DNA from: Sipunculus nudus
Lineage: Eukaryota; Annelida; Sipuncula; Golfingiida; Sipunculidae
Length of the DNA stretch: 64,000 nucleotides
Direction: 5' to 3'
Assembly: GCA_026874595.1 (NCBI GenBank)
Contig: CM049317.1
Location: 10,512,382-10,576,381 of the forward strand
The position numbers and the translations under genes were made by a program. Below, one piece after another: positions 1 through 64,000 of the stretch. The notes beneath the pieces were generated by a model, which saw only the letters and a list, made by a program, of their open reading frames with translations, searched no databases and had not been told where the DNA came from. Every line of letters begins with the position of its first letter. Position 1 is the first letter of the stretch.

Positions 1-205
1 TGGAAAAAGGCTATGCTTACCATCAACACAAAGGTCAAAGTTTATAAGGCCTGTGTGCTCAGCATCTTACTGTAAGGCAGAGAGGTATTGCTTTTGGTCG
101 ACCGTCAAAAGACTCAAGTATCATAGAGATATACAACCATTTTCGCGGTCTACTGTGTCATCTTTTTTACTCCACCAAATAAGATTACCGAAGATTATGC
201 TTTTT
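1..205 (+). pseudogene. Degenerate LINE reverse-transcriptase fragment
   Basis: Translation reads KAMLTINTKVKVYKACVLSI followed by LL, a stop and GRE. This resembles the NTKxxxYxACVLSxLLYGSE block after the RT domain of non-LTR retrotransposons. Later residues (NKITEDYAF) resemble the WxDKITNEDVL block. In-frame stops show it is dead. It extends past the window's left edge. Confidence 0.55.
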
Positions 206-349
206 TTCATCATGGTTCATATATTTTCTGGATGCTAGCATTTTGTCTGTTTGTATGTTGGTTTGCATGACTAGATGCAAGTTATCCCTTGAAGAATTGG
301 AGGTTTTCTATAAAAAAATGTCTCGAGGCGAACCTAATTAATTGTAGAT

Positions 350-630
350 ATGTTTCAGCCAGCAAGAACATGTGTTACATTTCTTAAGCCAAGTCAGTCA
401 GGGCATCTCTTAATGGACAAGTGTTGTGGCTCCGCCACGCACACGACCCCAAGCGCTTTGTTGATGCTGATTCCTACATGTAATCGTCCACAGTTTTTGA
501 CACTCGTTTAAAGGGGTAAAAAAAAACGGGTTCAAAGGCAATATGTTAGCAGGTACAGATTTATTTTAAAGGGAAGATGCTATTTTCCGTGTATAGTCAA
601 TATGCTTTATAGGTGATTGGGCCCCTTTAA
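350..630 (+). mobile_element. MITE family A, 3'-half copy
   Basis: Aligns with the right halves of the elements at 4653-5120 and 21592-22044 (TGTTTCAGCCAGC..., GGGCAATATKTTRGCAGG-like block, GGGAAGAWGCTATTTT) and ends in the terminal repeat TGGGCCCCTTTAA. The left half is absent. It encodes nothing. Confidence 0.65.
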
Positions 631-869
631 TTTATTATTTGTTTGTCACAAAAAATTGCATATAATCAAATATCAGGAGAATGTTTAAAATCAAAAGAAA
701 TGTCCAAGACTATTTAATCAAATTAAAAAAAAATGCATAACATTTTCATTATCATAAAAATCATTGCCGCATACATCATTAACAAAGTACCTTTGTCAAA
801 TAAAAAACTAATACGTAAAATAATGGCGAGATTAAAACGTAAAAACTAGAAGTTGTCATGGTGACGTAC

Positions 870-1034
870 CTCCCCGCTGAGGGTTCAGACATGGCCAGGG
901 CGGTAATACAAGAGCCGTCCATCATCCGGGGCAAGTAGCGTTCTAACTGTTCCTTAGTCCCGTACTGAGTGATGTAATGCATCACCATGCCAGAGTGCAG
1001 AGCAAATCCAGACGACGCATCGTTTACGTAAGCC
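870..1034 (-). CDS. LCAD paralogue exon 5
   Basis: 165 nt, CTTAG| to GGGAG|GTACGT. Encodes AYVNDASSGFALHSGMVMHY, ITQYGTKEQLERYLPRMM and AMSEPSAG (start of ACAD signature 1). The donor flank stays alignable with that of the other copy. Confidence 0.95.
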
Positions 1035-4000
1035 CTAAGAAAATAAAGATAATCTGCACAGTGTATATCCATTATATTACTCTAAATATGAAGTGGGCTA
1101 CAAGAAACTCATCTCAGTAAGCTAAAATTAGTTATGGTTTGGGCTGGTAGATAGCGACATCCGTAGTGGATGGACTCTCCTGACAAAATGATTCCAAGAA
1201 TTTATGTAACCACTGTATGTGTAACATACACAATTGAAAAGCAAACGATAGAAGTATAACAGTATGTAACACATAACTGTTTCCGTGTATTCACTTTATG
1301 AAGTCAATATTATGGGCCACTGCATGTATTAGGGCATTGTTTATGCTTGGTTTAAAGAAGATAAACCAATTTCGGTTAAGATTTACTAACATACAAAGCT
1401 TTCACGAAACCCTTGAGATCTAAGAAATACTAGTAATCCCATCGCCCAACCTCTTTTGGTCCCAGATGCTCAACTGACTAAATAATGCACGGATGTGCTA
1501 TGTCTGTGCGTCGGACGCAAGTTATCTGTTGTTTACGAACACAGCAACACCTCGGGATCAGCTACGTCATAGCTCATACAAACACACTTGAAAACGATGA
1601 AACAGGCGTTGAAAATGACTACGTATTATACCGAAGCCACTTATCCTATTGCCACAACAGGTTGTGAAAATAACGTTCAGGATGAACTGTCATGACTGAT
1701 ATTTCATATACTAGACGATATGGACTAAATAAGATAAAAAACACGCACGTGATGGGTACAGCTGATTTTATGCAACTGGAGAATGCTTCTTTAATTGAAC
1801 TACTGTACCAGTTACTTATATCAGGTGGTATGTCGATCTTAAAAACACGAAATAATGTTTTCCTATTGTTACACCGACATTAGCAAGATTATATATCCGA
1901 CAGGACCAGTTTCTTTGGGGGCTTCGCGTGTAAATTAAATTAATATTAAAGGAATCTTAGCTGAGGAACGAGGATACACAATAAAAGCGAAACAATCTGT
2001 ATTTTGGACTCATTTAATTTGACAGCCAGAAGTCGGTGGACGGAGGTATTGTCCTGAGTCTAGCAACAGGCTGTGGCGACATCTGGTGGTATCGACTTTA
2101 ACATCAAAATAACTCGAAATCGATGTGAACATATTCTGATATATAATAGAACAGCGGATTGGCGACTAGGAACACACAGGAGTATGAGAAGTATGGGCTG
2201 TATGTGAACAATATGCTGATACGTAAAACATTTAAAAGATTGAAAATTACTCTGGCGGTGCAATCTAATATCATGTGATCAAGCGATCTCATACCACGTG
2301 ACTTACTGCTCTTCAATGACGATTGCTTCGGACAGATAGTCTCCTCCGATGCCGCCAATCTCGGCGGGAATGCAGACACCAAAGAGTCCGTTTTCTCCAG
2401 CCTTAAGCCATAACTAAATGACGAAAGATAATTAAAAAAATTGCTTTCACACTACCAAGTTCATGATTCATGATATGTCGCAAAATCTTAAACAAACATG
2501 ATGAAAGTTATGGTTTCGTATTCCAGCATCGTTCCTAACCGTTGAAATTATTTTTTTACAATTTTCAAATGCTACCATAACTATTCGTAATATTAATATA
2601 TTATATAGTTGTTTTTCATATTATACATATTATTCTAGAATATCAATATTATATTTATATAAAACTCTTTCAATATTTTATGTATATAAAACTCTTTCAA
2701 TATTATATGTATATAAAACTCTTTCAATATCATATGTATATAAAATTCTTTCAATATTATGTGTATCTTACCTCTTTGTCGACTTGTCCCTGTTCCATGT
2801 ATCTTAAATAAAGACAACATCACATTATCCCTGCGTTGCATGACTTTATTAATTAATTAAGTGGGGAACCGCTTCCCCGATTTGGTCTTGTAAACTTGTT
2901 ACCCGTGTGTGTGTGTGTCAGGGTGTGTTTTATTGGCTCCTCGAGAAGGATATGCGTTCATAACCGTTCGTTTATGTGATTTTATATGTGTGTTCACAAC
3001 AACAAAATCAATCATGAACGGTTGCATGAGACGATCAGAGTATTTCAAGAATGGGCAAACAAAGAATTCATCAGATTTCGGTTTGGATCTGGCTCATGGA
3101 CCGGCTTCAGGAACGCCCTCAATATATTCACAAATGAACAGTTACTAATCGAACAACAGAAGAACTTTGGATTAAGGGCAGAATAAGTGAATGCAAACGC
3201 GTTTTTGCTAGAATCTATAATAAGGATCCCCGCATGGCGGAGGCTTGCATTCCTTAGAATTCTGGGTGAAAAATACCAGGACCCAGACTTTACTCGTCTG
3301 CTTGTGACGTCATGGAGATTCAGTGACTTTATCATGTAATACATGTTCTATTAAAACATTTCTTGGTTTGCCATTTCTACACCTTGGGGGTTTCCTGTGA
3401 CCCGCCGATACCCGTAGAAGTGGAAAGTGTCCAGCAAAGTGCTCAGAGTTCCTTAATAAATCACAAACAACCTGTAGTTTTTCAGCGAAAAGTTATTTAG
3501 AAATATTTCGTGTGAGAAAATTGATGAAGCTTAATCAACATAAGGATAATTTTAAGTTTCTACAACCACAATATAAATAAATACTAGAGCACGATTACGC
3601 TTGCTTGGTCTTAATCATCTGATAAATGTAGGCAGTATGACCAGGTTCAACCTTGTAAGTTCAAGTATGTGTATAAATCCAGATCTTGTAACCCAAGGGT
3701 ACAGTCTAGTGTAGGGCCGGCTACTTGGAACAATGCAACTAGCGTCATGACGAAACCTGCTAGACTTTCACCTCAGACGGGAAGGCCCACAACGAAAAAC
3801 AAATGTACCATGGGACATGAAACTCAGCTTAATTTGACATACAGTATGTTTTGATTGTTAGTGTTATGATCTGGTAAAAAATATTTGTTGAGGAACATTA
3901 ACCTGTTGATAGAATGACACACATTGTGCTTAAAATCATGCTTTTTGCCCACAGGCTTTCGAAAATAAGATACAGCAACCTTATGTAAGGTTTCCAAGAA

Positions 4001-4342
4001 AATATTTCCAGGAACTCCCTAGATGCTAAGTTTCCATGACCAACTGCCACGATCCTTTTCCATCTAACTTCTAAATGCTCACAGAGTTTAGGTCACGTTA
4101 TTTAGGGTTTTCCAAGTAGATTCGTAGGGTTTTACCTTGATCTTAATTAAATTAAACATTTCTAGGTCAAACTGCTACGATCTATGCCGTCTGACTAATT
4201 GGGTGCTAAAATCAGGTTCTTTCACAAAACTCACAGAATATAGTCACAGTGACCTTATTTGATGTTGCCAAGGAATATTTTCACTGACCTTCCTAGATCC
4301 TAAATTAGAAGTTTTAAAATCCAACTTTAATAAATTGTGCAA

Positions 4343-4405
<63 letters not shown>

Positions 4406-7347
4406 TACTTAAATCATGTTCTTTCACATATCTTGTAGAATATAGGTCACAGTAACCTTATTACAGATGTCCAAAGGAGACATTATAATGAACTCCATTC
4501 ACATAAAAAAGAATGTTCTGGATCCAACACTAAAGACAATGTCTGACTCTCTGGATGCTAAAAATTAGGTTTTCGCTCGTAGCTCACAGAATATATGCTA
4601 CCATGAGCTAATATTAGGCGTTGAAGGGGATTTCTCAAATACCTCCTTCGATTTTAAAGGGACATAATCAGGAGCAATATTATACCTATTCTTTCACAGA
4701 ATCAGTTCAGTTTTGCTTTTTAGACAAAACTACTCCAACACACAGTGTCGGTATCTCGTATACGGCTGTTTAACACCTTGTTTTGGGGCTGCGTGTTGGT
4801 AAACACAGTCCACGTGTGTCTCTATACCATAAAAAGGCCGCTTGACCAGAGGTCCGTTTGTGAGCCTTAACAGGCGGTGTTTCAGCCAGCGGGAACATGT
4901 ATTACATTTTTCGGTGTAAGTCAGTCAGGGTATCTCCTGATTGACGTGTTTTGGCCGGGCGATGCACGCGCTGTGTTTATGTTGACACCTTTGTTCGCGC
5001 CCGGTTCACCGTTTTTAACACTCATTTATAGGATTAACCAGACGTTATCAGGGCAATATTTTGGCAGGTGCAAATTTATTTTGAAGGGAATAATCTATTT
5101 TTCATGTTAATTCAACCAATCTGACTTTCATCATACCAAAATATTTTTTCCAATAGTTCACAGAATATAGATCACAGTGACCTAATTTTAGATTTCAAAG
5201 AAGGTTTGCCCAGGATGTCTTTGGATGTTGCGTTAAAGATTCCAGACCTAAGTGCTCAAATCAGGTATTGGACTGTGTATTTCAGAATATAGGTCAACAT
5301 GACCTAATTTAAAGGTTTCCCCCACTGATTTGCTCAGGATCTCCCTGCATGTAATGTAAAACGATTAAAGGGCTTACGGTACATTTTGTACCCTGTTTGA
5401 CAGTTTGAGTGCCAAAAACCAACTCTTTCTCCTATAGTTCCCTGAATATAACCCACAGTGACCTAATTTCATGTTTCAAAAGACATTTGCAAGGATGTCC
5501 CTGAATGTTTCACGAGAAGATTCTAAATCCTTTTTTTTCGGCACGTAGCTCGCAGAATATAGGTCACCATGCCTTATTTCAGATTTCAAAGGAGATTTTC
5601 CTATGACCTCCCTAGATGTGTAGTAAGAGGTTTCTAGATCTAACGGTTGCAATTTGTGCCTTGCTAATGGAAGGGCGGCATGCGATACGGGCGGACGACG
5701 GAGAAAAGTGATCGCTATAGATGAAGTAACAAGGTGTCTGCTGGGTGTCACGTAGTTAACCGTGTCGTTTTGTTTAATCGTGGTTTATTTTTTTATATAC
5801 GGACCTGAAGCAATATAAATTAATTCCTGTGTATCCTTTTGTTACTTGACATTTAAGCGGAGTTTAAACACAAAGGGGTTGATTTTTTAGAGATGTCAAC
5901 GACCTGTGCTCATATGAGTGTGTGTGTGAAGTTTGATCGAGTATAGGGACCAGGCTCTCTGGCAACTAACCCCAGTTTTTGTATAACATATTGGAGGTGT
6001 GGGCGAACACTGGGGGTCTTAGGCCATATCCCTTTAGCATGAGGTCAGAAAATTTGATCATGCAGACAGAGTACGTCTTTCTTCTATGTGGATTATTTAC
6101 ACATAGTATGTTTTTGTACTGTGTGATGATAATACTTTGTCCTATAATAAAACACTGCCCGGCTTAATTATAATTCTTAGACAAGGAATTTCCACACCAC
6201 AAGATTAATCGCCACTATCTATGATTAATGAACTGATAAAGTATAATTAGTTCCCCTACTTGTCCTCATTTGGCTTGACCTCTTCATTGAAAAATCGTCG
6301 TACATTGGTCCGGAAAATGTCGTGTTCTTCTGAAAATATCCGACGAGTCCCGATGTCCAGTAAACTGGCCGCCTCGGCTGGTTCCGGTCGGTGGTTAACG
6401 CTGGTCTTGTGGCCGTGGGACATGCATCTGATTAGAGGAAATGATATATGTATATTAGTATACTGTGAGATATATAGAAGCACGTGACATTTTGGTAACA
6501 AGGTTCCGTCGATTCAAATAGAACTTTTATTTATCTAGCAATAATAAATCGGTCCGAAGCCACAACGGCCCCCGCCAGGATCCAAATTAAACTACAAAGC
6601 AACACAGGAAAAGTTTGTCACGGTTAAGTGACTATATTCACTGGTTTGCTTGTTATAACCATGGCACTGGGCCTCGGCAGAGGAAAAGTAGATATAGTCG
6701 AGTGCCACAAATATAAGAAATCCTTTGAATTAAAAACATATAATAATGTATAAGGTGACCTCCAAACAGGGGCGTCAATACAGGGGGGATGGGGGTATCC
6801 CCCTCCCCCACACCTATGTGGCAAGGAACATGGTCAATGTAATCACCTCCTGCTATTCAGGGAATGATATTTTTTTATTTGGAATGAATTTTATTATCAA
6901 TTAATATATTTTTAAAATAATTACCTTTTGTGTGAGGATTATGACAGACAAACCTAGCAACCAAATTAATAGAAAGACATAATACCTCTGGCCACCCGAT
7001 GGAGGCCTAATATATGAATATTCAAACGCTCAGTTCACCCCACATATTCCATATTTGACAAAAAGCATATCAAAGTTTGCTACATCAGAGAAATCTATTC
7101 ACTTGTGCATCGTGCTTAGAACTATAACATTGAACACAGTTTAACATACACTTTCTGTGGACTACGGAGCCACAATCACAAATCATAAATTATAAGATAT
7201 CCCGACAACACTTATGACTGAGCAAAGACTGAGCAAAACAAATCACAAAAAATAGTGAATATGTACTATTTACCTTGAAAAAATCTGAGTTCGCGGTGAG
7301 GTCTTCCTGGCGGCTCCACGGAGCAAAGTGGACACGGGACTCCACAT
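870..7347 (-). CDS. Second long-chain acyl-CoA dehydrogenase paralogue (exons 1-5, cut by window edge)
   Basis: Five exons (7347-7274, 6427-6260, 2802-2772, 2413-2307, 1034-870) code about 181 residues and run toward the left edge. Exons 6-9 would lie outside the window. Every exon matches the plus-strand ACADL in order, phase and length (74, 168 versus 183, 31, 107, 165 nt). No stop, frameshift or lost splice site is seen, so it looks like a functional gene, not a processed copy. Presequence MWSPVSTLLRGAARK suggests the mitochondrial matrix. Substitutions relative to the other copy include SSGFALHS for ALGISLHS and AMSEP for AMTEP in signature 1. Whether it keeps the catalytic exon 7 cannot be seen. 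Confidence 0.9.
2307..2413 (-). CDS. LCAD paralogue exon 4
   Basis: 107 nt, TTTAG| to CA|GTAAGT. Encodes LWLKAGENGLFGVCIPAEIG and GIGGDYLSEAIVIEEQ. Lies in a different frame from the longest ORF over this stretch. Confidence 0.92.
2628..2765. repeat. 27-bp AT-rich minisatellite, about 4.5 copies
   Basis: Tandem units of the form ATAAAACTCTTTCAATATT plus ATATGTAT. The array ends exactly at the splice donor of the 31-nt exon of the minus-strand LCAD paralogue. Confidence 0.85.
2772..2802 (-). CDS. LCAD paralogue exon 3 (31-nt mini-exon)
   Basis: 31 nt, TTTAAG| to GAG|GTAAGA, coding (K)YMEQGQVDKE. It is needed for frame and matches the 31-nt exon of the other copy. Its donor directly abuts a 27-bp minisatellite (2628-2765). 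Confidence 0.88.
4346..4403. repeat. (TA)n microsatellite
   Basis: About 29 TA dinucleotides without interruption, inside the diverged repeat array. Confidence 0.95.
4653..5120 (+). mobile_element. MITE family A, copy lacking right terminus
   Basis: Starts TTTAAAGGGACATAATCAGG and matches the full copy at 21592-22044 along its length (ACGGCTGTTTAACACCTTG, AACACAGTYCACGTGTGTC, TTTCAGCCAGCGGGAACATG). It has lost the right terminal repeat. No coding capacity. Confidence 0.7.
6260..6427 (-). CDS. LCAD paralogue exon 2
   Basis: 168 nt, AATCAG| to AA|GTAGGG. Encodes NHRPEPAEAASLLDIGTRR and IFSEEHDIFRTNVRRFFNEE. It lacks five codons near its start relative to the plus-strand copy, in frame. Confidence 0.92.
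7274..7347 (-). CDS. LCAD paralogue exon 1 (presequence)
   Basis: 74 nt; MWSPVSTLLRGAARK and a basic, Ser/Thr-rich tail; donor AAG|GTAAAT. Same length and phase as exon 1 of the plus-strand gene. The 5' flank is also homologous for about 80 bp. Confidence 0.87.
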
Positions 7348-7443
7348 GACGCAAGATGGCCAGCGGCGAATTTATTTTACGAACCTCTCCCTGACCGAAC
7401 ACGATAAAAGATAAAACTGCAGTTTTTTTTTGTATGAAGCGTG

Positions 7444-7456
7444 AGTTCAAAGTTCG
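7444..7456 (+). promoter_or_regulatory. DR1-type nuclear-receptor site, minus-strand gene side
   Basis: AGTTCA-A-AGTTCG is a direct repeat with one-base spacing, the DR1 layout bound by HNF4, COUP-TF and PPAR/RXR. It lies about 100 bp upstream of the paralogue's ATG. Prediction only. Confidence 0.4.
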
Positions 7457-7937
7457 AGGACAGTTATATATAACACCGTGCATGCGTACTTTATTCATGA
7501 CATGGTATTGACTAATGTACCAAGTGCAGAATGGCCTATATTTTTTGCTGTGCCCAAGATTTTATATTGTCCATAATGACCTGCTTGTCCATTTAACATT
7601 CGATGAATCATAAAATTTTCTAAGGCTAGATCCTTGCGTAGAGAAACGGGCCTTGGAAATTTGAATGAAAATGTCCCAAATGTAATACCACCGGTCCCAC
7701 CGGCATCAATATTTAGTTCATACCATCGGCCGAAAGGAATCAAAATATTATTTTTCACCATCGGCCAACACACGAAACTTTCCGATGTCCTGGTGGCCGA
7801 GTACGCCCCTGTATAGTACTGCGTTATCTACAGCATAAATCTATGACTATGACTATTAAACGGTAGTGTTGTTTATTGAATTGTGATGCAAGTAACCATG
7901 CGTTTAGTGTTATGTGTATTTAAAGCCTTTAGGATTA

Positions 7938-7944
<7 letters not shown>

Positions 7945-7995
<51 letters not shown>
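7945..7995. repeat. (TA)n microsatellite in the divergent promoter
   Basis: About 25 TA dinucleotides between the two LCAD promoters. Confidence 0.95.
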
Positions 7996-8000
<5 letters not shown>

Positions 8001-8307
8001 CTTTTAATATTTGTGTGACAGTTCAAATATATACAAATTAAAAATAAGGTTTCAAAAAATAAAGTATTGTGTTTAAAGTATATAGAATAACGCTAAACCA
8101 GGTTTAGATAAATAACATTTCATAATAACCCCAGAAATGGAACCAATGTCTATTATTCTAATCCTTAATATATTTCATTTACGTCTATTCTGTTTGATGA
8201 ACATCGTTTTTGAGGGGTAAAATGTGTATACTCGTAAACTGCACAGCTCGCCAAGGTATACACTTTTCTTGATTGACCAGTTTTTGTTTTTTTTTATTAT
8301 GAGCGAA

Positions 8308-8362
8308 CCAAAGTTCGTCTGGGTATAGACACTTATCTCAGTCGAGTCCACGAACTTTGGAC
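8308..8362. promoter_or_regulatory. Inverted pair of HNF4/COUP-like half sites upstream of ACADL
   Basis: CCAAAGTTCGT (8308-8318) and ACGAACTTTGG (8350-8360) form an 11-bp perfect inverted repeat with a 31-bp spacer. Read on the minus strand, the right arm gives GTCCAAAGTTCG, close to the HNF4 DR1 consensus. It lies about 95 bp before the ATG, at the position matching the DR1 of the other gene. Confidence 0.45.
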
Positions 8363-8453
8363 GGACGCCAGGTCAAAAACTGGAGTTTTATCTTTTACCG
8401 CGTTGGTCAGGGAGAGATTCATAAAATTACTTCGCCGACGGCCATCTTGCATC

Positions 8454-8527
8454 ATGTGGCGAGCCGTGTCCACACTGCTCAGAGGAGCTGCTCAAAAGAG
8501 CTCATCACGAGCTCAAACATTGTCAAG
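8454..8527 (+). CDS. ACADL: ACADL exon 1 (coding part): mitochondrial presequence
   Basis: Codes 24 codons plus 2 nt: MWRAVSTLLRGAAQK followed by a Ser/Arg-rich stretch, with Arg residues and no acidic residues, as in matrix-targeting peptides. Donor is AAG|GTAAAA. The start is chosen because the paralogue has a coding exon of exactly the same length (74 nt) beginning MWxxVSTLLRGAA. A longer open frame overlaps in another register but does not join exon 2. Confidence 0.88.
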
Positions 8528-11500
8528 GTAAAACGTACAGTTATCATATCCATCGTTGGTATAGGTAAGGCTGCCTTATTCGTGTCACATTTGTCACTGT
8601 CGTCACGATTGGTGATCATGATATTTTATTACACGTGCTTCGGGAATCTTGCTCGATAGACAGGCCTGTGTTAATTATTATACATGTAGCTCTTTATGCA
8701 ATACAGGGTAAGCTGTTAAATTTGGCAAACAGGTTTTAAAATTGCTTGTCGTATAATGTCGAATATGTGGGATTTGCTTGGCATTGTATTTGAATATTCA
8801 TATTAGTATTAGATATTATGAAATGTCTGAAGGGACCATGTTTAAAGGGGAAATGTTGACTGTTTTCTATATTTGAAAGCAGAACCTCTAATTCCTGTTT
8901 TTTCCCGAGCTTATGAGGCATTAGCCTTTTTCCCATAGTGTACATAGGTCTTTTTAAAAGTTTCATTTAATTGAATTAGAAGTCACTAACTCAAATGTTT
9001 ACGCTCTAGTTAACATGCTCTGGACTAACAAAACAGCCTATAGCAAAACCATGTAAATAATCATATATATAATTGACATCGTTGACGTCATCTCTCCTCT
9101 ATGAAGTAAAATCTTTGATGTAGGTTTAATACACGGGACTGGGTAGGGGTGGGCGGTTGCAGGGAGAGTACTGAGATTGAAATATATAGCCAGTAATTAC
9201 AATATATTTAGTTGTCAGAAAAAAAGTATTTCCATTCTTCTCAGTGGAATTTGACCCAAAGATCACATGACGTCGTAAGTCCCTCGTCCTATGTTGCGAT
9301 AAATCTCACATCAGTAACATAATAAAACATAATTTATTCCCATCAGATGCATGTCCCAGGGCAATGTTGATATCACACATGAGACCAACGTCAACCACCG
9401 GCCGGAACCAGCCGAGGCCGCCACCCTCATGGACATCGGGACTCGTCGGATATTTTCGGAAGAACACGACATCTTCCGGACCAGTGTCCGCCGATTCTTC
9501 AATGAAGAGGTCAAACCAAACCAGGACAAGTACGTTGTCTTCTCTCTACATAATAATAATAAATTTTGTAGCATAGATAAAAAGTGTAACAAGAGTAGAG
9601 CAGTGATTACTTTACCAAGTATTCATACACGCAGAACAAAAAAGACATAACACGTGTATTTAATCTATTTGTTTCACCTCATTTATAAAGCCCAAAGTAT
9701 GGAGCGGACACTTACAGGTGTTAATGGGTTTATTTTGACATCAATATCTGGGTATCAATATCTAACGTTTGTGGTAGACTGTTACGGAACCTAATATAAA
9801 CAGATCACGTATGCGTGATTGACACAAATTTTGTAATGGAGATAAAAACAAATCAGATTCTGTAACACTAGGCAGCGTGAAATGTCAAGGGGAATGAATA
9901 AAGAAGTCAGTGTTATTTTTGTTAATAAATAACTATAATTTATTCTTAAAACAACCCTAACATTACAATACACTAAATCAATACAATTATACAGAAAAAC
10001 AGCGGTATAACAACAAGTCAATACAATCACATAGAAAAACAATGCGCACAGTACCTGGAAACCAACACCGTCACCACGATAAGTCCTTTAAATGTAAAAT
10101 CTCGGAGAATGACAGTCCAGTGGAAAGTTCTTGCAACAACCAAGAAAGTAAGCTGAAGTCCAAATGCATAAAATCCAGGAAAAAGTCTTTGAAAATGTAT
10201 AATTGCCGCATTCGTCGGATAAGGTCCTAGAATCTGACACACGCTTCTGCGTCCGCTGAAAATCTTCTCTGTTCTCTGCCCGTTCTAAAACACAGCCCCT
10301 TTATATCCTTCACACCCCAAGCCGAGAATTTTCCACTTTTCAAACAGTCCATAAGATCTTCACAACACAGTAACACGCGTTTCAGGAATTCTCTAGAAAA
10401 CAGCGCTGTGTATCTCCACATACCAGGGTCATCACATGACCCAAGACCAGGCGTGAAAACCCAAGGCTTACATGACAACGAGAGTTCAACCAGTACGGAT
10501 TAAACATAGAATGAAATACGCGGCCAGACACGAGTGCTACAACAGGAGTTACGCCCGTGTCACATAATAAAAAGAGCACCTGTAACAAGAATTTCTCAGG
10601 CCGTAGAAAGGAAACCCATCGATCACATTTTTCTTCTCCTTTTTCTTTTCTCTCCATGTTCGCGGGAGTTGTCATTTATGACCAAGGTAAAATACAGAAC
10701 TTTGGGCACAACATAAGTCATATATAGATGACATATAATTTGCACCTACACCTAATGTCAAAGTTCGTACACTCAGTAGCTGATTCCGTATTATCGCTCA
10801 GCTGAGGGCGTCGGGTGAGGTAGCCATGACAACAAGACTCAGTAGACATTTATATTGAGCTGGTAAACACGCTAGTCGTCGACTCTCTAATGTCAGAGGA
10901 CCGACTGGCGCTACGGGTGACACCGACGTTGATAATCCAAAAACGCCTGAAAAGAGCATCTTGCATCAAATGTGAGATTTTGCATTTGACAAAAGATTGC
11001 GTTTCTTCATATCCTACAACCATCAACACGTGATATCAAGTTGAATAACCGCTCATGCGCAAACAACCACTTCCGCTCACTTTTTTTCTGTTCGTTAACA
11101 AGGGAACGTGTACCGTGTTTATATTTACAGCTTGTTGTTAACGAACTCATACACCCGTCACAGGGGCCTTATAAGAACTTGTATATATATATATATATAT
11201 CTACAAAGTAAAAAGTGAAGGTTGTGTGATTTGTTTTGGAGCTGTCAAAATTCAAAATTACTAATCATCAGGTGAAAGCTGTTAAATATGATATATATTA
11301 CTTGATCAAGTCAATATAGTCACGCCCATGACGTCACATTTACACCAGTAAATCACACCTAAGCAAGGACGCCCTGTATATAGGAAAATCACGCGGTTAA
11401 ATCGTGACTTTCACGCTTTAAGGCCTGCTAGGGACGTCCCCCGCCCCTTCATGATTTATTATTTCTCATTTTTATGAATAAAATTTGATGTTCTCTTTGC

Positions 11501-14500
11501 TTTAAGATACATCGAGCAGGGACAAGTTGACCGAGAGGTAAGATATATATGTATTGCATATGATACAGCATAGATAAATGTTTACTTTGGATCAAGATAA
11601 TCCCAATGTGTCATTAAATTTGTTATATTATGTACAAGGATAGGATGCATTTACTAGCTGAAATATCTAAACATAATTTTCTTCACAATTCTCTTTGTCA
11701 TTTGCCTGACACTGTGGTCAAAATGAATGAATAATAAGAATTATTGTTTCATTTTTTAGATATGGCTGAAGGCTGGAGCAAACGGACTTCTTGGGGTCAG
11801 CACACCGGCTGAATTTGGCGGCATCGGAGGAGATTTTTTGTCCGAAGCAATCCTCATTGAAGAACAGTAAGTCACGTGGTATGGATCAGTAGGTCACGTT
11901 ATATAGCTAGGTCACGTGATAAAGCTAAGAGCTTGCCAAGTCATTGGCCTCTCTGTTAACTTGACGTCGTGCTGCGTATATATCCGTCTGGTTAATTAAG
12001 GTTTATAATGTGCAAACTGTTAACTATTTTTAGCAGCTCATTCAAATCTTTGAAACCGTTCATGGCGTCTTCATACCATCATTCCTTCGTTCAGCGAGCC
12101 GTTTCATGAATAATGTATAAGGTAATTCAACCAATCAAATGACTTGATACTTGTCTACTCGGCGGCATGTATTGTGCTATTTTGAGACCAAACGTTTAGC
12201 TTTGTCGGATGGGCATCAAGAATCTGACCAATCACATATAAACCTGTCAAATTGCTGACAAATGTGTTCTTGTTCAAACAGCGTTTGAACAATGTATTTT
12301 TACATTTGAATCGCTGGATTTGATTGGCAGTTATGATTTCTGCCCGAATATTTGCAGCTTTGTTCATAGTTCAGGAAATAAACGCTAGAGCAGCTCGCTG
12401 AATTAAGGTTCCTGAAAGCGTCGCTTAAGTTGTAAGGGTGATATTATTGCATCTGGAAGCTATTTAAACTATTCTGTAGTAAATACTGCTGGCATTTATA
12501 CAGGGAGAAATTTTGTGTTGTCAGCAAACTAAATATAGCAGTAGCTAAAAACCTTTCTGACGCTTCTCTTACGCGCCACCTTGCGATTACCATGCAAACG
12601 AACATTTGTGATGGAATAATATTATTATGAGGCCAGACATATATTGCCGTTTCTGATGTTTCTGGTGTTGCCATGGGCCACTTCATCCCCTCATTGTTTC
12701 ATTTGGAAATAATAATTGCGATGATTTATAATTGTATAAACATTCAGTAAGCAGCTTTACTCATTTGTTTTTTTTTTATAATAAATCACACAGATTTAGT
12801 TCGGAATTTTGTGACAACATATCACGAAAAGGTTTTGTAAAATAAATAAAAAAACATATTAGATTTAGCTACCTCCTCCCGCCAGAGGTCGTTTCTATTG
12901 AATTCATACCTGTTCCAGTAAGGACTTGTTGGAATGGAATTGTCTCAAGTGACAAACCTCAAAATAAAAGTTTGTCACAATTAAATAAACGCCCTTCTTT
13001 TTAGATAGCACAAACGCATGCTTACAAAAAATAATCTTATTTAAAGAGGTTCTTCCCCCCCCCCCGACTTGAGCCACTGTTATATTTACAGGCCCGTTCA
13101 ATTGTGGGAAGAAATTGCCTGACCCACAGAAGAGTCGTTCTCTTATGAAAATGATTCTATGCATTTTGGACAGTTGCAAATAGATGAAACATTTGTATCA
13201 CCGTGTTATTCCGAGGATAACCTAGAGTAAATATAGGAGATAATTCACCATGATAGGATTGAGTATATATTGTATTTATTCTGATCTGGGCATATTAAAA
13301 TTACTTTAAAAAACATTGTTGACGCGAGAAACTATTTATGTATAGACAGGCTCCTGCACCACAGTTTGCAACGCTATGAATATTTTATCAAATTAGTAGA
13401 CCAACTCTCTAAAATTTTCAATTTATTTCATAATATTTCAAAATTAAACACACTTGCATACACTTATGCTTTTATTGAGATTATTTTTCAATCCTACATT
13501 TTACTGTTGAAGAAGAAAAAAAAGTAAGAAAAAAAACTACAAGTCATTTTTCTAAAATGTGTCACTTCTGCATGGAAGAAGAATTAGTTGCATTTTATGG
13601 ATGAGATGTATCGCGTGGCGTAGCTGAGCATGTTAACACCCATTTCAATCAACATAATGTATTGTGTTGATTTTCTTAATTGTTAAACACCCATCTACGA
13701 CGACAGGTTTAATTTATGGTATACCCAAGGTCCGTCCGTCTGTCCGTCCGTCCGTTAACTCTTAGCCCTACCAGGGCTTCAATAGATTTTTACGAAACTA
13801 ATCCTAACTGCTCTCCAATAGATTTTCTCGCCCAAGTAGACAAAATCCATGAATATTGAGTGAGATGAGAGGTCACAAGGCTACTTTGTGATGTCGCCGA
13901 AATAACTTATCAGGAATATGATGGATTTTGATGAAGCTCGACAGAAATATTAACCAAAATAATATCTTGCCGATGTTCGATTCCCGAAAAAAAAATCCAT
14001 GTATATTTAATGAGGTTAAAGGTCACCAGCTTTTGGTGGCGCCTTGATGGTTTACCTAAAATCTGATGGATATTCGTGAAACTCATCATGAATATTAACA
14101 TTTTCTCACCCGAATTGAATTCTCGGCAAAATTCACGCATATTTAATAAGGTCAGAGGTCACAAGACATAAGACGTATATTATGCACGTATGTGGTGCTC
14201 TTATTTAAGGTCTTACGTCAATGATGCCGCACTTGGGATTTCTCTTCACTCGACCATTGTGATGCCATACATCACTCAGTACGGGACGAAGGAACAGGTA
14301 GAGCGCTACATGCCCAAGATGATGGACGGCTCCTGTATCACCGCCATTGCCATGACAGAGCCCTCAGCAGGAAGGTATGTTACCATGGCAACTTCCATTC
14401 CTTGTTTTGATTATTAAGAAACGACTGATTTTCCCTTAGTTTTAGGTTTCAATCTGGTTTTTTTAGTGACATACTGCAAACTGTTTGTCAGATTCAACGA

Positions 14501-17500
14501 TAATGATAATTTATATGCTTTATTTTTAAATTTACAAAATCTTCTCATAATGTCTAAAATATAACCAAGGCAGAATAAACTTTCATATAGGATAAGTGTA
14601 TGATGAATGATGATATTATTTATTACACTGAATCAGGATGAAGGTAAACATACCATAACATCTATGAAAAATTATTTTATTATTATGATATATTTTTTTT
14701 CATAATCATGCAGTTATAAATAATTCAGAAGTCATGACCTGTCAAACATTTAATTAAAAGTGACTCTTAGAGGTTCTTTCAAGATTTCACATGTTGTCTA
14801 TGAAGACTGGCCGGGGGTAAAACAGGCCCGGTGTAAAACAGGCCCGGTGTAAAACAGGCCCGGGGTAAAACAGGACGGAGTGAAACTGGCCGGGGGTAAA
14901 ACAAGCCGGGGGTAAAACAAGCCGGGGGTACACAGTCCCGGGATAAAACTGGCCAGGGATAAAACTGGCCGGGGATAAAACTGGCCGGGAATAAAACAGG
15001 CCCGGGGTGAAACTTGCCGGGGGTAAAACTGGCTGGGGATAAAACTGGCTGGGGATAAAACTGGCTGGGGAACCTTCAGCTTCGAAGCCCGACCTTAACC
15101 ACTAGGCCATGACCTCCTCTAGTCCATAGTAAGATTTCAGAAAAAAGGGGTCTGAAGGCATGCATGGGTGACAAGATTATCTGTAGGTGTTCGGATGCTG
15201 CACTCACAGACTGCATATACCTTCGGGAAAAAAATTACCACTTAAACTTAACTATGGATTACCTTCTATTTGAACAATTATTCCGTTCTCATACAGAGTT
15301 TTTTTTTATGAATTGTTGAGCCAAGATCAGGGCCGATGGATCATTTGTTCCAATATCAGCGCAAACCTTGAGTTTTTAACGGTCTTTCTCCATCCTGTAT
15401 GAGCGCAATGTAGGCTCAGTGAAGAGGCCGTGTGGCACGGATGTTCACCACACACACACACAAGTGCGCCTTTTGAGAGTTTTGAATTGTTGTGAACCAT
15501 TGATTGGTAAAATTATACATCAAGATCCGTTTTTGTCCTTAATTAACACTAGGATTTAAATGAGAGGAAGCATGTGGTGTCGCCCTGTTTCACACTGGAA
15601 TTCTGTAGATGTACATACTTTGATTGCCTCCACTAAAATATCCTGTAATCCGCTTTTTGACTCAAGGTAAAAGTTATGAAATCCGCCATTTCCTTTTATG
15701 AAAGCTTGTTACATTTAAACAAGCCGACAGATAAAAAAAGCAAAATATTGATCCAGCAACTGCACACATATAATGTTCATCAATATTCTTTAGTGGGGAC
15801 AATTAATGATACACTGGGTAAGTGAAAAGGTTGTATATATAAGAATATTATTTCATGGTATGCCTGGTTTAATATGTGTACCAGTACTATAAGCCTTTAA
15901 TAGAAATTAATTCTTAATAACTTTAAAAGGCACCAGTCAGAAAGTTATAATGGAAACCCCACAGGAAATAATTACTCTTGCACAAATTATAAATGAAGGT
16001 GGTACCAACTATCTATACTTTGACAATTGTTACGGGGTGACGTAAAAGCGGACCGAACTGTCTCGCCATTGATGCCTGCTTTTCTAGTGAAGCGGTTGGG
16101 ACGCCGGACTTATGCTCCACCTACATGGGTTCGAATTCCGATATTTTCCCCTGAACAATTTGTATTCGTAACACAATTCCCCGCCCCCTAAAAAATATAT
16201 GAAAGCAATGAGGATAAAGAATAGCATATCATTCTTTTCACTTTTACTTCCGTTATTCTCATTTCTCAGATAACATCATCAAAGGCGAAGAAATGTTTCC
16301 ATACAAGAGTGGATCTCTCGAGCTTTGTTGTTTCCTAATAGCTAAAACACGTTTAAATAATATATAAACTTTTTCATTATAAAATAATAATTAAGCATTT
16401 ATATTTTTTTAGCGACCTGCAAGGTATCAGGACCAACGCTAAACAAGATGGCGACGACTGGATCCTGAACGGAAGTAAAGTCTTCATCACCAACGGCTGG
16501 ATGGCCGACCTCGTTGTGGTGGTGGCGGTGACGAACCCGGAAGCCAAGTCAGCGGCGCACGGTATCAGTCTATTTATAGTAGAAGACGGCATGCCGGGAT
16601 TCAAGAAGGGCCGGAAACTTGACAAGATCGGAATGAAGGGACAGGTAGCCACGCTTTGTCTATAGTTGCATCTCTGGGTGGGGCACTGTAGATGTGTTTT
16701 GGTCGTGTCTTTGTGTTTGAAGCACTGAGCATACATTAAAACCAAACACCAAAAAGATTATAAGATATGTCCCTATGGGAAGACGACTGCATATAATTAT
16801 ACAAGGGCATTTAGAGCGCAGAGTCAAAATTAAAATACTGCATATGTAATTTTTTTCTTCACGTTGGCCTTGGTGACTTTAACCCTTGGCAATTTTAGTT
16901 TAGAATAAATCCGAAAGGTGGCAGCGAAAGAAAGAACGGAACAATTGTTTCACACCAAGCACCAGATGTCGCTGCGTAACGGGTCCTAGGCCAATAAGAT
17001 AAATCAATACGTCTGACCAATCAGAACGTGGACGTGAAGCTGCTCCTCCGGTCTGTGTTAAATAAATTTACCCATTCTCCACTCATGAAGTGTGTCTATG
17101 AAGTTCAGGGATTATTCATTGTGCACAATAGACCTTATCCCTGCATGGAGGTTGTAAACTTCCCTGACATATACATTGACAACGTACCTTCCTCTGAAGT
17201 GGTCATCCAACTGGTCACCCCTCTATCGTGCATGAGGCATTATTGCCGTCTAGTTATAAAGAGATTAAGGGGAGTTTATGCAGACATAAGAACAACACTG
17301 CACAGGGTCGGACTCACAAAAGTGTGACTCTGCCGGTTATGGTTTGTGGACCCTTAATTCTAACCCCCCAAATGCACCGGCGCTTCAAAATTCACTAGCG
17401 GCGTCGGTATAAATAAAGTGAAGAGGGTGATGTAGTTGGTTCATGTAAGTATGTTAAGAATTTTTTCTTTGCAAATCACATAAAGATGGGTGTTTTATTT

Positions 17501-20002
17501 TTGTGGTTAGGACTTCACGGAACAACTAATAAACCTACACCGGTAAAATGTAAATATAAGGTGTATCCTTGGAATGTAACCAATTTGACGATTAAGACAG
17601 GTAGTCACGGCCGTTCCCACAATTCCAAACTGGAAGAGATTCATTTTGAGTAGAAAAAGGTGACATACGGGTCAAGTAGGCGATTACAATATGTTTGAAA
17701 AGTTATATATGAGGCATTTCTGAGTGGATAATGGCCTATTTTAGTTAAATAGACACTCGGTGTAAGGAGACACAGTCCGACTGGAGATATATATGCTAAA
17801 ATAAGGACCAGGGAAGGGGGATACTATAAGTGTTAATTATTTTGCCCAAACGCTACAACCATTGTATTAAGTATTTTGTTGTATGATTTATCAATATCCT
17901 ATTGAAATATGAAAGATATTGTACTAAACTTTGAAATTTATACTTTTCTGTATATATGTAAATTTGTGTCTGGAGCAAGGTTATATTAACTGTGATCCTT
18001 ATGATTCAGGACACCGCGGAGCTGTTCTTTGATGACGTCAGACTTCCCAGCAGCCAGTTGTTAGGAGAACAAAACAAGGGTTTCTACTACTTGATGCAGC
18101 AATTACCACAGGAACGGTTAGGTATAGGAATCCAAACGCTGGCAGGAGCTGAATTTATGTTTGAGGAGACCAGAGCTTACGTCAAACAAAGGAAGGCATT
18201 TGGTAAAAGCATCGCGAGTCTACAGGTACGCTTAAAGATGTTTTAATCTGTCGCCAGGAGAACTGTTAACGGGGAAAAATTATTGCGACATTTATTGTTG
18301 CTGGATTGTCAATAAAATGCTAATGTTCACTAGGCGAAGGGTAGAATCTTCAATTAAATGAATATTAAAAATAAATGTGTTTTGGTAAAGAATCAAATAT
18401 TAACTGTAGACGAATATTAACAAGGCGATTTTCAACGAATAGACAAATGTTCGCAATCTGATTATCTAATACAGGCGAAGGTTAACTTAAGAAAAAAATC
18501 AGACGATTGTCGATTACAGACGAATATCAACTACAGCCGAACGTTGACAACAGATGAATGTGTATAAGATGAATGTCAATTGCTGACGAATGCTAACTAC
18601 GGACGAATGTTAAGTTTAAACGCATATTATGAACATAAGGTATGAATGAATTAAATTTTTAGTTCGCCATCTCTTGCAGACAATCCAGCACCGCCTGGCT
18701 GAGATGAAAACAGAGATTTGTGTGGCGCGATCATTCATTGACCAGTGCCTTGAAATACATCAGGACCGTGGACTCGATTCGGAGAGTGCTTCCATGGCCA
18801 AGTATTGGTAAGCCACACACAAGGCTGAGGAAGATCTCTGGTTAAACCACATTCATTAAAAATCACTGCAAAAGGTCCTTTAATCTAATATTAAACCCAT
18901 AAAATATAATACATATAATTTTTAACTTTGCACACAGTTCTTGCCGATAATATTATTTTTTTTAATTGTGCTATTTGAAACTCCCCAGTTACAGCAAGCC
19001 ATTTTAGTCGTTTAATTTTAAACAATGGACTATATATTAAAAGTCATGTATGACCTCTTGTTAGAATACCCCCCGGAGTTTACTTTTGAGTTATTTAGCT
19101 AAACCTACAGCCAACTTGCTATAATATAAGCCAAATATGTAAATTACCACATCGGATTTCAAAATCAATTTACTTAATCATATACCATTTTGTACCAAGC
19201 TACTCATCAATCAATATAGATGTTAAAACATCTAGAATATTTCCTGAAGAAAAACTTTAAATATTTTTACAGAACTATATAAAAGACCTTAATTGAAAAC
19301 GATCATAATTTTGTATCTTGATGGTATATATTTCTACGGTTCAATCCCGAATTTCACATTTTAAATATCTATCGGTTAGGCCATCGAAAAAAATTGTTCT
19401 TCGGATTCGCCTCTCTATTTTCATTTTTTTTCCGATTATTTTTTTTCAATAGAAGATCGGGTCCTCAGTAATATTGCTAAGTTGTGCTATGGCCAAAATC
19501 CAACAAAGAATTCCTATCGGTAGGCCCTAATGGAAAATGGACAAAATTTTAAGTTAATCATATAAATCATTAATATTGAAGCTGTTTTTTTTCTGATTTT
19601 TTTAAGGGGGAGGGGGGGTTCGTGGCAAGCCTTCAAAATTTCACGTATTGTGTCACGACCGGTGAAGAAAATTTAAAGGAAGCTTTTCCCCGCTTGCACC
19701 AAGGGTTTTGTTCCCAGAGTACGTAGAACTATAGTGTGTGTGTGTGTGCGCGCGCGCCCGCGCGCGGAATAGGTGCAATTATTTATATTAAACATGATAA
19801 ACACATTTTTTTTCACTTCAGGTGCTCGGACCTCCAGAACAGTGTGGCGACCAACTGTTTACAGATGCACGGCGGATGGGGATACATGTGGGAATACCCT
19901 ATTGCGCGCGCATTTGCCAACGCGCGTGCGCAGAGCATCTACGGCGGAACTAACGAGATTATGAAGGAACTGATTTCACGCAGGATCGTATCTGACAGAT
20001 AA
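8454..20002 (+). CDS. ACADL: Long-chain acyl-CoA dehydrogenase, mitochondrial (complete, 9 exons)
   Basis: Nine exons joined in frame give 438 codons plus TAA; human ACADL is 430 residues. The enzyme is a mitochondrial-matrix FAD flavoprotein that makes the trans-2 double bond in long or branched acyl-CoA in the first step of beta-oxidation. It starts with an Arg-rich, acid-free presequence (MWRAVSTLLRGAAQK). Signature 1 (AMTEPSAGSD, about 179-188) spans the exon 5/6 junction. Signature 2 (QMHGGWGY) is near 393-400. The LCAD/IVD-type catalytic Glu is in PQERL (about E299), and the usual ACAD Glu site near the C-terminus is Gly (YGGTNEI, about 419-425), which separates LCAD/IVD from MCAD/SCAD/VLCAD. 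FMFEETRxYVKQRKAFGK is also typical of LCAD. Introns are GT-AG with consistent phases. A head-to-head paralogue lies on the minus strand. No damage seen. Confidence 0.95.
9347..9529 (+). CDS. ACADL: ACADL exon 2
   Basis: 183 nt between CATCAG| and AA|GTACGT. Encodes the N-terminal helical part, with DIGTRRIFSEEHDIFR matching the conserved LCAD start (TDIGIRRIFSPEHDIFR in human) and FFNEEVKP after it. It is 15 nt (5 codons) longer than the same exon of the minus-strand paralogue. Confidence 0.93.
9861..10600 (-). mobile_element. Possible solo LTR
   Basis: On the minus strand the segment starts near TGTTACAGGTGCTC, holds a TATA-like GGATATAAAGGGG (about 10298-10310), a downstream AAGAATAAATT polyadenylation-type signal, and ends CCTAGTGTTACA. 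This is the TG...CA, promoter plus polyA layout of an LTR. No clean target-site duplication or internal gag-pol is visible, so the call is tentative. Confidence 0.3.
11182..11200. repeat. Short (TA)n tract
   Basis: Nine to ten TA dinucleotides in ACADL intron 2. Confidence 0.85.
11507..11537 (+). CDS. ACADL: ACADL exon 3 (31-nt mini-exon)
   Basis: A 31-nt micro-exon, TTTAAG| to GAG|GTAAGA, coding (K)YIEQGQVDRE. It aligns with human WEKAGEVSRE and is required to restore frame between exons 2 and 4. The paralogue has a 31-nt exon at 2772-2802. It is too short for ordinary ORF finding. Confidence 0.9.
11760..11866 (+). CDS. ACADL: ACADL exon 4
   Basis: 107 nt, TTTTAG| to CA|GTAAGT. Encodes IWLKAGANGLLGV...EFGGIGGDFLSEAILIEEQ, the GLLG and GGIGGD segments of the N-terminal alpha-helical domain. 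The first bases of the following intron are almost identical to those of the paralogue. Confidence 0.95.
12840..13180. repeat. Dispersed repeat family B copy
   Basis: CCGCCAGAGGTCGTTTCTA (about 12879-12897) recurs in reverse orientation at about 32231-32250 in an EGF-gene intron, with weaker similarity around it. Boundaries are uncertain. It lies in ACADL intron 4. Confidence 0.4.
13760..14165. repeat. Diverged ~130-bp tandem repeat, three units
   Basis: Three successive units each hold a block like AAAATCCATGWATATTKARTG, GAGGTCACAAG and CTGATGGATATTCGTGAAACT. The array starts after a (GTCC)n-type run and ends about 45 bp before ACADL exon 5. Confidence 0.65.
14210..14374 (+). CDS. ACADL: ACADL exon 5
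   Basis: 165 nt, TTTAAG| to GGAAG|GTATGT. Encodes the segment SLHSTIVMPYITQYGTKEQ through SCITAIAMTEPSAG, ending inside acyl-CoA dehydrogenase signature 1. A diverged ~130-bp tandem repeat array ends only about 45 bp upstream of this exon. Confidence 0.96.
14809..15072. repeat. 16-bp GC-rich minisatellite, about 16 copies
   Basis: Units of the type GGCCGGGGGTAAAACT, with 15-17 bp variants, in an otherwise AT-rich intron of ACADL. The right edge falls inside the B-box position of a reverse-oriented tRNA-like sequence (15072-15117). Confidence 0.9.
15072..15117 (-). mobile_element. tRNA-derived SINE head, truncated
   Basis: On the minus strand TGGCCTAGTGGTTAAGG is a perfect pol III A box in tRNA-like context, followed by GGGCTTCGAAGCTGAAGGTTC. 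The B box then breaks into the minisatellite. Interpreted as a SINE fragment, not a working tRNA. Confidence 0.5.
16078..16155 (+). mobile_element. tRNA-derived SINE head
   Basis: TAGTGAAGCGG fits the A-box consensus TRGYNNANNGG, and GGGTTCGAATTCC about 40 nt later fits the B box. The sequence cannot fold as a proper tRNA over the full length, so a SINE relic is more likely than a tRNA gene. Confidence 0.5.
16413..16644 (+). CDS. ACADL: ACADL exon 6
   Basis: 232 nt, TTTTAG| to CAG|GTAGCC. Encodes SDLQGIRTNAKQDGDDWIL and the beta-barrel domain (LNGSKVFITNGWMADLVVVVAVT, then HGISLFIVEDGMPGF, KLDKIGMKGQ). It closely follows human LCAD. Confidence 0.96.
16890..17445 (+). repeat. Dispersed repeat family C copy
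   Basis: GTCGGACTCACAAAAGTGTG, ACTCTGCCGGTTATGGTTT and AAATGCACCGGCGCTTC recur, reverse complemented, at about 23285-23365. The upstream part (16.9-17.3 kb) is open for 99 codons but matches no family I know. Left limit is uncertain. In ACADL intron 6. Confidence 0.45.
18010..18225 (+). CDS. ACADL: ACADL exon 7 (carries the catalytic Glu)
   Basis: 216 nt, ATTCAG| to CAG|GTACGC, phase 0 at both ends. Encodes DTAELFFDDVRLP, the NKGFYYLMQQLPQERL segment with the LCAD/IVD-type catalytic glutamate (PQER, about residue 299), and EFMFEETRAYVKQRKAFGK. Confidence 0.96.
18350..18630. repeat. Degenerate ~21-bp tandem repeat
   Basis: Repeated, diverged units like ACTACAGACGAATGTTAACT (GACGAATATTAAC, GACGAATATCAACTACAG, GACGAATGCTAACTACGG) in ACADL intron 7. 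Confidence 0.65.
18680..18807 (+). CDS. ACADL: ACADL exon 8
   Basis: 128 nt, TTGCAG| to TATTG|GTAAGC. Encodes TIQHRLAEMKTEICVARSF through DSESASMAKYW, the C-terminal helical domain. Phase fits exon 9, where the split Trp codon is completed. Confidence 0.95.
19734..19767. repeat. (GT)n(GC)n alternating purine-pyrimidine tract
   Basis: About eight GT/TG steps run directly into CGCGCGCG with one CC break, a classic Z-DNA-prone sequence, about 55-85 bp upstream of the last ACADL exon. Confidence 0.85.
19822..20002 (+). CDS. ACADL: ACADL exon 9 (terminal)
   Basis: Begins after TTCAG| and ends at TAA. Encodes the second ACAD signature (CLQMHGGWGYMWEYPIARAF) and QSIYGGTNEIMKELI. The first Gly of YGGT replaces the catalytic Glu of MCAD-type enzymes. 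There is no C-terminal SKL-type peroxisomal signal. A Z-DNA-prone GT/GC run lies just upstream in intron 8. Confidence 0.96.
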
Positions 20003-21591
20003 AGACAAAACAAAGGACTGGCATGTATACTCCTGTACAGCACAGCAATTGATTCCTTAAAGCCTACTAAACACGTTTTAGTAAAATATAATTTTTGGCC
20101 ACCACCGAGTATATATTAATGACCTGTGGTTAATTCCTCATATAAAAAGCTATTATATTTATAACACGCCTGTGACTGAAGTATGCGCTTGTTTATCTGC
20201 AAGCCGTTAGTAAACATAGTACATCCAACAATGTTGACAAACGGAAAAAACATGGAACCTAAGGTGTTTGGTTGAATATATGCAAAAGTGGAAAGGTCAC
20301 TAGTTATAACACGCCCTTTGCAAACATCATCGCCAGATGCCCTTGTTGGATGCGTTTACTTTAATTTAGCAGCACTCCACATGTTATAAACACGTAGATA
20401 TAAATAAAGCGAACATCCTATTAAGTTAGGATCGGCCTTTTATGGCCTATTCAGTCGTCAGATATCAGAATAGACCCCTTTAAAACCGTAATGATACAGG
20501 AATTCCCTTCATTAGTCTAGGAGGTACAGCCATTGGAACAGACATGTGATCCACGATCCTGCTGGGAATGACTGATTTCTCAATGAATTGCTATAGTCAG
20601 GTGCATATGAAAAGTATCCTTAGATAAGCAAATAAAACAAATACGTAATATATTGTTTAGTTGTGTGTATGATATCTTGAAATCTTTGTATAATTTCCAG
20701 ATATGAGTTGAAAAATAAAGCAAAAAGTAGCCAAGGTCCTCATACATACACCCGCTTGCATCCTGTTTAAACTTTCTCCTGAAATATATGAATTGAAGCA
20801 AATGGTCCTATCTTACAGTCACTGTGGTCAAGAATGGTATAAATAAAAAATATATCATGTTGATTCAGATTGCCTCCAAAATGTAATGAATTCTTTTTTG
20901 ATTGTGTGACCATTACCCTCCACAACATTTCATAAAGTTTGTTTGATACCTTTAAAGTATAATTTCTTACAGACAAAATAACAAAACAACCTGCAAAACA
21001 TGAAAAGTCATACCAGGCCAACTTGATTGATGGCCTCAGTGTCGCCATCTGATGGTAGGCGTTAGTACTAGTGATTCAACTTTACACGGAACCCTGTCAG
21101 TCGTTACTGACGTTAGTTTATTCATCAGGGTTCTGCAGAAAAACAGTACCCGTCACAAGATTGTTGCAGGTACTAGTGATTCCCTCATTTGCATATTAGT
21201 ACGTGACGTTTGTGGTCGTGGATGGTGATGACTGAATGGTCAACGCTTTATCTGCAGTGAATTTCGGCAAATACCTGAATATTGCTGAAGTCTAACGAAA
21301 ACTCCCACAGTTCAGATAAGTAGTGAAAGGTGGCGCTGACTATCGTTTATTGTTCGTCGTACCATTCGGTCTGCCAGTATGCCTACAGCTATGTGTTGGT
21401 GTGATTAATTATACATTTGCTCCCACTTCGAGACAAATTATAAACTAGTAACTCCTTCGTTGGCTGAGAACTGATAATTTAAAGTATATCGAGGCGGACA
21501 GTCAAATGTAAATCGCTACTTTAATCATATGGAATTTTGTGTATGAATTGGTGTATCACTGCATAGAGTGTGTGCGTGTGCGTTATTATAC

Positions 21592-22044
21592 TTAAAGGGG
21601 CATAATCAGGAACAATATTACTTTATACGACAGTTTCCCAGCAAAACTCTCCAAGCACACAGTCACAGTAACGCGCATACAGCTGTTTAACATCTTGTTA
21701 TGGCTCTGCGCGTTGGTGAACACAGTTCACGTGTGTCTGTTCACCACAACAAGGCCGCGTGACCGGAGGTCCGATGTTTCAGCAGGCGGTACATTGATTA
21801 CATTTTTGGTTCAAAGTCAGTAAGGACATCCCCTGATTAACACGTATTGTGGTCTGGGCAAAGCACGCACTGTGTTAATGTTGACAAATGTGATCGTGCC
21901 CGGTCCACTCTTTATAACACGCGTTTACAGGTGTAAGCAAATGGTTTCAGGGCAATATTTGGTCAGATCCACATTTATTTATATGGGAAGAAGCTATTTT
22001 TCATGTTAATTCAATATGCTTTATAAGTGATTTGGTCCCTTTAG
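21592..22044 (+). mobile_element. MITE family A, full-length copy
   Basis: About 450 bp bounded by inverted ends: TTAAAGGGGCATAATC on the left and GATTTGGTCCCTTTA on the right (reverse complement TAAAGGGACCAAATC). It is the most complete of three or four copies in the window and has no coding capacity, as expected for a non-autonomous DNA transposon. Confidence 0.75.
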
Positions 22045-23284
22045 AATTAGATAAAAATTGAGTCTAGAGTTGAAGCAAAAATTATTCAAGTTTAAGTTAG
22101 TTACTGAATATTCAACCCCATAGCCCGGTCTCACATGTGACAAGTTTACTGTACTCTATGGTCTCCAGAGCTAGCCCTCTACTGGAAGATCCCACTTTCT
22201 GTCCTTTTCGCCATGTTGTGTTGTATAATCTGAAACATCTGTTTCAGTTTTTGCCTATTACATACTCAAGGGCGTCTGAACGTACACTCTAAGATAAAAG
22301 GGCTCCAGCTAGGACCCTTCGTAAAAGGGGTTTTCAGAGTGGACGGAATGGAGAAAACTTTTTCCTTAGAGTGTATCCCGATTCACATAATAAACTGTAG
22401 CTCATTCATTTCTATCTTGTTCCCATAAAATTTTCTTGTGACCTATCATTGACCTAGCGTCAATCTGTCAGTATCTACATTCGGCTGTGGTCGTATATTT
22501 CGTCGACTTACTTGACTTTGGTCTGACATTTGGCACGCTACAGGCCAAAATGTTGCAGCAGTCATTGTGAACCTCATACATCAGGTATATATGATTATTA
22601 TCCCTTGTTTTTGCATCAGGTGGCATTTGAATTTTTTTAATTAAACGAACAGCACTGTCTCGCAGTGTTTCTGGTCAAACAAGATTATGCGAGTTTTCAC
22701 TCAAAGACACTGTCCTATTCAAAATTATACATATAATTTATCAGAATTATAATTATAAATCTAAATTCCTCATGATTTTGTCATAAATCATCATACATAC
22801 ATATAAGCGGTAGCTCATTTTATTCGTCTTTTTCTTAATGTGAAAGACTAATCTGCCCTTCATCTTTCGGGTTTTTTTTTTTGTGCCGAGAGGTTTGAAA
22901 TATACGTACCATTATAAACGTATTATATGTTTCGGCTTTCCCCAGAATATAGGTGTTTCATTTGACCATTCACGCAGGTTCCCAGGTCCTTCTCTCTGTC
23001 TGTCTGTATGTTTAACCCTCGCTCTATGGTCGTTTGGATCTTTTTGTCTGGAATATTGTGTCAACTGTCAAACTTTAAAACCAAATTTGTTACATTTCGA
23101 GAAAACACCTTCTGCATACTTTTTCACATGCTTACAAAAATTACTTATCCCTTTAGGTCCTTACCACAAAGAAAACCATCCATTTTAATGTAATTTGCCT
23201 TGAAATAATTTTTATTCAACATATGGGCCACATTAATATCACTCTATACTACAAATATACCAACACCGTTGGTTTATTTAGAAG

Positions 23285-23560
23285 CCCCGGTGCATTATGG
23301 GAGGCAGCCAACTAAAACCATAACCAGCAGAGTCGTACTCTTGTGAGTCTGCGCAGTGTGCCCCACGATATGTTTCCTTGCGCAAAATAAACATGATAGT
23401 TAATGCTTAGGACCAAGCCGGCGCTTTGGCCAAAAGCTTTATAAATGAAGTCGGGCCATCTTAATTGTGAAACGCATGCATTGCCAAGGAGTTACGTGCA
23501 ATCTAATTGGTGCAAAATTATGCAAGAGCGGATTCTCCAGTCTGAAGTCAACAGTTGTTG
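23285..23560 (-). repeat. Dispersed repeat family C copy
   Basis: Reverse-orientation partner of 17300-17400 (CCGGTGCATTATGGGAGG, AACCATAACCAGCAGAGTCG, TGTGAGTCTGCGC). Outer limits are uncertain. Confidence 0.4.
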
Positions 23561-24899
23561 GTGCATCGGTTATACTTGTTTACGAACAGCCTGTGGATAA
23601 ACAAACCTATGCATCCATCATAGATGCATTATAACAATTTTTCTTGAAAGCAATAACTACAGTTCAAGTTCACTAATATGAGGAAGCCTAAAATCATATA
23701 AATTCTACTGAAAAGTCAGGTGATTAGCAGGCGTTAAAAAAAAAAAAAAATCCTTGGATTCGGAAGTCCTATATGTATTAGGACATATGTTCTTAAAATT
23801 GACTAAACATTGCTATAAATATTCTGTATACACTTACCAAATTAGCTGATGTATTCACGTTTTATACTATGGCCTGGGGTTTACAACTGCGAACCCTTTG
23901 ATTTTACGTATACTTAGGCAATTAGCCGAAGGACGTGATAACATATGAATAACTATGTTTTCAGTTATTATTTTTTTATTTTGTTGAAGAAATAAACAAC
24001 TTGTTTTCAGTTGACAGGCTGGCAATCCACTTCTTATTGCTGAAAAAAAAGGAAAGAAACCATTTAAATATATATGCATATAAAATATTTTTGTTTATTT
24101 ATTTATTTTAGCGTGAAATGTGGTTCTGAAAGCAATTGCTCCGAAATAAGGTTTGGTGACCATAGTGGATTAGAAAAACATGATGGAATAAATAAATGAG
24201 TGAGAGAATACGTGTTCCTATTCTACTGTGTATTGATGTGTTGTAAGATATGTACGCACACACACAATAAATTGACCACGGCCCTGGAATTTACCGCGGG
24301 ATTGATCGAATTACAATTCTGATCTCCACAGTTCGACATGGTTTATTTTTTTAATCACAACAGGTCCGTTCCCCCCTCCTCCCCCCCCCCCTTCCACCTG
24401 TTTTTTTTTCGCGATTATTATAATTATTTTTTTTTGCAAGTCCACAAACGCCAGAACTGTTTTCCAGGGCAGTAGGAGGAAATGAGTAATTAACTCTTTT
24501 GGAATTAATAAACTACGTTATGTCATTTTCCTATGAACAATTTAAAATCAAAGATGATTAACGAGACTATTCTATAGCGACATCCTGCCACTAATCTATG
24601 AAATGGGCATGCCAGGGAACAGTGATGACGTCATAATATATTTTACGCACAAGAGGCATCTATAATCACTGGACCAATAATCAAGAGCAGAGTAGCGCAA
24701 TGCAGGGCGGGAACCATGCTACACGACTCATGGAGGAGACATGCCAACCATTCCGGCCCTCTGACATTAGAGACTACGACCAGCCACAGTCGCTCGAATC
24801 CCATCTGTGGTTGTGTTTTTATCAAGATGTGGACGAAACTGTGCACTATTTGAGTATATTGATATACCTTACGTAGTCTGTACAGAAATAGCATGTATC

Positions 24900-25578
24900 G
24901 CGTTAGAGGTGTAGAACATAGATATCAGAAACAGGTGTACAATATTTTGATGAATTTGTAGATATTGTTTATGCTATGGATTCAATGTTGTTGAGGATGA
25001 AGCTCACTTTATGCAAGAGTGTAAATTATATCACGATTTGAGGTTAAAATATATTAGACAAGACTTGCATTGTCCAAGTGAACAAAATTTTATAAAATTG
25101 TTCAATTTAGATTATCCATTTAAAATGACAAAAGTTGCTGCATACGTGTTTAATTCGTTTTTGAGGAGACGAAAAATGATTGATGGTTGAATTATGTATT
25201 TTACTATATCGGTACTGTATCGGTACTCACTGATGACAGCAAAATAGATTCATTGTGTACTTAGATGTGCAATAATGTTACATGTGTTTATGGCACGATT
25301 TATTAGTCATTATAAGACTGTTACTTTACATTATATTTTTGTAATTGTTGAACTGACTCTTTATTGAAGTGTAATTATGTTTATACTCGCAGATGATGGC
25401 AAAACAGATTTATAGTGTATGTAGGTATGCAGTTCTGTTACTTGTGTAAATGGCAGGAAATATAAGACTGCTACCTTCCATTGGATTGATGTACTTGTTT
25501 AAATTGAATATTTATTGAAATGTTTGGAACTTTGGGCCTGAGGCCTTTTTCCTGAATAAACTTCTGTTCTGTTCCGTA
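24900..25578 (+). mobile_element. Non-LTR retrotransposon (LINE) 3' end, 5'-truncated
   Basis: Coding relic 24954-25190 reads ICRYCLCYGFNVVEDEAHFM then QECKLYHDLRLKYIRQDLHC, the CxxC...VEDExHFxxxCxxYxxLR zinc-knuckle block found at the C-terminus of LINE ORF2, followed by TGA. The 3'UTR ends GGCCTGAGGCCTTTTTCC, TGAATAAACTTCTGTTCTGTTCCG, with a TTCTG-type tail seen in LINEs of molluscs. A stop just upstream of the block shows decay. Confidence 0.7.
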
Positions 25579-25605
25579 ATATACTCCGTTTCTACCCATA
25601 TCCCC

Positions 25606-25690
25606 CTAAGTAGGGATTCGAATGACTGTGAACCAGCTTACTGGCTGTCAGATCAAGTAAGCTTACCAGCCCAGTTATCAGTCGGGTTAG
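25606..25690 (-). mobile_element. Possible tRNA-derived SINE fragment
   Basis: On the minus strand CATTCGAATCCCTAC resembles a B box, preceded by a tRNA-sized GC-richer stretch. The A box is poor. It directly follows the LINE tail. Confidence 0.25.
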
Positions 25691-26385
25691 GACGTAAAGT
25701 GAATACTATTTATAGCATATGCAGGTATGGTACCAAATATTTCTCATTCTAATTTTTTGTCGTGTTTGTCTTAATTATGTGGTTATAATCGCAAAAAAAT
25801 GGACCCGGGTTGGAGAACATTCCTTTGGACCATCGGTCACTAAAAGCCAGCCACGCACACAGAGGAATAAACTGCACAACATATTGTGCCCCATGCACAT
25901 TTCTTGACACTATTGCTTAACATACTCCTTGAAACGCAACCAACACAAAAATGCAACAGTTTTCCTGAAACAACCCAGTGTTTCCTTTGTCCGTCCCAAG
26001 AATCCCCCACCCATTTTTAAGCAACACTTTTAGAATGTTGGCGGTCACTTGTGTTGTGATCTTAAATACTTCATTTCTATTGGCTCATACTTGTGTATTC
26101 TGAAACATTTTTATGGTATAAAGCTAGCATTCCATATACATGTATGTGAATGCGGTACGCATGCGTATGGGTAATGCAGATTAACACAAACGCCAGTGAT
26201 TCCATCAATACGTATGCAGTAAATATGCAAGTATACAGCTGCATTAGTAGAGAAGTCATCTGCTAGAGGAATTTCCTATCACTGACGTCAGACTTTGGAA
26301 TTTCCCTGTCCGCTGCTGTCCCTGGGCTGCTAATGTTGGGTTGGTGGCTGATATTTATCATTAAAACATATACTTGTTAGTTTGT

Positions 26386-26389
<4 letters not shown>

Positions 26390-26432
<43 letters not shown>
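26390..26432. repeat. (TA)n microsatellite
   Basis: About 21 AT dinucleotides, 3' of the lectin gene. Confidence 0.95.
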
Positions 26433-26435
<3 letters not shown>

Positions 26436-26641
26436 GAATTTTTAAAATATGCTATGTAAAGAGGACATTTTTTCAACTTAGGCTTAGCTCTTAAGGCTAA
26501 CGGTTTTCATTATTGCTTAAGCGCGGAGACAATGGCTGGGCGAACTTGAAAAAACGCAGAGCAAGGACTTTGGATCTGGGATCTGATAATGTTTTATGTA
26601 TGGTATCGTCTTCGTATCGTATCCTGTGTGTCAATATATCG

Positions 26642-29600
26642 TTAAAACCTTTGTATGTATGTACTCACAGCTTCACACAGGGACTGTCCAAACCACCAGT
26701 CCTGTACGTCATCAAATTTGTATCCCTCGTCCTTCCAAAGCTGAATGACAGTTCCGCTTGGCGGGGTTTCCTTTCCAGCGTCACCGAAGTCCTTCTTAGG
26801 CTCACCAGGAGCCCAGTTTGTCCATTCCACCGCTTTGTTGTTCGTCCTCCAGTACCACCGACTACCGTCAGAGGCGCCACTGGTCAACAGATCGCCAGCA
26901 TCTGTAATTGACCAATCAGACAGATTAGTTTCCTATCGGATCACTGCGTTTACTGCAGTCGGCTTATGCCGCCGAGCTTGCAATGCTAACTCATTTATCC
27001 GTATTATTTTTTATATCTTGCTTAAAAATAAAATTGGTGATTATACAAACATTCATATATGCATCTTAGTTTGTTTTATCTATGATTTATCAGCTATAAT
27101 CTGTTCCACGGTGGGGTGGCCATTGAAAATTGGCGATTATTCTCTTTAACTTAAATAGTATCACACAATTGACAGTTAAGATGATAAGGTGTTCAAATGC
27201 CTAATATGAGATGTAAACCACCTAACAAAACCCAGCATAAATATTCTGTAACCTTTTGATTCTGTTTAATATTTAAGCCAAGTGACATGGCCTCTGTCAT
27301 GGGTTAATAGCCTCACCTCGACAATTACACTTTTTAGAATATTTATGACATTCAACCACCAATCAGTAGCTTTTAAATGTAGTTGTTTAAGCACGTGACA
27401 ACCAATCAGTAGCTTTTAAATGTAGTTGTTTAAGCACGTGACCAGTGACCTTGGCCTCAATCAGACTGGTTGAGATGTTGTAAAAAATATATAATATATA
27501 AAATATTTTCATATATTGATTTTAATGAATTACTAAATTTTTTACAAGGTATGGTTTACTTTCATTTTAGTTAATTAGACCTATGCATTATTCCTCTTTC
27601 CAGTCCATCTTGAGTCCATTATAAGGAAAGCTTTGTCACAAGCTAAACAAACTATAAAGTTAATTATAAAGTATTAACAGAATATTACAAAAAAAGACTC
27701 TAAATATATCCAAGTTTTAGCTCTGCATTGGGAGCTGAATGTAGTAAAAACATGCGAAAACTTACCATAACTGTGAGATAATGATTAGTATTTTTATGAT
27801 AATTCTTTTTAGTAAGGAGATTTTATTTGACTAGGACAAGGACTCGGTTGCCAGAGGACTCGGACTCTAAGACGGTCGATTAGAACTCAAACCTCAAGGA
27901 CTCCGGCTTTCACTTGGACTCGTACTCGGACAGTGTGGACTTGACAACATCACTGATATATGATCAGTTTAACTTCGACCATTTTGGTGACTTCTGGATT
28001 CGTCCTTGGAATACTATGAATGATGAAAGAATGGAACCTTGCTAAAAAAAATCGGCCGAGTCTTTTCGGTTCGGTAATTACATTGACCGATTTCAATTTT
28101 TCCCGCTGGGCCAGAAATTATTTTGACATATCCAAAGATTTTTGCAGCTAATGATTTTGCCGATTTTTTTAACGGCAGATTGAAAACGGGTAAATTGATA
28201 AGTGACCCACAGGCGATGAAGCTCAGTTATTCTTACCGGTCTGTGTTTTCAACCAATTGTAGATGTGAAGTCGCTCGTTCTCGTTCTCCACTCTCGCGAG
28301 ATAAGCTCCCTTCTTGTTGCACTCTGCCATGGCGGTTGTCTGGTTGTAATAATCCGCGATGAAATAGTAACACTTGGAGCCCAACACTTCCCAACTAGGA
28401 TCTGGGCAGGTAATGGCTTAAAAAAAGTATAAATCGTCTGAAACTTCAAAGGAAAGTAAACCTCTATGCAATTTATTCATAGGCTTTCCTCAGAGTGTGA
28501 CCAAGGGCGGGCAGAGAAAATTAGAAGGGGGGGGGGGGGGGAGATCATATAGCGAGGCCCCGAAGAGCCAAGAGGATGTCGCCAATATTCCCCGATACGC
28601 CATAAGCATGGTGCAGAAATTGTTTAAGATTTTTACTGTAAACTTGCAATATGGGATATTATTTTAAATTAAGCTTGTCCTGTATATTAATTGTAAAGAT
28701 TTTTACAAGCATATTAAATAATTCATACAATAAAGGAAATACATGCACTCTGTGTACTTTACTGTATGGTGAGATCGCGAAAATCGATCCCTCGCGAAAC
28801 ACTGATAAAAAATGGAAATCGCGAATGTTAAGACTATAATAAAATAAGATACCCACCTTGATCACACCTTGCTCCTTTGAAACCATCCGCACAACCATTT
28901 GAGCATGCGCCGTCCTCGTGATTACAAGTTCCACCCACGCAGTTTGAGTTACAGTTACTGTTACAATTGTCACCCCACTTGCCACTGGGACATTCTGTAT
29001 AATTAAGTACATGTGCAAATAAGTCACGTGACTAAGTTTTATTAAGGGACAAAAGACATGTCAGCATTGTTGCCTAAAATAAAGTGCTTCGATTTCGTTT
29101 TAAAAAAGATTTTGAATCATATAAAACTAGAGTCAATAATAGGAATATATACTTAAATTTATTTTTATTAATTTTTATTGCATTATCTTTTATTTTTATT
29201 GATATGAAATACAATAAATAAAAGAAAACCCTAAATATATATTATAATATTGCGCGGGTAACAAAATGAGTTCTATCTGTAGCCTGAATTTACGAAGTGG
29301 TTATCCATATAAAACAAATATCATTTTCACACCGGCTCAACCACTACCCTAATAGTACTCAGTTAAGGCGGTAGGCGGCAGAGGTGTAGTTATACGCTTT
29401 GAACAATACCAACAAACACACACATGTTTGCGTGTGTATATTTCTTACTCACGTGTTTCACACGTATCGCCAGTGTAACCAGGGTTACATCCATTGTTAC
29501 ATTTTCCGTCGGCGCCGTTACATGTGCCGCTCTTGCAGTTGGTTGGACAGTTGCTGCCGCAGTTAGCGCCCCATTTTCCAGCAGCACAAGCTAAAAGCAA

Positions 29601-32600
29601 ATAAACAGCAATACCATATTAAAAAAAATCATCAGAAGTGTGACATAAATATAGGGACGGATCTCCAACTTTCTCCTAGCCACTCCGCTTTAAATTTTTT
29701 AAAAGTACACCTTTATTTACGATATTAGCCAGGCCTGAGTTCAAAAGTTTGTATCCATTTGCATATGAAAATGTTGAATTTGCATTTAAATGTAGAGCTA
29801 CCAGAAAACATGCATTTTCATTAAAATACAGAGCTGAAAGCTTTAGATTTTTTAAATTTATATGTAATTCTATAGCACTGTTTAAGGAATCAAAAATGAA
29901 GAAAAAGGCCGCACCAGAAGTCTGATGTTCCGAGTAAAAGCTATACAAGTGGAATGAGCATGATGCCTGCGAAATAAAGTGTACGCAGAGTCTTAGCGCA
30001 TATATGTACGGAGTTGTTGCTTGATTAAGCAAGGTATCGGAAAGCGTAGCTGTCAGAACCTTGTTAATAAGAATATGGTCCAAAGTTACACAAACCAAGA
30101 AGATTACACACTGGAGAAACAACTGTCAGAAGCCTCGAGCGTGCGCTCATTGCAATTAAGACCTGATAGCCCCATTAACTCTATTGTGCGCCTATTGTGC
30201 CGCGGTGTCAGGCGCAGCGAGTCTGCTTGATGTTACTTACGGGGTCCGCTGTAGCTCGCTGAAGTGGAGAGCGATATATCCAGTAACTGAGCGGTAAATC
30301 ACTGGAATTACATTGACCAGAATTATGAAAGCGCAAATGGTTTGTTTTGTCAAAAATTATGAGTTACAAATACATCTAGAGAGGTCTCGTGTAGAGGAAT
30401 CACTGGATCGATTTTGGGATAGATGCGGTCACTCTGCATCAACTTCTGCCGTGATTCATGATGGACGACTGGTAAAAGTAAACCTTACTTTCCCTGAATA
30501 ACTTCGGAATAATAAAAATTTACATCAGTTCCCACACTTCTGACATATATCAATAATTAACCTTGTATTATAGTAAATATTTTGACGTTTATGAACGGAT
30601 AACTTTCATTTTGATAGATAGTGAGCCATCGCCCGCTCTGTCACTGATGGCGTTGTTCCTTATTATCGCCCATGTTTACCGCAGCCGGGAATAAACGAGT
30701 TGTTCCGAAGTCACGCCGAAGGGGGTCTCTCGCGCTGTATCAAATAGCGCCGGGCTTGTCAGCGGCATCTCTGGGTGCCTTTGAGCAGCCAGTTTTATGA
30801 CCCCCGTCAGCAACATTCGACACGGCCAGACTCTCACTTGATACTCCATTCTGTAATTTCCTTGCACAAGCCAATACATTCAAAGTTACACCTACGGGCA
30901 CATTTGGAGCCAGAGTAACCATCCAGGCATCCACTGGAGCACGTGCCGTCTACATGGTTACAGTTGGCTCCGCCGCCCGTGCAGCCACCACATGTACTGG
31001 CGCAGTCCTGGCCATATTTACCGTCAGCGCACTCTGGAGGCGACAAACAAAACCAAATATAAAACAGAATTTTTAGTATACATGTATATGCAAATTACAG
31101 TTAAAACTGGGAAAAAATAAACCTGTCAGGGTTGAATGAAGGCGCGGTCACGCCGACATGAAACGGTAACGTTTAGAGCACAATAGCTCTTTTTTTACCA
31201 CGTCACAATCCTCCAAATATGGTTAGATTATATATCATTATATTCAATATAATAAATTTTCAAAATATGAATAACATTTGTCCCTGTATTTGCACTCGAC
31301 ATCTTTTATCATACTTGCGTTTTATAATTGTTATTGGTATTTGCATTTACATCTTATTTATTTTAAACATTCACACGCGTTGAACCACATTTAAATCCAT
31401 CTTTGTTACACAGCATATAATATATAGTATCAAATTTTGTGATAGGATTGAAGTTTTGGAGAATAATTAGAAAATTCTATTGGCCAAGGCAGAGTACAAT
31501 AAACCACATACCGGTGTCACAGTTGGTGCCCTTGTAGCCTGGAGCACACTTGCCAGGACAAGCGCCGGTACTAATGTCACAGGAGGCGCCACTGGCGCAA
31601 TTCCCGCAGTTGTTGGCGCATCCAGCTCCCCATTTACCAGCAGGGCAGCTTGCAGCTTAAAAAAAATTAATAAATTATAATTTATTTCGGTATTCCTGAA
31701 TATAATATATCTTTATGGTTTTAATATAACGGTATAAGCCTATAAAATATAACATTACTGAAATTTTAACATCATTTTTACAATAATAGTGAAATCGCCG
31801 CATTTTTTTCCTCTCTGTGGAACTGATATGGCACTATTACACGAGCATGCGCACTGCGGGGAACTGTCGTCTGCTGTGTTTAAGTGTGCTGAGCCAGCAT
31901 TGCATGTTCATTTAATGAAACAAGATATACACCAGAGACTCTTGCAGGAATTTCACCAAGCTTTCTTTACTTTTATTATTAGATATAGAAAATTAATATT
32001 TTCTTTTGTGTAGATGCGTCTTACACTTAGTTTCAATTGTTGCCAAAAGATGTCGCTTTAGTGTTTTTGTGGTAAGAACGGTATAGAATAAGTAATATTT
32101 TGCAAGCATGAGCTTGGGAATGTAAACAGAAGGTGTTTCCTTGAAATGAAACACATTTTCATTTTAATGTTTGACACATAAGACAAGTAGTTCCGGCCGT
32201 CACACATTGCCAAAACAGTTTTTTTTAAAGTAGAAACGACCTCTGGCGGAAGGGTGGAGAAAAGGATTATTGGAAACATAAGTTTTGTATTACCGGCTTT
32301 TACTACAGGTACCATGGGAAATACTCAGCATAGGTAAACAAGAATGATAAATTTGTATATGTCATATCTGAGATAATACAAAAATTGATTACTGTCGCAT
32401 TTGTCTCCTGAGAAGGTTCCGGTGCAACCACCAGGCGGACAGAGGCCATCGATTGGGCTACAATCACCCCCTGCGCATGCGCCGCAGGTCTGGCTACATC
32501 CGACGCCCCATGTTCCACCAGGGCAAACTAAAAATTAAAAAATATGAACAGGATGTAAAATTTTGAAATTCTCAATATGAACAAACTGCACAATCTATAG

Positions 32601-35600
32601 ACTATCAATTTCAACATACTGCGCAATATATGAATTATTAATTTGAACAGACTGCACAATCTGAATATTATCCATTTGTGGAAACTGCACAATCCGAAGA
32701 TTATCCATATGAACAGGCTGCACAATCTTAAGATTATAGATATTAACAGGCTGCATAGTCTACAGATTTTCAAAGTGAACAAGCAGTACATTTAAGATTA
32801 TCAATAATATTTAAAATGAATAATGTGAGACAAGAGTTGTATACATGCTGGTTCAGAAAAATAAGAAAATGAAGGTAGCTAGGTGTATCGATCTTGTATC
32901 TGGCCCCATCAAGGATATATTGTTTCCATCCGTGAGCTTGTTTATATGTTGTCTTTTTGTCTGTTTGACTACCAGCAGGATTACGCAAACAATATGGAAC
33001 CGAAAAGCTTCTGATTTTGGCGTGGATCCGCATATAAGGTGGGGGGGGGGGGGGGTGAATTACTGATGTATTGGTTTGGCGGTGGAAAAAACTCACTGTC
33101 CTTCCTGTTACAAACATTTTCATTTCTTTTATACTTGAATGAAATTAATTGAATGGATCTGGTAAATATACATTCTTTTAGTCGCCCGAAGGTAAATATG
33201 AAAATTAGGGATCATCACATTTTATGGATTAAGTTTACCTAAGAGGTTTTTGTCTGACACCAGATCAGAGTTTGAAGTTTGTGTCAAAAATTTTGATATT
33301 TATGGCTTTACCGCAAGATTTATCTGATCTATACAAATCTGACTTTAAACTACTACCGCAACAAGGCAGCATACGCGACGTGGTTCTCTGAGGGACAATA
33401 TTTAAATAGTTCATACTCGTCGTGTTTTCAGTCATTTAACAGCCACGTCAATAAAGGCATGTAATTATATTTTATAATACACATTTCAGGTATTATACAT
33501 ATTTCTTAAAGGTAACTCAAACCGTGTGGCTCATTTCAAACTTACATTGGTCACATTTGCTGCCTGTGTAACCGGCTTTGCACCCTCCGGCAGGACACTC
33601 GCCATTCGTGTTTGCGCATGCGCCTCCAGCACATTCTCCACAAGTCTGGGAGCAACCATCGCCATATTTTCCGGCGGCGCAGGCTGTAATCACAGACAGA
33701 CATTCATATTCATCAAACGTATACATTTTTTTACTTCAGATAGGTAACTTTTCACACTGCTGGTATTTTTTATAATTGTCCAATACCACTGTTGTAAACT
33801 TTATTTATTTTTTATATATTAAAAGGTAGCTCCTCCTTCACCCCTTATTTTTCATAAGGAAATTCTGGAGCACCTGGGATTGGTACCTAGAAATCCTTCC
33901 TTATATAGCTTTACTGAGGAGAAAACTATTTATAGCTTCCATTGTATAATATATATAAATATATATATATAATATACACACACTTTTTTATTAGTATGTG
34001 TAAAATCGAGGAAGACAATGTAAAAGCCGAATCGTTGAAATCTTAGCTGGATAATAAAATATTTCATAATATACTAAACAATTAACAGCAGGTTCTCTTA
34101 GCATAATGTTTTTTCAAGTATACTATAAGGCTAAGCATTTTGGTGTGCATGTATATTTTTCTTGTCAATTTTTTTTATTTTATAGAAAAAGTATATTATA
34201 ATGGTAATGCTCTTGTCAATAATTATCGTGATTTAACCAGCGCTCATACGCCACAGCAAGGAGTTTACAACTCCTTGGTCATAGTTACCTGTTTTGCAGG
34301 TGCTTCCTGTATAACCGGCTTCGCAACCAGCTGGACAGGCTCCGTTTGTGGTGGAACATGCAGCTCCGCTCTTGCAGTTTCCACAGGTGCTGGAGCAGTC
34401 AGCTCCGTAAGTACCAGCAGAACAGGCTGTTTACGTCAATAAAATATCATCAGTGACGTCATAATACATAGAATATTACGGGATCTCGAAATATTTCAAT
34501 ATCTCGAACTATTATTTCTAATATTAGTAACAAATATTTCGAGATATTTCGAAATCGATAATTCGATACACAAAAAAAATTCTATATCCTTATCAAGCCA
34601 CCGTGAATAAACGTAATTGAATCTAATAGTAAGTCATAGATCTTTTGCTGTGTACTTTTCAATTGTGCATACCTCTGCAATTATAAAAATGCTTTCCAAA
34701 AATACTTCGCCTATGGATACATTAATTCCCTACAGTTTCTAGATAATGTTTTCATAATAGAAGCGAACGGTATAATAAATTAATAAAAAAAACGAACAAA
34801 ATATATATTCCTGACATGTACCATGTCATTCCAAATAATTATTTTCCCATGGACTCTTATATTCAACTCAACGGAATATAGATAGCAATAAAACAAAATT
34901 GCGACATATATAGTTATACTTAATACTTGTTTACGACACTGACCTGTGGTACACTGAGACCCGGAGAACCCTGCAGCACAACCGGATGGACAGTTTCCGG
35001 TAGATACATCACAGGCAGCTCCGCTTTTACAGTTTCCACAAGTGCTGGCGCAGCCAACTCCCCAGGTACCAGCAGTACAGCCTGAAATAAAAAGCTGCTA
35101 TGTGTAAAAGTGTATGTACAAAGGAAAGTGACCATTAAATATAAAATGCTGAAGATATACTGTCAAATCTATATAAACAGCCAAGTTATGTATGAGAATT
35201 ATTACAGAAAATTATATAATGTTTGCAAAGTCATACTAGGTCCGATTTTTTAAAAGTATGAACTTTATATGTGTAATTGTTGAAAATCAGTTATTACTCA
35301 TATTCATAAAAAGAATATTTTTTTCCGAGTACATGTATGTGATGGGAACAAAAGTTTCAACTTTAAAACTGCATACATCCATATATAATTTATTACAATT
35401 CAACATTTCCCATTGACATCAGCACTAATTGAGGCCAAATGCACGTTTAAAATCTTACCTGTATCACACTTGGTCCCTGTATAGCCGGCTTGGCATCCTC
35501 CCGCTGGACATACTCCGTTTGTGGCACTGCAGGCACCGCCAGCACACTTGCCGCACGCGCTTGCGCAGTTAGCTCCATAGAAACCAGAAGAACAAGCTGA

Positions 35601-37716
35601 GAGGGAAACATATTTATAATTTTAATATTCGTGTTATAACGATTTATTAAGATTATGCCTTTTTTGGATAAACAGACTCGAACATGCAACCTATATGCAG
35701 AGGGTAAACAGAGAGGCAAAAAAGCTACTAAAAGAACTACGTTCAAAAATGTAGTAAAGCAATGGATTTAAATGTGGGTTATATACATGTGGGAAAAGTT
35801 TTCCTCTTAGATATTGAAAAATCTCTTTTGAAGATAGAATGGAATAACTCCGACATTTCCATGATTCTTTCAGTAACACCACCTCCAGACCTAGCGTCTG
35901 TCTACAGCAGCTGTGACGATTCTGTTTCTCCGGGGCCGAATTGCGTATGAAAACAGGCATCATATTGACATAGATAATCCTTTGCAAAATCCAAAAAGTA
36001 GGTTTAGACCGATAGTGTCATTCGCTCTCATTTTTATAATAAGCGCTGGTTGAGGTCTGGTTTTCAAGGGCAAACATATGATAAAAACTTGGATTTTAAA
36101 TTTTTATTATATCATGTAAAAACATGTCAATAATACGAATATACTTGCCTGTGGTACATCTAGATCCAGAGAATCCGGCCAGGCACCCGCCAGCTGGACA
36201 CGACCCGTCAACGACGTTACAGACCCCGGCGGCACACTGACCGCACGCTGACCCGCAGTTGTCTCCCCAGAACCCGGCAGAACAGGCTGTAAACAACAAA
36301 GGACAAAACATTATATCCGAACACTGAACCTCAGGTATCTAGTCGGCAATATATTCATGTCAATACTATGTAATGTTTTTGTCCGAAGGACAGTGATATT
36401 AATTTATACCCTACAAGCCTGACAGCGTGGTTTTTGTGCTAATATTTTTAATAACGGGCACAGAATTTGCAAAGATGCCGACGTAATTTAATGAAAAAAA
36501 AATTTGCAACAAACCTGTTACATATTTCCCAAATCGAAATTTACACACAAATATTAATAAAAACGGCGAACCTTTTATTGTCGGACAGAAGGAATCTTTC
36601 ACAATATTCACTAGATTGTCCTTGCAGCACAAACATTTTATCCCACTTATGCCAGTCAAGGTTGCACGTACAAGATTTTTTGAGGAGCGGTCAAGCTCAG
36701 TAGAACTTAAGAGAAAACCTTGAATGAGTCATTATTTTTGTTGGGAGGGGGGGGGGGGATGGTGGTAAAAAGTAGTTTGAAAGCCTTTGAAAAGTTTTGC
36801 CGCAGGTTAAAAAGGGACCAAAACCCGACAAAAAAATCTTCTGCCACGGTATAAAAAGGTGTACCCGCAATGCGGATGTCTAATTGTTGTTAGACTACCT
36901 TGGTTCTGGAGAGCTTTATAGAATATATATATCAAAATAACCTTTAGTTTAAAGGAAATTTTTGTTTTTCGTCTGAAAATTAAAAAAGTGGAAGTGACAA
37001 TTGTACAAAATGAATCCATATTATTATTTTGTTTTGTTCCCTGCCTCTTTGTTCCCTCCCATTTATCATGTATATAATAGTAATTTTAATGTCAATTAAT
37101 GTTAAATGTCAATTCTGTAAGTGTCAAATTCAGAAGACGCTCAGCTTAAGTCCGCTAGTAAATAGGCGTTCACTTATAAAGTGTCGATAAGCACGGCCTA
37201 GATATTGCGATAAGCAGACTCAAACTCATCGTTTTCACACATATCAGTTACTGCTGCTTTCTGATCAAAACAGTCTGTGAACAGAGATTCCGATCAGCGG
37301 TCATGCAGGCCATACTTTTGTCAAAAAAAAAATTTCAACCATAGTCGAAAAGAAATTTATGATTTAATTAATATCAAAAATGAATAAAATGTAACCCTGC
37401 GTTTAGATTTGGTATTATTGTACCCGACATCATAATAAGGAATGTTCCCGTCACCAATACGGACTGGATCTCGATACCTGTGGTACATTGGACTCCGGTG
37501 TACCCTGCAGCACACCCAGCAGGGCAGTTTCCGGTTCCGCCGTCGCACGCAGCACCGTTTTTACAGTTTCCGCAGGTATTTACGCAGCCAGCTCCCCATG
37601 TTCCGGCAGAACAAGCTGAAATGTAAAACATCAGCTGTGGTATATCATGAAAACGACGGCACTACAAGTAAATTTGAATAAGAGAAAACAGCAAACTTGT
37701 CAGACTCGATACTTTG

Positions 37717-37764
<48 letters not shown>

Positions 37765-40700
37765 GTGTGTGTGTGTGTGTGTCTCCTAAAACCACCTTCC
37801 GGATATCAAAACTATTGGCAAAAGCATTACCATTATTAAATACTTTTTCTATACGATAAAAACAAGACAAAAAATATATATACAAACCGAAACACAAAGT
37901 TTACTTAAATACGCTTTTTGCTAAGATGAATATTTTATTATCCAGCTAAGAATTTCACCATTTGACTATGACATTTTCTTTCCTGTAATTTTATTGTTAC
38001 AGTAATGAAATAAGTATTAACATATATATTGTTTGGTCATTTATCCATAACAAAAAAAAGAGAACGAAACACAAAGCATATGTCTATACTACACATTTTC
38101 TTCAGTGTCTCTACAAATATGTAATTTCATTCTCTTCCAACACAACTGATTAAGCTTTATTTTTTAAGTTATCGTTTTTGAAAAACAAACTTTTTCTAGA
38201 TAGGGCTATTTATTCATTTTCAATTAAAATTAGATTCTATAAAACTTCTTGTGCGATAACATCATATGCAAAAATGTTCTCGTGGCAGTTTTGCAAGCAG
38301 TTATTGTAATGTTCATGTTAAGATTGTTCTTCTGTACAAATATAGAATATTGACAATAAAAAACTTACCTGTTTTGCAAGTGGAACCGGAAAAGCCATCT
38401 GCGCATCCACTTGGGCATGCGCCGTTGATTGTGCTGCAGGTGGCACCGTTCTTGCAGTTACCACATGTACTGGCGCAATTAACACCATAAAAGCCAGCAC
38501 TACAAGCTGTTATTAAAACAGATCAAAATATAATTATGAGACTATTTGTTAATTATGGCATAAATGGACCTATGTCACTGTTTTTTTTTCTTTTACTTTT
38601 GAGTACGAAATTGTGTGCATTTTACTCAAGTTTGAATACAGATGAAGCGAATTCAGGAATTTGTCCAATATGATTTTTTGTTATCATATTCTTGTACATT
38701 CTGTATTATTTGAAAAGGAGTCACAAAGCTATATACGTGTAATTATAAATTGAAAACAACCTAGAACACTGTGAAATATGTGGGTATGTAGACATTGTTA
38801 AAAAATACAATGATAGGGAAATTTATAGTAGCCTGTCTTTAAGATAATCTTAATCAGTTTCCCTCGCTCGAATAAAGATATATATTTTATATATATATAA
38901 AACTTGCCTGTGGTACAAAGCACGCCTGTAAAACCAGCGGCACAGCCCCCTGTACATTGTCCGTCAGTTGTGCGACATGCGGCGCCACCAGCGCAACTTC
39001 CACAAGTAGAAGCACACCCAAAGCCCCAAGTACCAGCCGTACAGCCTGGAAATGATTAGTGTGTAAGATCATATGCCTTTCACATGAAAATTAAAAAAAA
39101 AAAAAAAAACAGTTAAAACTCTTTCCGATCGAAATGTGGTGGCCACGCACTAGCTTAACTTGAGTTCAATGAACAGTTATTGTCATGAATTTTGATTAGA
39201 CGGAACACTTTCAATATGAACCGAGGCCAGCCTTTGTGCTTATGTCCTTGTTTAGCTCTTTGTAATTATTTTATTTTACTGCTGATTCAATATTTTCGGT
39301 TAATACACGCGGCTTTTAAAGCACTTCATAAATTTAAATGCCTGGTATTTTTTAATTTTGAAACTAAACGTGAGAGAAGTATCAAACTTAAAACACGGGC
39401 ATGCAAAGAAAATCTTTTAAATGAGAAGGACTAAAGAATACAATCACTTAAAAAAGCACAGGGATATATAAAACAAAACATACCTTGAATTAAGAATCTC
39501 AGTTAGTTTAGTTGAATGATAAAGCATTTCAAATTTAATATGACCCAAGACGTCACCTGAACCTCCATGATATAATCTTAATGTTACAATTCGGATCATC
39601 AGACAAAGGCATAGTTCGGAGCAAGAGAAAAGTCTGATAATATATGCAATGAAACGCAGATATTAAAAAAAATCAAGGCGATCCTGTGCCACAATCAGTA
39701 TATGAGAAAAATCAATGCGATAACTCTACAGAAACTTAACATACCAAAATGGCACGTAAAAATAGTTTTTATAATACATTTCCGAATTACCAAATTAAGC
39801 GAGTAATGTTACTTACGTTATTGAAATGTATGTTTAGATGAAATACAACACAAGCTCGTGTGAAAATGTTATAAAGGTTGCAGTATATTTATTCATCTTA
39901 TTTATACATATATTTTACCAGGATGGCCCATTCAGCATTTTCCGCTGTTTTTCGATGGGGTCCTGTATATGTTATAACAGGAGTTATCAGGTACAAATAA
40001 AGTCTAACCTGTGTCACACTTGGTTCCAATGTATCCGGCGAGACAACCTCCGGCTGGACACACTCCGGTAGACGTGCTGCACGCGCCACCAGCACACTGG
40101 CCGCACGGGCTGGCGCAGTTAGCTCCATAGAAACCAGAAGAGCATGCTGGGAAGGAAAGTAGATTTGCATATATCATATAATTATATAATTTACATATTT
40201 CATATAATCATATGATTTACATATATATTATATCCATCTCCATTAGGAGTTCTGTTCGCAAAATGCAGAAATCTCTATATATCCAAACTCTAAGCGCAGT
40301 CTAATTCATGCCACAATCACTGCTTCTTTAAATGATGAAGACTGTATGTAATTGATATTTAAAATAAAACAATCCTTTATTTTTTCCACAGAGGGCAAAG
40401 TTATACCAAAATATGAATAATTTAGAACTTATGAAAATTCCGCACGCAATGGGCAGAAATCGAAGTTGGGAATATTTTAGTCGATAAAAGTGACCTCTGT
40501 TTATTTTTTCAGTATTTTAGGACTGATTATGTGACCCAATAATCTTTACCAAAGACCTGCAAACTATAATTTTATATTAATCAACTTAGATCAAATTATG
40601 CTGAATGAACCCGATACGACATCAAAACAGCCGAAACAGTCACATTTTTGGAACACTCAGATAACCCCATACACTGATATCATATAGCTCGCATCTTATT

Positions 40701-43700
40701 TCAAACACAACCTGACCGTTTAATAACATTACTTTTATTAGGTCGCAGTAATGCAAGGTTAAGGGTTTTGACAGAACTATACCTGTTGTACACTTGGATC
40801 CAGTGAATCCTGCGAGACAGACGCCGCCCGGGCAGGATCCGTCCACGATGTTACAGGAGCCGGAAGCACATTGACCGCAGGCTGACGCGCAGCTCTCTCC
40901 CCAGAAACCAGCAGAACACCCTGAAAGGAAACGTAGGAGAGATCTGATTTTTGTTACTGGTGAATTATGTGTTTTTGCTGGACGTAGTTTATAGTATTCA
41001 ACGGGTAGAAAGTTTAACAGGGAGTTATAAATATTTTTCAAGACGAAATGAAATAAAGGTATTCTTAAAACTGAGAGTTAATTATACCATGAGAGTGGAA
41101 AATTATTCGTTCATAATTAGCTTAAATCACCAAAATTTTACTTATAATAGTCGTATACAGTTTGACAGATTAAAAGATATTAGCTGTATGGACAATGTAT
41201 ACTACATATAAATTCAACATTTACTGATATTACCAATTCACACAAGTTCGCCTAATAACTTGTGTCGTAAAGAAAACGTAAAGTTATAGAAAAATCTACG
41301 TTATTTGCCATATTTATTCCTTAATGGTGAACTAGATGTTTATGTCAAATCTACGAAAACTCACCGGATGCCCAACTTTTGTATTCTACTGGCGCTGCGA
41401 TACGTTTTGATTTGAAGAAATTCGATGATTTTTTTCCAATTCATCATGAAAATGACTAAATTAAGGCGTTTAAGATTAATTTTCATTTGCAATGGTAAAA
41501 GTGAGAAGGAAACAAATGTAAACAGTTTTGAACAGTTTGTTTGACTTTTGTCCTCTGATAATAAACAATAAATTTGACCTCTGACCTGTAGTACACTGGA
41601 CTCCTGTGTAACCTGGAGCACATCCGGCGGGGCAGTTTCCGGTCGTTGAGCTACAGGCGGCGCCACTCTTACAGTTACCGCACGTGTTGACGCAACCGGC
41701 ACCCCAGGTTCCGGCACTACAAGCTAATCAGTGAACAAATATTGTCATACATTGCAGTATTCATTCAATCCCCTAGCTCTTAAGACATGCATGCATTTAT
41801 TTTAAACAAATTATTTTAAATTAAATATAGAAAGTAGCTAATATATAGTTATATAGAAAACGCCTTCTCCCTTACAAAAGATGTTTAACACGTATCGTCT
41901 GTATCTGTTCAGAACATTCCAGCTGATTAGAAAAATTCAATAATTTAATAAACATAAACAACACTAATGAGTAGAACGTTTCATATGTTTATTCTGAAAA
42001 TCACGTCAAGGTCTAAAGCTTGGTTTTGTTATTGCCTACATGTCAAAGGTCTACCTGCATCTACGAGACCTCAGAAAATACTCACGTTAAAAAATAGAAA
42101 AGTTAATCTTTAACAAAACCATACAATTATGATAACATGGAATAAAATCAGGGCCAAGGGGTTCCCAGCATTTCAATAAAACGAAATTCCCACATTTTCC
42201 CTCAGTTTTATTAAATGAAATTTTAAAATTTCAGGACAATATCTTAACCTATTTCAAGTTTAACACATTTTTAACTTTTCATGACCTCCTGATAACACAG
42301 AGATAAAGAGGGAGATCCACACCATGAAGCCACCAAAAACAACATTCAGTGTATGGACTGCTTGGGATTGCAAGAAAATATAACAGATTGGCGACTTGCT
42401 TTTTCAGGCAAATTAAATTACTTAATTGTTCCCTGGTTTTGAGCATTTCCCCAAGTTCCCCTGAATGAAAAGGGAGAAATTCATATTTCAAGATCTAAAA
42501 AGACTGTGAATCCTGACATATGGATACCGTTTCAAATGGGTTATAAAAAATGGCATTTTGAACTTCTTATCACGTTAAACCATAGTATGGATCTATATCA
42601 ATAAAGTTTAAACTTACCTGTTGTACATGTTGGACCAAAGTAACCATCTGCGCAGCCGCTTGGGCATGCGCCGTTCGAGACACTGCAGGTGGCGCCATTT
42701 TTGCAGTTTCCGCATCTATTAACACAGTTTACACCATAGAATCCGGCGCTGCAAGCTGAAATCAATACAAGAAGAGATTAACATAAACGTAGATTAAAAT
42801 TAAATGAAAATGAAAGACAAAAATTGCCAAACCTTGTAAATAGCATCAATATATAGTTCTGTATATTGGATTTAATATGATTATAGTATCAGCTGTTCCT
42901 AATTAACTGTTAGGAAAAGTTGTTCACACTCTTATTAATAGTATAGAGGCATAATTTTAGTGCTCGCTAAAAGCTCGAAGATTGAAGCAGTGCCTCGGTT
43001 GATTATCAACGCCTTCTAGCGTACACAATAGAATGAAAATAAACTGCCAGAATGAAATTCGGATAAGCGGCGAGGTTGAATTGTTTCTTCGATGAACACG
43101 AGATGGCGCTGACACTCAGCTGTGCGTTTTGTTCTCATTATTAACGAGATTTGTGCTTTAAGAAAAGATTGCACAGAGATAGCTGATAGTTACATCTAAG
43201 TATTGTGATTATTGAAAGAACTGGTACCTGTTGTACAGAGAGCACCCGAGTATCCAGCAGAACACCCTCCTGTACATATTCCGTCTGTTGTCTGACAGGG
43301 GGCGCCGTGAGCGCAGTTGCCACAAGTAGAGGCGCACCCAACACCCCAGGTTCCACCCGTGCAACCTGAAAATGAGGTCACGTCAAGATGGTGTGAGCAT
43401 GTATTAAGGAGTTAGTTTCATACATAAAGCAATGGCGTGATATGATTGGCTGTTGTGATGCTATTGGTTCTCTTGGGAAATTAAAAATGCAGTAAAATAT
43501 GAACTTTTAAGAATTGATAAGATCCGGTTGATATTTACATACTATACTACCGTGAGCAGTTTGTGGAGATTATCCAAGATAAAATATGATTCAATTATAT
43601 GACTGAATACCCCTGTCTCATGCTACATGCCCTTTCGATTAAAGCTTGAACATAGAAAGCTGTACACTTTCACTGGTAAGGGGGATTTCCTGTTTGGCTT

Positions 43701-46700
43701 AATAGAATAGAATGTATACTACAAGTCCATGCACATGTATCTACCTGCATCAGAAATTAATTCGTAATATTATATTTTTAAATACATCATTTATAATTCT
43801 TAATATATCTTTAAACATCATTTAAAATTTTAAAGCTGGACAGTTATTTGTTTGACTATCGCTTTCCTTACACATACTATATAATGGGTACGGACGAAAG
43901 TCTTGAGGATGTCAGAGACAACTGTGACGTCATTAAGTGACGTCATCTCACCTGTGTCGCACTTAGACCCTGTGTATCCAGCTAGACAACCGCCAGCCGG
44001 ACAAGTACCGGTTGTCGCACTACAGGCGCCACCAGCACACTTTCCGCATGCGCTTGCGCAGTTAGAGCCATAAAAACCAGAAGTACAGGCTATAAAAAAA
44101 TGAAATAAATTAATATATTTTTATATGTCGTGACTGGTATATAATAATCAGCATTTTTAACTATATATACCGTGGAACCTCTATAGGATCGACAACCAAG
44201 CAGGTTGCACGTGATAGGTGGAATAAAGAGGTTAGAGAGATTAAGGTTGCGTTTTGGCGAGGTTTTGTGTTTTTCAAGGTAAAATGACCCTGAAGCGAAT
44301 GGGTTTTAACCAGTTTGCACTCAATGCCCAATTACCCTCATGTTTGTTCCGGGGCCACGTCCATTTATGTAAAGCCCCGGAACTTTGAGATAATTTGTTG
44401 GTAAATATCAATGGTGGGTTTAATAAAATTCAATCACATGTGTGGTAAATTATCTGGGCCATACTAAAGGTTACCAGATGGACATATAGATGGCTGGACG
44501 TAAGAATCCCGCCGATACAAATAACGACCCGTCTATGACACAGGTATATAAAAATCTAATTATTAAAGTAGGTCCTATAATTTAGGTGATGATCCTGGAT
44601 TACACATTTTATAAATTTCCTGTGTTAAATGTCATTTTTGTGTGTACTGTACTTGACAATTCCGTTTCCCCCATGCATTTCAGGATATCTTACTCGTATA
44701 TTCTTTTAAGATTTTTTTCGATAAATACTTGTTTCACATCCTTGCATAGTTATTACTTGGATTTCAACCACAACAGTTGTAATCATTTCATGGTCAGTAA
44801 TATTAGCAGTAAGAATGGTCTAGCAGCTGCATTCGCTTGCTTTACTCAACGTAGTATCTTATTTGTGGGTTTATAAGTAAATACTAAATATTGTTCTATA
44901 TTTCGCATCAATTCAATAATTTATTACTCATAGTATTATCAGAATTATCAATAGAAATGGTAATTATGGCATCATTATAAAAGGTAATACTAGTAGTTAA
45001 AATAATCAAAGTAGTATTTACCTGTGGTACACTGAGATCCGGAGAATCCGGCTTGACACAGGCCCCCTGCGCATGAGCCGGTCACAATATTACAGGCTCC
45101 AGACAGACAGTTACCGCACGTAGAGGCGCAGTTGTCACCATACAAACCAGCCGAACAAGCTGTATAGAAAAATATTAATGACATGTCTGATTAACACAGT
45201 GACTGAGTAAAAAGAAAAGCTACGATTTTACAATATATCTCTACACATTCACAAGTGTTTTACATCTCATAGCTCTATGTCTGGAAATTTATTATATGTT
45301 GGAAATTGCTTGAGGTGAATGAATTAAATATCAATGTTAAATAAACGTCTTTTTTTATATATATTCTCACTTCCTGTATTAGCTTTTCATTTCGACGTTT
45401 GAATGTTTCACTGTGTATTTATATTTAACTTCTTTGATCAGTTCAATAGGAAGAGGCCTAGTGCCTGAACTACTATCACTAGTTTTCCCAAAACGAGAAG
45501 ACTTTAAAAGTATTATTTTGAAAATTAGGAACATGTTTGAGCAAGGTTAATTGAATGTTCTTACTCTGTGTACATGCCGTGCCTGTGTAACCAGGGTTAC
45601 AGCCAGACGGGCAGGTACCGGTGATACTGTTACAGGTGGCGCCCTTACAGTTCCCGCACACGTTAGAGCATCCAACACCCCATGTTCCGGCAGTACAGGC
45701 TGAAAGAGCAAGCAGGTCACTTAAAAAATTATTGACGTGGTCAATTTTCCCACGAGCATGCGCACAACGTGTCATGGTCGTTTGCAGTGTTCGGATCAAG
45801 TGAGGTTTTGTAGAGTGAAACTAGATATATACCAGAGGTTTTGACACAACATCCGCGAGTAATATTAGATACACATTATTAGCTTTCTTAATTCGCCAAA
45901 TATAGTCTACATTTCTAATGCAGCGGTTATACTGTCTAACAGCTCCTTTGTTCAGCAAGTGTTTCGTGGTCTCGATACCAGGGCGGACAGAGAGCCACGA
46001 ATCAGAGTGTCGCGGGCGGGTTTATGCGATACCACGCCCTCATTGGTCTAATTTCAATTGATTGCTCTGGCCCAACCATGGTGGTATAACCAGTAGAAGC
46101 TTGTTATACGTTCGTATCGAATATTGGGTAATTTGCAATAGGAAATTCGTAAAATATATTTAAATTGCTGTGTGAATTTTCAATTTGATACATTTCTGTT
46201 AGCCTTTGGAAGTCCATAGACTTATCAAATGATGTTGCTCGAAAGAATAAGGTTTATGAAAAAAATCTATGTAACTTGCAAGCATTGACTGCTTACCTTG
46301 CAGACAAGTTGAGCCAGTGTAACCAGCCTGGCAGCCACTTGGGCATGCGCCTGTTGTGGCGCTACAGGGGGCGCCTCCGGCGCACTTTCCGCAGGCTGAA
46401 GAACAACCGCTGCCCCAGAAACCGGTCTGGCACGCTGCAGGAGAAAGAAATATGTTCCAAAAGCTGCATAACAGTAAAAGGAATAAGCTAAACAAGTTAC
46501 TAAATACATGAAGCACAAAAGTATCTAGTCATAAAACTTCACAACATTATTGCGTACAAAAGTTGATCCTGTTATATCTTAAAAAAGAAAACGTACTAGT
46601 ATCAGAAAAGCAACTAGCACACCTGAGAATTTACAGATATAAGTCACGTGACTAATTATGACGTCATTTTTGACTCGCCTGTTTTACAAGTGGCTCCAGA

Positions 46701-49700
46701 GTATCCTGGAGCACATCCGCCAGGGCAGGAGCCATCAGTTCGTGAACAAGCCACGCCGCCATTACAGAAACCGCAAGTACTAGCGCAGCCGATACCCCAA
46801 GTGCCTCCGACGCAGCCTGAAGATAAAGAATACGTGTACAGCTCAATGTTATCCCTCCAAATGATAATAGTGAAATCTCAACAGAAAACATTTAACATGA
46901 AGTTATGGATGACTTCTTGTCACTTCTACTTCACAAGAACAATATATAGGGTTATAAAACAATAAAAAAAACTGCCATGTGGTTATTTACCTCCTCATTC
47001 ACCGGACAAATATTCCCTCAACGATCCTTTGTAGTCTGCTGTTGGCACAGTACATTATATAAGGATGTGAATTACCATAATATTGTATACTATTCCGTCA
47101 TTATTATGTCATTTAGATGTGGTATTCCTCAAATGTGAGCAATGCAGACGTGACAGGCTGTTGTTCCGGCAATCTGAGTAGATCGGGTGAAATATTAGCA
47201 TATGGTTTTTCGATTCTGGTGAGGTTCTGTCTATGTAGAGACATTCGGTTTCCAATCCAGTGACAAAAGCACAATGCTCTTCCCGCTAATAACTAAATCT
47301 AACATGATCGTTTTGAACATAATATATTAAATTTATATTCGTTATTATTATTTTTCTCAGTTATTGAAGAAAGTAAACAGATGTAGCACAAATGATAATT
47401 AATTTTTTACCATGACTTTTTTCTAAACTGTACAAAGGGGACTTGTTTATTTAAGAGTCAACAGAGAGGGGTTTTCAACGATTGTTCTCGAAAACTGGCT
47501 CATTGGCTAGTTTGTGACACGTGACCTACTTGTGATACAGAGGGAGCCAGTGTAGCCTGCGGCACAGCCGCCGGTACAGGAACCGTCAGTGACAGAGCAA
47601 GTGGTTCCGCCTGCACAACTTCCGCATTTGGATGCACATCCGGTTCCCCAAGTGCCAAAGGAGCAAGCTGAAAGATAAATCACGTGACAAAATAAGACCG
47701 ACCTGACATTAAAGGAACAAAGCGAATAAAGACTTCTTTCGTATCTTTTTATTAATTTATTTACACAATCTTTAACATAAACAAACACAACATCATTTGT
47801 CGAAATTTAATAGAAAGGAAAGGCTTCAGCATCAAGTGAAAACTTTATATGGTCAGTTTTTTTTATACTGGGGATAAGAAATCTAAATATAACATTTAAA
47901 AATTAAAAAAGATGTAATCATGACATAGTCGCCAGTGTTTGCCAAGAACCGTGACCTTGCCCTTGGACCGATCAAGGCCAAAAACAATAGGCTCCGAGGG
48001 ATACCGATTTAACACTTGACCTATAAGTTTCAAAGCGGCTGATGCAAAATTGCGACCTGTAGCGTGCGGACAAACAGACAAACAAACAAACAAACAAACA
48101 GACACGACGATTAGCCTATAGTCGCCAGACCTAGGCTGGCGACTATAATAATCCATGGGTTGTATTAGTATTGTGAATATATAGAACATGCATATTCGAA
48201 TAAAATAAAACAAGTTTTAATTATTAAAAATCTATGCTCTCATGTATAATAAGATAAGGGTAGTGAAATAATCTATGGCAGGTTAATTTTTTTTTATAGA
48301 TTAAAGAAGATAGGAATCCAAGGATCATTAACAGTCACAATAAATCCATGTTATAACTGATGATGCACCTCTGGATCTTTATTTGTCACGACACTCCTCT
48401 GTGGCGACTCCTCAGAAATGCCCGTTGTCGTCTTGTACTGGCGGGAATGATGTGTCCTAAGGGGGGCCTTTTTCCATATTATTTCCGTAAATCTTGAGAA
48501 AATGAACATAGTTTTGCTAAAGAGCCATTGCAGAGTCATTTATCAGAAATTATGCTAAGTTGTGTTCAGTTGTTTAATCAAACTAAAATGGTCTTACTGT
48601 GCAAAATTATGAAAGTGTCATATTCTTGTATTGATAAAATACAAAAACGTTTCACTCACGTATGAGACAGTAGGTTCCCTGGTATCCGGCCTGACACCCG
48701 GCGGGACAGGCGCCACTCACGCTGTCACACACGGCGCCGCTCTCACATTTACCACACTGAAAGCCGCAGTTCTGTCCCCAGGTACCAGACAAGCAGGCTG
48801 AAAGAAAATGTTACAGGGAATAATAGTATATTTCAAATATTAAAGGTATGTTACCCCATATGTAAATGATGACTTTAGCACTGCTGCATAAATATAATAA
48901 CACATATACCTAAATGACTTAACAAATTCATCTAGTATTTGTCTTTTAAACAAATCGTCATTCAATTAATTTGTAATATTTTAAATGATATTAATGTATT
49001 ATCGTTAGAAACATTTTTCTTGCTTTGCATCTCAAACTAATCTTTTGCTACCTTTCACGCTAAAATAAATTCTCTCCCTTGAATAGTTTCTCAACAAAAT
49101 TTGATATCATGTATAAATACTAGAGGGCGCTGGTAAACACTTTGTGAGAGATCAGTTCTACATATGATAAATCAGATAATACTTATAATATGCCCTCATT
49201 GAGATATCCAATATCACACAGGGTTAATGTCTCCTTACAACTGATGAATAACTGTGATATTAATAGTCATTTTTCTTTTGGACTAAAGCATTATAAGCAT
49301 AGTTACTACTAAACAAAGTTCTTTAATACAATATTCATTTACTTTATTGAATATATTACTTGGTCTTCCAAGATTCTACTTTTTATGTTGTCATGATTAA
49401 GATCGAGTGGTTCAGCAAATAAGCTGCCGTATGAATAACCCAGGAATACATGCACTAGAGAAGTGATCACATAATCTTTCGTTAGAGTCTACTATTCTTA
49501 AAATGGTGTGCACGGTATAATCTGTGGACTACGCTAAACTTTGTTTAATTAAATTATTTGCACCTCATAATTACTCCTGCAAAATATGCGATAGTGCTGT
49601 GCTGGAAAACAAAACACGTGCATGATTTAAACAAATAAAGCATACTTGCTTTACTCACTCTGGAGACATTGGAAACCCCTGTAACCGGCAGCACATCCGG

Positions 49701-52700
49701 TCAGGCAACTTCCGGTTGTTACGTCACAGGCAGCGCCACCTGCACATTTACCGCAAGTCTGCGAGCATCCCACTCCCCAGAAACCGGCAGAACAGCCTGG
49801 AAACAACGATTTCAAGCAAGTAATACAAGGATTAATACATAGAAACACATAACATATATAGTTACAGAGAAAAGGATCACAAATGACCCAAGAATGTGTA
49901 CTTTCTCATGCTATCAGCTTATTTTGGTTGTATTCAAAAGTGACCCAGCAAAACTATCCCGGCACACGGACTTACTATCCCAGTTCACCTGTTTGTGCGT
50001 TTTCCATAACAAGACTGTGTGACTATCGAATCTATCCCTTGCTTCACAACTCTTTTTATGTAAGAAACATTAACAAAGAAACTCAGAAGCATCAGCGGTT
50101 TGAAACTAGATAAACTTCGCCACTGATCGAGACCGGAGCAAGCTTATTTGCATCTACGTAAAGGATAAAGCAAAAGTTTTAATGCCAAAAATTGGCGGAA
50201 ACCATAATGTTTTAAGAAGAAACACTATATTTCATGTTTTTATCATTCCTGGTATGTGAATAGGTCCCTTTAAAAGAGGTAAATTAAAAAAACAAATTTA
50301 TTATAATGCTGAATGATTTAGGATTATAAAGAAATAACATTTATGATATGTAATTTTTGTAAACATTATAAAGTAATGCATTTAAATGAATTATTACCCA
50401 CTGATGAACAAATAATGTAAACATGAAAGAGTAGATCTCCCTATTAACACACACATAAGCAGACTGGTGAGGAAAATTATGATATTTTGGCGCAGATAAT
50501 AAACAGTGCGAAGTGTATAATGGGATGTTTGAGTTTTTTAATGTGAGTGAGAAAACAGCGGAGGGAGGAGAAGAGTTAGTGTAATAATAATAATGATAAT
50601 AATAATCATCATCATAATAAGTAGGTAAATAATTCGTACATGAGTAGATCCGGAAGAAAAAGAGAAAGGACAACAGGGAAGAATAGAGAATTTAGTAATG
50701 ATCACCTGCAAAAAAAAATTAGATAAAGAAGGCAGAGAGAAACAAAAGCTGGCGAAGGGAATAAAGAATGAAGTGGTGATGAATAAGAAAGAGGTCACAC
50801 TTACTGGTAGTACAGTAAGTTCCTGAGTATCCGTTAAGGCAGCCATCTTTACAGAGTCCGGTCGCGGCATCGCAAGAACCACTTCTGCACTTGCCACAAG
50901 TCTTGGTACAACCAGCGCCGTAAAACCCGACAGGACAGGCTTGAAAAGAAAAGAAAACATTAAAATGCAACCAGCGATGTAAAACCCAGCAGGACAGGCT
51001 GGAAACGAATCAAATGACATAATACAGCCGATGTCGTTATAGCCTATGACCAAGAGGGGGAGAGACAGACAGGAGCATTGAACTTCTTCTAAAAATTTGC
51101 GGTTACAAGCAATTCAAACAAAAAAAATTGTGATAAGCCTCATGAGATGGCAAAGATTAAGGAGAGAACGACAATGGTCAAAAGTCCCTATAACAGGGTA
51201 CAGATTTTCAACCATCATTATAACAGCCGTAGTATTATTAGTTCGGAAAAGAATATATGTTTGTGATACGAAAGATGCGCAACTAAACCACTGAGTTGGC
51301 ATAGATAAAAAACAAATACAAGAAGACGTCTGACCTGTCTGACAGTTAGTTCCGGAGAAACCAGCAGCACATCCACCGGGGCACGACCCAGTAGAGGGGT
51401 CGCAGGTAGCGCCATCTGCGCATTTGCATGTGAAAGTACATCCAGCGCCAAAGGTGCCCGCAGCGCAAGCTGAAACACACAATATCAATCGTAAGTTTGT
51501 TCCTTTGATTATTTTTTTAGTTTCTCAATTTTTAATTGTTATAAGCAAGCAAACGTGTTTTGACACGATCGAAAGTATTAGTTTAGAACAAGGACTTAAA
51601 AAAGTGGCAAAATTAGCTCCATACATTAAACTCGTTTGCCAATACATTCTTAATATTCTTTTTTTGCGTATAATTCATAGTATCCACTATTGAGTTAACA
51701 TATTCAAAGATATATGAAATATATATATATATATCCTAGTCCAAGTCCGAGATCAGGCTACTCGTATCCTAGTCCAAGTCCGAGTCCAGGCTACTCGTAT
51801 CCTAGTCCAAGTCCGAGATCAGGCTACTCGTATCCTAGTCCAAGTCCGAGTCCGGCTACTCGTATCCTAGTTCAAGTCCGAGATCAGGCTACTCGTATCC
51901 TAGTCCAAGTCCGAGATCAGGCTACTCGTATCCTAGTCCAAGTCCGAGATCAGGCTACTCGTATCCTAGTCCAAGTCCGAGTCCGGCTACTCGTATCCTA
52001 GTTCAAGTCCGAGATCAGGCTACTCGTATCCTAGTCCAAGTCCGAGATCAGGCTACTCGTATCCTAGTCCAAGTCCGAGTCCGGCTACTCGTATCCTAGT
52101 TCAAGTCCGAGATCAGGCTACTCGTATCCTAGTCCAAGTCCGAGATCAGGCTACTCGTATCCTAGTCCAAGTCCGAGTCCAGGCTACTCGTATCCTAGTC
52201 CAAGTCCGAGTCCAGGCTACTCGTATCCTAGTCCAAGTCCGAGATCAGGCTACTCGTATCCTAGTCCAAGTCCGAGATCAGGCTACTCGTATCCTAGTCC
52301 AAGTCCGAGTCCGGCTACTCGTATCCTAGTCCAAGTCCGAGATCAGGCTACTCGTATCCTAGTCCAAGTCCGAGTCCAGGCTACTCGTATCCTAGTCCAA
52401 GTCCGAGATCAGGCTACTCGTATCCTAGTCCAAGTCCGAGTCCGGCTACTCGTATCCTAGTTCAAGTCCGAGATCAGGCTACTCGTATCCTAGACCAAGT
52501 CCGAGATCAGGCTACTCGTATCCTAGTCCAAGTCCGAGTCCAGGCTACTCGTATCCTAGTCCAAGTCCGAGATCAGGCTACTCGTATCCTAGTCCAAGTC
52601 CGAGTCCGGCTACTCGTATCCTAGTTCAAGTCCGAGATCAGGCTACTCGTATCCTAGACCAAGTCCGAGATCAGGCTACTCGTATCCTAGTCCAAGTCCG

Positions 52701-55700
52701 AGTCCAGGCTACTCGTATCCTAGTCCAAGTCCGAGATCAGGCTACTCGTATCCTAGTCCAAGTCCGAGTCCGGCTACTCGTATCCTAGTTCAAGTCCGAG
52801 ATCAGGCTACTCGTATCCTAGTCCAAGTCCGAGATCAGGCTACTCGTATCCTAGTCCAAGTCCGAGTCCAGGCTACTCGTATCCTAGTCCAAGTCCGAGT
52901 CCAGGCTACTCGTATCCTAGTCCAAGTCCGAGATCAGGCTACTCGTATCCTAGTCCAAGTCCGAGATCAGGCTACTCGTATCCTAGTCCAAGTCCGAGAT
53001 CAGGCTACTCGTATCCTAGTCCAAGTCCGAGTCCAGGCTACTCGTATCCTAGTCCAAGTCCGAGTCCAGGCTACTCGTATCCTAGTCCAAGTCCGAGTCC
53101 AGGCTACTCGTATCCTAGTCCAAGTCCGAGTCCAGGCTACTCGTATCCTAGTCCAGGTCCGAGATCAGGCTACTCGTATCCTAGTCCAAGTCCGAGATCA
53201 GGCTACTCGTATCCTAGTCCAAGTCCGAGATCAGGCTACTATTATCCTAGTCCGATTCCTTGAGCTTCCAGTCCGAGTCCACCTTCATCGAGTCCAAGTA
53301 ATCCGGAAGCCAGAATTTTGAATGCAAATTTAAAATTACCATAATTATTTCTATGTTAGTTTGTACATGCATTTACTTGTGTGTTTAGCTACGTTTATCT
53401 CCCGATACGGAGCTGAAGCTTCGCATTTAATTTTTTTTCATTTGTAATATTCAGTCAAGAGTTCGCACAGGTAAATAAATGTCCTAATACCATATGCCAG
53501 AAATTTCCTTCAACCGGACTCGAGATGCACTCGGCCTGATTTCTCAAATCCTTTCCTCTGCGTCTGAGTTCAGGTCCCAGTCCATAACCCCAGAGTCCAA
53601 GTCCGAGTCCCCAAAAAAAGTGGACTCGTGTCCCGACTCGGGTCATAGTCCTGACTCGAGCCCATCATCACTGGTATGATAAAGTTTAAAAGCACACATG
53701 AGTGTTAGGCGGTATATGTAAGTGTTCTTGTTTGTGTGTGTGTACGTGTGTACGCACCTGTCTGACAGGATGTTCCAGAGTATCCAGGAGCGCACGTGTT
53801 GCCTGGACACGCTCCCGTGGTTGAGTCACAGGCGGCACCGTCAGCGCAGTGACATTTAGACAGACAACTGCTTCCGTAAGTACCGGCAGAGCAACCTGAA
53901 ACGTGAAAGGAAAAATGAAAAGCATTCAAAATACTGGCGACATTATATTATAAACTTATTTATTTTACATGGATTGTACAAATAGCTATTATAACTAATC
54001 TTCGCACTCTCCATGGCTCCGATGATGGCGTTCGGTAGTCTACGGGTGGAGGAACCCGGAGAAAACCTATGGCCGTGAGGGCAACTACAACCCACTCCCA
54101 TAGCCACACCGGGGATCGAACCCGGGTCGCCAGCGGAGGGAGCCGAGCGTTTTACCCCTCGGCTATCCGTTGCCTCGACAAGGAAATACATGCACATCAC
54201 ACAGTCATATTTCAAGTTTATAAAACGAATAATCTGCTTTATCTTAACAATACTCATGTTAGTTGAATTTCACGTAGGACCCTCTGAATTTCGTTGGTGA
54301 AGCCTTCCAATTCCCGTGGTAATCCCTATATATTAAATGCTTGAGTGTCGGCATTTTTTTATTTCAGGTAGGATTTTTAACGAGAAAACACCAATATATC
54401 TCTAATCTGTCATGGAAGGAAAGCATCCGAAATTGTAAAATTAAACATACCATAGTGAATTGACAGGAAACATTAAGCTGCATTTAATTTGCCATATAAC
54501 ATCATGACTGTCTGTAATTAAGTACTTTTCTTACCTCCTGTACAGAATGGATAGCTGTATCCTGGTTTACATCCTCCTGTACAATATCCGTTCATCTTGT
54601 TGCATGGAGACTGGTTCAGACAGTTTCCGCACTTATTGGCACATCCCATACCCCAAAGACCGTCAGCGCAGGCTGAAGAAAGAGGCAAGGGTTCCACTGA
54701 TAATCTAAACCAATTTTTGGATGGTACTCTGTATGCGTGAGGATGAAGATATTCATTATAATTCATATTTATTTATAATTTTCATTTAAAAAATAATACG
54801 CTAGGATATCCTATACTCAGTCGATGTCATAATTGTTAACAGGATCTGGGTCGAGGTGTGTATTGTTAAGACAATTGGCTTCTCTATGCTCGGGGTAGGA
54901 ATCATTTAGGCATTACTCTAGAATCTCTTATGGTCAATAGAGATTTGACCATTTTTCCTTTGAGGCTGAGACGGAGATCGGACCCTGACCCTTGCGCCTT
55001 GAAGTCAAATGTCTTTACTACTGAGCTTTAGAATCCAGAAGTTTTCTTACTTTTGTCAGATAAGCATTACTCACATGCTTTTTAATGTACTAAAGTGTAA
55101 AGTTTAGGCCCTGGGCCTACGGACAGATTTGACATGAAAAAAGTCATTAAGAGACTTGTACCAAGCAGAAATATGCTTCATTGAACTCCCTGACATTACG
55201 ATAGTGAATGTAACAATGTCCACTAAATAGTAATATGTCAAAACTTATTGGCCATGGTGCATTATGACTGATTTCCTCAATCCATCTAAGTAAGCCCGTT
55301 CATAGTAATAAACGGTTCGTTTATAGACTTTTGTTTTTTTTTTACATTTAGGAACAATGAACAGAATAATACATTATGGTCGCAAGTGGATATTGAACGT
55401 TCCTTTTCATTAAGTCGACTGGGAGAGTGTTTTAAAAAGATATAATAGTGAGGATGAACATTCACTTAATATCGTGGCCTGATCTACAAGCTGATGTAAC
55501 AGTTGACAGCGTTGATATCCACCAAAGTTTTCCTATATTCACCATTTAAATGTTGAGATTTCTCTACAACACAGAAGCCGCTATACTTACTGATGCCGAG
55601 GAACCCGTCGACCTCCACCTCACACATGGTCAGGTACTCCGCCCTGTCGTTGATCTGGATGCTGAGGTAACGACCTACGAGGACCTCGGAACAGGAGATG

Positions 55701-55839
55701 TTCAGGTACTCCCCGTTACCCGCCTGCTCCGTGTAGGTGGCGCACAGCGCGTTGTTCTGGAAGGTCTTGTTGTTACCGACACGCACGTCAAAGTTGTTCA
55801 GACGCTCTGGCACACCGGGCCCTAGATCAAAATGATATG

Positions 55840-55890
<51 letters not shown>

Positions 55891-56046
55891 AGAGATTATC
55901 AATTTTTTTACTTTGTTCTGCATGTAAGCTCTTGATGAACACTTGTTCTTGTATGTTAGGTTTAAGGTGGAATAGATGTGGTGATATTTACGTGTAGTAT
56001 ATAAATTTATTAATACAATATATGTATAAAACTATATATATAATTT

Positions 56047-56108
<62 letters not shown>

Positions 56109-58180
56109 TGTTGTACTGTATATTCTGTGTATATACTGTATATAATAATTATGCATGGAATCACTGAAAAGACATGTCATGGTATAACACAGGATACACG
56201 CTTATTTATTTAAATAAATATCTCAGGATTAACTATACCACTTCGTAAATTGGCGAAAAGATACGTTGAAAATGTAATGTTAAAAACACTTGAGAACTTT
56301 GAAAAAGATGGGATAATTGATATGGGACGAGAGATGAGTAATCAGTAGAGATAATTAAAGAATCGTCATGGTAACATACATGCAGAGGCTCTGTTCTGGA
56401 TGTGGACGGTACCGATGGCTGCGGGTATCCCGATGTCCACGTACCACCACGCCCTGTCGTCCTGGTTGGTATGAGAACACGAATGTCTCCAGAAGCTGGT
56501 GTCTCGGTTACCGTCGATGGCTCTGTTAGCCACGGCGTTTGAATAGTTACTGGACTGGTACGCCTGCTTGCCCAGCAACACGTTGCCTTTATTATAAAAA
56601 AAATCAATCTTTGTATTTTTGATATAAATTGTAATGGTATCAAAAAAAGACATATTCCACTCCAGATAGCGACACCTATCGGCAGTTTCACACAGTTTTG
56701 GGACGGGTGCACAGATAATGAAGCATCGTATATAGTCATATCTCCAGATCTTAAAGTGAAAACTGACCTTGTCTTTAACAGTAAGTTTCTTTTTCATAAC
56801 ATGTCAGGTTATTTTTCATGATGTTTGCACATACTTAAGGTGCTTTTCCATATGTGCGTAGTCCGTATCCGTAGTTTGTATCCGTAGTCCGCATGCGTAG
56901 TCCGCGAAAATCGCTTTGTAGACTTTTCAACTAGGCCGTTTCCATTCATCCGCATACGTAATCCGTATGTGTAGTCCGAATGAGCACGCTGCCCGGAGCG
57001 ATTTTTGCGCACTACGCATACCAATCATCGTGTCGATTTCGTGTCGATTTCCAACTGGTCATTTCCGGGCATAAGTCTTTTGGAAACCAAACATACTGGC
57101 ATTTTGTTGAATTTTGTTTTCCTTTTTTTCGCACACAATATGTTTTCTGGATGATTGAAGCGTAAACATCACTGCCGCGTATGAAATATTACTAATTATG
57201 ATCTTTTAAAAATTTTATTATTTCAGTTTCATTATTTCAACTTTTGATGCTTATATATACAAGTGTACAATAAATATGTGGTGAAATGGCTTGCAAAAAG
57301 AAAAACTTCAGCTGTAGAACCCCTATCAATACAAAGTACGGACTACTCATATACGTACATATGGAAAACGAACTTTGCGGATACAGACTACGCATACGGA
57401 CTACGCATGCGGACTACGGATACGGACTACGCATTTATGGAAAACCACCTTTATACTCACTGCGCATGCTCGTGGCTAAGGTGCATTTGATAGGGATTTT
57501 TTTTCAATCTCTTATTGTGTCGCTCTTATAGTAGTTTCTGTATAAGCCCTTGTAGGCTCTTCCTGAATATTTTTTTTTATCACGAAAGAGATTCAGAATT
57601 AGAAGTTACTTTTTTTTTTAGCTAAAGCGAATATCTGTTCATTCGATTTGCTGCCAACAGAAAAACGGGTTATTTTATTATTATTCTCAGGCCCAACTTT
57701 AAAGAAAGACTTTAAAACGCAATATATTTGCAATAAGTGAAACGAAGAAAGGACATTTGTACTGAATGCATTATACATTTTTCACATGATTTAATCCTGT
57801 AAGCCAGAGTGTAAACTTGATTATTCTAAGAGAATATCATGAACATTGTTCCAGAAAAGGTAACAGAATAACGTAATTTTTCATTTATCATGGCCATCTT
57901 AATTCTGCATATATAGCGGGAATCAAAACGTAAGTCTTGGAGCTTACTTGAAGATATTTTCCCTGCAATGTATTAAACATAATACAACAGACCTCACTAT
58001 GTTAGAATAATCCTCCAGTCTTCAGACCGTACTTAAAGCGTTACTGTCATCTAAAATTAAGTTGTATCTAATAATGACTTAGGAGAATTCATGAGAAACG
58101 TCATACAACGAAAGACACATCTTGCGACACTAGCATTTATTAACATATCGATTAGATAAACATCGTATAAATATCACATG

Positions 58181-58229
<49 letters not shown>

Positions 58230-58242
58230 TAATTACAACAAC

Positions 58243-58286
<44 letters not shown>

Positions 58287-61200
58287 GTATATTATTATTA
58301 TTATTATTATTGACTGAAGACTAAACTATTTTCAGTCTTACCATCCTGACAGTCGGCTCCCGTCCAGCCATCCACACAGCCGGACATGCACTTGCCGTTG
58401 ACGTTACAGTCTTCCTCCGCGTTAACGCAGTGACACTCCCAGGCGCAGTTAGGTCCAAACTTACCCACTGGGCAAACTGAAAGCGGAAATATTCTGTATT
58501 TATCCACATGTTAACTACAGTACTAAGGTTGCTACTGTTAATGGGTATTTGTATTTGAAAACAGAGAGGACACTGCTTCTTAAGGTCTCTGCAATGAAGT
58601 GGCTGAACCCTGTTTTTGGCGAAATTTGCAGGTTACGACATGAAAGTATGGTAACCCATATAGCACTAAATATATATTTGTGCATTCCATGCCAAGTCTA
58701 TATAGCATCACTTTATAACGACAGTTTAGAGACTTTTAATGACATTTTCCAAGAGACCTAAGCTACGCCAAAAGCCTCTTTGTCACAGTCTAAAATTTCT
58801 GTATGATAAATAAGCTTAGCTAGAACATGAAATATGTGTGCAGTATAGTCTCAAATTAAGCCCATACGTACAAAGAACATCTGTTTGTAACTAACGTTAA
58901 GCGTACTCATGGAAATATATACAAGAAACAACATATTTTTTCCCACATATGATATATGCGCTTGATAAAATTTCGGTTAGTCTTTGATGAAGAGAAGTGG
59001 CGTCCTTTGGTGGAGATTAACATCAACACGGAAATAGCTAATGTGATTTGAATCACGTGTCCACGATACTTACCAGCTTTGGCGTAACCACGGATCATGA
59101 CCTCACACATGGTGAGGTATGTCTGCATGCCGACCAGCTGGACAGACACGTAGCGGCCTTTCAGTGGCTTGTTCTTGCAGTCGAAGATCGCCTTCTCTCC
59201 AGCGCCCACGGCCTCTTCGCGGTACGCACACTCTGCGTTCTGAGTGTAGTCCTCATTATCGCCCACACGCACCATGACTTTGGCAAGACGATCGGCTGAA
59301 ATAAATTTTGGTAAGTCGGTTGTTGCACATACGGAAGGAAAACAGAACGTATCGAATATATATATTTTTTATTTTAACCCATATATCAAATGTTTTACAT
59401 TCTAAAGTAGAAAATAGGTGTGAAATAAGTGGTGAGTATTCCTGCTTCTTAATAAATAAATAAAAAAAAATCACAAGCCACATTATCTAAAGAGGTGTAT
59501 TACATTACATGAGTGTTTAACTACACAAAAAGAATTTACTCTTACATGTTTCTCGGTTGTGATGACATGCAAAAATTCGCTTTTTTCCATTTCATTTCAA
59601 TGTTACGGTGGCATCCAAAAGAGTTGAATGAAATTACAGAGAAATTCAGACTGATAGTAAAGGTCAAAGTCACCACGCATCGCTAAAAACATGCCTCCGA
59701 CTTTTCTCCATTTCTAGTTTGACGCTCCTATCCTAATAATTACTAAAATTGTTGTATAACAGCATACGGCGAGAAATAATTGATTAATTAATAAAACGTA
59801 AAATAAAACAAACAAGAAAAATGTAAATGAAAACAGAAGACAAACAGAATAAATAACAAAGATTTCCCATCGGCATATTGACCATCTGCTTTTCAAGGTG
59901 GCATGAATTTGTTCAAACAAATCGACCAATCATGGAAACATCAATTATCTGATTGCTTCAAATGATATTATGTGTTGAATCGTATCTTTAAGACAGGATT
60001 ACGCAAAACTAGAAAAAAAAAGCATAATGAGGGGTCAGTGCAGACCCATATTTAATTTCTGCAGTTGAATATTTTGCATTGGCCGAGGTATGCGCTCCAC
60101 TGGATGCCTCTCTATTCATAATCAGGGAAATCAGAAACCTCCCCGCAAGAATCAAGAAACATAAACTTAAGACTGATACTTACGGTACAGAACTCTGTTG
60201 AGGATTCTGATGTCATAGATGATGTACTCATCTCCCAAGTCAACCTTCCACCAGGGGTCGCTGGCGAGGTCGGCGTGGGCGCAGTCTCCTTTGAAGATCT
60301 CCGTCCCCTCGTCGCCGACCAGAGCGTTGTTGGCGGAGAACAAGGCCTCGCTGTTCCACAGTGTACTGACCTGTGTGGCGTTCTTTCCCTGACCGATATT
60401 ACCTAGAATATTTTAAAACTAATTTAAGTAATAAATTCCTTGAACTTTAAATTTTGCATCATTTCTAGGTAACAGATGTTCCAGTTGCCTTTGTGTTACG
60501 ACTAATATTCCTTTAAAATTGATGTCAATATAAAAGCTATTGTAATATCCATTTGTTATTTCATTCATCTCTGTAGCAGCTTCATTAGAAACCCTCATAA
60601 TAACGACTGAACTAATATACTTTTTTTAAAGGAAGCACATCCGGACCAAAAATTAAAAATGAATATATTTCGCCCTTGAAATACTTACAAAACTTTTTTG
60701 AATGTCTTTCGGTTTCTTAACTAGAGCAAATCAAGTAAACAATCGAAACAACTGAGACAACCTTGAAATTTTACGTTACTAACCAACAGCGCATCCGGGT
60801 CCTATCCATCCGAGGGCACATCCGCTGGTACAGGAACCGGAAGTCTTGTCACAAACCTCGCTGGTTTCCTTACAGTGACAGTCATAACGACAGCTCTCTC
60901 CGAACTTCCCGTCCACACAAGACTCTGCAACGATGTATGTATCTGTATGTTTTGGGTATAACCGACTCAGTGGATGCTTTTATTTTCATATAGCACAAAG
61001 GTGAAAGAGTACAACATACTTCGTGGTACAGCCCTGAAACATCAAGTTCTAAATGAAATTTATCTTTGGTTGCTTATCCCAATAGAATTTTAGATAAACA
61101 TGCACTAAACTAAATGTTTTAAAAAATGGACAAGACTGGTGTAGTATGATTCTAGTTTTGTATAGCTCAGGACTGATACTTAAGTCCTCTGATAAATCAG

Positions 61201-61657
61201 GGTACGAAACTGACACAACAGGTGCCTGTATACAAGTAAACCTATAATATGTATTATGTACTTTTATAACTACATAATAATTTTGTGTTTCCACTCACAA
61301 ATCGTATTCTCATAATTTTACATATACAAAAATATTAAAAAGTTATAAAATAATGACAATTGGGCACTAACGCGTTTAATTTTTTTAAAAATCTGATCAC
61401 TCAGAAAATCTAAGTAAATATGTCTAATATTTGAACAATTTAAAATAAAATGTATGATGCACAGCACTTTGTGCTTTTGCTCGGATATGACATAAAAATA
61501 CCGTAAAGACTTGAATAATAACATAGAGACTGTAAAAGATAACGTAAAGACTTAAAAAGATATCGTTAAGAATTAAAAGATACCGTAAAGACTTACGAGC
61601 GGCTGCTCTTTGCCTGAGCAGGACGTAAGCCAGTAGCAGAGCTATAGCTAACCGCAT
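26642..61657 (-). CDS. Secreted multi-EGF, F-type and C-type lectin-domain protein (36 coding exons plus 5'UTR exon)
   Basis: Order from the N-terminus: signal peptide; 8-Cys EGF-like; FTP/F-type lectin domain (2 exons); EGF-like; second FTP domain (2 exons); 30 consecutive 8-Cys EGF-like modules, one per exon; C-type lectin-like domain (2 exons). Joined exons give 1,921 codons through the last CTLD exon, or 1,929 residues if the frame reads on to the TAA at 26642. All junctions are phase 1 up to the CTLD and no internal stop occurs. The EGF modules (CxxGxxGxxC...CGxC...C...GxC...GC.xGYxGxxC) are of the Draper/CED-1/MEGF10/SREC type. No membrane segment was seen, so I infer a secreted recognition or adhesion protein. 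I know no gene with this architecture; partial resemblance is to MEGF6/10/11 and fucolectin-domain proteins. Confidence 0.85.
26669..26901 (-). CDS. C-type lectin-like domain, second half
   Basis: RWYWRTNNKAVEWTNWAPGE, PKKD, VIQLWKDEGYKFDD and WWFGQSLCEA. The last core Cys (LCEA) is present, but the loop Cys pair and WND are absent, and the EPN-type motif reads EPK. A donor-like GCT|GTGAGT follows. Either a short final exon lies downstream, or the frame runs on eight codons to TAA at 26642-26644. Confidence 0.85.
27358..27441. repeat. Perfect ~41-bp tandem duplication
   Basis: CACCAATCAGTAGCTTTTAA through GTTTAAGCACGTGAC occurs twice back to back, each with a CCAAT box (AACCAATCAG) and a CACGTG E-box, inside the CTLD intron. 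Confidence 0.9.
27835..27945. repeat. Degenerate ACTCGGACT-type repeat
   Basis: Recurring GGACTCGG, GACTCGGACTC and TTGGACTCGTACTCGGAC resemble, in reverse orientation, the AGTCCAAGTCCGAGT core of the satellite at 51.7-53.2 kb. In the CTLD intron. Confidence 0.4.
28237..28416 (-). CDS. C-type lectin-like domain, first half
   Basis: 180 nt. ITCPDPSWEVLGSKCYYFIA and MAECNKKGAYLARVENE, the long-form CTLD start with an extra N-terminal Cys pair and the first core Cys (AEC). Acceptor TTTAAG|, donor ACCG|GTAAGA. Confidence 0.88.
28857..28994 (-). CDS. EGF-like module 32 (last EGF)
   Basis: 138 nt. CPSGKWGDNCNSNCNSNCVG and GACSNGCADGFKGARC. Sister to module 31; joins the C-type lectin-like domain in phase 1. 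Confidence 0.88.
29453..29590 (-). CDS. EGF-like module 31
   Basis: 138 nt. CAAGKWGANCGSNCPTNCKS and GKCNNGCNPGYTGDTC, with NCPTNC in place of CGNC, shared with module 32. Confidence 0.88.
29600..30890. other. Intron with unexplained GC-richer blocks
   Basis: Between EGF modules 30 and 31. The part at 30050-30500 and 30640-30880 is clearly less AT-rich than its surroundings and looks like inserted sequence, but shows no coding similarity or terminal repeats I can recognise. The 148-codon open frame at 29676-30122 (minus) has low-complexity, intron-like composition. Confidence 0.3.
30896..31033 (-). CDS. EGF-like module 30
   Basis: 138 nt. CADGKYGQDCASTCGGCTGG, NCNHVDGTCSSGCLDGYSG, SKC; donor C|GTAGGT. 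The open frame runs past the donor but the phase fits this site. Confidence 0.87.
31512..31655 (-). CDS. EGF-like module 29
   Basis: 144 nt, the longest EGF exon. Acceptor TTTAAG| adds two residues before SCPAGKWGAGCANNCGNCAS and GACPGKCAPGYKGTNC. Confidence 0.87.
32060..32300 (-). repeat. Dispersed repeat family B copy
   Basis: AGAAACGACCTCTGGCGG (32231-32248) is the reverse complement of 12880-12897. Surrounding sequence is only weakly similar. Confidence 0.35.
32393..32527 (-). CDS. EGF-like module 28
   Basis: 135 nt. CPGGTWGVGCSQTCGACAGG and GLCPPGGCTGTFSGDKCD; donor A|GTAATC. Confidence 0.88.
32574..32790. repeat. ~37-bp minisatellite, about six units
   Basis: Units around ATGAACAGGCTGCACAATCT and AAGATTATC repeat with 36-39 bp spacing in an EGF-gene intron. 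Confidence 0.8.
33546..33683 (-). CDS. EGF-like module 27
   Basis: 138 nt. CAAGKYGDGCSQTCGECAGG and CPAGGCKAGYTGSKCDQ; type C-like, after the cassette array. Donor T|GTAAGT. Confidence 0.9.
34033..34230 (+). repeat. Intronic inverted duplication, arm 1
   Basis: TTAGCTGGATAATAAAATAT and TAGAAAAAGTATATTATAAT plus GGTAATGCTCTTG match, in reverse orientation, 37808-37965. Probably two copies of one element in opposite orientation. Confidence 0.6.
34289..34426 (-). CDS. EGF-like module 26 (cassette 3, type A position)
   Basis: 138 nt. CSAGTYGADCSSTCGNCKSG and TNGACPAGCEAGYTGSTC. More diverged than the other type A exons. Confidence 0.9.
34944..35081 (-). CDS. EGF-like module 25 (cassette 3, type B position, B/E hybrid)
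   Basis: 138 nt. Starts like type B (CTAGTWGVGCASTCGNC) but continues like type E (KSGAAC, TGNCPSGC), suggesting recombination or gene conversion between exons. Confidence 0.9.
35459..35596 (-). CDS. EGF-like module 24 (cassette 3, type C)
   Basis: 138 nt. CSSGFYGANCASACGKCAGG and CPAGGCQAGYTGTKCDTG. Confidence 0.92.
36149..36286 (-). CDS. EGF-like module 23 (cassette 3, type D; GC splice donor)
   Basis: 138 nt. CSAGFWGDNCGSACGQCAAG and CNVVDGSCPAGGCLAGFSG. Donor is ACAG|GCAAGT. Confidence 0.9.
37478..37615 (-). CDS. EGF-like module 22 (cassette 3, type E)
   Basis: 138 nt. CSAGTWGAGCVNTCGNCKNG and GNCPAGCAAGYTGVQC; only a few residues differ from module 17. Confidence 0.92.
37719..37782. 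repeat. (TA)n(TG)n compound microsatellite
   Basis: About 21 AT units followed by about 10 GT units, in the intron just upstream of EGF module 22. Confidence 0.95.
37808..37965 (-). repeat. Intronic inverted duplication, arm 2
   Basis: Reverse-complement partner of 34033-34230 (CAAAAGCATTACCATTATTA, ATACTTTTTCTATA, AATATTTTATTATCCAGCTAA), about 170 bp with internal indels. Confidence 0.6.
38369..38506 (-). CDS. EGF-like module 21 (cassette 2, type A)
   Basis: 138 nt. CSAGFYGVNCASTCGNCKNG and GACPSGCADGFSGSTC. Confidence 0.92.
38908..39045 (-). CDS. EGF-like module 20 (cassette 2, type B; GC splice donor)
   Basis: 138 nt. CTAGTWGFGCASTCGSCAGG and GQCTGGCAAGFTGVLC. Donor is ACAG|GCAAGT, the standard GC-AG consensus. 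Confidence 0.9.
40009..40146 (-). CDS. EGF-like module 19 (cassette 2, type C)
   Basis: 138 nt. CSSGFYGANCASPCGQCAGG and CPAGGCLAGYIGTKCDTG. Nearest relative is module 24. Confidence 0.92.
40783..40920 (-). CDS. EGF-like module 18 (cassette 2, type D)
   Basis: 138 nt. CSAGFWGESCASACGQCASG and CNIVDGSCPGGVCLAGFTG. Nearest relative is module 23. Confidence 0.92.
41586..41723 (-). CDS. EGF-like module 17 (cassette 2, type E)
   Basis: 138 nt. CSAGTWGAGCVNTCGNCKSG and GNCPAGCAPGYTGVQC. Nearly identical to module 22. Confidence 0.92.
42618..42755 (-). CDS. EGF-like module 16 (cassette 1, type A)
   Basis: 138 nt. CSAGFYGVNCVNRCGNCKNG and GACPSGCADGYFGPTC. Type A mark is FYGVNC and GCADG. Confidence 0.9.
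43228..43365 (-). CDS. EGF-like module 15 (cassette 1, type B)
   Basis: 138 nt. CTGGTWGVGCASTCGNCAHG and GICTGGCSAGYSGALCTTG. Type B mark is TTDGxCTGGC. Confidence 0.9.
43952..44089 (-). CDS. EGF-like module 14 (cassette 1, type C)
   Basis: 138 nt. CTSGFYGSNCASACGKCAGG, CSATTGTCPAGGCLAGYTG, SKCDTG. Type C mark is SGFYG...KCAGGACSA and CDTG. Confidence 0.9.
45022..45159 (-). CDS. EGF-like module 13 (cassette 1, type D)
   Basis: 138 nt. CSAGLYGDNCASTCGNCLSG, CNIVTGSCAGGLCQAGFSG. The CNIV and GGxC spacing mark type D. Confidence 0.9.
45565..45699 (-). CDS. EGF-like module 12 (cassette 1, type E)
   Basis: 135 nt. CTAGTWGVGCSNVCGNCKGA and GTCPSGCNPGYTGTAC. First exon of the first five-exon cassette; one codon shorter than the other E copies. 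Confidence 0.9.
46297..46434 (-). CDS. EGF-like module 11
   Basis: 138 nt. CQTGFWGSGCSSACGKCAGG and GACPSGCQAGYTGSTC, ending LQG. Confidence 0.9.
46679..46816 (-). CDS. EGF-like module 10 (GC splice donor)
   Basis: 138 nt. CVGGTWGIGCASTCGFCNGG and GSCPGGCAPGYSGATC, subtype B-like. The phase-consistent donor is ACAG|GCGAGT, a GC donor. The nearest GT would break the frame. Confidence 0.88.
47530..47667 (-). CDS. EGF-like module 9
   Basis: 138 nt. CSFGTWGTGCASKCGSCAGG and GSCTGGCAAGYTGSLC; related to subtype B (GTWGxGCAS, TDGxCTGGC). Confidence 0.9.
47925..48148. mobile_element. Small MITE-like element with TAGTCGCCAG ends
   Basis: Bounded by TAGTCGCCAG on the left and CTGGCGACTA on the right, with an inner (ACAA)n run. 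The right end is itself a perfect hairpin (TATAGTCGCCAG, short loop, CTGGCGACTATA). About 225 bp, no coding capacity. Confidence 0.6.
48660..48797 (-). CDS. EGF-like module 8
   Basis: 138 nt. CLSGTWGQNCGFQCGKCESG and GACPAGCQAGYQGTYC; donor C|GTGAGT. Not predicted as a long ORF but splice sites and 8 Cys are intact. Confidence 0.88.
49659..49796 (-). CDS. EGF-like module 7
   Basis: 138 nt. CSAGFWGVGCSQTCGKCAGG and GSCLTGCAAGYRGFQC, ending LQS as module 11 ends LQG. Confidence 0.9.
49945..50276 (+). mobile_element. Possible diverged MITE family A copy
   Basis: CAGCAAAACTATCCCGGCAC matches the CAGCAAAACTCTCCAAGCAC block of the full copy at 21.6 kb, and the segment ends in TAGGTCCCTTTAA, like the family's right terminus. 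The left end is unclear. Confidence 0.45.
50805..50939 (-). CDS. EGF-like module 6
   Basis: 135 nt. CPVGFYGAGCTKTCGKCRSG and GLCKDGCLNGYSGTYC. A partial duplicate of this exon's 5' end and acceptor lies just upstream (50960-51010). Confidence 0.9.
50960..51010 (-). pseudogene. Partial duplicate of EGF exon 6 start
   Basis: On the minus strand TTTCCAG|CCTGTCCTGCTGG is followed by TTTTACATCGCTGGTTGCAT (CPAGFYIAGC), copying the acceptor and the first ~35 nt of the exon at 50805-50939, then diverging. No donor follows. Confidence 0.7.
51335..51469 (-). CDS. EGF-like module 5
   Basis: 135 nt. CAAGTFGAGCTFTCKCADGA and SCPGGCAAGFSGTNC, 8 Cys, CKC spacing. Confidence 0.9.
51731..53250. repeat. 33-bp satellite array, about 46 copies
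   Basis: The unit contains CCTAGTCCAAGTCCGAG, then ATCAGG or TCCAGG, then CTACTCGTAT (33 bp). A 32-bp variant (GAGTCCGGCTACTCG) recurs, usually followed by TAGTTCAAG. Variant order shows internal higher-order repeats. It lies in one intron of the EGF-lectin gene. The 32-bp variants break any long reading frame, so the Tyr-Pro-Ser-rich frames are not genes. Confidence 0.95.
53250..53680. repeat. Degenerate flank of the 33-bp satellite
   Basis: Scattered AGTCCGAGTCC, GAGTCCAAGT and CCGACTCGGG blocks continue past the array with much divergence. Confidence 0.5.
53758..53895 (-). CDS. EGF-like module 4
   Basis: 138 nt. CSAGTYGSSCLSKCHCADGA and GACPGNTCAPGYSGTSC. CHC spacing like modules 1, 2 and 5. 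The next intron holds the 33-bp satellite. Confidence 0.88.
54008..54180 (-). mobile_element. tRNA-derived SINE
   Basis: On the minus strand TAGCCGAGGGG fits the pol III A box and GGGTTCGATCCCCGG the B box about 40 nt later. A body with GTGGCTATGGGAGTGGG and CTCCGGGTTCCTCCACCC follows. A SINE, not a tRNA gene, because the tRNA part runs directly into unrelated body sequence. Confidence 0.7.
54535..54672 (-). CDS. EGF-like module 3
   Basis: 138 nt, phase 1-1. CADGLWGMGCANKCGNCLN through GYCTGGCKPGYSYPFC, 8 Cys. First of the uninterrupted 30-exon EGF run. Confidence 0.88.
54955..55036 (-). mobile_element. tRNA-derived SINE head, second family
   Basis: On the minus strand AAGCTCAGTAGTAAAGACAT, then GGGTCCGATCTCC, approximate A and B boxes at tRNA spacing. 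Confidence 0.45.
55591..55821 (-). CDS. F-type lectin (FTP) domain 2, second half
   Basis: 231 nt. PERLNNFDVRVGNNKTFQNN, ALCATYTEQ, LNISCSEVLVGRYLSIQI and YLTMCEVEVDGFLG. The intron splits both FTP domains at the same point and phase. Confidence 0.92.
55844..55887. repeat. (GA)n microsatellite
   Basis: About 22 GA dinucleotides, starting about 23 bp upstream of the exon for the second half of FTP domain 2, within that exon's polypyrimidine region on the sense (minus) strand. Confidence 0.95.
56050..56107. repeat. (TA)n microsatellite
   Basis: About 28 AT dinucleotides in the FTP2 intron. Confidence 0.95.
56380..56586 (-). CDS. F-type lectin (FTP) domain 2, first half
   Basis: 207 nt. NVLLGKQAYQSSNYSNAVAN, RAIDGNRDTSFWRHSCSHT and WWYVDIGIPAAIGTVHIQNR: the canonical FTP start with RAIDGN and WWxVDI. 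H-x26-R is kept but the RxD Asp is Ser (RAS). Confidence 0.92.
56837..57452. mobile_element. Foldback/MITE element with GTAGTCCG subterminal repeats
   Basis: Ends AAGGTGCTTTTCCATATGTG and its inverted partner (ATTTATGGAAAACCACCTTT on the right), each followed inward by tandem GTAGTCCGTATCCGTAGTCC and GCATGCGTAGTCCG blocks. About 615 bp with no transposase. In the intron between EGF module 2 and FTP2. Confidence 0.75.
58191..58310. repeat. (TAA)n ... (TTA)n inverted trinucleotide pair
   Basis: About 12 TAA/AAT units (58191-58228) face about 22 TTA/ATT units (58243-58310) across a short spacer, so one strand can form a long AU/AT hairpin. Lies about 30 bp 3' of EGF module 2's donor. Confidence 0.9.
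58342..58476 (-). CDS. EGF-like module 2 (between the FTP domains)
   Basis: 135 nt, phase 1-1. VCPVGKFGPNCAWECHCVNA through GKCMSGCVDGWTGADC, 8 Cys. Most similar to EGF module 1, suggesting an EGF-FTP block was duplicated. Confidence 0.88.
59074..59295 (-). CDS. F-type lectin (FTP) domain 1, second half
   Basis: 222 nt. DRLAKVMVRVGDNEDYTQNA, ECAYREEAV, FDCKNKPLKGRYVSVQL and YLTMCEVMIRGYAK are typical of the second half of FTP domains, including the conserved GRYV and TxCEV motifs. Confidence 0.9.
60184..60402 (-). CDS. F-type lectin (FTP) domain 1, first half
   Basis: 219 nt. NIGQGKNATQVSTLWNSEA start, FKGDCAHAD, then DPWWKVDLGDEYIIYDIRIL and NR. His and Arg are spaced H-x26-R as in the F-type lectin motif HX26RXDX4(R/K), but the Asp of RxD is replaced (RVL). 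Confidence 0.9.
60784..60924 (-). CDS. EGF-like module 1
   Basis: 141 nt, phase 1-1. SCVDGKFGESCRYDCHCKE through SGSCTSGCALGWIGPGC, 8 Cys. It has CHC instead of the CGNC form of the later array. Confidence 0.88.
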
Positions 61658-61670
61658 CTCTCAAGTGGTC
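61597..61670 (-). CDS. EGF-lectin gene exon 2: short 5'UTR and signal peptide
   Basis: Acceptor TTTCAG| at 61670, ATG at 61655-61657, donor CTC|GTAAGT. Encodes MRLAIALLLAYVLLRQRAAA, a signal peptide with a hydrophobic core and AAA before the likely cleavage, then Gln-Ser-Cys of the first EGF module across the junction. Confidence 0.85.
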
Positions 61671-62271
61671 CTGAAATATATATATATATTGTCAAAAATG
61701 AGATCGTATTGAATAAAATATATATTCTATATATTCAAATATTAAAATACTGAAGCAGTACAAAAGTATTCAAATACCATTTTTTTGCAAATCGCAAGTT
61801 ATATATATAGTGTTAAGGAATGTGAATTGCTAACGGTCTCCGATTCAATTCGGTCATCGATAATTGCCTTTCGATTTGATTCTCCATTCAATAAGATATT
61901 CCTTTGGAGAATCCATTTAATAAAACGTTATTTCCAAGAAGATACTTAGATAATCATTATAACATACCTAAACATTAAATAAACCGAATAATATTTAAAT
62001 CATCTCATCTTTTTTTTGTGATTTCTAATGAAGGATATAGATACAATTGTAAGGAGACTTTTCAGCGAATGACGAAAATTCGAATATATAATTTTTTGTA
62101 TTTTTATTATAATAATAATTTCAATGCAAATAATGAAATAACAGCTCTCTGTCACCAACATTCAAAGATAATCATAAATATTGTTAAGTAATATTAGCTT
62201 GGTTATAATTCATTCGAATAAATGGAAGCATCGACTAGAAAATTAACATTATCTTTACTGTAGTGACTCAC

Positions 62272-62380
62272 CTCTTTTTCTTCCTCCCTTCTGCAAGATG
62301 ATAAGTTTTTTTCCTTTGACCACTTACAATAAACAGCCAAACAAGCCGAGCTCTCTGATATTAAGAGGATTTCTGAAATC
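62272..62380 (-). other. Probable 5'UTR exon 1 of the EGF-lectin gene
   Basis: A strong donor GAG|GTGAGT ends at 62272, and the TATA box predicts a start near 62380. The next acceptor, TTTCAG|GACCACTTGAGAG, lies 13 bp before the ATG at 61657. The exon has no useful ATG frame. The 5' end is inferred. Confidence 0.55.
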
Positions 62381-62403
62381 AAGGAAACGTTTGTCGGAAA
62401 CCG

Positions 62404-62412
62404 CCTTTTATA
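62404..62412 (-). promoter_or_regulatory. TATA box of the EGF-lectin gene
   Basis: On the minus strand AAGTATAAAAGGCGG is a near-perfect TATA box. Transcription would begin about 30 bp downstream (near 62380), about 110 bp before the splice donor of the 5'UTR exon. Confidence 0.65.
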
Positions 62413-62420
62413 CTTCCCTA

Positions 62421-64000
62421 AAGTATCGACTTCCTACGCGTGCCTCCGCCATACCAACCAATTATATTAAATCTCCCACATAAAAATTCACACCAGGTGA
62501 TCGGTGGAACGCTTTGTACGGCATAATAATTAACTATACGGTATTGGAGATCAGCCGCTACACGGGTTATCCGATAAAAATCAATTTGTTGGCCGTTAGC
62601 TTAGAACGTTATACGTGACGCCTGCACAGGGTCATGATAGGTCATACAAACCCAGCTGTTCATAATGAGGTAGCTCATTTGCATATTCAAGGTTAAATAT
62701 ATGCATGCCGTTACTGTCCATGTGAGAATATGTAAGTCTATATCAACTCTAAAACGGGTTGCGTTTAAGTGCAAATGAATTTATGAACCTTATGTAACGA
62801 CATATTGTCCCATGGTGGGGTAAAAAGTCGAAAAAATCGAAAGACAACTGTCTGTCTGTAAATTATTTAGAACACTACACGTACATTCCAACTCCTGGCC
62901 GTCTTTGTGTTCAAGAATAAATCCGAAGAGATTTATATACAGCCTAATGACATATTAATAATTTTGAAAATGGTCGATGTCTTCATAATTCAGTCTATGC
63001 TCGTAGTGTTGAACAGAGTTGTTTCCGAAAAAAGCGGAAGAGCCAGTTCGAAAAACATTTATGGGATACCTCGGATCTTAGTTTTGGTCATTGTTAATCG
63101 CAGAGATTCGGAAAAATTTCATCGCTCCGGAAATAAAACTGAAACCCCACTTTTTTAAATCGCCGTATATAGATTTCAAGTCGTCAATTTTGATTCTTTA
63201 TCTGGACATCTCCTACTCATTAACCGCCACATTTTGCTAACTGTGAACACAAGTTTGTTGTGGATAAATTCCTTTAAAAGCTTCGTATTATAGAAGTGAA
63301 TATCAGATATGTCAATCAGTAATTTTATAATAAATGCAAAATTTGATTTTTACTGGTTTTTGGAATCTTCCCAGATATATAATGGATGTGCTCCTGCACT
63401 GGTAGCAATTTTTGGTAAGCTGGTTTTATTATTAAAGAGTGATTGAGTACATCCAATCAGCGGCTCTCGACTGAGACTGCTTTCCATATTACAACTGACC
63501 TTTATTGTCTCAAATGGGTCTGAAATGTTGTTACATTTGAATTGATTTATCTAGTTTTTAAATAATTATATTGCCAATAATGGTGAAAGTTAATTCCATT
63601 CTTTCCGTTGTCGTAACATAAGTTCACGCCTCCATGTTCACTAGAACTTTCTTTTAGAAAATCTTCATCAACGAGTGTTGAGATTAATTTGTTCATGTAT
63701 GAGTGTTTGGTTAAGTTTTTGTTTGTGCTGATTTTTTTTTTTGATATATATATATATTACTGATTCGGTTTTTGTTGATTTGATTTGAGATGTTAGGATA
63801 GTTTGACTCGGATTAGTTTGTTCGTGGGTCTTGGGTGGGTCAGGTTTGTGTCTTTGCAGATGCTTACTGCCTTTGTTTTTTGTGTGTTTTTTTTCCCATG
63901 CATGTGTGATGGGATTGGTTTGTACTGGTTGATTCCCAGATGTTTGTCTGGCCGGTTTTATTCGTTTTTGTTTGCACACGTTTGCTGTGTTTAAACCAAG
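62421..64000. other. Upstream flank of the EGF-lectin gene
   Basis: No exon, RNA gene or recognised repeat seen. The last 300 bp are strongly G/T-rich on the plus strand with a short (TA)n run near 63749. Open frames here look like chance. Confidence 0.4.

Follow-up and report, generated by a model that had tools for sequence, protein, structure and literature searches.

The analysed window, a 64,000-nucleotide stretch of Sipunculus nudus DNA, contains on its minus strand a predicted gene of 39 exons that runs from position 61657 to 26642 and encodes 1,929 residues (predicted mass ~191 kDa) without an internal stop codon. The deduced protein consists, in order, of a signal peptide, an EGF module, an F-type lectin domain (FTP), a second EGF module, a second FTP, 30 further EGF modules and a C-type lectin-like domain (CTLD). 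A first-pass annotation had claimed one continuous, phase-consistent frame of about 1,920 codons with this domain order and a total of 32 EGF modules, all of which was borne out by the exon model, including its 38 phase-1 introns. The gene start that it placed at 62420 was revised, as no signal-peptide exon was seen there and the ATG is located at 61657.

The signal-peptide exon (MRLAIALLLAYVLLRQRAAA; 61597..61657), which ends in a phase-1 donor, is the only signal-peptide-like exon that the search used identified within 60925-64000, and a similar exon is found in the paralogue described below. An acceptor directly precedes it, implying a 5' untranslated exon. It is followed, also on the minus strand, by the exons of EGF1 (60784..60924), FTP1 (exon a, 60184..60402; exon b, 59074..59295), EGF2 (58342..58476) and FTP2 (exon a, 56380..56586; exon b, 55591..55821), then by an array of 30 EGF exons (EGF3 to EGF32; 28857..54672) of 135-144 nt each, with phase 1-1 throughout, and finally by CTLD exon a (28237..28416) and CTLD exon b (26642..26901), the latter carrying the stop codon. 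Introns range from 244 to 2288 bp, and their donors are GT in 35 of 38 cases and GC in the remaining three (EGF10, EGF20 and EGF23). The window gave no match to Rfam families or to tRNAs when scanned for them.

As the initial search for EGF exons admitted phase-1 splice sites only, the uniform phase could have been an artefact of that search. The EGF-exon splice sites were therefore re-scored against a generic consensus with the phase left free. The chosen donor ranked first on its own in 31 of the 32 EGF exons, and the chosen acceptor did so in 30 of the 32, with the three remaining sites tied, so that all 32 exons employ best or tied-best sites; for the EGF exons the artefact was thus rejected. 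The FTP, signal-peptide and CTLD exons of the window, as well as all exons of the paralogue, were placed by eye while keeping the frame.

Eight cysteines were found to be invariant in all 32 EGF modules. A strict eight-cysteine pattern gave 23 matches on the minus strand, none on the plus strand and none in 20 Markov sequences, and the EGF profile had SCARF1 (3e-10) and Tie2 (2.5e-8) among its top matches, supporting the assignment of these modules, at the level of sequence, to the eight-cysteine kind of SCARF and Tie2. The EGF unit folded from the 32 exons attained a mean pLDDT of 86 and a pTM of 0.52. Nearest-neighbour identities revealed five-exon block repeats within the array (EGF13-17, EGF18-22 and EGF23-26, the last incomplete; 34289..45159, minus strand), and comparison of block A with block B yielded a dN of 0.137 and a dS of 1.59. 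As judged from these repeats, the array was built in part by duplication of five-exon blocks, with purifying selection acting on the duplicated blocks.

A predicted paralogue of 593 residues is located on the same contig and displays the domain order and exon phases of the window gene, with phase 1 in all nine introns, in a plan in which the signal peptide, EGF-FTP-EGF-FTP head and CTLD flank one stalk EGF instead of 30. Identities between the two predicted proteins amount to 62/143 for FTP1, 60/146 for FTP2 and 50/127 for the CTLD. EGF1 and EGF2 of both genes cluster together (support 0.97), and the third EGF of the paralogue clusters among the array EGFs. The paralogue FTPs pass the Pfam cut-offs, as does its CTLD (28.3 bits, cut-off 22.6), which also matches codakine over nearly its whole length (1.7e-8). 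CTLD exon a of the paralogue was recognised by reading open reading frames, the joined domain then being backed by the Pfam and PDB matches; tblastn matches at that position proved to be false. By comparison of the two predicted proteins, stalk length differs between the paralogues and both ends are kept. Two further FTP loci (C4 and C6, 50 kb each) contained FTP exons and, at C4, one EGF, with no convincing CTLD exon. Partial CTLD matches were observed at another locus, C17.

Both FTPs of the window protein are F-type lectin domains by homology. They score above the cut-off for PF22633/PF00754 and match FBP32 at 3e-38 (FTP2) and 8e-36 (FTP1) and AAA at 1e-15 and 2e-13, respectively, with F-type homology extending over the whole domain of ~140 amino acids. 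The strict fucose motif, H..R-X-D-X4-(R/K), fails in both: each carries H-X26-R followed by a second arginine, with the aspartate replaced and the spacing off (a review gives X24). The basic His-Arg-Arg triad is kept in both domains, and the acidic residue of RXD and the CC pair are lost; F-type domains deviating from the fucose motif are already known. The cation motif h2-D-G-x is present in FTP2 (AIDGN) and absent from FTP1.

Calcium-dependent, sugar-binding C-type lectins are characterised by EPN or QPD and WND motifs and by four canonical cysteines. The window CTLD has four cysteines (at 4, 16, 33 and 136) and lacks EPN, QPD and WND. It scored 19.0 bits, thus below the Pfam cut-off of 22.6, and a phmmer search with it against PDB gave a best match of 1.9e-6, with clam codakine at 4e-6. 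On this homology the C-terminal domain is a degenerate CTLD, and of the F-type and C-type lectin folds previously assigned to opposite ends of the protein, the former stands above the Pfam cut-off and the latter by PDB match. Loss of a WIGL-bearing mini-exon between the two CTLD exons was considered and rejected: the junction in the paralogue is identical, its second exon beginning at the same residues (DAGDL), and its CTLD passes Pfam, so that no missing exon is needed.

The paralogue terminates two residues past the last CTLD cysteine, with an AATAAA ~90 bases further, and no transmembrane segment follows its CTLD. Because it has the same domain order and stops directly after the CTLD, secretion of the window protein is supported on comparative grounds and separate genes are unlikely; the single-gene and secreted readings of the first-pass annotation therefore hold. 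A membrane receptor similar to Draper/MEGF or Uninflatable (Uif), whose transmembrane exon was overlooked 3' of the CTLD, would be very unlikely. It could draw on a donor-like GTGAGT at 26668, past the last CTLD cysteine, on a downstream phase-0 open reading frame with a hydrophobic stretch at 26238, and on the fact that Uif itself is transmembrane (PMC3340373, available text). With the acceptor threshold set to 0, 4 and 6, a hydrophobic reading frame of this kind was reached in 11%, 3% and 2% of Markov sequences, respectively, and comparable candidates occurred in 7 of 24 minus-strand pieces and 0 of 24 plus-strand pieces. The codons at 26238 score as non-coding, although this measure disfavours hydrophobic residues, the underlying model being mostly EGF. 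The 20 of 26 downstream minus-strand reading frames that were scanned gave no Pfam match above cut-off, with three chance-level matches below it. Given how common such candidates are on the minus strand, the non-coding score and the paralogue stop, a transmembrane C-terminus through 26238 was rejected, and the window gene has no supported transmembrane segment. The first AATAAA past its own stop lies ~1.1 kb away. That two or more adjoining genes were fused by an over-eager model is more improbable still. Since all introns are in phase 1, exons could be combined in any selection without breaking the frame; however, in the predicted paralogue a compact series of exons encodes both the FTP head and the CTLD, arranged as in the window gene, the search used found no second signal-peptide-like exon in any of the 38 introns (the only transmembrane-like match there being a microsatellite), and introns of this size leave little space for gene ends.

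The main reading is that a single gene would give rise to a secreted protein of ~191 kDa, in which an EGF-FTP-EGF-FTP head, a disulfide-rich rod of 30 EGF modules and a C-terminal CTLD would together serve as an extracellular cross-linker or an adhesive or matrix fibre, to which we assign a probability of about 0.5. The FTP head would bind fucosylated or other glycans, and the CTLD, because it lacks the calcium and sugar motifs, may rather contact proteins or other molecules, with the EGF stalk setting reach and strength. The adhesive or matrix role is proposed by analogy with known proteins. A possible, more tentative extension is that the stalk length of such a lectin-ended fibre is evolvable, a short secreted lectin having been extended to a 30-module rod by exon-block duplication and put to structural or adhesive use, convergent with octovafibrin, with an F-type head and a CTLD as caps. 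A soluble immune recognition protein, with the FTP head on microbial glycans and the CTLD or stalk on haemocytes or complement-like partners, is a minority possibility. The short paralogue looks like a conventional multi-domain lectin, and F-type lectins are described as immune in pearl oyster and hypothesised to be so in Littorina in the available text of PMC5712786, but the closest lectin-ended EGF rods in the literature consulted are structural or adhesive. A gamete-recognition or egg-coat protein, comparable to the oyster bindin F-lectin or the octovafibrin egg-case fibre, seems doubtful. Octovafibrin of Octopus bimaculoides (XP_014771937.1) does have a lectin-EGF29-lectin plan (PMC10336842); however, the tested EGF blocks are under purifying selection, unlike the bindin F-type domains, and the text available for bindin reports no CTLD or EGF (PMC5712786). 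Bindin, with one to five F-type domains, shares with the window gene the mid-domain intron that splits molluscan F-type domains.

The Draper/MEGF-type stalk previously proposed stood in part. As in Draper, MEGF10 and SCARF, the stalk is composed of eight-cysteine EGFs, although those of the window gene carry two or three extra residues between cysteines 6 and 7. Draper and MEGF10 have an N-terminal EMI domain, and this family a transmembrane tail; a Pfam scan of the window protein N-terminus gave no EMI match and no transmembrane segment is supported, so that the window protein is not a Draper/MEGF10 protein.

The view that a lectin-EGF architecture of this type is without known counterpart was not supported. 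The exact FTP2-EGF30-CTLD plan was not found in the literature searched, as far as its available text extends. In Drosophila furrowed/CG9095, too, a single polypeptide carries both F-type and C-type lectin domains, and the CG9095 CTLD also lacks canonical residues (PMC5712786). Where the window gene has its EGF stalk, furrowed/CG9095 has CCP modules together with a segment predicted to be transmembrane; no CCP was detected in the scanned parts of the window protein (both FTPs, the CTLD and 15 of 32 EGFs) or in the paralogue. According to the sections consulted, Uif unites 18 EGFs with one CLECT and two FA58C domains (PMC3340373), and differs in being transmembrane and in its CUB, CCP and HYR domains. 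Rotifer EGF-CTL lectins place a single EGF immediately before the C-type CRD in lophotrochozoans, a combination called previously undescribed in Lophotrochozoa (PMC8878817), and lack an FTP, unlike the 32 EGFs and two FTPs found here. The mucus proteins P-vulgata_1 and P-vulgata_13 of a gastropod, the limpet, are also predicted to be secreted, and their EGFs are accompanied by a C-type-lectin-like or a galactose-binding domain; however, they have six and five EGFs, respectively, neither follows an FTP-EGFn-CTLD plan, and P-vulgata_1 additionally carries vWFD, cystine-knot and Kazal domains. The scallop byssal protein Sbp9 is likewise a giant secreted EGF array (49 EGFs, over 200 kDa), with six conserved cysteines in its EGF alignment as opposed to eight; the word lectin is absent from the main text of its paper. 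Lectin-bearing EGF arrays also occur in sea star and other adhesive proteins.

By its published description, octovafibrin shares with the window protein a secreted outline with a lectin domain at each end of ~30 tandem EGFs, to which the latter conforms by lectin-type homology, and EGFs not called calcium-binding by PROSITE, which in octovafibrin form a load-bearing rod (PMC10336842). As compared by description, its EGFs have six cysteines (at 5, 10, 16, 25, 27 and 36) as opposed to eight, and its N-terminal lectin is a CTLD in place of EGF-FTP-EGF-FTP. The matched pair within one genome, with the same two lectin ends and a stalk of one or 30 EGF modules, makes it possible to test directly what a lectin gains from a long EGF rod in terms of reach, avidity, strength or self-assembly, as has been asked of octovafibrin and of other adhesives rich in EGFs. 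The pair also illustrates how proteins can be lengthened by exon-block duplication under purifying selection. The domain combination of the window gene extends known ones, with octovafibrin, Uif, furrowed/CG9095, the limpet mucus proteins and Sbp9 as its close known proteins.

The window's minus strand has 32 open frames with one eight-cysteine EGF module apiece, and splice sites were placed for all 32 EGF exons, which are 135 to 144 bases long and of phase 1 at both ends. Only phase-1 splice sites were allowed in the first EGF exon search; with the phase unconstrained and a generic consensus score, the site used was the single best for 31 donors and 30 acceptors out of 32 each, the other three being ties. 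A strict EGF pattern matched 23 times on the minus strand, and was found neither on the plus strand nor in 20 Markov sequences. The signal-peptide exon, the two F-type lectin domains (FTP1 and FTP2, two exons apiece) and the two exons of the C-type lectin-like domain (CTLD), all on the same strand, were placed by eye. The joined model (61657 to 26642) comprises 1,929 residues with zero internal stops, all 38 introns being of phase 1 and three of them (at EGF10, EGF20 and EGF23) having GC instead of GT donors, and the predicted protein has 268 cysteines, a mass of ~191 kDa and a pI of 5.2. The continuous, phase-consistent frame of about 1,920 codons and the 32 EGF modules proposed in the first-pass annotation were thus recovered and its stop position was exact, whereas its start at 62420 was rejected, because the signal-peptide exon spans 61657-61597. 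The intron between EGF4 and EGF5 (51732-53253) contains a 33-bp minisatellite of ~46 copies, and the long plus-strand open frames over it are most likely an artefact of repeat length. Elsewhere in the window, two acyl-CoA dehydrogenase-like genes are arranged head to head (849-6475, minus strand; 9299-16665, plus strand). Three exon-like matches pair up between the two strands, and the exon at 16357 on the plus strand matched mitochondrial long-chain acyl-CoA dehydrogenase (8w0t) at 2e-32.

Both FTPs scored above the Pfam cut-offs (PF22633 and PF00754) and matched the fish F-lectin FBP32 (8e-36 for FTP1, 3e-38 for FTP2) and the eel lectin (1k12; 2e-13 and 1e-15, respectively), in agreement with the F-type lectin identity first assigned; they share 37% identity. 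In the fucose site of both domains the histidine is kept, as is an arginine 27 residues later, followed by another arginine, while the RXD acidic residue and the paired cysteines are absent from both and the cation motif is present in FTP2 only. Deviations from the fucose motif in such domains may signify different specificities or lost binding (PMC5712786). The C-type lectin-like assignment held with weaker matches: phmmer matched the domain to a type II antifreeze CTLD (1.9e-6) and clam codakine (4e-6), but its Pfam score of 19.0 bits is under the cut-off of 22.6. Since this CTLD has four cysteines and none of the EPN, QPD and WND motifs, calcium-dependent sugar binding by it is unlikely. 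Eight cysteines are invariant across all 32 EGFs, the profile of which best matched EGF-like protein 6u11 (6e-11), SCARF1 (3e-10) and Tie2 (2.5e-8); among the 15 modules scanned, of 32, no Pfam EGF family scored above cut-off.

The 1.43 Gb S. nudus genome holds a shorter paralogue at 44043356-44072682 of the same contig (the window being G000:C12:10512382-10576381 in this assembly). Its plan, a gene model predicted from genomic sequence, consists of ten exons encoding 593 residues, with all nine introns in phase 1 and the order signal peptide, EGF, FTP, EGF, FTP, EGF, CTLD. Identity to the window gene was 22/46 for EGF1, 62/143 for FTP1, 20/45 for EGF2, 60/146 for FTP2 and 50/127 for the CTLD, with dN of 0.50 to 0.64; of six comparisons, three had an undefined dS and three a dS between 1.3 and 2.6. 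Against Pfam cut-offs of 27.8 bits for the FTPs and 22.6 bits for the CTLD, the paralogue FTPs scored 34.0 and 50.4 bits and the paralogue CTLD 28.3 bits; this CTLD also matched codakine at 1.7e-8. Its last intron (G000:C12:44064872-44071970) contains two copies of a repeat-rich stretch of ~3-5 kb, and at 44067708 part of the last CTLD exon is duplicated.

Because every intron is of phase 1, the frame by itself is no proof of one gene. A second signal-peptide-like exon was not found, by our criteria, in the 38 introns, and the one transmembrane-like match there is a microsatellite. EGF13-17 and EGF18-22 are 79% identical over 225 codons (49% at third, 86% at first and 88% at second codon positions), with dN 0.137 and dS 1.59; dS was undefined in one of eight single EGF pairs. 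To judge from sequence, the window-gene exons are under selection. The paralogue is the strongest of these three tests: its domain order, the CTLD exon junction common to both genes and its stop after the CTLD indicate that the FTP head and the CTLD are predicted parts of one gene plan, with the CTLD as its C-terminus, which sustains the single-gene claim. A membrane protein, with a transmembrane exon downstream of the CTLD, would be consistent with a GTGAGT at 26668 and a hydrophobic phase-0 ORF at 26238, and the first AATAAA past the window-gene stop, ~1.1 kb away, also counts against secretion. However, the 26668 donor is weak, as 73 of the 445 other GTs inside exons score equally high. Although an ORF such as that at 26238 occurred in 11%, 3% or 2% of Markov sequences, depending on the threshold, 7 of the 24 window pieces from the minus strand yielded similar candidates, and the 26238 exon was rejected. 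No Pfam family scored above cut-off in the 20 ORFs scanned out of 26 downstream on the minus strand (at least 50 aa), and the paralogue stops two residues past the last CTLD cysteine, with an AATAAA ~90 bases on. Secretion is therefore the better reading and membrane attachment the weaker, so that, of the secreted recognition or adhesion molecule originally suggested, it is secretion that gains support.

In an unrooted tree of the 35 EGFs of both genes, which are short and yielded mostly modest inner supports, EGF1 and EGF2 of both genes clustered together (0.97), the paralogue EGF1 pairing with the paralogue EGF2 (0.66) and not with its positional counterpart in the window gene. The third EGF of the paralogue fell inside the window array, adjoining EGF8 (0.94), and the 30-EGF array is therefore likely the counterpart of this single EGF. 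Relatedness in register among EGF13-17, EGF18-22 and EGF23-26 shows stalk growth by five-exon blocks; the paralogue may also have lost EGFs. Counterpart introns of the EGF13-17 and EGF18-22 blocks gave zero same-strand matches at E 0.001; three inverted matches connect other introns. A single-EGF genome search, whose counts are lower bounds because it scored 150 of 982 candidates, gave at least 33 matches (at least 19 in the window array, at least one in the paralogue and at least 13 elsewhere). Among the matches listed, at most three of those elsewhere lay within ~42 kb, and no comparable array of this EGF subtype was seen among the candidates scored.

F-type lectin matches also occur in open frames on two other contigs (G000:C16:1976673, 1,462 aa; C10:10502039, 1,347 aa; C10:10511879, 1,197 aa), which differ from the two-exon FTPs of the window gene and paralogue. 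Many Lectin_C matches of near-equal score lie in open frames of ~360-380 aa dispersed across the genome on many large contigs, in some cases grouped in twos or threes ~1.4 kb apart. Two such stretches, L037 (G000:C7:29982001-29992000) and L038 (G000:C3:61482001-61492000), have similar ORF sets; among the five ORFs scanned in L037 are a MULE transposase with FLYWCH, a CARD ORF and two C-type lectin ORFs, and the unit is apparently a mobile element carrying lectin and CARD cargo.

After its signal peptide, the predicted window-gene protein thus has a lectin-type head joined by a disulfide-rich rod to a degenerate CTLD. The head would bind glycans, the rod would provide spacing and bear load, and the CTLD may contact a protein or other partner, a combination that could cross-link or build fibres; a putative immune role is the main rival to this function. 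The nearest studied analogue is octovafibrin, an octopus egg-thread protein with a signal peptide, a CTLD, 29 EGFs (not called calcium-binding by PROSITE) and a second CTLD, whose lectin ends were proposed to drive end-to-end assembly (PMC10336842). However, its EGFs have six cysteines rather than eight and its N-terminal lectin is a CTLD, and the window gene is therefore not classed as octovafibrin. EGF repeats, in some cases together with lectin-like domains, are also reported from limpet mucus, sea star footprints and scallop byssus (PMC7333891, PMC9382459, PMC13348336, PMC10057474). A 2022 rotifer study described a single EGF ahead of a C-type CRD as previously undescribed in Lophotrochozoa (PMC8878817), and an Aplysia survey reported 5 F-type lectins, 146 CTLD proteins and 2 MEGF10 orthologues, with no mention of the FTP/EGF/CTLD combination found in its available text (PMC9334734). 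The first-pass annotation knew of no named gene with this architecture; the exact domain plan was indeed not found in full-text searches of the open-access literature, but related combinations are already published, namely FTLD with CTLD in furrowed/CG9095, EGF with CLECT and FA58C in Uif (PMC3340373), and lectin-EGFn-lectin in octovafibrin (PMC10336842).
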